Assembly: GCA_013697915.1 (NCBI GenBank)
Contig: JACCVY010000269.1
Coordinates: 1-36,698 of the forward strand
DNA length: 36,698 nt
Direction: 5' to 3'
Source: Blastocatellia bacterium
Lineage (GTDB): Bacteria > Acidobacteriota > Blastocatellia > Pyrinomonadales > Pyrinomonadaceae
Shown in pieces: positions 1 through 36,698 of this stretch (within the stretch, counting starts at the first letter, position 1; each line of letters begins with the position of its first letter). Both the position numbers and the translations under genes were made by a program. Under the pieces are notes generated by a model, which saw nothing but the letters and a program-made list of their open reading frames with translations, was not told the origin of the DNA and did not search any database.

Positions 1-1
1 G

Positions 2-3000
2 CCAGGAACCCCAGAAACGGGGGCTCAACAAGCTATCAAAGACGGTCTCACAGAGGAGCAGTTTGTGAAGGGGCAGAAACTTGTATATCATGGTTCTCCT
101 AAGCCATTAAAGAAGTTTGAAAAAAGAGGAGCTTTCTTTACAGAGGAATATGCTGATGCTACTGGTTTTGCAGGAACACCAGATAATGTTTATGAGGGAT
201 ATTTGAATTTAAAGAAGCCATTAGTTGTTGATTCTAAGGGTAAAAAATGGGATGAAATTGTTTCTCCTTATGGAAAATCAACTCAAGAAATAATAAGTAA
301 TGCTGAAAAAACAAAGGATTTTGATGGAGTTGTATTTAAGAACGTAATAGACAACGTTGTTGATGACGTTGAGGGTGGAATACCTGGGACAATTCACTAC
401 CCATTTGATGCCAATAAGTCATTCATCAATGAATCCCAACTCCGTGCAGAGTATCAGGCGGCTAAAGGAGCAGCCGCTAAGCCAGGCATGGTTAAGCTCC
501 CAGGAAAGCTAGAAGTAAGGGGAATAAAACCAACCAAACCAGTAGACAACTACCGTATTTATGAACCGTCTATCGGAGATAAGTTACTACGAGTATTTAC
601 TGGTGGTGGAGCAGAACTAAACAAAAAGAGCGCAGCAGGGCGTGAGTTAAGAGAATTGATCATGGGAACCCGTAAGCAGGCGGATTTGTTAAAGGGTTCT
701 TACGAAGTCGAGCTCCAAGACGCCTTAAAGGGTTTAAGTAAAAACGAACGAATCACGGCAGGCAAAATGGTTGAAGGTCTATCCACCAGTACCAATCCGA
801 AGATAACAGCAGCAGCAGCTAAGCTAGACTTTTTGTATAACAAAATAGGAGACGTGGCCGAAACGGGTGGAGTTAAGATACAAATTGCTGACGGTAAAGA
901 AATCCCCTTTAAAAAGCGTGATAACTATATACCAAGGGTTTATAACTTCGATAAACTCGCCAAAGGAAAGATGAGAGAAGGGGCTTTACGCCATCTTGTT
1001 GAGACCGGTCAAGCAAAAGATGTGGCTGAGGCTGACAAGATACTAGAAGGTTTTATTTCTCGTAATGCTAGTCGGAAGGCTGGCAACCTAGAGCATGCTC
1101 GTACCGTTGACTTACCTGGTTACGAAGCAGATCCACTAAAAGCTGGCGCTAAGTACGTTGAGAGCGCAGCTAAGCGTCTAACAGAGTTGAGTAATTACGG
1201 TCAAAAAGACCAGATAGCTAAAAATCTAATCGAGCGAGTTCGCCAAGAAGGTGGGGACTCTCGTTACGCCCAAGAAGTCTTCGATTTAATGACTGGTCAG
1301 AAAAGGTATGAGAATAAGGCTGTTGACATGGTAACCAAATTTAACTATATAACTAAGCTCGACCTAGGCTTTATCACCAACGCTACTCAACCAGTTAATA
1401 CAGCCACTAAATACGGCGTCCTACCTACCCTAGAGGGAATAATTAAAGCTTACGCAACGCCTAAGAAAGCCGGTAGGGTCGCACGCTTATCAGGAGCGAT
1501 TGATGACCCGATAACAATGGGTAAAGCAGAGGGCTTATCTATGGGTAGGATTATGGAAACCGTTCTTAAACCCTTTAGTTTTGTTGAAAAGAAGAACCGA
1601 GTTATTGCTTCAATAGCCGGCCAGAGAGTAGCTGCCAAAAATGCCGCAAAGCTTCTTAGTAGCCCAACCAACAAAGCAGCGATGCGTCGCTTACGTGATT
1701 TAGGAATAGAGCCAGAGAAATTAGTCGCTCAAGGTGGATTGCGAGAGGACGATATTCTAGGGGCAGGGTACGAAGCCTCAAGAACAACTCAATTTAAGGT
1801 CGATGCTATCGATATACCCCCAGGTTGGAAAACAAATATTGGTCGCTTTCTTGGGCAATTCAAGTCCTTTAGTTTCAAGCAATCTGAGTTTGTCAGGGAT
1901 GCTGTCTTAACCGAAGCCTTTAAACACGGTAATTTTACGCCAATGCTACGACTGGTAGCTCTGGGTGTTCCAGTCTCATTCTTGGCTCAGTCAGTGCGCA
2001 ATAAACTAACAGGTCGAGAAGAGTCTTCTGAAACAGCTGGATTAGATGTAAGGAAGTGGGATAAGTACCTTAAAGTCGCCGGAACAATACCAACTGACTT
2101 AGTTATCCAAGGCAAGTTTCTCTATGATACTTATAATAATCAATATGCTAGTCCGCTAAAGAAAACAGGTAGAACTCTTTCAACTTTTACGGGGCCGTCA
2201 GTTGGAGAAGCATTCTCCATCGCTGACGCTTTAGAGTCTGCAGGTAGTACGTCCGAAAAGAATCGACTATACAACCGAGAGGATGATGCCTTCCTTTCAG
2301 CTAAAAGGCTTGCGGCTGGTTACGTCCCAGGGGTGGGTGAATATATAAAAAACAAAGCCTTTCCTTTCCCTAAGCGTTATACCGAAGGCACTGAGAGCGC
2401 AGCTAAAGAAATTGCTCAACAAATAAAAGAATTAAATAAGGGTAAGTCTGTTAAGGATTCTCCTATTGCTCAAACCAATGATGGGAAGTACATGTACCGA
2501 ATTGGCAATAAACGTGAATATGCCGATACTTTTGAAGCCGCAGAGCTGGGTATGGCTAAGGATAGGTTCAAGAAGTCTGGCAAGATTAGCGGTGTATATA
2601 AAGATAATGTCCTTCGCCTTAATAAAGACGGTACAGTTAAATCTACACCCAAACTCGAATACGACTACTCTCTTAATACCAACAACCTTCAGAAGGCAAA
2701 GACTAATAAGGACTTTAAGGGATGGATGCAAATTGCAAACAAACAACTAGGTATTTTAGAAAAACAACTTTCAGAACCAACTCTCGACGAATTAGAACAA
2801 TCAGACCTACTTAAGAAAGCCGATAGACTCATCGCTGATATGCAGAAGTATGCTGGTTACGGTGGCTTTAAGAAGGGTAAAAAAGGCAAGAAGCCTAAAA
2901 GTATTTCAATTGCTGGTGGTGGAAGCACCCGCCCTAAGCTAAACGTCTCTGTAGCACGCTACAATGCCCCGCAGCCGAAGGTTAGCGGCATAAGGACTAA

Positions 3001-3094
3001 GGTTAGCTCGCCCGTAACTCCCGCTAGAACACGAAAATCAGGCGGTAGTGGACTTCAGGCTATCGGTGCTCGTAAGCTGAGGATAAAAAGATGA
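2..3094 (+). CDS. Large internal virion polyvalent protein with ART-PolyVal domain (3' part of a gene cut by the contig ends)
   Basis: The frame is open from base 2 and continues, through the 127-bp end overlap, the gene starting at 35904. The joined protein is 1,253 aa; a GTG at 65 is only an internal codon. Near the window start is an ADP-ribosyltransferase-like module of the ART-PolyVal type (YHGSPKPLKKF, FFTEEYADA, EGYLNLKKPLVVD, HYPFDANKSF). A long helical Ala/Lys-rich body follows, with a QFKSFSFKQSEFVRD segment of the kind seen in large polyvalent phage proteins, then a basic Lys/Arg/Pro-rich tail. Such proteins are usually carried in the virion and may be ejected with DNA; transferase activity is inferred. 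Bases about 90-330, encoding the ART module, look visibly more A/T-rich than the flanks, suggesting a later domain acquisition. Ends in ATGA overlap with the next gene. Confidence 0.85.
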   Translation, partial: PGTPETGAQQAIKDGLTEEQFVKGQKLVYHGSPKPLKKFEKRGAFFTEEYADATGFAGTPDNVYEGYLNLKKPLVVDSKGKKWDEIVSPYGKSTQEIISNAEKTKDFDGVVFKNVIDNVVDDVEGGIPGTIHYPFDANKSFINESQLRAEYQAAKGAAAKPGMVKLPGKLEVRGIKPTKPVDNYRIYEPSIGDKLLRVFTGGGAELNKKSAAGRELRELIMGTRKQADLLKGSYEVELQDALKGLSKNERITAGKMVEGLSTSTNPKITAAAAKLDFLYNKIGDVAETGGVKIQIADGKEIPFKKRDNYIPRVYNFDKLAKGKMREGALRHLVETGQAKDVAEADKILEGFISRNASRKAGNLEHARTVDLPGYEADPLKAGAKYVESAAKRLTELSNYGQKDQIAKNLIERVRQEGGDSRYAQEVFDLMTGQKRYENKAVDMVTKFNYITKLDLGFITNATQPVNTATKYGVLPTLEGIIKAYATPKKAGRVARLSGAIDDPITMGKAEGLSMGRIMETVLKPFSFVEKKNRVIASIAGQRVAAKNAAKLLSSPTNKAAMRRLRDLGIEPEKLVAQGGLREDDILGAGYEASRTTQFKVDAIDIPPGWKTNIGRFLGQFKSFSFKQSEFVRDAVLTEAFKHGNFTPMLRLVALGVPVSFLAQSVRNKLTGREESSETAGLDVRKWDKYLKVAGTIPTDLVIQGKFLYDTYNNQYASPLKKTGRTLSTFTGPSVGEAFSIADALESAGSTSEKNRLYNREDDAFLSAKRLAAGYVPGVGEYIKNKAFPFPKRYTEGTESAAKEIAQQIKELNKGKSVKDSPIAQTNDGKYMYRIGNKREYADTFEAAELGMAKDRFKKSGKISGVYKDNVLRLNKDGTVKSTPKLEYDYSLNTNNLQKAKTNKDFKGWMQIANKQLGILEKQLSEPTLDELEQSDLLKKADRLIADMQKYAGYGGFKKGKKGKKPKSISIAGGGSTRPKLNVSVARYNAPQPKVSGIRTKVSSPVTPARTRKSGGSGLQAIGARKLRIKR

Positions 3095-3375
3095 ACGACG
3101 AATTTATAGACTTAGAGAACGAAAGCGAAGTAGGCGACTTATTGAAGAAACTAGAAAAGGGTCAGGAAGTTAAAGCCAGGATCAACGGTCAAGAGATTAC
3201 CTACTCGAACCCCCCTGAACCGTTGCCTATCTGTGAGAAGCACGAGTTCGAAGACGTTGGCGATGAGGGCAACGGTTACAGAGCAGCTAAGTGCCGTAAT
3301 TGCATAAATGGTAGGATCTTTGATCCTAAAACTCACGAAGTAGTAAATGGAGAAGTTCGTCTTTTAAGTAAATGA
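3091..3375 (+). CDS. Small zinc-ribbon-like phage protein
   Basis: 94 aa, start ATG overlaps the previous stop (ATGA), with GAGGA upstream as a plausible ribosome site. The N-terminal half is acidic and probably helical; the C-terminal half carries Cys-x2-His (CEKH) and Cys-x2-Cys (CRNC) pairs about 24 residues apart, consistent with one zinc site. The family is not recognised. It sits between the internal virion protein and the lysis genes, so either a virion accessory or a regulatory role is possible. Its last codons contain the CGTCTTTTA element of the next gene, so here coding and control sequence overlap. Confidence 0.75.
   Translation: MNDEFIDLENESEVGDLLKKLEKGQEVKARINGQEITYSNPPEPLPICEKHEFEDVGDEGNGYRAAKCRNCINGRIFDPKTHEVVNGEVRLLSK
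3358..3366 (+). promoter_or_regulatory. CGTCTTTTA late-gene element, copy 1
   Basis: Exact CGTCTTTTA, 14 nt from its first base to the ATG at 3372. It lies inside the last codons of the upstream gene, so it is conserved despite coding constraint. The downstream gene has no Shine-Dalgarno. Confidence 0.6.
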
Positions 3376-3671
3376 TTGGCTTACTTCTTAGATTACTTGC
3401 CGGACAGGCGCAGAAACCTATTCAACAAGCTCGTCAGTTTGATGGAAGTGCTTTTCTTAATAAGGTCAGGCAGTTTATAGATACGCCCCGACGTAAAGAA
3501 GCTGAGTTCCGTCAGAACAATCTCGAAAACGATCCTAACTACCAACGCTATCAGTATGACCAATACGAAAGAAACAACCCTTATCGTCGAGTAGACTACG
3601 GGACTAACTACGTACCCCCTAAGCCTTCCAGCTATGCTCCTGCCAAGCCGAAAACACCTAAGTATATGTGA
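3372..3671 (+). CDS. Hypothetical protein with Tyr/Pro-rich C-terminus
   Basis: 99 aa. A short hydrophobic N-terminus (IGLLLRLLAG) is followed by a polar region rich in Gln, Arg, Asn and Tyr and a Pro/Lys-rich tail. No catalytic motif is visible and I do not recognise a family. The start overlaps the previous stop (ATGA) and follows the CGTCTTTTA element with no Shine-Dalgarno. Its place after the large internal protein and before the lysis genes suggests a minor virion or membrane-associated protein; this is inference. Confidence 0.7.
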   Translation: MIGLLLRLLAGQAQKPIQQARQFDGSAFLNKVRQFIDTPRRKEAEFRQNNLENDPNYQRYQYDQYERNNPYRRVDYGTNYVPPKPSSYAPAKPKTPKYM

Positions 3672-4093
3672 TGAGCTTCTGGGACAACACTTTTGGTCAG
3701 TTTGTACAGATAACCGGAGGGATAGCTCTTTTGCTTGGAGCTATCGCCTTTGCCTATAGAACCTGGAAAGAGACAACCTCTAAAGTTGACGGTGAAACGA
3801 TTGATCGCCTCAAGGATGCTATTGTTTCGCTCAAAGAGGAAAATAGTATTTTAAGGACTGCAAACGCTGCCTTGCTGCTTAAATCAGCCGATCAAGATAA
3901 GGCCATAGCGAAAGCCCAAGCGGATATTCAAGTCTTACAGGGGCTTGTTACTGGTAAGGATATGCTCGACAAGTTAGGTATAAAGCTCGATACCTTAGAC
4001 TCTAACTTACTAGATGGTAACGCCAAGATTGCCCAACAGCTCGATAAAATTAGTCAAGGCCTAAATAGTTTGACAAAGAGTAAGCAAGGGTAG
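3671..4093 (+). CDS. Membrane-anchored coiled-coil protein, spanin/holin-like position
   Basis: About 140 aa. One N-terminal membrane segment (ITGGIALLLGAIAFAY) is followed by a long charged heptad-like helix (residues about 35-90) and a second helical stretch. A single transmembrane anchor plus coiled coil, next to an M23 endolysin and a holin, suits a lysis accessory or a membrane-attached structural protein; no lipobox is seen. I take the ATG at 3671, which overlaps the previous stop as TGATG; GTG at 3668 is the alternative. No Shine-Dalgarno, so translational coupling is likely. Confidence 0.75.
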   Translation: MSFWDNTFGQFVQITGGIALLLGAIAFAYRTWKETTSKVDGETIDRLKDAIVSLKEENSILRTANAALLLKSADQDKAIAKAQADIQVLQGLVTGKDMLDKLGIKLDTLDSNLLDGNAKIAQQLDKISQGLNSLTKSKQG

Positions 4094-4104
4094 ATTATTT
4101 GATT

Positions 4105-4164
4105 ATGTGGATTACTATACTGGCAATCATAGGTTTTATAGCTCTCTTAGCTTGGATTTTCTAA
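4105..4164 (+). CDS. Possible 19-residue transmembrane micropeptide
   Basis: The ATG at 4105 opens a 19-codon frame encoding almost only hydrophobic residues (MWITILAIIGFIALLAWIF), ending two bases before the endolysin ATG. The composition is that of a single membrane helix. No Shine-Dalgarno is present. It resembles the other micropeptide at 5092, and the lysis context makes a pinholin-type or regulatory role possible. Too short to be sure it is translated. Confidence 0.4.
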   Translation: MWITILAIIGFIALLAWIF

Positions 4165-4165
4165 C

Positions 4166-4801
4166 ATGTACCTACTAGCTAACTGGGGCAGTCTACGTAA
4201 TGGGTATACGTTCAGACAACGTACGTTCTACACCAGGTATCATCTCGGCCTAGACAAAATGGCCTCTACCTGGACTCCTGTCTATGCTCCCTTCGCAGGA
4301 AAGATTGTCGCATCAGGCAGAACAGCAGTACAAGGAAATTACGTCCACTACCGAGCTAATCACGACTCTAATAAATTGATGAGATTCATGCACCTTGTCC
4401 AACCTGGACGAGATATTGGAGCAGTCAGCCAAGGAACGGTTATCGGTTATGTCGGTTCGACTGGGTTATCTACTTCTCCCCACTTACACGTAGACATTTC
4501 TAACCCTCCCCACAGTATCTACGACATTAACCAGTTCATTGACCCTGCTACCTATAACTGGCTGTGGACTAAACCCAACCAACCACCTCCGCCTTCAGGC
4601 TTCACTGTAACGGTTACCGCCACTTGTTACGTTCGCAACGCCCCACGTTTGAATGCACCACTATCCGGTAGTCGTATCCTCTACAAAGGGGATAGGTTCA
4701 CTGGAGTTGAGGTCGTCAGCGGTGATAATGTAGGTGGAAATAATAAATGGGTAAAGAGCTCCAAAGGCAATTTTTGCTGGAGCGGCAATTTATCTTATTA
4801 A
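4166..4801 (+). CDS. Endolysin: M23 (LytM-type) zinc endopeptidase with C-terminal SH3-like domain
   Basis: 211 aa. Residues about 20-115 form an M23 peptidase: His26-x3-Asp30 (HLGLD), His76, and the closing HLH at 106-108 supply zinc ligands and the catalytic His. This family cleaves peptide cross-links in peptidoglycan. A Pro-rich linker at about 140-148 leads to an SH3-like wall-binding domain (VTATCYVRNAPRLNAP to the end). No signal peptide, so release would depend on the adjacent holin. No Shine-Dalgarno precedes the ATG; the stop of the micropeptide frame is just upstream. The holin gene follows within 9 bp. Confidence 0.9.
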   Translation: MYLLANWGSLRNGYTFRQRTFYTRYHLGLDKMASTWTPVYAPFAGKIVASGRTAVQGNYVHYRANHDSNKLMRFMHLVQPGRDIGAVSQGTVIGYVGSTGLSTSPHLHVDISNPPHSIYDINQFIDPATYNWLWTKPNQPPPPSGFTVTVTATCYVRNAPRLNAPLSGSRILYKGDRFTGVEVVSGDNVGGNNKWVKSSKGNFCWSGNLSY

Positions 4802-4810
4802 GGAGAATAA

Positions 4811-5092
4811 ATGATTATTGAAGTAGCAGTTATGGCTTCAGCAGTTGCGTTGTTAAACGCAGTTCGTGAAGCAATGGGTGGTTCATGGAAACCACTAATA
4901 TGGACAGTATCTTCCGGTGTGATCGCAGGATTGATGGCAGGTCTAGTGAGTCTTAGCGGTGTTGAGTTGACAGGTGAAACAGCTCAGATTTTAACTAATC
5001 CAGTTCTAGCCTTTACGCTCGGAATCGGTGGATCTGGTGTCTACACTTTGACAACTAAAGCAAGCTCAAGTCCGGTTCCAGAAGTCGGCTAA
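4811..5092 (+). CDS. Holin
   Basis: 93 aa with two or three hydrophobic segments (about residues 3-17, 29-48 and 64-83), small overall and with a polar Ser/Pro-rich tail. Size, topology and position directly after the M23 endolysin match a phage holin, which permeabilises the inner membrane to release or activate the lysin. A good Shine-Dalgarno (AAGGAG, about 6 nt) precedes the ATG, unlike many genes here. The stop overlaps the next start as TAATG. Confidence 0.7.
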   Translation: MIIEVAVMASAVALLNAVREAMGGSWKPLIWTVSSGVIAGLMAGLVSLSGVELTGETAQILTNPVLAFTLGIGGSGVYTLTTKASSSPVPEVG

Positions 5093-5154
5093 TGGGTTGT
5101 CTAGCTCTAATTGGGTTAGCAGTAGTAATCTTTTTGATTACCTTATTCACCTAG
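5092..5154 (+). CDS. 20-residue membrane micropeptide coupled to holin
   Basis: Starts in TAATG overlap with the holin stop and encodes MGCLALIGLAVVIFLITLFT, a single hydrophobic helix. Translational coupling to the holin makes expression credible. It may be a second small holin or antiholin; nothing in the sequence settles this. It ends just before a leftward terminator that serves the opposite-strand gene. Confidence 0.5.
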   Translation: MGCLALIGLAVVIFLITLFT

Positions 5155-5157
5155 ACT

Positions 5158-5185
5158 AAAAAACCCCCCGGTGATGAGCCGGGGG
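5158..5185 (-). terminator. Rho-independent terminator of the leftward gene at 5217-5432
   Basis: Read on the minus strand: stem CCCCCGG/CCGGGGG (7 bp) with loop CTCATCA, followed by six T. There is no T-run on the plus side, so it acts leftward. Confidence 0.8.
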
Positions 5186-5216
5186 ACGAGGGAGAGGAGC
5201 TAATGAAGAGTGTTCG

Positions 5217-5432
5217 CTATTCTTCGCCTATTATTATAGGCACAACTCCGACCTGAATACTATATTCACGATTACAATCCTTCCTCGGACAACGGATATA
5301 CCACAGCACCAATTCGTCATCCTGATCGACTAACCAAACTAGTTCCAGCTTGGTCTTTTTGTGGACAGTACAGCATGGGTCGGCCATCTGCATCGCCCAC
5401 TGAATCCACTCGTACAGTTCTACTTCTGGCAT
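5217..5432 (-). CDS. Small zinc-ribbon-like accessory protein, own leftward unit
   Basis: 71 aa with a Cys-Cys-x2-His motif (CCTVH) and a Cys-x4-Cys (CPRKDC), likely one metal site between beta strands. No family recognised. Start ATG at 5432 has a good Shine-Dalgarno (AAGGAG). It is a monocistronic leftward unit with its own terminator, set against the rightward lysis genes, as is typical of accessory (moron-like) genes. The leader contains a 7-bp inverted repeat at 5457-5503. Confidence 0.75.
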   Translation of the reverse strand: MPEVELYEWIQWAMQMADPCCTVHKKTKLELVWLVDQDDELVLWYIRCPRKDCNREYSIQVGVVPIIIGEE

Positions 5433-5456
5433 GGCTTTCTCCTTCTTATAAAGTGG

Positions 5457-5503
5457 CGAGGGCTAACATCTATTGTCTGCATCGACGGTGATGCTCGCCC
5501 TCG
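5457..5503. repeat. Inverted repeat in the divergent control region
   Basis: CGAGGGC (5457-5463) and GCCCTCG (5497-5503) are perfect complements separated by 33 bases, in the gap between the leftward gene ending at 5432 and the rightward gene at 5541. It could be an operator or a leader hairpin. Confidence 0.35.
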
Positions 5504-5518
5504 TGGTAATTAAAAACC

Positions 5519-5527
5519 TGCCATAAT
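5519..5527 (+). promoter_or_regulatory. Extended -10 promoter for the gene at 5541
   Basis: TG-C-CATAAT, with predicted start of transcription around 5534, only about 4-7 nt before the start codon. No -35 is evident. It gives a very short leader with no Shine-Dalgarno. Confidence 0.45.
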
Positions 5528-5540
5528 AATAAAACAAGTG

Positions 5541-5861
5541 ATGAAAGGCGTCTCCCCAACTCAAAATTCACTCAAGTATATGCGTTCTCTTGGCTATACT
5601 TGCCAGGTCGTGGAACACTGGAACCCCTTCGCCAATCGTCGCGTAGACCTCTTTAACTGCATAGACATTGTTTGTTTGAACGGTGATAAGATCGTTGGTA
5701 TTCAAACTACTTCTAAAGCCAACATGTCTGCCAGGCGTAAGAAAATGAAAGAAGAACCAGCTATGGCTTTATGGCTGAACGCTGCCGGTCAATTGGTTTT
5801 GCATGGTTGGTATAAATCGAAGAATAAATGGACACCTCAAGTTGAGGTTATTTCTGATTGA
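5541..5861 (+). CDS. Putative PD-(D/E)XK-like small nuclease family protein
   Basis: About 106 aa. The order SPTQNSLKYMRSLGY, VVEHWNPFANRRVDLF, IDIVCL, IVGIQTTS, then LHGWYKSKN matches a widespread small phage/bacterial family I associate with a Holliday-resolvase-like PD-(D/E)XK fold. Asp residues of the VDLFNCID segment and the following Gln (in IQTTS, where E/QxK is usual) are candidate active-site positions; the usual Lys is not obvious, so catalysis is uncertain. Start could be GTG 5538 or ATG 5541. The 3' end overlaps the convergent gene by 25 bp. Confidence 0.7.
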   Translation: MKGVSPTQNSLKYMRSLGYTCQVVEHWNPFANRRVDLFNCIDIVCLNGDKIVGIQTTSKANMSARRKKMKEEPAMALWLNAAGQLVLHGWYKSKNKWTPQVEVISD

Positions 5862-6037
5862 TAGCTTTCAAGAAGACGCTGTTTGTCAGACTTCTCTTCG
5901 ATATCTCTTAGTTTCTTCTTCTGGTAACGAAGATGCCTATCCTCGGGACCGTTCATCTTCTTGTACTGACAGTCGTTACAGTATTTCCGGGAACGCTTGA
6001 AGGTTGGTAGTCCACAAGTAATACAAAATTCGCTCAT
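5837..6037 (-). CDS. Small zinc-finger protein
   Basis: 66 aa. N-terminal CITC and YCNDC Cys-x2-Cys pairs (residues about 5-22) form a zinc knuckle; the remainder is highly charged and helical (KKKLRDIEEKSDKQR), suggesting nucleic-acid contact. It resembles short zinc-ribbon or HNH-associated phage proteins, but no HNH catalytic residues are visible. The ATG at 6037 lacks a Shine-Dalgarno; a TAAAAT box lies upstream. It is divergent from the candidate small RNA at 6055 and overlaps the gene at 5541-5861 tail to tail. Confidence 0.6.
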   Translation of the reverse strand: MSEFCITCGLPTFKRSRKYCNDCQYKKMNGPEDRHLRYQKKKLRDIEEKSDKQRLLESYQSEITST

Positions 6038-6039
6038 TG

Positions 6040-6048
6040 TGCTATACT
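6040..6048 (+). promoter_or_regulatory. Extended -10 promoter of candidate small RNA
   Basis: TG-C-TATACT, five of six matches to TATAAT plus the TGn extension. Seven bases downstream falls exactly on the first base of the 5' hairpin of the candidate RNA. Confidence 0.6.
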
Positions 6049-6054
6049 TATTTT

Positions 6055-6120
6055 ACACGCTTTTAACTAATTAGCGTGTAGTAACCGAGAAGGTTTCCCC
6101 CCTCCCCTCGGTTACTTTTT
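6055..6120 (+). ncRNA. Candidate phage small RNA with C-rich loop and terminator
   Basis: Starting at the predicted transcription start: hairpin 1 is ACACGC/GCGTGT (6055-6060 with 6074-6079), then hairpin 2 GTAACCGAG/CTCGGTTAC (6081-6089 with 6107-6115) followed by TTTTT. The hairpin 2 loop holds CCCCCCTCCC, complementary to G-rich Shine-Dalgarno sequences. No open reading frame lies inside. It might instead be only a terminator behind an unused promoter. The match of promoter, hairpin and terminator in about 80 bp favours a real RNA of about 65-70 nt. Confidence 0.5.
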
Positions 6121-6123
6121 AAT

Positions 6124-6151
6124 TTGACATTCTTTGTCAGTACGTTAAGCT
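6124..6151 (+). promoter_or_regulatory. Sigma-70-like promoter for the Rpf/CHAP lysin
   Basis: Perfect -35 TTGACA (6124-6129), 16-bp spacer, weak -10 TAAGCT (6146-6151). Transcription start is predicted near 6158, a few bases before the ATG at 6164. Confidence 0.45.
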
Positions 6152-6163
6152 AGTTTTTGTCTG

Positions 6164-6254
6164 ATGAAAAAGGAACGGTATTCCTAACCATAAAGACAGA
6201 GATTGGCTGACATTCGGACCACTTAGATTACTCGGCCGATTACTTTTATCTCTA
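6164..6254 (+). other. Out-of-frame N-terminal extension (signal peptide) of the Rpf/CHAP lysin
   Basis: The lysin frame stays open upstream to 6168 and encodes a classic signal peptide (WLTFGPLRLLGRLLLSLVL and on to FPHAQKVEAA) but has no ATG. The only ATG, at 6164, is one base out of frame; it runs MKKERYS then stops. If the AAAAA after the ATG were four A, the frame would read MKRNGIPNHKDRDWL directly into the signal peptide. Either a +1 frameshift at AAA-A-AGG, a one-base indel, or a non-ATG start applies. Confidence 0.5.
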
Positions 6255-7028
6255 GTGCTAACAGCAACTCTTTTTCCTCACGCCCAAAAAGTAGAAGCCG
6301 CATCCGTCAAGCCGGTAGTCGAAGTCATCTCGATCAATATCGACAATATCTATACTACTCCTGTCAGGGCTATTACCTTGCCAAAAGTAAAACAACCAGA
6401 GCCTATCCCCGAACCAGAACCAGCCCCTCCTCCACCACCACCTCAACCAGTAGGTTTACCATCAATTTTAATAAAAATAAGACAGTGCGAGTCTAGGGGT
6501 AATTACCAGGCTCAAAACTCTCGGTCTACCGCCTCTGGTGCCTACCAGTTTATTGACGGGACATGGGCTAACTACAAAGGTTATCAGAAGGCTAAACACG
6601 CCCCTAACCATATTCAAGACGAGAAAGCACTTTTAACGTACCAGAGAAGCGGAACAACGCCTTGGAACGCCTCTAAGCAGTGCTGGGGTATAAAAACGTC
6701 GTCAGCAACGAATTTGACCGTAAACTCTAGGGTCGTAGTATCTAGCAGTGTTATCAAACTTTACGCTGATCGAACTAACAATTGCGTCGCCTTCGCTAAA
6801 GCCAAGACAGGTATCTATCGAACGCTAGGTAATGGTGCAAGATCAGGGATACAGGGCCATGAGCCTAGAGTTGGAGCAATAGCAGTTGTTAAGGGCAGTA
6901 TCCATGCTGGAGTAGTGGTGGCGATCAGTGGGAATATGGTTACCATCCACGAAAGTAATTATATAAAAAACTGGATAGTCCAAAGGACACTCCCGATAAG
7001 TATGTTCTTAGGCTACGCTTATAATTAA
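6255..7028 (+). CDS. Exported Rpf-like transglycosylase with CHAP-like C-terminal domain
   Basis: 257 aa from GTG 6255, but the true N-terminus probably lies at 6164-6180 (see the separate entry), adding a signal peptide. A Pro/Glu-rich linker (residues 47-66) precedes an Rpf/transglycosylase domain (about 69-145): QCESRGNY with catalytic Glu79, STASGAYQFIDGTW, and Cys78/Cys143 as the usual disulphide. A CHAP-like amidase or endopeptidase domain follows with NNCVAF (Cys177) and IHAGVV (His217). It should cut glycan and peptide bonds of peptidoglycan outside the cell. The architecture is frequent in Actinobacteria and Patescibacteria, the main hint for the host. It meets the leftward operon tail to tail, with overlapping stop codons. 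Confidence 0.85.
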   Translation: MLTATLFPHAQKVEAASVKPVVEVISINIDNIYTTPVRAITLPKVKQPEPIPEPEPAPPPPPPQPVGLPSILIKIRQCESRGNYQAQNSRSTASGAYQFIDGTWANYKGYQKAKHAPNHIQDEKALLTYQRSGTTPWNASKQCWGIKTSSATNLTVNSRVVVSSSVIKLYADRTNNCVAFAKAKTGIYRTLGNGARSGIQGHEPRVGAIAVVKGSIHAGVVVAISGNMVTIHESNYIKNWIVQRTLPISMFLGYAYN

Positions 7029-7177
7029 AGCGAAACGCCGAGGAAAGGAAGCAAATACATGAATACCCAAATCAATCCGAGTACCGCAGCAACTATCCCA
7101 CCAAACTTTGGCAGGTAGGTGATGAACGCCCATGCAATTGCAGCCAGAACTATTGTGATAACAAGAAACTCAAACAT
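7025..7177 (-). CDS. 50-residue two-helix membrane protein, last gene of the leftward operon
   Basis: Begins ATG at 7177, 3 bp after the stop of the preceding gene, and encodes two hydrophobic segments (FEFLVITIVLAAIAWAFI and FGGIVAAVLGLIWVFMYLL). No Shine-Dalgarno is clear. A small two-helix protein could be a membrane effector or a second holin. Its stop overlaps the stop of the Rpf/CHAP lysin on the other strand; no terminator lies between the two operons. Confidence 0.6.
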   Translation of the reverse strand: MFEFLVITIVLAAIAWAFITYLPKFGGIVAAVLGLIWVFMYLLPFLGVSL

Positions 7178-7180
7178 AAC

Positions 7181-7285
7181 CTAATTAAAAAGCTTTCTTA
7201 CTAAGAAGTAAAGCATTGTCAAGAGGGTGATGGCTGGAAAGAATAACCCAGCCGCGATAACTGTATACCAGACTTGATCTGTCAT
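7181..7285 (-). CDS. 34-residue single-helix membrane peptide
   Basis: ATG at 7285; hydrophobic core VIAAGLFFPAITLLTMLYFL flanked by polar ends and a basic RK. AGAGG lies almost against the start, closer than usual. Position between the 52-aa and 50-aa genes with tiny gaps supports translation. Function unknown; a membrane micro-effector is possible. Confidence 0.5.
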   Translation of the reverse strand: MTDQVWYTVIAAGLFFPAITLLTMLYFLVRKLFN

Positions 7286-7310
7286 TCCTCTTTAGTTTCT
7301 ACTTTAACCT

Positions 7311-7469
7311 TTACGTCTTGCGACCAAATCCCGATTCCTTTATTGTATATAGTTCCCTAATAGTACCGTCTGAACCCTTCTCAAAAAACGTCTCTCCTTC
7401 TTGACCACGAGACTTACCCTCGGCCGTGACTATCCAGACTCTCTTAAACTTTCTTGCCTTGTTACTCAT
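7311..7469 (-). CDS. 52-residue basic protein
   Basis: ATG at 7469 with a near-perfect Shine-Dalgarno (AAGGAGG, 6 nt spacing), the strongest in the operon. The product is basic (KARKFKRVW start, FGRKT end) with a likely short beta-sheet core (VWIVTAEGKS). No family recognised. Probably a small DNA- or protein-binding factor. Confidence 0.65.
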   Translation of the reverse strand: MSNKARKFKRVWIVTAEGKSRGQEGETFFEKGSDGTIRELYTIKESGFGRKT

Positions 7470-7500
7470 TACTTACCTCCTTTTAATCCTTTTATACTTT

Positions 7501-7623
7501 TCATATATCTTTATCTGTTAATGGTTTGTCTAGGGAGGAGAGGGCTATATCACTTTCTACTTCGTTGCCCCATACATCCCAGCCTTCTGTTTTTTTAATT
7601 GTCTGTGTAAATGTCTTCATCAT
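7501..7623 (-). CDS. 40-residue acidic hypothetical peptide
   Basis: ATG at 7623 overlaps the stop of the preceding gene (ATGA; a second ATG follows at once). Sequence includes TIKKTEGWDVWGN and an acidic helical end. No recognisable domain. Coupling to its neighbour and a shared operon are the only support. Confidence 0.5.
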   Translation of the reverse strand: MMKTFTQTIKKTEGWDVWGNEVESDIALSSLDKPLTDKDI

Positions 7624-7751
7624 ACGTTTCTCGTAAACTTACACTTAACACACTGCTCCTTCGGCCAACCGTAGACCTCTTCCATCTCACCGCCACACTT
7701 AGGGCAAGGGTTGTTAAACATCCTCTTGATCCATTCTATTATCTTTTTCAT
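7620..7751 (-). CDS. 43-residue zinc-ribbon protein
   Basis: ATG at 7751 overlaps the stop of the DUF4116 gene (ATGA) and follows a strong GGAGG. Two Cys-x2-Cys pairs (CPKCGG and CVKC) about 20 residues apart make a compact rubredoxin-type zinc ribbon, preceded by a basic amphipathic start (KKIIEWIKRMF). Likely a small regulatory or nucleic-acid-binding protein. Not recognised as a named family. Confidence 0.65.
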   Translation of the reverse strand: MKKIIEWIKRMFNNPCPKCGGEMEEVYGWPKEQCVKCKFTRNV

Positions 7752-8074
7752 TTCTCCTCCACTAGCTTGTATCTCTTTCCATTTAATTCTATGATTTCGT
7801 CCTCTGTGAACATGTTTGAGTTTACAAATCGTAAGACACCACCGTCCTGCCTAACTGCTTCTAAGCAGATCTCATAGGTTTGTTCTCTTACGTATTGTAA
7901 GGCATAGCCGTTCTGCCTAACTGCCCCTAAGCAGATCTCAGGGGTTTGCTCTCTTACAAATTGTAAGGCATAGCCGTTCTGCTTAACTGCCTCTAGTGCC
8001 TCTTTTCCAGATAGATTACATTTTGTATCTAGTGCATCGTATTCTCTTTTATAATCTTGTAGGTTCTTATTCAT
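7748..8074 (-). CDS. DUF4116-repeat protein
   Basis: 108 aa. Three consecutive about 24-residue repeats of the DUF4116 type (EAVKQNGYALQFVREQTPE, then two more with AVRQNG/AVRQDG) occupy residues about 28-92, followed by a short C-terminal segment (IIELNGKRYKLVEE). DUF4116 repeats are known in bacteria, large DNA viruses and phages but have no assigned function; they are thought to be protein-interaction repeats. Start TAATG overlaps the HTH gene stop, with GGAG upstream. At the DNA level the repeats include near-identical stretches, suggesting recent internal duplication. Confidence 0.75.
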   Translation of the reverse strand: MNKNLQDYKREYDALDTKCNLSGKEALEAVKQNGYALQFVREQTPEICLGAVRQNGYALQYVREQTYEICLEAVRQDGGVLRFVNSNMFTEDEIIELNGKRYKLVEEK

Positions 8075-8292
8075 TATTTATTCTCCTCCATTTTCTTTTT
8101 AAGTCTATCCTTGTATTTAACCGTCAGCGGTTGGTTATTCCTGCGTAACATAGCCTCCTCCCACTTCTCGCCGGTGTTCAGACGGTATCTGGCTGTCGTG
8201 TAGTTAACACCAGTCTTTTCAGCGATCTCTAGCAGAGTTAAGCCTTTGTCTCTTAGGCGCAGGACTTCCATGATGTGATTGAATGTGTTCAT
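8074..8292 (-). CDS. Small helix-turn-helix DNA-binding protein
   Basis: 72 aa. Residues about 5-40 form an HTH: RDKGLTLLEIAEKTGV, then NYTTARYRLNTG as recognition helix; the C-terminus is basic (KYKDRLKKKMEE). The fold resembles resolvase/MarR-like phage HTH proteins. It overlaps the nuclease gene stop (ATGA). As the only recognisable HTH regulator in the genome it could act on the early promoter at 9792-9819; this is inference. Confidence 0.7.
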   Translation of the reverse strand: MNTFNHIMEVLRLRDKGLTLLEIAEKTGVNYTTARYRLNTGEKWEEAMLRRNNQPLTVKYKDRLKKKMEENK

Positions 8293-8864
8293 TTGCCTGT
8301 TTTCCAGTTATAGATTTTCTTCGCTGCTAGGAACACTTCGAACAGCCCTTCAGTTTCGGCGTGTAGCAACTCCCAGCCGTTAGTATCTTTGTCGAGGTGC
8401 AGGATAAAACAGCGCTCAACTTCCGGTAAACACTCTCGATAGGCAGCCACCTGGACGTAAAAATCAGGGTAAACCCCAGATGAAGTCTTAAAGTCGACTA
8501 GGCAGGTTTTACCGTCAACCTTGGCGATAGCATCAATCGTTCCGCCGTAGCGATGTTCTTTATTGATCAGCACCTTTTCAAACTCCAGCCACTCCCAACC
8601 ATCAGTAACAGACTTAAAGTTTTCCAGTATCGTCTTGAACTGGTCGGTATGAGTGAGTTTCTGACCCTTAGCGTCTTGCTCAAGCATACTGTGAACTGCC
8701 GAACCGAACTCTCCAGCAGACTCGAGTATCTGCTCACACTTCTCTGTACCGTGCTTGCCGTACCAGTACATTAGCTCTGGTTTAGCGATAGCAGCTCCCA
8801 GGATAGTAGTTACGGAAGGAACCGGCTCACCGTCGATCAAGTATTTATTCGTCTTCTTTGCCAT
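8289..8864 (-). CDS. RecB/Cas4-like PD-(D/E)XK exonuclease
   Basis: 191 aa. Motifs fit the PD-(D/E)XK superfamily: EFGSAVHSMLEQ (helix with His), a strand GGTIDAIAKVDG with the metal-binding Asp, then CLVDFKTSSG giving D-x-K, and YVQVAAYREC as the QxxxY-type helix. Such phage nucleases trim double-stranded ends during recombination and replication, often paired with a single-strand-binding protein, which is the adjacent gene. Overlaps that gene by 20 bp. No Cys cluster of true Cas4 is seen, so a RecB-like phage exonuclease is preferred. Confidence 0.8.
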   Translation of the reverse strand: MAKKTNKYLIDGEPVPSVTTILGAAIAKPELMYWYGKHGTEKCEQILESAGEFGSAVHSMLEQDAKGQKLTHTDQFKTILENFKSVTDGWEWLEFEKVLINKEHRYGGTIDAIAKVDGKTCLVDFKTSSGVYPDFYVQVAAYRECLPEVERCFILHLDKDTNGWELLHAETEGLFEVFLAAKKIYNWKTGK

Positions 8865-9357
8865 TTAAGTAATTTTCCAATCCTTCTAGGTCGTCATGCT
8901 CCTTCGGTGCGGTGTCTACGTTAACCGCAGCGGGCTTTTTGCTCTCTGTGACGACAGTTATCTCGCCTTTGCTATATTTGGCGAAGTAAGTGGCAACTTC
9001 GATAACTTCCTTACCGCTTATAAACTTTATAGCTTCTTCTTGAGTCATGTAAGCTGCCTTACCTAGTACATAGTTTACGGCGTTGGTCAGAGAGTTCTGG
9101 CGAATAATAGCAGCTTGAGTCTCAGGGTTGTCTTGACGGCCACCTGAACCGCTGAAAGCAGGCTTAACAACCTCGAACTTCAGCCCGTACTCGGTATCTT
9201 TCCATTCACCCTCAAGCGACTGACCAACCTCGAACTTGCCAAACATGTCTTTATAAAGCTTGTCGTCTTCACCCTGGAAGGTCGTAACCGTGTAAGCCTT
9301 ACCAGCCTTACTTGTTTTCTGTTGGGTCTCTAGGATTTGTTTGACTATTACTTGCAT
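8845..9357 (-). CDS. Single-stranded-DNA-binding-like (OB-fold) protein
   Basis: 170 aa from ATG 9357, chosen over upstream codons because it overlaps the previous stop as TAATG and follows GAGAGG. The N-terminal about 60 residues look like an OB-fold (VKQILETQQKTSKAGKAY, then VTTFQGEDDKLYKDMFG). A flexible Gly/Ser stretch, a helical part with RQNSLTNAVNYV, and a very acidic tip (DDLEGLENYLNGKEDE) follow, the last recalling SSB partner-binding tails. It likely coats ssDNA for the next gene's nuclease. Family assignment rests on pattern only. Confidence 0.6.
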   Translation of the reverse strand: MQVIVKQILETQQKTSKAGKAYTVTTFQGEDDKLYKDMFGKFEVGQSLEGEWKDTEYGLKFEVVKPAFSGSGGRQDNPETQAAIIRQNSLTNAVNYVLGKAAYMTQEEAIKFISGKEVIEVATYFAKYSKGEITVVTESKKPAAVNVDTAPKEHDDLEGLENYLNGKEDE

Positions 9358-9560
9358 TAACAGAACCTCTCTGCGCATAAGGTCGGTAACTGAGCATGAT
9401 TGTACCAAGCGACGAACCCGATCAGTAAGACAAGACCCAAAATCGATAGTAGGAATTTGACTAGATACCGTTTAGCTTGATTGCCTTCTGGCTCTAACCC
9501 AAGCGCCATTCTATTCAGAGGGCGTATCTTTTTTAGATATTTTCTAGTTAAGTCGTTCAT
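9357..9560 (-). CDS. Small single-pass membrane protein
   Basis: 67 aa from ATG 9560, which overlaps the previous stop (ATGA); a GTG at 9569 is the alternative. A basic N-terminal half (RKYLKKIRPLNR) precedes one membrane helix (FLLSILGLVLLIGFVAW), so the N-terminus probably faces the cytoplasm. Family unknown. Its place in the early leftward operon suggests an early host-membrane effector. Confidence 0.55.
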   Translation of the reverse strand: MNDLTRKYLKKIRPLNRMALGLEPEGNQAKRYLVKFLLSILGLVLLIGFVAWYNHAQLPTLCAERFC

Positions 9561-9754
9561 TGTTGACACTGGCAGACTTCTTTATTAAAGTCGTCTTCTC
9601 CGTTAGGCTGGTGATAAACTCCCGTTCCCTGACAGAGACAACACTGAGTAGCCCTAAGTATGTTCGCCCGGACTTTCCACCATTCATCAGGCTTATCCAT
9701 TATCTCTTGCGTCTCTGCTGCTAACTTCGCTATTTCTTTTACTATCTTATCCAT
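9557..9754 (-). CDS. Zinc-finger protein, first gene of the leftward operon
   Basis: 65 aa. N-terminal amphipathic helix (KEIAKLAAETQEIMDK), then CCLCQGTG and a terminal CQC, matching half of a DnaJ-type CxxCxGxG zinc finger. ATG at 9754 has GAAAGGGG upstream and lies just downstream of the strong promoter at 9792-9819, so it should be the first protein made from this operon. Function unknown. Confidence 0.65.
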   Translation of the reverse strand: MDKIVKEIAKLAAETQEIMDKPDEWWKVRANILRATQCCLCQGTGVYHQPNGEDDFNKEVCQCQQ

Positions 9755-9791
9755 GTTTCCCCTTTCTTAATTATACTTCTTTATATAGGTA

Positions 9792-9819
9792 GTATTACAA
9801 ATATAATTGAAGTTGTCAA
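9792..9819 (-). promoter_or_regulatory. Strong sigma-70 promoter of the leftward early operon
   Basis: On the minus strand: TTGACA (9814-9819), 16-bp spacer, TAATAC (9792-9797). Transcription starts near 9785, about 30 nt before the ATG at 9754. The -35 overlaps an 11-base sequence (AAGGGGTAACA on the plus strand, 9818-9828) that recurs at 10093-10103 and may be an operator. Confidence 0.75.
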
Positions 9820-10103
9820 GGGGTAACAAACAATCAACCTTGTAAACTTAGCACCCTAACTACTTTTTTTATTGCACGCAGAACCTTAATGGTGATTCTC
9901 TCCAACGACATAAGAATTAGTGATGCTACCTGGTAAAAGTAGCTGAGACTAGATATCTGAAAGTCTTTTTTAAGACTGTCTGGAAGCCAAACGTACAAGG
10001 ATGTGAATAGAGTCTCCCTCTCTCCTTTACGCTCCAGAATTACCACTAAAGTCGGTTCTGTTTCTCGGAGCCTGGACAATGATTAAAGCTAAAAGGGGTA
10101 ACA
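9818..10103. repeat. Two direct copies of AAGGGGTAACA
   Basis: Copies at 9818-9828 and 10093-10103 in the same orientation. The first overlaps the early -35 box; the second lies next to a TTGACC box on the minus strand. Candidate operator pair. Confidence 0.4.
9834..10079 (-). CDS. Doubtful hypothetical ORF upstream of the early promoter
   Basis: 81 codons opening with TTG; no Shine-Dalgarno. Composition is Leu/Ile-rich and amphipathic (VASLILMSLERITIKVLRAIKK). It lies on the upstream side of the early promoter and fills part of an otherwise geneless 600-bp stretch. It may be a small protein or chance. Confidence 0.25.
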   Translation of the reverse strand: MSRLRETEPTLVVILERKGERETLFTSLYVWLPDSLKKDFQISSLSYFYQVASLILMSLERITIKVLRAIKKVVRVLSLQG

Positions 10104-10221
10104 CCAGGTCAACGAACAATTAGTCCTAATCACCATCCAGGTCGAGGTCTTAGTGGCCAGCAGGGCTTTTTATCAAGAATGCCCTAAAACTTGCTCTTAT
10201 GTTTATTTAGGTACGCATAGG

Positions 10222-10313
10222 TACGCAAAAAGCCCCGCCTTACGACGGGGTTCTTGCAGTATGTATATCAGTAACCAAAGCCCGGTGTTTAAAGCCGAAC
10301 CTAGTATCGTTTT
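10222..10313 (-). ncRNA. Possible leftward noncoding transcript
   Basis: A minus-strand extended -10 (TG-C-TATTAG, 10320-10328) predicts a start near 10313. About 80 bases later comes a strong terminator. No ATG, GTG or TTG start lies between. The unit could be a small RNA, or the promoter match may be chance. Confidence 0.3.
10227..10252 (-). terminator. Leftward terminator in the control region
   Basis: On the minus strand: CCCCG/CGGGG stem with GTAAG-type loop followed by CTTTTT. Confidence 0.7.
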
Positions 10314-10370
10314 TAGATACTAATAGCATACTAACTAGACTTTCCACCTTCTTGCTAGGAATGTCAATAG

Positions 10371-10402
10371 AAACAAAACGCCCCAGGACGGAAGCCCAGG
10401 GC
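10371..10402 (-). terminator. Leftward terminator after the 36-aa gene
   Basis: On the minus strand a 9-bp stem with two G-T pairs (CGCCCTGGG with CCTGGGGCG) is followed by TTTTGTTT. It ends transcription from the gene at 10455-10565. Confidence 0.7.
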
Positions 10403-10454
10403 GAATTGCGATTACTACGCTATTGGGAAGGAAGTAATTCTCACTAAGTATACA

Positions 10455-10565
10455 CTAAACGGGTGTAACTGGTGTCTCTGCGGCTTTAGCTACTTCTTTA
10501 TCTAAACGCTCAGGGTTACTCTCGCGCTTTTCTTCCTCTGTCATGTCTTTCCATTCCTTATCCAT
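10455..10565 (-). CDS. 36-residue acidic peptide, monocistronic leftward
   Basis: ATG at 10565 with a strong Shine-Dalgarno (AAAGGAG, 6 nt). The product is highly charged and helical (DKEWKDMTEEEKRES, then NPERLDKEVAKAAE) with a TPVTPV tail. A good ribosome site, its own terminator (10371-10402) and a TATAAA box upstream support a real transcription unit. It is divergent from the rightward packaging operon. Function unknown; a small regulator or host-takeover peptide is possible. Confidence 0.6.
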   Translation of the reverse strand: MDKEWKDMTEEEKRESNPERLDKEVAKAAETPVTPV

Positions 10566-10639
10566 ATTGTCTCCTTTCTTTATACTTACGACTTCAGACT
10601 CAACCTTAACAAGTTACATAATTAAGTCTTTAGGTGATG

Positions 10640-10648
10640 TGTTAGAAT
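10640..10648 (+). promoter_or_regulatory. Extended -10 promoter heading the rightward packaging operon (leaderless)
   Basis: TG-T-TAGAAT; seven bases further is exactly the A of the ATG at 10655, predicting leaderless mRNA. Confidence 0.6.
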
Positions 10649-10654
10649 AGGGAT

Positions 10655-10993
10655 ATGAAAAGTAAGATACTTGTAGTTTTGCTAGGACTAGCGACAGTAG
10701 TTTTCTTTCTTGACTGGTACTCGACGATCATTCAGCGAAACTATCTCCTAGAGGAGAACCCTGTCATGCGCTCTATTTGGAGTCACGGCGACTGGGCTTT
10801 TACTTTAGCCTCTATTCTCGCTCTAGGGCTGTTTTTAGGACTTATCTGGCTTGCTCGTCTAGTAACTAATAACGTCCTAGCAGGTATTTTAGCTACCACA
10901 ATGACGACGTTTCTAGGCTTTAAGTTCTTAATCGCACTAGCTAACTTAGGTAACGTACAGGCGTACAACCTGACGGCCTGGTTTCAGTTCTGA
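10655..10993 (+). CDS. Multi-pass membrane protein, DUF5658-like
   Basis: 112 aa with three or four membrane helices: about residues 5-20, 45-68 and 76-97. The pattern LDWYSTIIQRNYLLEENPVM is characteristic of small membrane proteins of the DUF5658 type (Asp-x3-Thr ... Glu-x-NP). Function unknown. It is the first gene after the leaderless promoter and overlaps the next gene by TGATG, so it is co-transcribed with the terminase genes. Its role in packaging, if any, is unclear; an early membrane or superinfection function is possible. Confidence 0.75.
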   Translation: MKSKILVVLLGLATVVFFLDWYSTIIQRNYLLEENPVMRSIWSHGDWAFTLASILALGLFLGLIWLARLVTNNVLAGILATTMTTFLGFKFLIALANLGNVQAYNLTAWFQF

Positions 10994-11148
10994 TGAAGTG
11001 CCAGGCTGCTATTGCTATGAAAACTAACGACAACCCAAAGATTGTTCCAACGGAGAATGGTGCTGAAGTCACCTTCGATCTTTATGGGGTGTCTTTGGAC
11101 GAACTAATGAAACTAACAGGAAAGGAATTAAGTTTAGATGTCAGATAA
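10993..11148 (+). CDS. 51-residue hypothetical protein between membrane protein and small terminase
   Basis: ATG at 10993 overlaps the previous stop (TGATG) and the gene overlaps the small terminase start by 11 bp. Product: NPKIVPTENGAEVTFDLYGV followed by an amphipathic helix (LDELMKLTGKEL). No family recognised. Tight coupling on both sides makes it very likely translated. Confidence 0.65.
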   Translation: MKCQAAIAMKTNDNPKIVPTENGAEVTFDLYGVSLDELMKLTGKELSLDVR

Positions 11149-11512
11149 GACGAAACCAACGATTGAAGAACTTAAGGCTAAGTACCTTGATTACTATGCT
11201 GCTTTACCTATCCAGAAATTAGCCGCCGGTTATATTGGCAGGAACGAGGATACGATTATTGTCTGGAAGAAAGCTGATAAAAAGTTTGCGGATTCAGTGC
11301 TCGAGAAAGAATCCGAGTGGGCTCGGTCCAACGCCGCCAGGGTAAAAAGCCGTGAGTGGTTACTTGAAAGGGTGATGAAGAATCACTTCTCGCCACGAAC
11401 TGAAATAACTGGCCCTGATGGTGAACGGATAATCCCTATCTACGGAGGTAATAGTGCAATTCAAGGACACGACAGCGACACGAAAGATCTTCCAGCTAAA
11501 GAAACGGATTAG
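11138..11512 (+). CDS. terS: Terminase small subunit
   Basis: 124 aa. The N-terminal HTH-like region (YYAALPIQKLAAGYIGRNED, then IIVWKKADKKFADSV) resembles the DNA-binding domain of small terminases; a helical oligomerisation segment (SNAARVKSREWLLERVMKNH) follows, then SPRTEITGPDG, seen in many small terminases, and a polar tail. It should recognise the packaging site and regulate the large subunit. It overlaps the large terminase gene by 59 bp, a normal arrangement. Confidence 0.8.
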   Translation: MSDKTKPTIEELKAKYLDYYAALPIQKLAAGYIGRNEDTIIVWKKADKKFADSVLEKESEWARSNAARVKSREWLLERVMKNHFSPRTEITGPDGERIIPIYGGNSAIQGHDSDTKDLPAKETD

Positions 11513-12671
11513 AGCCGTCAGTGGCGGTACTTCTGCTTCTAAGACAATCTCTATTCTAATTTGGTGTATCGACTATGCTCAGACCGTTAAGGGTGAGCTA
11601 ATTAGTGTCGTCTCAGAATCCTACCCCCACCTGGAGGATGGCGCAATGCGAGACTTTATGAACATTATGAAATCACAGGGTTACTGGCGTGATGCTAATT
11701 GGCATAGTACTAAGCATGAATATACGTTCGGCACAGGAACGGTGATTGAGTTTGTTAGTGTCGATACCTACGGGAAAGCACATGGTCCACGGCGTGATGT
11801 TTTGTTTGTGAATGAAGCCAACAACCTGTCTTACAATATTGTTGATCAGTTAATCACTCGAACTCGGAAGATTGTTTGGTTAGATTGGAACCCGTCAGAG
11901 GAGTTTTGGTTTTACACTGAGATGTTACCGAACCGGACTGACGTCGACTTTATAACTCTGACGTATTTGGATAACGAAGCGCTGGATACGGTTACTGTCT
12001 CTGAGATTGAAAGCCACAGGAACAATAAGAACTGGTGGACAGTCTACGGATTGGGACAACTGGGTGCAGTAGAGGGACGCATCTACAAAGACTGGGCGAT
12101 CATCGATGAGATACCCCACGAGGCGCGTCTAGAACGCCGTGGGTTGGACTTCGGCTACTCTCATGATTCCGCGGCTCTCGTAGATATATATTATTACAAC
12201 GGCGGTTATGTTTGGGATCAAAGGTTATACCAGCTTGGAATGTTTAACAGACAGTTGGCCGATTTTATAAAGAACTTAGACTTACCCCAGACACTTATTA
12301 AGGCCGATAGTGCGGAACCGAAAGCGATCGATGAGATACGCTCATTTGGTATCAACATACAACCTGTTGAGAAGGGTGCCGACTCGGTTAAGAATGGGAT
12401 TAGTTATATTCAAGCTCAGAGGATATCCGTCACTAAGTCGAGCGTTGATCTTATTAGAGAGTACCGTGGCTATATGTGGAAGACTGATCGAGATGGACGG
12501 ATCCTACCTATCCCCGAGGACGGTAAGGACGACTGTTTAGATGCTGGTCGCTATGGGATGGAGAAGCTGATGGCTCCCCCAGTACGTCGCAAGATCGTCG
12601 GCTACACGGGTGGCGACCCTACCACAGGCTTCGGTAGGCGTCCCGTCTACGATGACCCCTTACTCCCTTGA
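11454..12671 (+). CDS. terL: Terminase large subunit (Terminase_3 family)
   Basis: 405 aa. ATPase: Walker A SGGTSASKT (23-31), Walker B DVLFVNE (115-121), coupling motif LDWNP (143-147). Nuclease: DFGYSHD (232-238), Asp in KADSAEP (about 285) and KDDCLDAGRY (about 360) are the RNaseH-like metal ligands. It cuts concatemeric DNA and pumps it into the prohead through the portal. Start GTG 11454 is chosen for the GGAGG 6 nt upstream; it lies within the small subunit gene. Length and motifs are complete. Confidence 0.95.
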   Translation: MQFKDTTATRKIFQLKKRIRAVSGGTSASKTISILIWCIDYAQTVKGELISVVSESYPHLEDGAMRDFMNIMKSQGYWRDANWHSTKHEYTFGTGTVIEFVSVDTYGKAHGPRRDVLFVNEANNLSYNIVDQLITRTRKIVWLDWNPSEEFWFYTEMLPNRTDVDFITLTYLDNEALDTVTVSEIESHRNNKNWWTVYGLGQLGAVEGRIYKDWAIIDEIPHEARLERRGLDFGYSHDSAALVDIYYYNGGYVWDQRLYQLGMFNRQLADFIKNLDLPQTLIKADSAEPKAIDEIRSFGINIQPVEKGADSVKNGISYIQAQRISVTKSSVDLIREYRGYMWKTDRDGRILPIPEDGKDDCLDAGRYGMEKLMAPPVRRKIVGYTGGDPTTGFGRRPVYDDPLLP

Positions 12672-12673
12672 TA

Positions 12674-12682
12674 TGCTAAACT
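12674..12682 (+). promoter_or_regulatory. Extended -10 promoter of the sigma-like gene (leaderless)
   Basis: TATGC then TAAACT (12677-12682) with the TGn extension; seven bases on is the A of ATG 12689. Same TATGCTAnACT shape as the promoter at 16969. Confidence 0.6.
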
Positions 12683-12688
12683 GAAATA

Positions 12689-13144
12689 ATGAAGCCGCGT
12701 CTTTATGACCCTGATAATCCAATCAAATGGCGTGAACTAGACTTTGAAGAGCTACTAAAGCTAATTGACGGACGGATAGGCTATCACGTTCATAAGGAGC
12801 ACAAGCCTATTGGCTATATGACCGGTATCCCAGGACTTCTAGTTGAGGACTTACGTCAAGAACTGACGTATGCCGTTTGGCTCAAAGTTGTTAAAAAAGA
12901 CAAGGTTCCGCCTGATATTGTTCACTTTGATTTCAGGTTTCTAAAGTACGTTGACATTATTTTACGTCGTACTTTGATCGACCTCTATCGAGCCAGGACT
13001 TTCGTCGATAAATCCGAGTGGGAGCCTGACCCGAAGAACCCTCAAGTAACACGACCTAAACGTAAATACAGAGACCAACTTAATCACGCTCTCAGGCTAC
13101 CAGAAGAGGCTGAAGAGTTTGACGAGATGCCCCAACACTACTAG
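12689..13144 (+). CDS. Putative minimal sigma-70-like factor (region 2 only)
   Basis: 151 aa. Residues about 50-66 (GLLVEDLRQELTYAVWL) and 80-101 (FDFRFLKYVDIILRRTLIDL, then YR) follow the pattern of sigma region 2 (DLxQE, core-binding helix; then F-x-tY-x-Arg-Arg-xx-IDxxR for -10 contact). No region 4 follows; the C-terminus is basic then acidic (EEAEEFDEM). It may redirect host RNA polymerase to late phage promoters. It has its own leaderless promoter and sits right before the portal, whose start carries a CGTCTTTTA element. The homology is read by eye and could be a different small helical DNA-binding protein. Confidence 0.5.
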   Translation: MKPRLYDPDNPIKWRELDFEELLKLIDGRIGYHVHKEHKPIGYMTGIPGLLVEDLRQELTYAVWLKVVKKDKVPPDIVHFDFRFLKYVDIILRRTLIDLYRARTFVDKSEWEPDPKNPQVTRPKRKYRDQLNHALRLPEEAEEFDEMPQHY

Positions 13145-13150
13145 GCTAGC

Positions 13151-13159
13151 CGTCTTTTA
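13151..13159 (+). promoter_or_regulatory. CGTCTTTTA late-gene element, copy 2 (portal)
   Basis: Exact copy, 14 nt before the portal ATG at 13165; no Shine-Dalgarno. Confidence 0.6.
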
Positions 13160-13164
13160 CTAAA

Positions 13165-14904
13165 ATGAGTAAGAAATACGACGCTATTGCCGTAGCGAGT
13201 GAACGTTATGGTTTAGCTATTGAGAACCAGCGACCTAAGTTTGATAAATTCAACGATTTTGATTACATATTTCACTCGCGCTTGAAGAAGTACGACCCTA
13301 ATGTTGCTTCTAAAGTGTTTAACCCAATCATCTGGTCGTTTATTGAGACGATCATTTCTCGCCTGTTAGCTAAGAAGCCGATCATTGCCTATAAGCCTCG
13401 TGAGCGAGACGACGAAGGGCAGTCAGATATACTCTCAGAGCTTTTCTCCTACTGGTTTGACAAGAGTTCAGCTTGGGGCAACCTGGCAGATTTTATTAAG
13501 CAAGCTCTTATCTACGGCACAGGCATTCTTAAAGTTGACTGGTACACCTCTCCTGAACGGACAGTTAAGTCTTACGTTACTGACGAGGTGACTGGTGAGG
13601 CGTACCTTGACGAGAACGGAGAGTTTATCGTTGAAGAGACAACGGTAACTGACTACGACGACCCTCGGATCCAGAACGTCAACATCTACGACTTCTTCTT
13701 TGACCCTAATGCTACGTCGGTAGACGATGCGGAGTGGGTTATTCACCAGTACTACTCGACGGTCAGTGAACTAGAGGCTGCTAACCAAAACGAAGAGAAG
13801 CCTGTATACGACAAAAAATCTCTAAAAGAACTTAGAGACTACGCTGATGGCAAGCCACGCAGCGATCAAGAGGCTTACGAAAACGAGAGACGAGCTGCCT
13901 CCGGTTACACCAACACGGACCACACTAGGGGTAAGGGCAGGGTCAAAATATGGGAGATGTGGAGTCGAGACAACGACGGTATCAAGCTCTGTGTCATAGC
14001 TGACGAGTACCTAGTTTTGCGTGAAGGCCCGTCACCGTACTGGCACGATAAGTTTCCGTTTATTCGTTTTATCGACTCAAGTAACACCTTAGAGTTCTAC
14101 GGTAAAGGTGAGATCGAACCAGTCGAGAAGATGGTCCACGCTCTTAACACGCTGATGAACCAGCGGATTACTAACTTAAACCAGATTCTCTCTCCTGTTT
14201 GGAAAGCTCGAGGTAACGTTGACGACACTGAGCTCCAATTTATTCCTAACTCTATTATTCACTTAAACGACATGAACGACGTCGACATTCTCCGTCAGAA
14301 CGATGTGACCGGTTCTTCATTCCAAGAGCAGGGTGTAATTATCGAGCAGATTCAAAGAGCTTTAGGCGTTACAGACTACACTCAAGGCTTACAGACACCA
14401 GGTCAAACTAAAGCTGAAGTGGAGATTAAAACAGCCCAAGCTAACGCACGTTTCTCTACTAAGCTTCTAAACTTTGAGGAGATGGCACTTAAACGCTTAG
14501 GCGAGATAGTCTACAGTCTCTACCAGCAGTACATTACCTCCGAGAAGATCGTTCGTGTCACCGGTACTAAGGGTGAAAGGTTTGTCAGAGTCACCCCGGC
14601 TGACTTAGTTGGTCGCTACGACGTTATACCTGAGTCCGGTTCAACGCTAGAGACTGATGAGGAAGCTAAGTTCCGTAAAGCCTTCAACCTAGCAGGTTAC
14701 CTAGACACCAAGCCATTTATTAACCAAATTGAGAACACTAAACGAGTGATTGAATTGTCAGGTGAGAAAGACCCTGAAAGTCTATTTTTAAAAGGAGATG
14801 AGAATGCAGGAGCAATTGGACAACTTCAAGGCCTTGGCCTCGACGGCGCGCCAATCCCAACTGGTCAGCCTCAAGGCGACCTTGGAGTCGGCGAGATATT
14901 GTAA
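13165..14904 (+). CDS. Portal protein (P22-like)
   Basis: 579 aa. Characteristic portal features: FNPIIWSFIETIISRLLAKK near the start, ERDDEGQSDILSELFSYWFD, the strands leading to NVNIYDFFFDPNAT, the helical wing and the long helix around residues 330-480 with GVTDYTQGLQTPGQTKAE (channel region). The dodecameric portal forms the head vertex through which terminase packs DNA. The start carries the CGTCTTTTA element and no Shine-Dalgarno. The 3' end overlaps the next gene by 101 bp. Confidence 0.9.
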   Translation: MSKKYDAIAVASERYGLAIENQRPKFDKFNDFDYIFHSRLKKYDPNVASKVFNPIIWSFIETIISRLLAKKPIIAYKPRERDDEGQSDILSELFSYWFDKSSAWGNLADFIKQALIYGTGILKVDWYTSPERTVKSYVTDEVTGEAYLDENGEFIVEETTVTDYDDPRIQNVNIYDFFFDPNATSVDDAEWVIHQYYSTVSELEAANQNEEKPVYDKKSLKELRDYADGKPRSDQEAYENERRAASGYTNTDHTRGKGRVKIWEMWSRDNDGIKLCVIADEYLVLREGPSPYWHDKFPFIRFIDSSNTLEFYGKGEIEPVEKMVHALNTLMNQRITNLNQILSPVWKARGNVDDTELQFIPNSIIHLNDMNDVDILRQNDVTGSSFQEQGVIIEQIQRALGVTDYTQGLQTPGQTKAEVEIKTAQANARFSTKLLNFEEMALKRLGEIVYSLYQQYITSEKIVRVTGTKGERFVRVTPADLVGRYDVIPESGSTLETDEEAKFRKAFNLAGYLDTKPFINQIENTKRVIELSGEKDPESLFLKGDENAGAIGQLQGLGLDGAPIPTGQPQGDLGVGEIL

Positions 14905-15139
14905 AGACCTAGTTACCTCACCAGGCTTTGCTGGCCTTAAAGAAAAAGTAAACAAACAAGCTGAAGAGACTGGTCAGTCGCTAGTCGCTATGCAGGTAGC
15001 CCCTGGACGCATGGAAGTGGTAGCTGAACGGGCTAAGTCTAGGCTTGATCTAGTCTCTGAGATAGAGGGTGAAGCTAAAAGGTTCGAGAGCTTAGAAGAG
15101 CGTTACGAGACCTTCTTAAAAGCTCACAACAAGAGCTAA
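14804..15139 (+). CDS. Small helical head protein overlapping portal gene
   Basis: 111 aa from ATG 14804 (AGGAG with 6-nt spacing; ATG 14798 touches the Shine-Dalgarno and is less likely). Entirely helical, charged and alanine-rich (ALASTARQSQLVSLKATLES, SRLDLVSEIEGEAKRFESLE), so a coiled-coil. It overlaps the portal gene by 101 bp in another frame. Position between portal and scaffold suggests a head-assembly or internal protein. No named family. Confidence 0.7.
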   Translation: MQEQLDNFKALASTARQSQLVSLKATLESARYCKDLVTSPGFAGLKEKVNKQAEETGQSLVAMQVAPGRMEVVAERAKSRLDLVSEIEGEAKRFESLEERYETFLKAHNKS

Positions 15140-15141
15140 TA

Positions 15142-15150
15142 CGTCTTTTA
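15142..15150 (+). promoter_or_regulatory. CGTCTTTTA late-gene element, copy 3 (scaffold leader)
   Basis: Exact copy, but no start codon follows at 14 or 16 nt; the scaffold ATG is about 110 bp away and has a Shine-Dalgarno. This argues for a transcription signal, not a translation signal. Confidence 0.6.
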
Positions 15151-15209
15151 ACTCAAGTTAGCACCTTAGAGTATTAGTTTAATTGCCTGACACCTGATCC
15201 GTGAAGGGC

Positions 15210-15229
15210 AACGAGCGTCGACGCTCGTT
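15210..15229. repeat. Perfect 20-bp palindrome in the scaffold leader
   Basis: AACGAGCGTCGACGCTCGTT reads the same on both strands. It lies between element copy 3 and the scaffold ribosome site. It may be an operator or a stable mRNA hairpin. Confidence 0.7.
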
Positions 15230-15250
15230 AATAACTCGATAAAGGAGAAC

Positions 15251-15904
15251 ATGGAAGAAGAATCCACGCCCGTACAAGAGGAAGAGACATCCGCACCTTC
15301 GGCAAGTGAAACAGAATCGGCTCCAGAAGTTGAAACGTCGGAAGCTGACACGTTAGATCAGCCAACTGAAGAAGCGACTGCTGAGGAAACCAAACCCAAT
15401 CGGGCTCAAGAGAGAATTAAAAGGCTCGCTGCCGAACGGGATTATTGGAAAGACTTAGCACCTGCCCCTAGTCAACCTGAAGAGTCAGGCGAAGAAGGTG
15501 AGGTTACAGTTAAAGAAGTTGCCAGGCAGACTGCTGAGGAAGTTCATCGAACTATTCGTCAAGAAGACGCTCGAAAGAATATGCTCCAGGATGCTATGAA
15601 AGCTGAAGAAGCGTATCCCCAACTAGCTGACGATGAAGACCTAGCTGCTGACGTATTAGCAGTAGCACGAGGTCGTCAAATTAGCATAACCGCCGCTGCC
15701 GAAAGAGTAATCGGAAGGCAAGTTCAACAGGTTAAACAAGCTAGAGGTAAAGCAGAGCAAAACCTGAAAGCTCAGGCATCTACTCCACAGAGTAGGAAGG
15801 TTAACACCGGTGAACCTGCTCCCCTTAACCTCAATCAATTGAGTGAAGAGGACAAAGCGGCTAACTGGTCGCAGATTATTAGCAACTTATCCAGCGGTGA
15901 ATAG
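15251..15904 (+). CDS. Head scaffolding protein
   Basis: 217 aa. First 55 residues are Glu/Ser/Thr-rich and disordered; then RAQERIKRLAAERDYWKDLA and a long charged helical middle, and a C-terminal LNQLSEEDKAANW region. Low complexity, acidity and position directly before the coat gene are typical of scaffolds, which guide coat assembly and leave before packaging. AAAGGAG precedes the ATG. mRNA leader of about 100 nt contains the palindrome at 15210. Confidence 0.8.
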   Translation: MEEESTPVQEEETSAPSASETESAPEVETSEADTLDQPTEEATAEETKPNRAQERIKRLAAERDYWKDLAPAPSQPEESGEEGEVTVKEVARQTAEEVHRTIRQEDARKNMLQDAMKAEEAYPQLADDEDLAADVLAVARGRQISITAAAERVIGRQVQQVKQARGKAEQNLKAQASTPQSRKVNTGEPAPLNLNQLSEEDKAANWSQIISNLSSGE

Positions 15905-15950
15905 TTCGACACCCGCTGAAGACAACTAACAAACTAGAAAGGACTACAAA

Positions 15951-16820
15951 ATGGCATTAGATGGTGCAGTATCAAGAGGCTCGGCAGTAACAGTTACAAC
16001 TGGCGATGCGTATATACCAGAGCTTTGGGCTCCGGAACTATTGAAACAGCGTGATAAAGCGACCGTTATGGTTAGCCACATCATGCATGTTCGTCCGGAA
16101 GGCTTAAAGAAAGGCGATACGGTTAATATTCCTTGGTTGACGAATGAGACAGCTTTGGACAAGACCGCTGAATCAGCGATCACGTTCTCTTCTAACACTG
16201 AAGGAAAAGTCACTCTGAAGATCGACAAGTACAAGTACGTTGGTAAGTTGATCGAAGATATCGTTGAAGTTCAGTCTAACTACGACCTGTTCACTAACTA
16301 CCGAGACAAGATCGCCAATGCGTTAGCCCAGGTCGTCGACACCGACGTTCTTGCTCTAACTATGGGCGTTGCTCAATCGGCAGGTACATGGGCAGCTGGC
16401 TCAATCTCTAAGAACGCAATTCTAACTGGTATTCGTATGCTGGATGCAGCAGAAGTACCGCAGGAAGATCGTTTCTTAGTCGTTGACGCTTTCGGTCGTG
16501 AAGACTTGTTCTTAATCGATGACTTCGTTCGTTACGATGCTGGTGGTGTTAAACCTTCAGCTATCAAGACAGGTGAAATCGGAGAGATCTACGGTCTAAA
16601 GGTGTTGTTCTCAAACAACCTCATGCAGCCAACCGCTACATCAGCAGTTGGTATGATCTTCCACAAGGACGCTTTTGCAATCGCATTGCAGAAGGACGTT
16701 AGTGTGAAGACTGAGTATTCAGTAGATTATATTGGCATGAAAATGGTCGGATATAATATCTACGGAGTTACAATCGCCCGTACTGATCACGTAGCACTCT
16801 TGAGGTACACTCGCAGCTAG
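15951..16820 (+). CDS. Major capsid (coat) protein
   Basis: 289 aa. HK97-fold coat of the short-tailed-phage type: AYIPELWAPELLKQRDKATV (N-arm), GDTVNIPWLTNETALDKTAE, then KYVGKLIEDIVEVQSNYDLF, DTDVLALTMGVAQSAGTW, FLVVDAFGREDLFLIDDFVR and GEIGEIYGLKVLFSNNL. Preceded by AAAGGA ribosome site and the scaffold gene; followed by a strong terminator, so it ends a transcription unit, as expected for the most abundant late protein. Confidence 0.92.
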   Translation: MALDGAVSRGSAVTVTTGDAYIPELWAPELLKQRDKATVMVSHIMHVRPEGLKKGDTVNIPWLTNETALDKTAESAITFSSNTEGKVTLKIDKYKYVGKLIEDIVEVQSNYDLFTNYRDKIANALAQVVDTDVLALTMGVAQSAGTWAAGSISKNAILTGIRMLDAAEVPQEDRFLVVDAFGREDLFLIDDFVRYDAGGVKPSAIKTGEIGEIYGLKVLFSNNLMQPTATSAVGMIFHKDAFAIALQKDVSVKTEYSVDYIGMKMVGYNIYGVTIARTDHVALLRYTRS

Positions 16821-16847
16821 CCTGTAATTGTACAATAGAGTAGAAAG

Positions 16848-16873
16848 AGTCCCCTCTTACAAGGGGGCTTTTT
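16848..16873 (+). terminator. Terminator after the coat gene
   Basis: 8-bp stem AGTCCCCT/AGGGGGCT with a 6-base loop and TTTTT. Left boundary of the glycan island. Confidence 0.85.
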
Positions 16874-16968
16874 CGTATATTACAGGTATATGGCTGATTT
16901 CAGAGCATTAGTAACGCAAGAGAAGGGCTGACCGCGCCAACCTAAAATTGCGTGACTAAAATCAAATA
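16874..16968 (+). other. Gap between coat terminator and glycan island
   Basis: Holds a 13-codon frame at 16890-16931 (weak ribosome site) and an inverted repeat ACGCAA/TTGCGT, nothing else convincing. Marks the likely insertion joint of the island. Confidence 0.4.
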
Positions 16969-16977
16969 TGCTACACT
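16969..16977 (+). promoter_or_regulatory. Extended -10 promoter of the glycan island (leaderless)
   Basis: TG-C-TACACT; predicted start 16984, one base before ATG 16985. Same TATGCTAnACT form as at 12674. Confidence 0.6.
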
Positions 16978-16984
16978 CTACTTA

Positions 16985-17668
16985 ATGTCCGACGTGAAGA
17001 TTTTAACGCTTCTGCCTACTAGGGGAATCGTGTTAACGGAGACTATATCCGCCCTCCATAGGGAACTTTACTCAAACACTCAGTCACCCTCTATCATCAC
17101 CACTCACGACTTACCCTTACCGGCTAGTCGTAACTTTTTAGTAGAAACGGCTCTCAAGCAAACTTGGTGGACTCACGCCCTCCTACTCGATGATGATGTT
17201 ATCTTGCCTGAAGGTTGGCTGAAGGAAGCTCTTAAGTTGAACGCTGACGTGGCGCTTGCTAACTACCCAATGCAGGGCAAGGTTGACGGTAAGAACTGCG
17301 GTACGATTGTTCACGACAAAGATAAGTCAGTCGCCTTTGGCGGTCTAGGGGCTGTCTTAGTCAAGCGATCAGTCTTTGAAACGATGGGGCAGCCGTGGTT
17401 CGTTCTAACTCAATATAAAATAAACCGTACTGATGACGGCAGCTTAGGCTTCTATACTGGTCAAGCTGACGGTGGGGCTAATTGGTCAGCTGGTGAGGAT
17501 ACTTACTTCTTCTTACAGTGTCGCAAGCACAAGCTTAAGGTGAAAGAGACCAAGCTGGTAGCAACTCACGCACGCCTAGACCAGTTGGTAACTAACTCTC
17601 ACAATTCTCGTTACACTCGTCAGCACATAATCAACAAGAACGATAAGATTGAACGTGAGTTGCTATGA
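16985..17668 (+). CDS. Glycosyltransferase, GT-A fold
   Basis: 227 aa from ATG 16985, chosen because an extended -10 places the transcription start at this codon; a GTG at 16952 would add 11 residues. N-terminal VKILTLLPTRGIVL is the nucleotide-sugar strand, HALLLDDDVILPEGWL supplies the DxD-type metal site, and GEDTYFFLQCRKHKLKV resembles the acceptor-side ED motif. It probably transfers a sugar from an NDP-sugar. First gene of the island, overlapping the next by ATGA. Confidence 0.75.
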   Translation: MSDVKILTLLPTRGIVLTETISALHRELYSNTQSPSIITTHDLPLPASRNFLVETALKQTWWTHALLLDDDVILPEGWLKEALKLNADVALANYPMQGKVDGKNCGTIVHDKDKSVAFGGLGAVLVKRSVFETMGQPWFVLTQYKINRTDDGSLGFYTGQADGGANWSAGEDTYFFLQCRKHKLKVKETKLVATHARLDQLVTNSHNSRYTRQHIINKNDKIERELL

Positions 17669-18714
17669 CCGTGGATTTTTACTGCGGGCCTAGCCATGAG
17701 GCTTTTTCGCCCAAGTCTGCTGAAGAAGGACGAGGAGGCAGCGAAGAGATGGTTATCGGTCTTGCTCGTGAGCTGGCCAAGTTAGATAACAAAGTAACCG
17801 TCTGGAACCGTTGCCTCGATGATGAAGGTGTTTATGACGGAGTCACCTACAAGAATTACGACGAGTTTGACGTGACCGAGACTGACATACTTATCGTCTG
17901 GAGATCGCCTGAACTGTACCTTTCTCATAAGCTAGACAAGGTTAAGGGCAAGAAGTATCTCTGGTTACACGACACCATTCCCCAGATCAGCGTCACTCCC
18001 TACCTCTTTGCCTTTGACGGCATCTTTGTCCTCTCTGAGTGGCACAAGGCTTACTACACTCAACTGACACCACCTGAATTGCGTAACCGCTTTATTGTTA
18101 CTCGTAACGCTGTTGATCTAACCGACTTTGACCAGAAGGTTGAGCGGGACCCTTACACAATCGTCTACGGCTCGCTCTACGACCGTGGCCTACTAGAGCT
18201 GCTGTCTGCCTGGCCAACTATTAAGACTGAAGTACCAGAAGCGAAGCTACGTATCTTCTACGGCTGGCAGACACTAGAGAAGTTGTTACCGATGGAGGAG
18301 TTCTTACGCTTCAAGAAAGAGATGGAGTTTCACATGGATCAGGAGGGTATTACCCACTTAGGACGTATCTCACACAAGGAGGTAGCCAAAGAGATGCTAG
18401 GAGCTGGAGTCTGGGCGTATCCCTGCCTAAATTTTAACGAAGTTTATGCGATTACAGCAGTTAAAGCCCAACTAGGCGGAGCTATCCCTGTTGTCGTACC
18501 TCGTGCAGCTCTTAGCGAAACGGTTAAGTACGGCCTCAAATACGGTCGGGGTACAGATAACGCTCACATTCTTAAAAAGTTTACCAACGGTTTAATCAAG
18601 GTGCTGCGAGATCATAAAGGACAAGAAGCTATGAGAAAGGTAATGATGCGAGCGTACCCGGACGTGAGCTATTCTACCCTTGCGAAAGAGTGGATGGAGA
18701 TATTTAACAAATGA
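17665..18714 (+). CDS. GT4-like glycosyltransferase, GT-B fold
   Basis: 349 aa. N-domain GGSEEMVIGLARELAKLDNK is the glycine-rich acceptor loop and helix; C-domain begins at VYGSLYDRGLLELLSAWPTI and includes AKLRIFYGWQ, LGRISHKEVAKEMLGAGVWA and FNEVYAITAVKAQLGGAIPV, the donor-binding E-x7-E-like motif of GT4. It should use an NDP-sugar for capsule, wall or virion glycan. ATGA overlap on both sides. Confidence 0.85.
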   Translation: MTVDFYCGPSHEAFSPKSAEEGRGGSEEMVIGLARELAKLDNKVTVWNRCLDDEGVYDGVTYKNYDEFDVTETDILIVWRSPELYLSHKLDKVKGKKYLWLHDTIPQISVTPYLFAFDGIFVLSEWHKAYYTQLTPPELRNRFIVTRNAVDLTDFDQKVERDPYTIVYGSLYDRGLLELLSAWPTIKTEVPEAKLRIFYGWQTLEKLLPMEEFLRFKKEMEFHMDQEGITHLGRISHKEVAKEMLGAGVWAYPCLNFNEVYAITAVKAQLGGAIPVVVPRAALSETVKYGLKYGRGTDNAHILKKFTNGLIKVLRDHKGQEAMRKVMMRAYPDVSYSTLAKEWMEIFNK

Positions 18715-19373
18715 TTAAGCAAGCCGTCAAGATATTCAAAGACTACAAGCAGGTTAAGGGTGCTGATAACTACGTTAAGGGTCTAACCCCTCTTTACGAA
18801 GAGATATACAAACACCTTCCTCAGGCTAAACTAACTTATGATATTGGTTGTGCTTACGGAATCATGTCACTAGCTTGCAAGCTCCGAGGTGATGACGTGG
18901 TAGCGATGGACATGACCGCCAAGTACACCAACCTAGAAATGTTTGAGAAGGAGGGTATAAAGTTCGAGAAGTGGAATATAGAGAAGCAGGCTATGCCCGT
19001 TACGCAGAAGGCTGATCTAGTTATCTTTACCGAAATCCTAGAGCATTTGAACAGCAACCCCCTCCCTACTGTTAAGAAGCTCTATAACGCTCTTGATACT
19101 GGCGGCTATGTTGTCTGCTCTACTCCTGCTAAAGAGTTATGGGGTGAGACGGCTGGTATGAACGCTCAAATGGGTGGCAAACCGCCAGGCTTATGGAATG
19201 ACTTAGATAGCTGGAGGGACATACCTGAGTATAAGGGCAAGTGGATAGATGGTCATATGTATCATTTTGATCAGTTTGATCTTGTCTCCTTGTTCTCAGA
19301 AGCGGGCTTTAAGGTTGAAGACGTGAAGATTATCTCTGACTTTAGCCACCTATTAATAGGGAAGAAATGTTAG
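18711..19373 (+). CDS. Class I SAM-dependent methyltransferase
   Basis: 220 aa. Motif I DIGCAYGIMSLACKLRG, acidic loop VVAMDMT, LVIFTEILEHL and DTGGYVVCSTPAKELWGETA match Methyltransf_11/23 enzymes acting on small molecules or sugars. The C-terminal FSEAGFKVEDVKII is usual for sugar and lipid methyltransferases. Within a glycosyltransferase operon it likely methylates a sugar hydroxyl. ATGA start overlap. Confidence 0.85.
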   Translation: MIKQAVKIFKDYKQVKGADNYVKGLTPLYEEIYKHLPQAKLTYDIGCAYGIMSLACKLRGDDVVAMDMTAKYTNLEMFEKEGIKFEKWNIEKQAMPVTQKADLVIFTEILEHLNSNPLPTVKKLYNALDTGGYVVCSTPAKELWGETAGMNAQMGGKPPGLWNDLDSWRDIPEYKGKWIDGHMYHFDQFDLVSLFSEAGFKVEDVKIISDFSHLLIGKKC

Positions 19374-19906
19374 GTGGACCACGTCGAGCCTTACTAGACA
19401 ACTACTCTAACGAAGGTTACCTAAGCCGTGAAGAGGCCGAGGCCTTACTCAACCTAGTAGATGAGCTTAAGACTGACTTGCCTATCGTAGAGATCGGCGT
19501 GTTTGCTGCTATGACCACTGCCTTACTAGCCGAGTATCTCCAGATGAATGGACGAGAAAATAAGGTTATCGGTGTTGATGTTTGTAAATATGTGTCTAAC
19601 GAAAAAGTATTAGACCGTATAAAGGACTACCCAAACGCTAAGCTGATCGTAGGCGATAGTCGTGATAAGGCAGTCATAGATCAGGTAAAAGATATCTCCC
19701 TTCTCTTTATGGACGGTGGCCATTACCTGGATGACGTTGACAAGGACATAACTAACTGGCTGCCTAAAGTGAAAGAGATTGTTGTCTTCCATGATGCTTA
19801 CTCTAATCACCATGAACACGAGGTGATGAAGGCTATTGATAAGCACAAACTAAAAGTTGAGAAGTCGGCAGGCAGCATAGCGGTGCTAAGATGCTCAGCC
19901 TCATAA
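19367..19906 (+). CDS. Class I methyltransferase, Methyltransf_24/CmcI-like
   Basis: 179 aa. EIGVFAAMTTALLAEYL (SAM-binding loop, where Gly is partly replaced), VIGVDVC, AKLIVGDSRDKAV and LLFMDGGHYLDDVDKDITNW, with DGGH as conserved metal/catalytic motif, then VVFHDAY. Family members O-methylate sugars or antibiotics. It overlaps the previous gene by 7 bp and the next by 16 bp. Confidence 0.8.
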   Translation: MLGGPRRALLDNYSNEGYLSREEAEALLNLVDELKTDLPIVEIGVFAAMTTALLAEYLQMNGRENKVIGVDVCKYVSNEKVLDRIKDYPNAKLIVGDSRDKAVIDQVKDISLLFMDGGHYLDDVDKDITNWLPKVKEIVVFHDAYSNHHEHEVMKAIDKHKLKVEKSAGSIAVLRCSAS

Positions 19907-20451
19907 TTCCGACCAGGCGTAAGGGTGAGACTCTCAAGCGTTGCCTGGATTCTGTCGCTGAACATACTAGCGACTACGAGCTAGTCGTTGTCGATGGTCA
20001 GGGTGGCTTCGCCAAGAAGCTAAACCAAGGCATAAAACAAGCTAAAGGTGACTACCTTATTTTCTTACACGACGATTGTGAGGTAACTAGAGGCTGGACA
20101 AACGTACTAGCCGAAGTCGGGGCTTTTTGTCTAGGTGAGAGAAACGACTCTTTTCACTCTTGGGGAGGGTTTGTTAACCCACCTGACTACTGTAATGATC
20201 CATCCCTTAACCCTGACTATGCTTACTTTTGCTGTATTGCTAAAAAAGCGATGAAGAAGATTGGCCTGTTAGACGAGAAGTTTGTTAATCCCTTCTACCA
20301 GGACGTAGACTTTGGCCTACAGGTTAAGAAGGCTGGGTACAAGTACCACTGTCTACCAGGCAAGATCATTCACCATAACGGCGAAGATTCCGGTGCACCT
20401 GACGAGAGGCAACGGTTCTACCTAGAGCGTAAGTGGGGAGTAAAACTTTAA
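19891..20451 (+). CDS. GT2 family glycosyltransferase
   Basis: 186 aa, shorter than most GT2. LSLIIPTRRKGETLKRCLDS, ELVVVDGQ, KGDYLIFLHDDCEVTRGW (HDD as DxD motif), GLLDEKFVNPFYQDVDFGLQ (acceptor ED motif). The short length omits C-terminal extras but keeps the catalytic core. Coupled by TAATG to the following methyltransferase. Confidence 0.85.
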   Translation: MLSLIIPTRRKGETLKRCLDSVAEHTSDYELVVVDGQGGFAKKLNQGIKQAKGDYLIFLHDDCEVTRGWTNVLAEVGAFCLGERNDSFHSWGGFVNPPDYCNDPSLNPDYAYFCCIAKKAMKKIGLLDEKFVNPFYQDVDFGLQVKKAGYKYHCLPGKIIHHNGEDSGAPDERQRFYLERKWGVKL

Positions 20452-21110
20452 TGTTGATTAGTAAATTCATTGAAGCTATCAAGCCTCACGTCGATTTCAA
20501 TTCTATAAAGACGATATGCGATATCGGCAGTCGAGACCTAGAACAGTCCTTCGAACTGTTAAAAGTATTTCCTAACGCTACCATTCATGCTTTTGAGCCT
20601 AACCCCGAGTCTTACGAGAAATGCTTAGATCAAGCCGTCGAAGGGATAGAGGTTTACCCCTACGCTGTTTTGGATTACGACGGTATGACTTCTTTTTACG
20701 CTGTAGACCAGAAGGATAACTCTGGTGCTTCGTCAATCTTTGAGCCTACTGAGGACGTGGTCGGTGTTGATCGCTTTGAAGGTATGAAGAAGATCGATGT
20801 TATGTGTACTCGCATAGATACTTGGGCGGAGCAGAATAAGATTGAGAAGATCGACCTAGTTTGGATGGACGTACAGTCCGCAGAGATACCGGCCTTGAAA
20901 GGTTTTGGCACTATGCTTGATGACATACAGGCGATAGCGACAGAAGCGGCCACTGGTACGCTCTACTTCGGCAACAGGCAGTACGAGCCGAGCCACTACC
21001 AGGAGGTTAATAAGTTTATGACCGATAAGGGTTTCGTAGAGGTTTCCTACGATCAACCGTGGCCGTTAGAGGCGGACTTGGTCTATATTAACAAGAATGA
21101 AAAACGATAA
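20451..21110 (+). CDS. FkbM family methyltransferase
   Basis: 219 aa from ATG 20451 (TAATG overlap; GTG 20433 is less likely). ICDIGSRDLEQSFELLKVFP, IHAFEPNPESYEKC (FEPNP is typical of FkbM), TRIDTWAEQNKIEKIDLVWM and DVQSAEIPALKGF are diagnostic. FkbM enzymes O-methylate sugars and secondary metabolites. It is the third methyltransferase in the island. Confidence 0.88.
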   Translation: MLISKFIEAIKPHVDFNSIKTICDIGSRDLEQSFELLKVFPNATIHAFEPNPESYEKCLDQAVEGIEVYPYAVLDYDGMTSFYAVDQKDNSGASSIFEPTEDVVGVDRFEGMKKIDVMCTRIDTWAEQNKIEKIDLVWMDVQSAEIPALKGFGTMLDDIQAIATEAATGTLYFGNRQYEPSHYQEVNKFMTDKGFVEVSYDQPWPLEADLVYINKNEKR

Positions 21111-22119
21111 CCTCAAAAACTACACTCGTGGCTGGATATTAGGTAGGTTCGAACCCTCCCTTGCTAAAACCGACTTTGAGGTTGGCTTACGCTGGAATGA
21201 GAAGGGCGACACAGAAGGTCGTCACTACCATAAAGAAGTGACCGAGTACGTTACCTTCGCTGGTGGTGTCCACTCCCTTAATAACACGATCTACCAAGAT
21301 GGGGACGTGCTGACAATTCACCCGTATATGTCGACAGACTACATGTGCTTGGAGCCTGGTTACTGCTTAACCGTTAAGGATAAGTCTATCCCGACTGACA
21401 AGTTCCCTGGCTCGATTCTAAACGTCGTTGTCCCAATGGCTGGGAGGGGCAGGCGCTTCCAGGAGGCTGGCTATAAAGTGCCTAAAGCCTTACTGAATGT
21501 CGGCAACAAGCCGATGATTAACCAGGTTGTAGATAACATCACCCCTAAAGAGGTTCACAGGTTCTTGCTTATAAGTAGAGCCGACGTAAGGCCTCGTATT
21601 AAGAACGGTCAGGTTATCTGCCTAAACCATGAAACTAACGGTGCTGTTAATACCATGCTTGAGGTGGAGAATTTGATTGGTCGAGAAGACCCGTTGTTGA
21701 TTGCTAACTGCGATCAGCTTTTACTAGGCTTTGACGTTCAGGACTTTATAGACAAGTCGGCTGATTGTTCGGTAGTGGTCACTAAGCACGACAACCCTCA
21801 CCATAGTTACGCTAAAGTTGGTAAGGACCATTTAGTTACCGAAGTAGCGGAAAAGAAAGTCATCTCTGATAAGGCGATAGCTGGTGTTTACTTTTATAAG
21901 AAAGCTAAATACTTCTTTGAAGGAGCCAGACAGATGATCGATAAGGATTTACGGGTGAACGGAGAGTTTTACAACAGCCCAGTGTTTAACGAGATTATCG
22001 CTAACGACCTGACGGTTAACACCTACGAGATTAAACCCGAGACTTGGCAAGCGATTGGTACACCCGAGGAGTACAAGGCGTTCCTGAAAAAGCTGCGGAA
22101 GGGTACAATAGAATTATGA
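21097..22119 (+). CDS. Fused cupin and sugar nucleotidyltransferase
   Basis: 340 aa. N-terminal about 105 residues form a cupin: G37-x5-H43-x-H45-x4-E50-x6-G57 is a perfect motif 1. C-terminal about 230 residues form a nucleotidyltransferase: VVVPMAGRGRRFQEAGYKVP then KALLNVG (nucleotide loop and Lys), IANCDQLL (metal Asp), AIAGVYFYKKA, and EIKPETWQAIGTPEEY. It likely activates a sugar phosphate; the cupin may isomerise, regulate or bind the sugar. The fusion in a phage is unusual. Confidence 0.82.
   Translation: MKNDNLKNYTRGWILGRFEPSLAKTDFEVGLRWNEKGDTEGRHYHKEVTEYVTFAGGVHSLNNTIYQDGDVLTIHPYMSTDYMCLEPGYCLTVKDKSIPTDKFPGSILNVVVPMAGRGRRFQEAGYKVPKALLNVGNKPMINQVVDNITPKEVHRFLLISRADVRPRIKNGQVICLNHETNGAVNTMLEVENLIGREDPLLIANCDQLLLGFDVQDFIDKSADCSVVVTKHDNPHHSYAKVGKDHLVTEVAEKKVISDKAIAGVYFYKKAKYFFEGARQMIDKDLRVNGEFYNSPVFNEIIANDLTVNTYEIKPETWQAIGTPEEYKAFLKKLRKGTIEL
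22104..22109 (+). promoter_or_regulatory. Internal -10 box with leaderless start for the SDR gene
   Basis: TACAAT, seven bases before the A of ATG 22116; TTCCTG lies 17 bp upstream as a weak -35. It is inside the previous gene's coding sequence. Confidence 0.35.
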
Positions 22120-22802
22120 AGAAGGCACTAGTCTTCGGGGCTGGTTCAGATATGTTTTCGGCGATCAAAGATATTTTAGTTGGACACAAGGTGATGGGGC
22201 TGACTCACGAAGAATGTGATGTGAACAACTGGATTGAGGTCGTTATAGCTATGGAAAAAGCTAAACCGAATGTAGTTATTAACCTAGCCGGAGTGTCTTG
22301 GCCACAACCGATGGCGTTATCAGAACCAGGAGCCTGGTTAGAAGAGATAAATACTAACTTGATAGGTAGCTTTAACGTTGCTCGGGCCTGTATTCCAGAT
22401 ATTGTTAGCGTCCAGGATAAAGTTAAAACAATGATCTTTATGGGTTCTGTCGCAGGCTTACACGGCAAACAGAACCATACTGGTTACTCTGCTTCTAAAG
22501 CTGGTGTCCACTCACTTGTTCAATCCTTAGCCGCCGAAGGTTACAACGCCTACGCCATAGCCCCTGGTAGGGTTAATACGAAAATGCGTGAGCGCGACTT
22601 TCCTGGCGAAGATACAAGGACTCGCCTAACCACTGAACAGATTGCTGAAGTAGTTAGAGATATCGTCGACGGTAAGTACAAGCCAGGTGATATCGCTATT
22701 ATTCGTAAGATTGGTTACAAGACCCATAAAAAAACTTATAGGGGGCAGCCTTGGCGTAAGTGGCTGAAGATCCAGCCCTGGGAAGAGTGGAGCGGATTTT
22801 GA
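22116..22802 (+). CDS. Short-chain dehydrogenase/reductase (sugar or sugar-nucleotide oxidoreductase)
   Basis: 228 aa. FGAGSDMFSAI is a modified nucleotide loop; NLAG (56-59), Ser111, and YSASK (Tyr124, Lys128) are the SDR catalytic triad; YAIAPGRVNT is the usual C-terminal motif. Probably NAD(P)-dependent reduction or epimerisation of a sugar. Start chosen by ATGA overlap and by the family's N-terminus; a longer frame from 22044 is not used. Unusual Trp-rich tail (QPWRKWLKIQPWEEW). Confidence 0.85.
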   Translation: MKKALVFGAGSDMFSAIKDILVGHKVMGLTHEECDVNNWIEVVIAMEKAKPNVVINLAGVSWPQPMALSEPGAWLEEINTNLIGSFNVARACIPDIVSVQDKVKTMIFMGSVAGLHGKQNHTGYSASKAGVHSLVQSLAAEGYNAYAIAPGRVNTKMRERDFPGEDTRTRLTTEQIAEVVRDIVDGKYKPGDIAIIRKIGYKTHKKTYRGQPWRKWLKIQPWEEWSGF

Positions 22803-23209
22803 TTTACATCGTATGCGACACCCATTCGGGTAACATTAAGTTTGAAGCTACCGAGCAGGATACCTTAATTTGTCTAGGTGACTGGGTACAAGGCGAGATA
22901 GATACCAAGGCTAAGAAGATACTGGTACGAGGCGACGGCGACACAATGGCAACAGACGCTTGGGATTTTGTTTGCGATGGGCTACTGCTTGATCATATAT
23001 GGTTCACTCACGAGCCGGCTTTCAGCTTACCCCTAAGAGCTAAACGTAATATCTTTGGCCACCTCCACGCCGGTAATATCAACGACTTTGGTTACCAAGA
23101 GAAGGAGTGGCACTTCTGGCTACCGCCTAACGAAGTCCACGAACTAGATAGGTTTATATTTGAATCTACGAACAGGAAGAACCTGGAGTTAAAAAGGTCA
23201 ATGATATGA
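22799..23209 (+). CDS. Calcineurin-like metallophosphatase
   Basis: 136 aa from TTG 22799, supported by GGAG with 6-nt spacing and a TTGA overlap; GTG 22760 would be non-homologous. Metal ligands in order: Asp7-x-His9, GDW (Asp28), RGDGD (where GNHD is usual, so Asn-His is replaced by Asp-Gly), FTHE (His71), FGHLH (88-90). Small phage-type metallophosphatase, possibly releasing phosphate from a sugar phosphate. The altered GNHD motif may change metal use or activity. Confidence 0.78.
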   Translation: MIYIVCDTHSGNIKFEATEQDTLICLGDWVQGEIDTKAKKILVRGDGDTMATDAWDFVCDGLLLDHIWFTHEPAFSLPLRAKRNIFGHLHAGNINDFGYQEKEWHFWLPPNEVHELDRFIFESTNRKNLELKRSMI

Positions 23210-24042
23210 GTGTCACCCTACTCAATCTTTGCTGGAATCAGCTAGAGGTGTCTAAGGACACGGTTAGGCGAGCCCTGAAAGAGCCTGAAATAGACGAAGT
23301 AATCGTGGTAGATAACGGTTCAACTGACGGTACTAAGGAGTATTACAGGAAACTCGCTGGGGTAGTTGCGACATCAGGTAAGGACGGTTTAGAGAAGCTG
23401 GAGTTTAAGACTGGCAACCAGAAACTAATCTTTATCGACTGGCCGGTTAACGCCGGAGCTTCTGTCGCTCGTAACCTAGGTATTAGTATTGCTAAAGGCG
23501 ATTATATCTTTTTAATTGATGGCGACATTCTCTACGTACCCGGCACAGTTAAGGAGTACCAGAAGATTCTTGAAGACTACCCTGACGCTGCTTGTGTTGG
23601 TCAAAACTCTTTTGAGATGGTAGTGCAGCTAGGTCATAACGGCACTCAGAACGCTATCGAGGCCGATGCCCGAATGGAGGAAGGCTACACCATCTCTGAC
23701 TGGTTCCCGATGGCATGGACTCAATACGGTTTATTTAGAGCCGAGTTACTCAGGCAGTATCCTTTTATCGAAGAACCGCCTTACAATGAACCTGGCTACG
23801 GCTACGAAGACGATGATCTTTATCACCAGTTAAGAGAAGTTGGTTACGTCTCCTTGGCTGTCGATAAACCTCTCTACTATCACGAAGCTCATGGCGGTAT
23901 CAGGGAACTGATGAAGGCTGACCTTGAACTGAAGTTGAAAGAACGTAAAAAAGTCTTTGAGAAACGCTGGGGTAAAAACTCTCAGTGGTCAGAGTGGCTA
24001 AACAAGCACAATCCTGAACGCACTACCCGTCCTAAACCCTGA
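23206..24042 (+). CDS. GT2 family glycosyltransferase (last gene of the island)
   Basis: 278 aa. VTLLNLCWNQLEVSKDTVRR, VIVVDNGSTDGTKEY (signature), NAGASVARNLGISIAKGDYI, FLIDGDILYVPGTV (DGD metal site), GYGYEDDDLYHQLREVGY (acceptor ED motif). A typical GT2 with extended C-terminal helix. Start in ATGA overlap. A CGTCTTTTA element follows 7 bp after its stop, where the structural genes resume. Confidence 0.88.
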   Translation: MSVTLLNLCWNQLEVSKDTVRRALKEPEIDEVIVVDNGSTDGTKEYYRKLAGVVATSGKDGLEKLEFKTGNQKLIFIDWPVNAGASVARNLGISIAKGDYIFLIDGDILYVPGTVKEYQKILEDYPDAACVGQNSFEMVVQLGHNGTQNAIEADARMEEGYTISDWFPMAWTQYGLFRAELLRQYPFIEEPPYNEPGYGYEDDDLYHQLREVGYVSLAVDKPLYYHEAHGGIRELMKADLELKLKERKKVFEKRWGKNSQWSEWLNKHNPERTTRPKP

Positions 24043-24048
24043 AGTAGT

Positions 24049-24057
24049 CGTCTTTTA
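24049..24057 (+). promoter_or_regulatory. CGTCTTTTA late-gene element, copy 4
   Basis: Exact copy, 16 nt before ATG 24065. Right boundary of the glycan island. Confidence 0.6.
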
Positions 24058-24064
24058 GTTTAAG

Positions 24065-24952
24065 ATGCTAACTCCCGAGGAAATAACAGAGCAGGCTTTG
24101 CTTGGTGTTCAGAATAGAGAGAGCCAAGTAAAAGAAACCACCTTCCACAAGGGTCTATTTTTAGGACTAAAGGTTGCTATGGCTCAGATGGTAGGGGCTG
24201 CCCTTAAAGCGGTTAAAAAGAACACTTACTCAGTTAAGGTAGAAAACCAGATCACACTTCCTGAAATCCAACAGGTAGAGGGCTCAGTCTCCTTAAAAGA
24301 GATCCGGACGCTGGTACTAGGACTCGACGAGGTAGTCAAAAACCTTAAATCTCTCGCTGATACAGGTAGGGAGAATACAAAGTTACTGTCTAAGGAGTTA
24401 AAGCCTGAGAGGGCTGACTTCAGTACGTTAGAAAAGGCCGTTAAAGACATAAGAATTCCTGAGACAAAGATTCCTGAACACCCGAAGACTTTTGCCGTTA
24501 ATAACTTTGATGAGTTGAAAAAACCCCTAGCTGAATTGACCTCTAAGCTAAATATAAAGTTTCCTGACATCAACATACCACCAGCACCAAAAAACATCAC
24601 AGTGGACAACCTGGAGGCCATAGAGAGCTTATTAGCCGAATTGAGTGGTAAAACTGAACAGATTGTCAACAAAGATGAAGCACCTGACATAGAGCCGCTG
24701 ATTAAAGCAACTAAAGCAGTTGAATTTGCTATCAATAGCCTTCGATTCCCGATTCCTACCTTCAGGTCTTCTTTTGATAAGTCTAAAACGATCCAGCTGT
24801 ATGACGCTCCTAAAACTCTCTCTTACGTCTCTATAGGTGGGGAGGATTACATTCAATATATGGACGCTGTCTCTGAGGGTGTGACCTATCGTAAAACCTT
24901 ATCTTACACGGGGAGTAACCTAACAAGTGTCAGTGGTTGGGTGGCTCAGTAG
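24065..24952 (+). CDS. Coiled-coil virion protein, possible tail/neck component
   Basis: 295 aa. A helical N-terminus (LGVQNRESQVKETTFHKGLF), a membrane-like short stretch (LGLKVAMAQMVGAALKAV), long heptad regions with PEXXIP-type proline spacers (IRIPETKIPEHP, FPDINIPPAP), and a C-terminal beta domain (LYDAPKTLSYVSIGGEDYIQ). No known family. The C-terminal domain resembles the end parts of many phage minor structural proteins. Position after the element and before fibre genes supports a virion role. Confidence 0.65.
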   Translation: MLTPEEITEQALLGVQNRESQVKETTFHKGLFLGLKVAMAQMVGAALKAVKKNTYSVKVENQITLPEIQQVEGSVSLKEIRTLVLGLDEVVKNLKSLADTGRENTKLLSKELKPERADFSTLEKAVKDIRIPETKIPEHPKTFAVNNFDELKKPLAELTSKLNIKFPDINIPPAPKNITVDNLEAIESLLAELSGKTEQIVNKDEAPDIEPLIKATKAVEFAINSLRFPIPTFRSSFDKSKTIQLYDAPKTLSYVSIGGEDYIQYMDAVSEGVTYRKTLSYTGSNLTSVSGWVAQ

Positions 24953-24959
24953 GCTTATA

Positions 24960-24968
24960 CGTCTTTTA
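24960..24968 (+). promoter_or_regulatory. CGTCTTTTA late-gene element, copy 5
   Basis: Exact copy, 14 nt before ATG 24974. Confidence 0.6.
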
Positions 24969-24973
24969 AGTAA

Positions 24974-25525
24974 ATGGCAGCAACATTCGCTTGGGATGAA
25001 GATACAGGGACAGCTACCGGATCACCGACCAAGGGTACAACCCGGACTGCTGGTGTAACCGACGTTAACTGGAAGAATAGCGGTACTCAAGGTACAGCTT
25101 ATTCGGCTGCACCAATAACCGCTGGCAACAATTCCTTTGAAAAATGGCAGTTCGGTCACTTCTCTGGTACTTACAACGAGATATCCGCCGGTTTGTTCGC
25201 TCACACTGCTACCTCTTTTGGTACAGGGCTAACCCTGAAAGGACCGACTGCGATGACGGCCGATGGTGACAACGAAACCTACACGACTCCAGCGGCTACA
25301 ACTAACGCCAACCTCAGTGTCAACATGACCACAGCTATTGCTATCGCATCCGGGTCAGCTGTTTGGTTTGGGGCAACCGGACCAGAAGCAACGGGCAAGA
25401 CCGCCACTGCCACTGCCAATCCTGGCTACACTAACTGGTTAGTTACCCAGCTTCAGACAACCGTATCAGCAGTAGCTGGGGACACGGCGACGGTAACTTT
25501 GACGCTTCAGTATAATGAGAACTGA
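24974..25525 (+). CDS. Beta-rich minor structural protein
   Basis: 183 aa, Thr/Ala/Gly-rich with alternating beta-strand pattern (TFAWDEDTGTATGSPTKGTT; TLKGPTAMTADGDNETYTTP; DTATVTLTLQYNEN). Composition and low Cys are typical of secreted or capsid beta domains. No family recognised. May form a head-decoration or fibre-associated subunit. No Shine-Dalgarno; short leader after the element. Confidence 0.65.
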   Translation: MAATFAWDEDTGTATGSPTKGTTRTAGVTDVNWKNSGTQGTAYSAAPITAGNNSFEKWQFGHFSGTYNEISAGLFAHTATSFGTGLTLKGPTAMTADGDNETYTTPAATTNANLSVNMTTAIAIASGSAVWFGATGPEATGKTATATANPGYTNWLVTQLQTTVSAVAGDTATVTLTLQYNEN

Positions 25526-25823
25526 AATGATTATATTTGACGCATTCACCCAGAAAGACGCCGAGCATAAACTAACCGTTGACCATAACGGCGAGATTGT
25601 CGCTACTGCCAAGAGCGGTCACTTCTTGAAATTCCCCGCTGGTTCGACTGAGAAACAGATTAGGTCTTACGTCGAGAAACACGGGGAAGCTAATACGGGT
25701 CAAGTCTCTGCCGAAGAACACAACAAGCTAATCGATAAATCTAAGAAAATGATCGAGAGCCTATCCGATACAACGGATGAAATTGACGACGAGCAATACA
25801 ATGCTGACGAAACCAGTCCTTGA
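25515..25823 (+). CDS. Small hypothetical virion-module protein
   Basis: 102 aa. IIFDAFTQKDAEHKLTVDHN and KSGHFLKFPAGSTEKQIRSY suggest an alpha/beta N-domain; the C-terminal third is acidic and helical (KKMIESLSDTTDEIDDEQ). Overlaps the previous gene by 11 bp; ATG 25527 is a possible alternative start. No recognised family. Confidence 0.6.
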   Translation: MRTEMIIFDAFTQKDAEHKLTVDHNGEIVATAKSGHFLKFPAGSTEKQIRSYVEKHGEANTGQVSAEEHNKLIDKSKKMIESLSDTTDEIDDEQYNADETSP

Positions 25824-26220
25824 CCTTCTATTCGTAGCTGAACACACCGACGGTTTGATCGTCAAACAAACCCAAGAAGACGTATCCGCAACTGACCCAA
25901 CCAGGTCAGCTTTTTACGATGTCCATTTAGACAGGGTTAAAACCCTTTCCCTGGTTAGGGGTGATGAGACTGTAGCCAGTGTTGATCTAGAGACGGGTAA
26001 ATTTACTGTTGGTAATGTTACGTTCGACACCACTGACCAGTCTTTTGTTAAGGATGAACCCTTGAAATTGATTTACTTCCGAGAGACCCAGGTCCACAAA
26101 GGAGTAGACATAGAGAGCAACCAGGTCACCCAGACACACCTGATTAGTCGGTACTTTATTGGCTGGGAGACGACCGATCGGTTCGGCAAGAAAGTTAAGC
26201 AAACGATAGCGATCAACTAG
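25801..26220 (+). CDS. Hypothetical beta-rich virion-module protein
   Basis: 139 aa from ATG 25801; ATG 25777 is an in-frame alternative and both lie inside the previous gene. LDLLFVAEHTDGLIVKQTQE, SLVRGDETVASVDLETGKFT and HLISRYFIGWETTDRFG show a strand-rich fold. Ends with TAG directly against the fibre gene's ATG, implying reinitiation. Possibly a fibre chaperone or attachment subunit; inferred only from position. Confidence 0.6.
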   Translation: MLTKPVLDLLFVAEHTDGLIVKQTQEDVSATDPTRSAFYDVHLDRVKTLSLVRGDETVASVDLETGKFTVGNVTFDTTDQSFVKDEPLKLIYFRETQVHKGVDIESNQVTQTHLISRYFIGWETTDRFGKKVKQTIAIN

Positions 26221-29200
26221 ATGGCCCTCCTTTGGCTTACGAGCTTTGAAACCCAACTCTTAGCGACTTTTGGTGACGCTGATTCAGTGACGGGTTCGCC
26301 TACAATCTCAACCTCGGTAGCCTACAGTGGCAGTGCTTCAATGCGGTGTAATCCATCCGCTACCACGGCTTATATAACGAGGACTTTTGCTGCGGACGGC
26401 AATACTAACCAAGTCTACGCCAGTATGCGGTTTAGGATTAAAACCGCTCCAGGTGGGGATACGATCATTTTACTCTTGAGAGACGATACTGGAACTAACC
26501 AAGTCGATATTCGATTAAAAGCAGATAGGACTCTTTTCTTGTGGCCGATAGGCGACGCTGCACCAGTTCAGATTGGTTCGGCTTCTTCTGCTTTGGCTTT
26601 AGATACTTGGTACAGGGTTGGAATACACACCAACAACACAGGGGCAACCGCTACTGTTACCGCTTACCTAGACGGGACCTCCTTTGCTTCGGGGAACTTA
26701 AACACTTCCGGAGCTAATGTTAGAACCGATAATGCTCGTTTCGGGGTAGTTAATACTTCGACTTGTGAGGTTTTCTACGACGACATAATTATTAACGACA
26801 ATACCGGCTCTCGCGAGAACGGAATGCCTGGGGATGTAAAGCTAGCCTACCTACGCCCTAACGCTGCAGGAGACAACAACGGGGCTTTATCAGGAGATTA
26901 CACAAGTATAGACGAAACAGTGCCTGACGACGCTACTACTGTCGCTATCCTGGACGCTAACAATGATATTTTAGACGTTAACGTCGAGGCTCCTTCGGTC
27001 TATGGAATCGACCCCTGGGATACGATTAAGTTTGTTGCTGTTGGAGTACGGGAAGCTGCGACTACGGCTGCTTCAGAGTCTTGGCAAGCAAGGATTAAGT
27101 CAGCTTCAGGTGGAACGGTCAGCTCTAGTGCGACAACTACTCACGATGACACGACCTATAAAACTAACGGTGATGGTGCACCAAGAAACTACAAGTTAGT
27201 ATCTTATACCGATCCGACAACTACCGCTGCCTGGACTGTTACCGGTACGAACTCGCTCGACAATATGCAGATCGGTATTATCGCTATCGACGCTACACCA
27301 GATATACAAGTAACAGCCCTTTGGGCGGTGGTTGCTTACGTCGCAGAAACCCAGCCCTCACCTTCACAAAATACCTACCGTTTGTATGAGGACGGTACCG
27401 AAACAGCGTCAACGGCGATAGCTGCCCAAGACACCAATATCACCAGAAACGTTACCGCTAACAGTAATTTACAGCTGCGAGACAGATTACAACAAACAAC
27501 CGGTGCAGCCGGAGCCTCGACAGACGACTATCAACTTCAGTACTCAAAGAACGGCGGAGCCTGGACTAATGTCACCACCTCTTCTACTAGCGTCAAAGGT
27601 TTCGACTCGGCTTCCCTGACCGATGGTGGGGCAACGACTAACCGCCTTGGAGCTGGCGGCAATGAACTTTTTGGCGATAACTTCAACAACACCACTAGAA
27701 ACACGATAAAGTGGACACAGTTTGGTACAGCTACCGTCCCAAGTGAAACGGGGACGGTCCTACAATATGCTACTTCAACCACTGCTGGGTATGGTGGATA
27801 TACAACTATCGACCAATTCAATCTAACGGGTTCGAGTATGAGTATCCAGGTGGTGGACGCTGGCAACCAGGCACTCGCTTCACTAGAGGTTAACCCGATA
27901 CAGGTTATCAAAACAGCCGACACAAATAACAAGCTTTTTTGGCTTATCACTGGCGGTAATCTCAGACCTTACAAGAAAGTAAGCGGTGTGACCACGGCTT
28001 TAGCAACCAATCTGACATTTAGCGCAACGACACATAAGTACTTACGCATCAGAGAGCTATCAGGTACAACCTACTGGGAATACTCTGCGGATAGATTTAC
28101 CTGGACGACCCACCATTCCGAAGCTAACCCGATAACTATCACATCGGTCTACCAAGAAACAACGGTTGGGACTTGGGCAGCAGAGGCTAGCGGCACAAAT
28201 GTTCAGTTTGACGACTTCAAGGTAATGGCCGATGGCTCCTTTATCGCCGGTGAAATATCTGAAGACGGTTTAGTCGACGACCTCAATCTGACCTTAAGCA
28301 ACTACACCGAGCTTCTCAACTCCCTAACCTTAATCTCAGCCGATTTAGCCAACAACGATACCTTAGACTTCAGAGTCTTAACTAACGGCGTTGTTGCTGG
28401 TAGCAGGACTGAGACTCTTAGGCCAAACGCTGCCGGTGATGCTCAGACCTGGGCAGTGACGGGTGCATCAGCTCACGTCGCCACTAACGACGACCTGACT
28501 ACCACCTACCTTAGAAACAACACCGCCAGTCCTTTCGAGGCTGACCTAAACCTTGACGCTTCCGCTCTAGTGGTAGCTGAGATTGTCGGGATCGACGTTC
28601 GCTTCCAAGCTCGTACTGAAACCTCGGCTGTCGGTCAAGTCCAGGTCGGTGTTCGGCTGAGTTCTACTAACAGCTTAGGTACTAACGTGACCGCTATCCC
28701 AATCACAGAGACCAGTTTCAAATCTTCTGATATCTCCAGGCCAGGTGGTGGCAGCTGGACTGTTGCTGACTTGGCTAACTTGCAAGTAGTCGCTATCGGT
28801 GACAACAACAGTGGTACGGCTGTTCGAGTAACCGAACTTTATGTCGACGTCAGGTACCGAACTAATCCTAGAATCACGGTTAGTAAACCTGCAACCACCA
28901 CTACCCAAACCACCACTGGTAAAGCCAGAATCACGGCATCGACGACACAGACCATTACCGGTAAAGCTAGAATCACGGCTACAGCTTCACAGACTATTAC
29001 CGGTAAGGCTCGTATCACTACTACCGTCACTCAAACTCAGTTAGGCAAGGCTCGGATCACTGCCGCAAGTACGCAGACCCAGACTGGTAAAGCAAGGGTG
29101 ACTGCCAGCACTACTCAAACTCAAACAGGAAAAGGAAGGATCACGGCTTCGGCTACTAGGACCCAGGATGGTAAGGCCAGAATTACAGCTACGTCTACCC

Positions 29201-31794
29201 AAACCCAAACAGGTAGAGGACGAATAACACAAACAGCAGGGAACCCATATTTTGTAACTCAAAGCTCCACGGTTGGTTCTACAGAAGATTACAAAGGGTT
29301 TGGTTACAGTGGTAATCAGAGAAAGATAGGCAAGGATAGCAGTGGCAGACTGTTTATAACGTATAGGAAATACTCCTCCGCTGTTTACCAGATATTCGTA
29401 GATTACTCAGACAATGGAAGCACTTGGACAAGCGTGCGAGTAGCCGATATCACTACTGCCCACCAGCGAGTATCGTCATTAGCTATTGGGTCAGATGATG
29501 CAGTACACGTAGTATGGTATGGGAAAGACCCGTCTAATACAGGTACAGATCAGCGACAAATAAAATATGCCAAGTCGACAGATAATGGAGCGACATACTC
29601 CTCGTGGGTTAGTGTTGGTGGTGATGTAAGCGGATATGCTAGCCAAACGCTATGGCAAGAGCACCCTTGCGTATTCGTAGATAGTCAAAACCCTAATAAC
29701 CTATATGTAGTCTGGGAAGGTAGGGACTCGGTTAATACGTCTTCTCAGCACGTAAAGTTTTCTAAATCTACCGATGGTGGGACTACGTGGTCTGCATGGG
29801 CTAATATCGGTACGAATGGCTCTCGGCCAGGCATAACGAAGACGGGTAATGGCATTCTGCATGTCGTCTATTACAGTTCAAGTGGGTCACCTTTAAACTC
29901 TGCTATACAGGGGCAACATATATACTCTAGCGACGAAGGTGCTACATGGTCATCTAATACTATAATTGGTGACACTGGGTACGACTCTAGGCATCAAAGC
30001 TTAATAAGAGATAACAATAGTCTGCACGTGGCTTACAGGCAGATAGATGTTGCTAACTCTACAAGCCAGATAAGATACTCAATGTTTGACGGATCCACAT
30101 GGAGCGCTCCTGTCATAATCTCGCAGTCCCCAGGTAGTGTATGGCAATTTTTCCCACATATTGGCTTGATAAAAGGACAGCCAACAGTTCTATGGTTCGA
30201 AACCACTGATGGTGCAACCTACCCATCTGAGGACCCAACAACAGGCAATATATATATCAGTCGAAAATACAACGGATCGTGGACGATACGGCAAGCTCTT
30301 GCTACCACTGACGCTGACTTATATCCGTACATTAATAAAGATAGCCTCGATTTAGCATACTCAACTAATACAGCTTCGCCATATTCAATTAAGTACTTAA
30401 AACTTGGAGAGCATGGTTTAGGATCTCAATCAGGTAAGGCTCGTATTACTAATACCGCTACAAAGACCCAAGGCGGTAAAAGTCGTATCCAGGTGGCCAC
30501 TACCTCCACCCAGCTAGGTAAAGCTCGCCTGACGGCAACCTCGTTGCAAACTCAAACAGGCAAGAGTCGGATCCAGATTACCAGCACCCAGACACAGACG
30601 GGTAAGGCGAATATTGCCGGTGGAGTAGCCCAAACCCAAACAGGTAAAGCTCGGGTCACAGCAGCTACAACGCAAATACAGACTGGTAAAGCCAATATTT
30701 TCAAAACTACTACACAGACCACTACTGGCGTAGCTAACATTATCCCTAACGATACCCTAGTTGACAGTTACAGCGAGAGTAATGTTGATGAAAACGGCGC
30801 CCTGGACATCACTTACAGCAAAGAAGGCCAATCATTTACAGGGATCGGGGGAACTATCACTCGAGCCAAGTTCTATCTCAAAAAAAGCGGCACCCCTGCC
30901 GTTAATATGGTTGCCAAACTTTATGCTCATAGCGGAACCTTCGGTGCTAGCGGTAGTAAACCAACAGGCACAGCACTCGCTACCTCCGATACTGTCTCTA
31001 CGACTACTCTAACCGCTTCCTCCCAACTCATTACGTTTAACTTTACAGGTGCCGAACGGTACCTGATGACTAACGCCACTAAGTATTTCATTATTTTAGA
31101 GGCAACCCTCACTGATGACAGCGTCCGGATCGGGATTGACTACAGTTCCGCTACTCATCCCGGACGGGGAGTCACCTACGACACTGATTGGCTTGATTAC
31201 TTCGACCATGCTTTTTACGTCTACGCCATTGCTATCACTACACAAACTCAAACAGGAAAAGCCAGAGTAACCGTATCCACTACTAAAACGCAGTCGGGTA
31301 TAGCTCGTGTCACGGCTTCAACTGTCAAAACTATCCTCGGTAAGGCTCGGGTCACGGCGACCGCAACGCAAACGGTTACTGGTAAAGCTAGAATCACCGC
31401 AATAGCAAGCCAGACCCAACTAGGTAAGGCTAGGGTCGCCGTCTTATCGACACAGACCACCACCGGTAAGGCGAGAATTACTGCAGCCACGGTACAGACT
31501 CAAACAGGTAAGGCACGGGTGTCAACCACAGCTATCCAAACGGTTACCGGTAAAGCTCGGATAGCAAAGATAGTCGAGCAGACTATCACCGGTAAAGCCA
31601 ATATCGTTATCTCTACCGTTACGACCACTAAAACGACAACTGGTAAGGCCAGGATCGCCTCAGTTGCTACCCAGACAATAACAGGTAAAGCTAGTATCTC
31701 CTCGAACGTCCTGCCACCAGCGACGAAAACCATCCTAGTAGATGGAAAGTATTTAGCTTACAGAGTTACCCCACAGTTTTACATACGCCTCTAG
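26221..31794 (+). CDS. Giant multidomain tail fibre with LamG-like, sialidase-like propeller and repeat linkers
   Basis: 1,857 aa. Residues 1-205: concanavalin/LamG-like (SFETQ, ALDTWYRVGI, VFYDDIIIND). About 205-890: several beta-sandwich modules, one with RPNAAGDAQTWAVTG. Three blocks of a 14-residue repeat (consensus TGKARITASTTQTQ) at about 890-1005, 1400-1510 and 1670-1825, some 27 units. Between blocks 1 and 2: a BNR/sialidase-type propeller with Asp-boxes (YSDNGSTWT, STDNGATYSS, STDGGTTWSAW, SSDEGATWSS). Between 2 and 3: a beta-sandwich (GQSFTGIGGTITRAKFYLKK, NATKYFIILE). Likely the receptor-binding fibre, with lectin and glycan-binding or cleaving modules on repeat spacers. The propeller DNA looks more A/T-rich and uses more ATA/AGA codons than flanks. 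Confidence 0.85.
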   Translation: MALLWLTSFETQLLATFGDADSVTGSPTISTSVAYSGSASMRCNPSATTAYITRTFAADGNTNQVYASMRFRIKTAPGGDTIILLLRDDTGTNQVDIRLKADRTLFLWPIGDAAPVQIGSASSALALDTWYRVGIHTNNTGATATVTAYLDGTSFASGNLNTSGANVRTDNARFGVVNTSTCEVFYDDIIINDNTGSRENGMPGDVKLAYLRPNAAGDNNGALSGDYTSIDETVPDDATTVAILDANNDILDVNVEAPSVYGIDPWDTIKFVAVGVREAATTAASESWQARIKSASGGTVSSSATTTHDDTTYKTNGDGAPRNYKLVSYTDPTTTAAWTVTGTNSLDNMQIGIIAIDATPDIQVTALWAVVAYVAETQPSPSQNTYRLYEDGTETASTAIAAQDTNITRNVTANSNLQLRDRLQQTTGAAGASTDDYQLQYSKNGGAWTNVTTSSTSVKGFDSASLTDGGATTNRLGAGGNELFGDNFNNTTRNTIKWTQFGTATVPSETGTVLQYATSTTAGYGGYTTIDQFNLTGSSMSIQVVDAGNQALASLEVNPIQVIKTADTNNKLFWLITGGNLRPYKKVSGVTTALATNLTFSATTHKYLRIRELSGTTYWEYSADRFTWTTHHSEANPITITSVYQETTVGTWAAEASGTNVQFDDFKVMADGSFIAGEISEDGLVDDLNLTLSNYTELLNSLTLISADLANNDTLDFRVLTNGVVAGSRTETLRPNAAGDAQTWAVTGASAHVATNDDLTTTYLRNNTASPFEADLNLDASALVVAEIVGIDVRFQARTETSAVGQVQVGVRLSSTNSLGTNVTAIPITETSFKSSDISRPGGGSWTVADLANLQVVAIGDNNSGTAVRVTELYVDVRYRTNPRITVSKPATTTTQTTTGKARITASTTQTITGKARITATASQTITGKARITTTVTQTQLGKARITAASTQTQTGKARVTASTTQTQTGKGRITASATRTQDGKARITATSTQTQTGRGRITQTAGNPYFVTQSSTVGSTEDYKGFGYSGNQRKIGKDSSGRLFITYRKYSSAVYQIFVDYSDNGSTWTSVRVADITTAHQRVSSLAIGSDDAVHVVWYGKDPSNTGTDQRQIKYAKSTDNGATYSSWVSVGGDVSGYASQTLWQEHPCVFVDSQNPNNLYVVWEGRDSVNTSSQHVKFSKSTDGGTTWSAWANIGTNGSRPGITKTGNGILHVVYYSSSGSPLNSAIQGQHIYSSDEGATWSSNTIIGDTGYDSRHQSLIRDNNSLHVAYRQIDVANSTSQIRYSMFDGSTWSAPVIISQSPGSVWQFFPHIGLIKGQPTVLWFETTDGATYPSEDPTTGNIYISRKYNGSWTIRQALATTDADLYPYINKDSLDLAYSTNTASPYSIKYLKLGEHGLGSQSGKARITNTATKTQGGKSRIQVATTSTQLGKARLTATSLQTQTGKSRIQITSTQTQTGKANIAGGVAQTQTGKARVTAATTQIQTGKANIFKTTTQTTTGVANIIPNDTLVDSYSESNVDENGALDITYSKEGQSFTGIGGTITRAKFYLKKSGTPAVNMVAKLYAHSGTFGASGSKPTGTALATSDTVSTTTLTASSQLITFNFTGAERYLMTNATKYFIILEATLTDDSVRIGIDYSSATHPGRGVTYDTDWLDYFDHAFYVYAIAITTQTQTGKARVTVSTTKTQSGIARVTASTVKTILGKARVTATATQTVTGKARITAIASQTQLGKARVAVLSTQTTTGKARITAATVQTQTGKARVSTTAIQTVTGKARIAKIVEQTITGKANIVISTVTTTKTTTGKARIASVATQTITGKASISSNVLPPATKTILVDGKYLAYRVTPQFYIRL
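28890..29238 (+). repeat. Fibre repeat block A (8 units of 42 nt)
   Basis: In-frame 14-aa units around GKAR[IV], e.g. TTTGKARI, TITGKARI, TQLGKARI, TQTGKGRI, TQDGKARI. Ends exactly where the sialidase-like propeller begins. Confidence 0.85.
30421..30750 (+). repeat. Fibre repeat block B (8 units)
   Basis: SQSGKARI, TQGGKSRI, TQLGKARL, TQTGKSRI, TQTGKANI and further copies. Begins directly at the end of the propeller and ends at the next beta-sandwich. Confidence 0.85.
31233..31705 (+). repeat. Fibre repeat block C (11 units)
   Basis: TQTGKARV, TQSGIARV, TILGKARV, TVTGKARI, TITGKANI and further copies, up to the short C-terminal cap of the fibre. Confidence 0.85.
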
Positions 31795-31795
31795 C

Positions 31796-31804
31796 CGTCT
31801 TTTA
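31796..31804 (+). promoter_or_regulatory. CGTCTTTTA late-gene element, copy 6
   Basis: Exact copy, 16 nt before ATG 31812. Confidence 0.6.
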
Positions 31805-31811
31805 ATTCAAG

Positions 31812-32465
31812 ATGGCTTCAACTTACTTACAGCTCAAATCGCAAGTCGCAAATAGAAGTGGGCGCATAGACGGTGGTACAGCCAACACTATTCGTGATAA
31901 CGCCATCAACGACGTTATTCGGTTTACCATCGCTGACTCTCACCCGTTCAGCTGGTTAAAGGCGACAGCAACCGTTGTCTTGGTAGCTGGTGTTGCTGAT
32001 ATGCCGACTAACTACAATCCCACCCATAAACTCCAGCCTGGGTTTGTTAGAATTGCTCGTGCTAGTACCAACGACGATATCCCCTTAACTGAAACAACTG
32101 TCGATATGTTCGACAGATACGCTGCAGGAGACTATCGCTACTACATTCGCTGGAGTAGCTACCGTTTTGAGATCGTGTCAACCGAGCAGAGTAATACCCT
32201 GACAGTTACTTACTACATCATCCCAACCGCTCTCTCTGCTGATGGGGATACCTCAATTATTCCAGATTCAGAGTGTGTCACTTTGCTGGCCTCAGCCAAG
32301 GTTTGGTTAGCTAAGGAGAGAGACGAGACTAACCATGATCGGGATAACGCTCTCGGTTTGCAACGCCTTGGTCAGATGATTATTAACGATAAGCGAGCCA
32401 ATCCACTGCGACCAATCAGATCAAACCTGTACAACGTGAATCTAGGCTATAACATTCCTGGTTAG
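31812..32465 (+). CDS. Tail adaptor (head-tail connector / tail tubular A-like)
   Basis: 217 aa. TYLQLKSQVANRSGRIDGGT and IRDNAINDVIRFTIADSHPFSW form the helical start; a beta core (VVLVAGVADMPTNYNPTHKL) and the C-terminal helix SECVTLLASAKVWLAKERDE follow, matching phage adaptor proteins that bind beneath the portal (T7 gp11 / P22 gp4 role). Followed by the nozzle-like protein, the usual order in podoviruses. Confidence 0.75.
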   Translation: MASTYLQLKSQVANRSGRIDGGTANTIRDNAINDVIRFTIADSHPFSWLKATATVVLVAGVADMPTNYNPTHKLQPGFVRIARASTNDDIPLTETTVDMFDRYAAGDYRYYIRWSSYRFEIVSTEQSNTLTVTYYIIPTALSADGDTSIIPDSECVTLLASAKVWLAKERDETNHDRDNALGLQRLGQMIINDKRANPLRPIRSNLYNVNLGYNIPG

Positions 32466-32473
32466 GAGCTAAT

Positions 32474-34072
32474 ATCGCCAGCAAATTAAAAGGTTTACTG
32501 ATCGACAGCTTCGCAGGAGGTCTGAACAAATACTCAAACGCTACTCAGGTGGAGGATTCCGAGTCTCCCGATCTTATGAATGTCGACTTCTCAGGTATCG
32601 GCTCTATCCGCAAACGCACTGGATTCCAAAAGTTAACTACTAGCGAGCCGAACGCTGACGACCACATCCAGGGTTTGTTTTCTTACATTACTAGCACTGT
32701 TAACGATATTCTTTATATCGCTGATGGGACTCTCTACAAGTACAACGGCTCTGGCGGATCCACAGCTATTACTGGCGGAACCTTTTCTACTTCAGCCGAC
32801 GTTAACGCTGCTCAGGTAGCTGATCGGCTCTACTTCTTCGACGGTGTAACAGCCCTCTCCTATTACAACGGGACAGCTATCTCGACGACTGGGGTCACAG
32901 GCGCACCCACCTATCCAGCGCAGGGTATTTTCTTTAACCAAAGACAGTACATAAACTCTACGGCTAACAAAGATCGGGTTTACTACGCTCAGAAGATCGT
33001 CGCTGCTTCAGGAGCCTCAACCAATACAGGTACTTTCACTACTGGGACTGACGCTGGGTTCTTCGGTTTCGGTCAAGGCTATGAGGTGGTCGGCTTCGCC
33101 AAACAGTCTTCTTACTTATATATATTCTGTAAGACGGGTATCTTTCGAGTCGAACCAGTTGTTAATTCGGGTACGCTAGAACATACCTCTGTCACTATCT
33201 CTAACTCTATCGGTTGTCGTGCCCCTCGCTCTATTGATAACGTCGGTAACGATGTTTACTTCCTGGACTCAACTATCTATTCCCTTGGTGAGGTGGCTAA
33301 CTTTACCTCACTACGTACTACTAATGTTTCAGCTAAGGTTGCGAATATTTTCACTGGCATGAGCCAAGCTGATATTGCTAAGGCAGCGGCGATTTACTCG
33401 ACCGAACACGAAGCCTATCTACTGGCAATCAAGGTCGGTTCGAGTGCTTATAACGATCGGGTTATCGGCTTTTCCCTCGCCTATAAATCCTGGTTATTAT
33501 GGGATAGCCTGCACGTTAATAGTTGGTTAGAGTTTATTGACTCAAGTAGTGTTAAACATCTTTACTTCGGCTCTGATAACGACGACTCCGCTTACGTCTA
33601 CGAGGCTTATCAGACAACCAATGACGACGGTGCAGCCATTAACGCTTACTACTACACTAAGGAATTTGACAGCAAGACTTTTGACACTGAAAAGATATAC
33701 CAAATGTGGTCAGTTCAGTTCGGTGGGGTGTACGGTGAAGTAACGATCAGCCTCCTAGTAGAAGGTGTGGTCGTCGATACCGTCACCCTGACTTCTGGCT
33801 CCAGTACAGCCTATGCTGATGGACTTGGTTCGTTACCGATTGGTACCTTTCCCTTCGGCTTGGAGTATAATTCCCCTGATGTATCTTCGACCGACGCCGG
33901 TATTAACAACGACTGGCGCCGACACGACTTGAACGGACAAGAAGGAACAACCTTCCAGTTTAAGTTTAGCAACGCAGTTGTCGGACAGAGCTTTGAGATT
34001 AAGCAGGCGCTGGTGCGGTATATAGACTTCAGCGACCGGCCTTATAAGGTTCTGGCGAGCCGAGAGGTTTAG
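32474..34072 (+). CDS. Tail nozzle / tail tubular B-like protein, apparent AUC start
   Basis: About 533 aa. The first in-frame common start is GTG 32549, but homologous sequence begins earlier: LLIDSFAGGLNKYSNATQVE then PDLMNVDFSGIGSIRKRTGF is the typical N-terminus of podovirus nozzle proteins. Upstream, AGGAG (32464-32468) sits 5 nt before ATC at 32474, an apparent AUC start. The body has repeated propeller-like blades (DILYIADGTLYKYNGSGG; VADRLYFFDGVTALSYYNGT; SYLYIFCKTGIFRVEPVVNS). It should form the tail tip under the adaptor. Confidence 0.78.
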   Translation: MASKLKGLLIDSFAGGLNKYSNATQVEDSESPDLMNVDFSGIGSIRKRTGFQKLTTSEPNADDHIQGLFSYITSTVNDILYIADGTLYKYNGSGGSTAITGGTFSTSADVNAAQVADRLYFFDGVTALSYYNGTAISTTGVTGAPTYPAQGIFFNQRQYINSTANKDRVYYAQKIVAASGASTNTGTFTTGTDAGFFGFGQGYEVVGFAKQSSYLYIFCKTGIFRVEPVVNSGTLEHTSVTISNSIGCRAPRSIDNVGNDVYFLDSTIYSLGEVANFTSLRTTNVSAKVANIFTGMSQADIAKAAAIYSTEHEAYLLAIKVGSSAYNDRVIGFSLAYKSWLLWDSLHVNSWLEFIDSSSVKHLYFGSDNDDSAYVYEAYQTTNDDGAAINAYYYTKEFDSKTFDTEKIYQMWSVQFGGVYGEVTISLLVEGVVVDTVTLTSGSSTAYADGLGSLPIGTFPFGLEYNSPDVSSTDAGINNDWRRHDLNGQEGTTFQFKFSNAVVGQSFEIKQALVRYIDFSDRPYKVLASREV

Positions 34073-34081
34073 CGTCTTTTA
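34073..34081 (+). promoter_or_regulatory. CGTCTTTTA late-gene element, copy 7
   Basis: Exact copy, 16 nt before ATG 34089. Confidence 0.6.
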
Positions 34082-34088
34082 AGTTAAC

Positions 34089-34847
34089 ATGGCAGCTTAT
34101 TCATTGCAGTTCGGAAAAACAGATACTCTAGCCTCCCAGATGGCGGCCGGCGCTACCACCGGTACACTTTCCTCCGGTGGCTTCACAAACTTTACTGGTG
34201 ACTATTTGGTTTTAGACTACAACAACCCTTCTAAAAGAGAGGTCATTTTTTGTAATGTTACGGGAACGGCTATCGCTTCTGCCACTCGAGGTCAATCTGG
34301 TACTAGTGATGTCGTTCACTCGGCTGGTGCAGCGGTAGGGTACTCTTTCGTTCCCGCCCATTACTCAGCTTTATCTAATGGTACAGGTTTTGCTACTGGT
34401 ACAGCTTCTGTGGGAATCCCTGCCGCAGCTGTTAAACAAGAGGCTTGGACTAGCTGGGTACCAACACTGGTGAATATGACGTTAGGCAACGGTACGGTAA
34501 TAGCTAAATATCACAGGACAGGAAACAGAGTCTACTATTATTTCAAATTTACTCTCGGTTCCACTTCAGCGGTTAGTGCTGCCCCTGCTTTTGCCCCGCC
34601 TATTACGCCTTCTTCTACTAATTATGGTTTCTCTCCAGCCCCTAGAATCGGAGGATTCGTTCATATGGAAGATACCGGTAGTAATTCATATGTTGGACTC
34701 TCAATTATAGGCACGGAAAGTTTTGAAATTTTAACATTAAGCACCCTTGCTACCTATCTACAAAATCTTCAGACTACAGCAACCGTTCCATTTACTTGGA
34801 CGACTGGCGACTTTATGGTCACTCAAGGTTTCTATGAAGCCGCTTAA
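34089..34847 (+). CDS. Tail appendage / minor fibre protein
   Basis: 252 aa. N-terminal region (LASQMAAGATTGTLSSGGFT, YLVLDYNNPSKREVIFCNVT, ATRGQSGTSDVVHSAGAAVG) resembles the collar or virion-attachment part of phage tail proteins; the C-terminal domain EAWTSWVPTLVNMTLGNGTV and VYYYFKFTLGSTSA matches a common receptor-binding or stabilising beta domain. The 3' half is more A/T-rich than the 5' half, suggesting exchange of the distal domain. Confidence 0.72.
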   Translation: MAAYSLQFGKTDTLASQMAAGATTGTLSSGGFTNFTGDYLVLDYNNPSKREVIFCNVTGTAIASATRGQSGTSDVVHSAGAAVGYSFVPAHYSALSNGTGFATGTASVGIPAAAVKQEAWTSWVPTLVNMTLGNGTVIAKYHRTGNRVYYYFKFTLGSTSAVSAAPAFAPPITPSSTNYGFSPAPRIGGFVHMEDTGSNSYVGLSIIGTESFEILTLSTLATYLQNLQTTATVPFTWTTGDFMVTQGFYEAA

Positions 34848-34866
34848 AATGAGCAACATGCCTAAC

Positions 34867-34875
34867 CGTCTTTTA
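34867..34875 (+). promoter_or_regulatory. CGTCTTTTA late-gene element, copy 8
   Basis: Exact copy, 14 nt before ATG 34881; the 22 bases from here into the gene are identical to copy 9 and its gene. Confidence 0.6.
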
Positions 34876-34880
34876 GGTAA

Positions 34881-35885
34881 ATGGGACTCTTAGACACAAT
34901 CAGAAGCCGTGAAGGCAATAGAGATTACAGCACAGGATCAAAACTTCTCCGCTGGTTGTTTAATCCCTCATCCAGAGAAGCTAGTTACCTTGAGCAACGA
35001 CCAGGTGATTTACTTGGTGGTACAGCTCCTTACGGAACAAGATCGTTGCTCGGAGGTAGTTACCTAAATCGGGAAACTACCGCTCCCCAGACACCTCAAC
35101 AAATTACCCAACAGGCCAAGACCACTACTCCCGTTGCAACTAACCAAGCACCTGCACCTGGTGGAGGCGGCGGTGGAGGCGGCGGTGGAGGAGGTAACGC
35201 AATCCTCGACCTATTCTCTACAATTTATAACGGTCAGGAGTATAACAACGAAGCTGATTACTTCGGAGCCGTTAACCAAGACATTGACTCCAAGCTCCTA
35301 GAATCTCTAGGCTTGCTCGAGGGTGGTAGAACTAAAGCCCGTGAGAATACTGGCAGAACTAAATCTCGCTTACTTGAACAAGTTACTCAAATCCTCGGAG
35401 ACCTAACCAAAAGTCACGAAAAGGGCAACCAAGATATTGGTGCTTACTACTCTGGCTTAGGTGATCTCTATCAGTCCTCAGAAGGTGTTCGCCTTAACGC
35501 CTTAGGTGAAGAAGTTGGACGAGAGCGAGGCCGAGTTGAATCTGAAAAGTCTCGTAACATAGAAGATATTGACCGATCACTGGCCGAATACCTAGAAGGC
35601 ACGAATCAGCAAGAAAGAGGAATCTACGACCAGGCTAACCAGCTCCGTGGTCAAAACTTTAACTCTGCGGCTCAATTTAGAGACCAGTTAGTAGCTAACC
35701 CAGGCGCACAACGCCAAGCTAATACCGCTATCGGTCAGACTCAGATAACCGACACTTCACAGTTACTGAAGCAAATAAATAGTTTCTTAGGTCAATCTAA
35801 TATCCGCAACCGTCGCCCTAATACCGACATTGCCTCTAGCAACCCGGTCAACAGTTACTTGAATCCATTTGCGCCTACTTACTAA
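34881..35885 (+). CDS. Internal/ejection-type helical virion protein with poly-Gly tract
   Basis: 334 aa. N-terminal 60 residues (LLDTIRSREGNRDY), a Gln/Thr/Pro-rich linker, then a run of 12 glycines (about residues 94-105), then a long charged helix-rich region (LLESLGLLEGGRTKARENTG; YLEGTNQQERGIYDQANQLR) and an NPF-rich tail. Resembles podovirus internal core proteins ejected with DNA. Sits just before the giant polyvalent protein, and the two genes begin alike (MGLLD, MGLID). Confidence 0.65.
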   Translation: MGLLDTIRSREGNRDYSTGSKLLRWLFNPSSREASYLEQRPGDLLGGTAPYGTRSLLGGSYLNRETTAPQTPQQITQQAKTTTPVATNQAPAPGGGGGGGGGGGGNAILDLFSTIYNGQEYNNEADYFGAVNQDIDSKLLESLGLLEGGRTKARENTGRTKSRLLEQVTQILGDLTKSHEKGNQDIGAYYSGLGDLYQSSEGVRLNALGEEVGRERGRVESEKSRNIEDIDRSLAEYLEGTNQQERGIYDQANQLRGQNFNSAAQFRDQLVANPGAQRQANTAIGQTQITDTSQLLKQINSFLGQSNIRNRRPNTDIASSNPVNSYLNPFAPTY

Positions 35886-35889
35886 AAGT

Positions 35890-35898
35890 CGTCTTTTA
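35890..35898 (+). promoter_or_regulatory. CGTCTTTTA late-gene element, copy 9
   Basis: Exact copy, 14 nt before ATG 35904. Confidence 0.6.
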
Positions 35899-35903
35899 GG
35901 TAA

Positions 35904-36698
35904 ATGGGACTAATTGATCTTATCTCTAATACTCTTCGTAATAAAAAGAATGTAGGCGGATTAGCCGGAAGACTTGTAGACGCTGCTTATGGGGGTAAAG
36001 TGCCTGTTATCAACCGTATCGGTCAAGGTTTCGCCACACCAGCCATAAGTAGAGTTCAGTCTCAAATAGACACTCAGAACGATCAGGTACGTAACCGTAT
36101 CTTTACCCGTGCCAGACAAGAAGCTGATCCGGTTAAAAGAATAAAACTACAGGAGTTGGCCAGAAGTGTCCAAACTCCTAATGTTTTGCAAGAAGCTGCC
36201 CCAGAGATTGCTTCCCCTGACTACCTTAAGAACGTCGGCAAGGATTTATTAAACGTTGGAAGTGCTGGTATCGCATCATTAAGAATACCTGGTGCTATTG
36301 CTAAAGCTTCGCCCTTGGTTAGGTTAATAGGTTCTGGTGCTATAAGAGGAGTAGAGAACACTGCTTTTGAGGGAGCCAAGCAGGCTATAGATAAAAAACT
36401 TGACCCTAAGGCCTTGCGTAACGCTTTCTTACTAGGTGCTGGGGCTAACACTGTTCTATCACCAAGACTAACTAAAAAGGCAGGGCAAGAAGTAGCTGGT
36501 AACATTAAGGCTTCAATGGTTCGTGATCCTATTACTGGCAGGCTACCGGCTAGCCCTGGGTTTGCTAAAGTGCCAGGAACCCCAGAAACGGGGGCTCAAC
36601 AAGCTATCAAAGACGGTCTCACAGAGGAGCAGTTTGTGAAGGGGCAGAAACTTGTATATCATGGTTCTCCTAAGCCATTAAAGAAGTTTGAAAAAAGA
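35904..36698 (+). CDS. 5' part of the large internal virion polyvalent protein
   Basis: The ATG at 35904 opens a frame that runs off the window and continues, in frame, at base 2 through the 127-bp overlap. This part encodes about 265 residues: MGLIDLISNTLRNKKNVGG, a Gly/Ala/Arg-rich helical section with hydrophobic segments (LNVGSAGIASLRIPGAIAKA, LRNAFLLGAGANTVLSP) and the beginning of the ART-like domain (KLVYHGSPKPLKKF). Amphipathic Gly/Ala helices suggest membrane contact during ejection. Start has no Shine-Dalgarno but has element copy 9. Confidence 0.85.
   Translation, partial: MGLIDLISNTLRNKKNVGGLAGRLVDAAYGGKVPVINRIGQGFATPAISRVQSQIDTQNDQVRNRIFTRARQEADPVKRIKLQELARSVQTPNVLQEAAPEIASPDYLKNVGKDLLNVGSAGIASLRIPGAIAKASPLVRLIGSGAIRGVENTAFEGAKQAIDKKLDPKALRNAFLLGAGANTVLSPRLTKKAGQEVAGNIKASMVRDPITGRLPASPGFAKVPGTPETGAQQAIKDGLTEEQFVKGQKLVYHGSPKPLKKFEKR
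36572..36698. repeat. 127-bp exact terminal redundancy with bases 1-127
   Basis: Base-by-base identical to the window start. The length is a common assembler k-mer, and the repeat lies inside a coding frame, so it most likely marks a circular or circularly permuted assembly rather than a biological terminal repeat. Confidence 0.95.

Follow-up and report, generated by a model that had tools for sequence, protein, structure and literature searches.

A repeated nine-base element before late genes of a metagenome-assembled phage: a probable single-element promoter paired with a predicted region 2-only sigma factor

The nine copies of CGTCTTTTA in this phage genome are very probably late promoters consisting of a single element, which would be recognized by the host core RNA polymerase carrying a predicted one-domain sigma factor of the phage; for eight of the resulting transcripts, the predicted 5' end is no more than about two bases from the start codon. 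This interpretation builds on observations of the copies themselves and how they are spaced, the absence of a -35 element, the adjoining sigma-like gene and the gene-plus-element pairs in three relatives.

Results

A nine-copy element at the starts of late genes

The window, that is, the entire contig of 36,698 nucleotides, was scanned on both strands for exact CGTCTTTTA. The element occurs nine times on the + strand and is absent from the - strand, and the nine coordinates given in the initial annotation were all correct, as was the assignment of every copy to the + strand. The element had also been held to exceed chance, and this was borne out: 0.16 copies are expected on the + strand under a second-order model, and the enrichment score is 27.2, whereas no 9-mer in any of 60 simulated sequences scored above 13.6. 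There is no excess of inexact copies, with 14 matches at no more than one mismatch (the 9 exact and 5 inexact) against 12.2 expected overall. The rest of the bin (~4.48 Mb) contains 34 more copies, and an Rfam scan of the window produced no match.

The copies mostly precede structural genes of what is a metagenome-assembled bacterial virus (these genes are denoted late from gene content), and eight of the nine lie between ORFs. Five copies are located 14 nt upstream of an ATG, namely, those at 3358..3366 (ORF 3372-3671), 13151..13159 (the portal gene, 13165-14904), 24960..24968 (ORF 24974-25525), 34867..34875 (ORF 34881-35885) and 35890..35898 (an ORF that begins at 35904 and runs off the contig end); the first of these lies inside the final bases of ORF 3091-3375. 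Three copies are 16 nt upstream of an ATG: 24049..24057 (ORF 24065-24952, the gene directly after a sugar-gene cassette), 31796..31804 (the adaptor gene, 31812-32465) and 34073..34081 (ORF 34089-34847). The distances of 14 or 16 nt reported initially for eight copies thus hold, and the A of the ATG is 6 or 8 bp downstream of the element in these eight genes. The ninth copy (15142..15150) is 109 nt upstream of the ATG of the scaffold gene (15251-15904), close to the ~110 nt estimated at first; this gene indeed has a Shine-Dalgarno sequence of its own, and the usual ATG position after the element is empty. The hairpin in the scaffold leader is barely more stable than those in shuffled sequences (z -1.7).

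At the eight closely spaced genes, the Shine-Dalgarno sequence, described as missing in the initial annotation, is weak or absent by pairing energy: the mean is -1.1 kcal/mol (0.7 to -2.7) against -4.7 kcal/mol at 24 other genes (p = 0.006), a comparison in which the gene starts were picked by the analyst and some of the 24 genes also lack a Shine-Dalgarno sequence. Two further features are fixed with respect to the element: counting its C as 0, AA is found at +13/+14 in all nine copies, including the one without an ATG, and T at +11 in eight of the nine. Upstream of the nine copies, there is no conserved -35 element, in agreement with the initial annotation; the top column carries 0.99 bits, which 38% of random sets equal, and the summed information is equalled by 6% of random sets.

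A predicted sigma factor gene adjoins the element

The ORF at 12689..13144 (+ strand; 151 aa), which stops six bases upstream of the portal copy of the element, was identified by its family profile, Sigma70_r2 matches and predicted fold as a putative phage sigma factor consisting of region 2 only. A profile search delineated a family of 23 sigma-like proteins of 77-162 aa, some of them fragments. The alignment (A8) includes 20 of these 23, with P0021-P0023 (77-100 aa) excluded, plus the protein of the relative L012; in all 21 aligned members, D54, Q57, E58, L59 and W64 are invariant, a D..QE...LW-type motif that we take to be the core-binding motif of region 2.2. Sigma70_r2 was matched by 6 of the 17 members scanned (3 of 7 and 3 of 10), in each case below the Pfam cut-off. 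Among the matches listed, the predicted models align to sigma region 2 in 49 of 50 VIA-align rows; Foldseek on its own gave no significant match for these models. Past residue 103, the predicted model shows no helical domain, only a beta hairpin and a short low-confidence helix, and an ECF-type region 4, the part that reads -35, is absent from it. A factor of this form, lacking region 4, would therefore contact only a -10-type element. Altogether, the ORF is predicted to encode a sigma-70 family factor with the region 2 fold, and its product is the likely reader of CGTCTTTTA.

The window itself was the sole match of the sigma profile among 195 genomes (the bin and relatives), the window protein as a single query found no relatives in viral contigs, and there was no match to the profile in CHP58, A-4L or the first 45 kb of phiEco32. 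No convincing match was obtained in plasmids or, with P0008 as the query, in the phage collection (best E 0.5).

Sigma gene and element pairs in distant relatives

A motif search in related phages had been suggested in the initial annotation, and it turned up a repeated element specific to each of three distant relatives that encode the same sigma-like gene: AAATATCGTCTTTTATA in three copies, TAGCATCTTT[AT]G in six and GGCACTCTTTATTAGTGA in two, one version per relative. The TCTTT core is invariant at all 20 sites over the four phages. In all four, the element precedes both the portal gene and the scaffold gene, and the sigma gene ends next to one of the elements; in G197, this gene is placed before the adaptor. 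The adaptor gene follows an element in G195 and G197 as well, and the G197 homologues of ORF 24065-24952 and ORF 34089-34847 are likewise preceded by an element. An initial assignment of L012 as a relative without an element was ruled out by an 18-mer that its portal and scaffold leaders have in common; two look-alikes in G197 with two mismatches, at 16149 (within an ORF) and 19363 (at the capsid start), were left out. This predicted region 2-only sigma gene, adjoining the element in four phages and overlooked in the initial annotation, is the likely cause of the repeat.

Each of the competing explanations can be weighed against these pairs. The fixed distance to the ATG and the weak or missing Shine-Dalgarno sequence at eight of the nine window copies could indicate a translation signal standing in for the Shine-Dalgarno sequence. 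We consider this explanation practically discounted because, in the relatives, the element and the ATG are 12-90 nt apart and a Shine-Dalgarno sequence follows the element in 8 of the 11 genes concerned; within the window, the copy at 15142 is far removed from its ATG, and the AA dinucleotide keeps its place relative to the element rather than to the ATG. The view expressed at first, that the element is a transcription signal rather than a ribosome site, is supported by the same observations.

The alternative raised in the initial annotation, an RNA processing site, does not fare well. Under this scenario, a long late transcript would be cut just past CGUCUUUUA, yielding near-leaderless mRNAs, and the product of the sigma-like gene would act at different promoters or at no promoter. 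Location of every copy on one strand and the constant distance to eight ATGs are compatible with such cutting. However, among the phages, the element sequence diverges along with the sigma-like gene while the positions are kept, and the gene beside the element has a predicted sigma fold; we know of no nuclease that cuts at such an element. Processing hence appears improbable.

No more credible is an element read by another factor, be it an alternative sigma factor of the host or host sigma-70 assisted at the -10 region by an activator. CGTC is typical of the -10 elements of ECF sigma factors, a resemblance in favor of this possibility, and three host-type sigmas are conceivable readers. ECF promoters, however, also carry a -35 element, which is not conserved at the nine sites, and the four phages have four versions of the element, each adjacent to the sigma-like gene copy of the same phage.

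Attempts to extend the set of relatives were made with other queries. Portal and capsid profiles found no relatives in genome contigs. A scan of viral contigs with CGTCTTTTANNNAAATG recovered at least 120 stretches, and each of the 80 examined contained a single match; given the size of the collection, these matches most likely occur by chance. A close cultured member of the lineage was not found.

Proposed course of late transcription and the host

In the proposed scheme, the unmodified host polymerase would first read the early genes and the stretch from the terminase to the sigma gene. Here, the terminase small subunit gene (11138-11512, + strand; a weak PHROG match) and the large subunit gene (11454-12671, + strand) lie upstream of the sigma gene, and this terminase region (11138..12671) contains no element. 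The phage sigma would then bind the core polymerase, which would open the DNA at CGTCTTTTA and initiate ~6-8 bp downstream. A start 6 bp downstream would coincide with the A of the ATG in five genes and lie two bases upstream of it in another three. For the scaffold gene, the same start would produce an ordinary leader of ~95 nt with a Shine-Dalgarno sequence. Near-leaderless late mRNAs are predicted for the phage of the window only; judging by sequence, most of the genes of the relatives have leaders.

Matches to sigma70-like early promoters between 7000 and 16000 show no excess (13, against 11.4 in shuffles). No RNA polymerase was detected by a Pfam scan of the 17 window proteins encoded before the cassette. 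In a search for single-subunit RNA polymerase (PF00940), the control genomes gave no match, so the outcome for the bin is uninformative. With regard to the host, no 16S was found in the bin, and comparison of 13.9 kb of the window with 144 other genomes gave only short weak matches, in 5 of the 144; the PDB chains closest to the RpoB of the bin, which we take to be proteobacterial, were set aside for host assignment.

Discussion

An unexplained repeat is tied here to a gene, which provides testable sigma-promoter pairs for a lineage for which we found no close cultured member. We see about an even chance that this lineage combines one of the smallest stand-alone sigma factors (a region 2 of ~100 residues) with a promoter that, in the window, is fused to the start codon and dispenses with the Shine-Dalgarno sequence. 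As part of the same evenly balanced proposal, comparing the relatives might directly show how late genes went from leadered to leaderless and how sigma and element diverged together (CGTCTTTTA, CATCTTTAG, ACTCTTTAT); the change could be followed because the relatives retain Shine-Dalgarno leaders, except for the gene beside sigma in all three. If the sigma-promoter interpretation is correct, a single domain of ~100 residues suffices to reprogram the host polymerase. The four natural sigma-element pairs would then form a series for studying how region 2 reads -10 DNA, and the predicted leaderless late mRNAs would offer a test of structural protein translation without a Shine-Dalgarno sequence. 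Looking for small genes next to repeated elements could, by the same logic, reveal further unannotated phage sigma factors.

CGTCTTTTA was not found in the literature searched; judging by titles and abstract openings, the literature on leaderless late phage promoters, phage sigmas from metagenomes and sigmas lacking region 4 contains no such system.

The closest parallel is gp36 of phiEco32, a sigma without region 4 that, as described in PMC8948821, reads a 9-bp element, tAATGTAtA, lacking a -35, before late genes and initiates 6-8 bp downstream. Likewise, the window has a single 9-bp element with no -35 before genes that are late by content, and its predicted sigma lacks region 4; furthermore, its portal and adaptor match the Pfam models of SU10, a phiEco32-like phage. 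The two systems also differ: CGTCTTTTA is unrelated in sequence to tAATGTAtA; the sigma is 151 aa in the window and 116-130 aa in the relatives, versus 214 aa for gp36, and hhalign against gp36 did not establish homology (probabilities of 6.0% and 4.7%, with E of 0.006 and 0.009 for one comparison); the sigma gene lies between terminase and portal rather than in a separate middle cluster; the genes are predicted to be leaderless; and the genome is 36.6 kb versus 77.6 kb.

In phage 7-11, the late promoters lie at conserved positions in the genome and are read by the phage sigma SaPh711_gp47, which possesses region 4 and uses two-part promoters, GTAAtg-(16)-aCTA (PMC8948821). The phage sigma and the late promoters at retained positions are thus common to both systems, whereas the window has one element and a sigma without region 4.

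T4 late promoters also lack a -35, gp55 corresponds to the region 2-like part only, and T4 late transcription requires the sliding clamp. According to PMC3014915, gp55 is a late sigma that replaces sigma-70 at the element TATAAATA, and gp33 is required as well. The element of the window, CGTCTTTTA, is different from TATAAATA. Finally, phage transcripts are often leaderless, as stated in the AR9 paper (PMC5312081); in the window, eight of the nine units are predicted to be near-leaderless because the promoter sits at a set distance, 14 or 16 nt, from the ATG.

Gene content of the phage genome

The contig, which is part of a 4.5-Mb metagenome bin, is a phage genome, apparently podovirus-like, as judged from its genes for terminase, SU10-type portal, major capsid protein, SU10-type adaptor, and M23 peptidase. 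Its ends are identical over 127 bases (1-127 and 36572-36698), so that the sequence can be taken for a genome of 36,571 bases that is either circular or terminally redundant. An ORF that starts at 35904 and is open to the contig end is in frame with ORF 65-3094, which has a Pfam match to ART-PolyVal (ADP-ribosyltransferase in polyvalent proteins); together, these would form a single protein of ~1,250 residues. No close cultured phage was found: capsid identity was 26-31% among the 20 of 61 records listed and portal identity 22-25% among the 10 of 142 listed.

No DNA polymerase was found among the subset of ORFs scanned, and the ORFs in 5000-11100 are mostly small and without a match. Three 66-bp direct repeats (7822-8019) lie within a - strand ORF (7748-8074). 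Between the capsid and tail genes lies a sugar-type gene cassette (16952-24042), with glycosyltransferases, methyltransferases, a nucleotidyl transferase, and a short-chain dehydrogenase accounting for 8 of the 10 ORFs scanned; by-eye comparison found similar ORFs at the equivalent place in three related records (G195, G197, and G198, introduced below). Positions 26221-31794 encode a 1,857-aa protein with numerous 42-nt repeats (14 residues, TQTQTGKARIT-like); the first third of the protein matches phrog_14065, a family of unknown function.

A strict element upstream of predicted late genes

The + strand contains nine copies of the 9-mer CGTCTTTTA (starting at 3358, 13151, 15142, 24049, 24960, 31796, 34073, 34867, and 35890) and the - strand none, with 0.16 + strand copies expected under a second-order model; the enrichment score of this 9-mer is 27.2, and the highest score that any 9-mer reached in 60 simulated sequences is 13.6. 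Near copies are not over-represented and, therefore, the element is strict. It precedes an ATG by 14 nt at five copies and by 16 nt at three, the spacings reported in the initial annotation; the remaining copy, which had been placed about 110 nt before the scaffold gene (15251-15904), lies 109 nt from it. The eight genes at these 14- and 16-nt spacings, described initially as devoid of a Shine-Dalgarno sequence, indeed show weak anti-Shine-Dalgarno pairing (mean -1.1 kcal/mol vs -4.7 at 24 other genes, with start positions that we picked). No common -35 was found upstream of the nine copies, again as first noticed: the best column is matched by 38% of random sets, and the summed upstream information is matched or exceeded by 6%.

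A T at +11 (8 of 9 copies) and AA at +13/+14 (all 9) accompany the element even at 15142, where there is no ATG, which points to an initiation region rather than a ribosome site; in the 14-nt class, the A of the ATG is the second A of this pair. The scaffold-gene leader (15156-15254) also contains a strong hairpin (ACGAGCGUCGACGCUCGU) 5' of the Shine-Dalgarno sequence, at only z -1.7 against shuffles.

Related phages carry elements of their own

Searches with terminase, portal, and capsid identified three phage records with the same predicted sigma gene as the window: G195 (20.9 kb; portal 54% and capsid 63% identical), G197 (36.1 kb; 51% and 60%), and G196 (locus L012; 5.6 kb; portal 50%). 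The search for repeats in related phages, suggested initially, recovered a distinct repeated element in each. G195 carries three copies of AAATATCGTCTTTTATA, 5' of portal, scaffold, and adaptor; its longest 3-fold word is 17 bases, compared with 11-13 in 30 simulations. G197 has five copies of TAGCATCTTTAG and one of TAGCATCTTTTG, 5' of adaptor, the homologue of ORF 34089 (34089-34847), portal, scaffold, the sugar-gene cassette, and the homologue of ORF 24065 (24065-24952); TAGCATCTTT occurs 6 times (0.05 expected), with two look-alikes with 2 mismatches excluded from the element count. In G196, portal and scaffold are each preceded by the 18-mer GGCACTCTTTATTAGTGA; the repeats in 30 simulations reached at most 15 bases. 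No opposite-strand copies were found in these three records. Across the four phages, TCTTT is invariant in 20/20 aligned sites, and each has an element 5' of both portal and scaffold.

G198 (locus L224), a capsid relative (60%) represented by a fragment without the terminase-portal region, contains a single CGTCTTTC at 8074, directly 5' of the adaptor gene; no sigma gene was found on this fragment. G197 (L228/L229) ends in short tandem repeats (CGGTGCGGTT type) from about 35869 in late-gene orientation, which read as MAVRFAMRF-like peptide repeats. The cultured Anabaena phage A-4L (L233) has 13 + strand copies of CTAACACACA, an unexplained repeat.

The distance from element to ATG varies among the relatives: G195 has 12, 78, and 25 nt; G197 has 13, 28, 27, 79, 90, and 22 nt; and G196 has about 32 and 83 nt. 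In 8 of the 11 genes, a Shine-Dalgarno sequence (-4.9 to -9.3 kcal/mol) lies 3' of the element; the three genes that lack one (0.7, 1.2, and -2.3 kcal/mol) are those directly 3' of sigma in G195, G197, and G196. Because the element can be located 80-90 nt 5' of a Shine-Dalgarno sequence, it is not a ribosome site; these positions favor a transcription signal, the reading preferred in the initial annotation.

The element adjoins a predicted sigma gene

In all four phages, the element adjoins the end of a gene for a predicted sigma factor, in the window a 151-aa protein (12689-13144) with a predicted sigma-70 region 2 fold only, to which the other three are 31-33% identical. The element follows the gene by 6 bases in the window, by 9 in G195, and directly in G197, and overlaps its last bases in G196. 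The gene beside sigma in G197 is not portal (13165-14904 in the window) but adaptor (39% identical to 31812-32465); thus, the element stays with the sigma gene through a rearrangement. Among 82 control loci (L009-L090), 8 contain one exact CGTCTTTTA and none contains two, and the sigma profile matches no locus compared besides those of the four records; many loci being fragments, this control is modest. Beyond the initial annotation, these comparisons add a probable reader of the element, the predicted region-2-only phage sigma, which co-varies with the element across the four phages. CGTCTTTTA is absent between 3367 and 13150, so none lies upstream of the sigma gene, as expected if sigma is made ahead of the late genes.

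Comparison with known late-transcription systems

The closest tested system is phiEco32, in which the promoters read by gp36 share a single consensus element, tAATGTAtA, with starts 6-8 bp downstream, and the absence of a -35 is attributed to gp36 lacking region 4; in phage 7-11, the sigma of which has region 4, the promoters lie at comparable places in the genome and consist of two parts (PMC8948821). In the window, the element lies 6 bp from the start-codon A at five genes and 8 bp at three. If the putative sigma directs polymerase to start 6 bp past the element, the first base of each mRNA would be the A of the AUG or would lie two bases 5' of it. With starts at 7-8 bp, the five 6-bp genes would lose part of their AUG, so that leaderless translation would require starts at the near (6-bp) end of the 6-8 bp range. 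By the same rule, the G196 gene after sigma would keep a leader of ~20 nt. In general, leaderless mRNAs are known from phages (PMC5312081). Because region 4 is absent, the predicted sigma is not a typical ECF sigma, and we compare it with gp36 by its probable mode of action rather than as a homologue. The repeat reported initially is real and its interpretation right in kind. The system would work like gp36, as a version of a phage late-transcription switch of known type.
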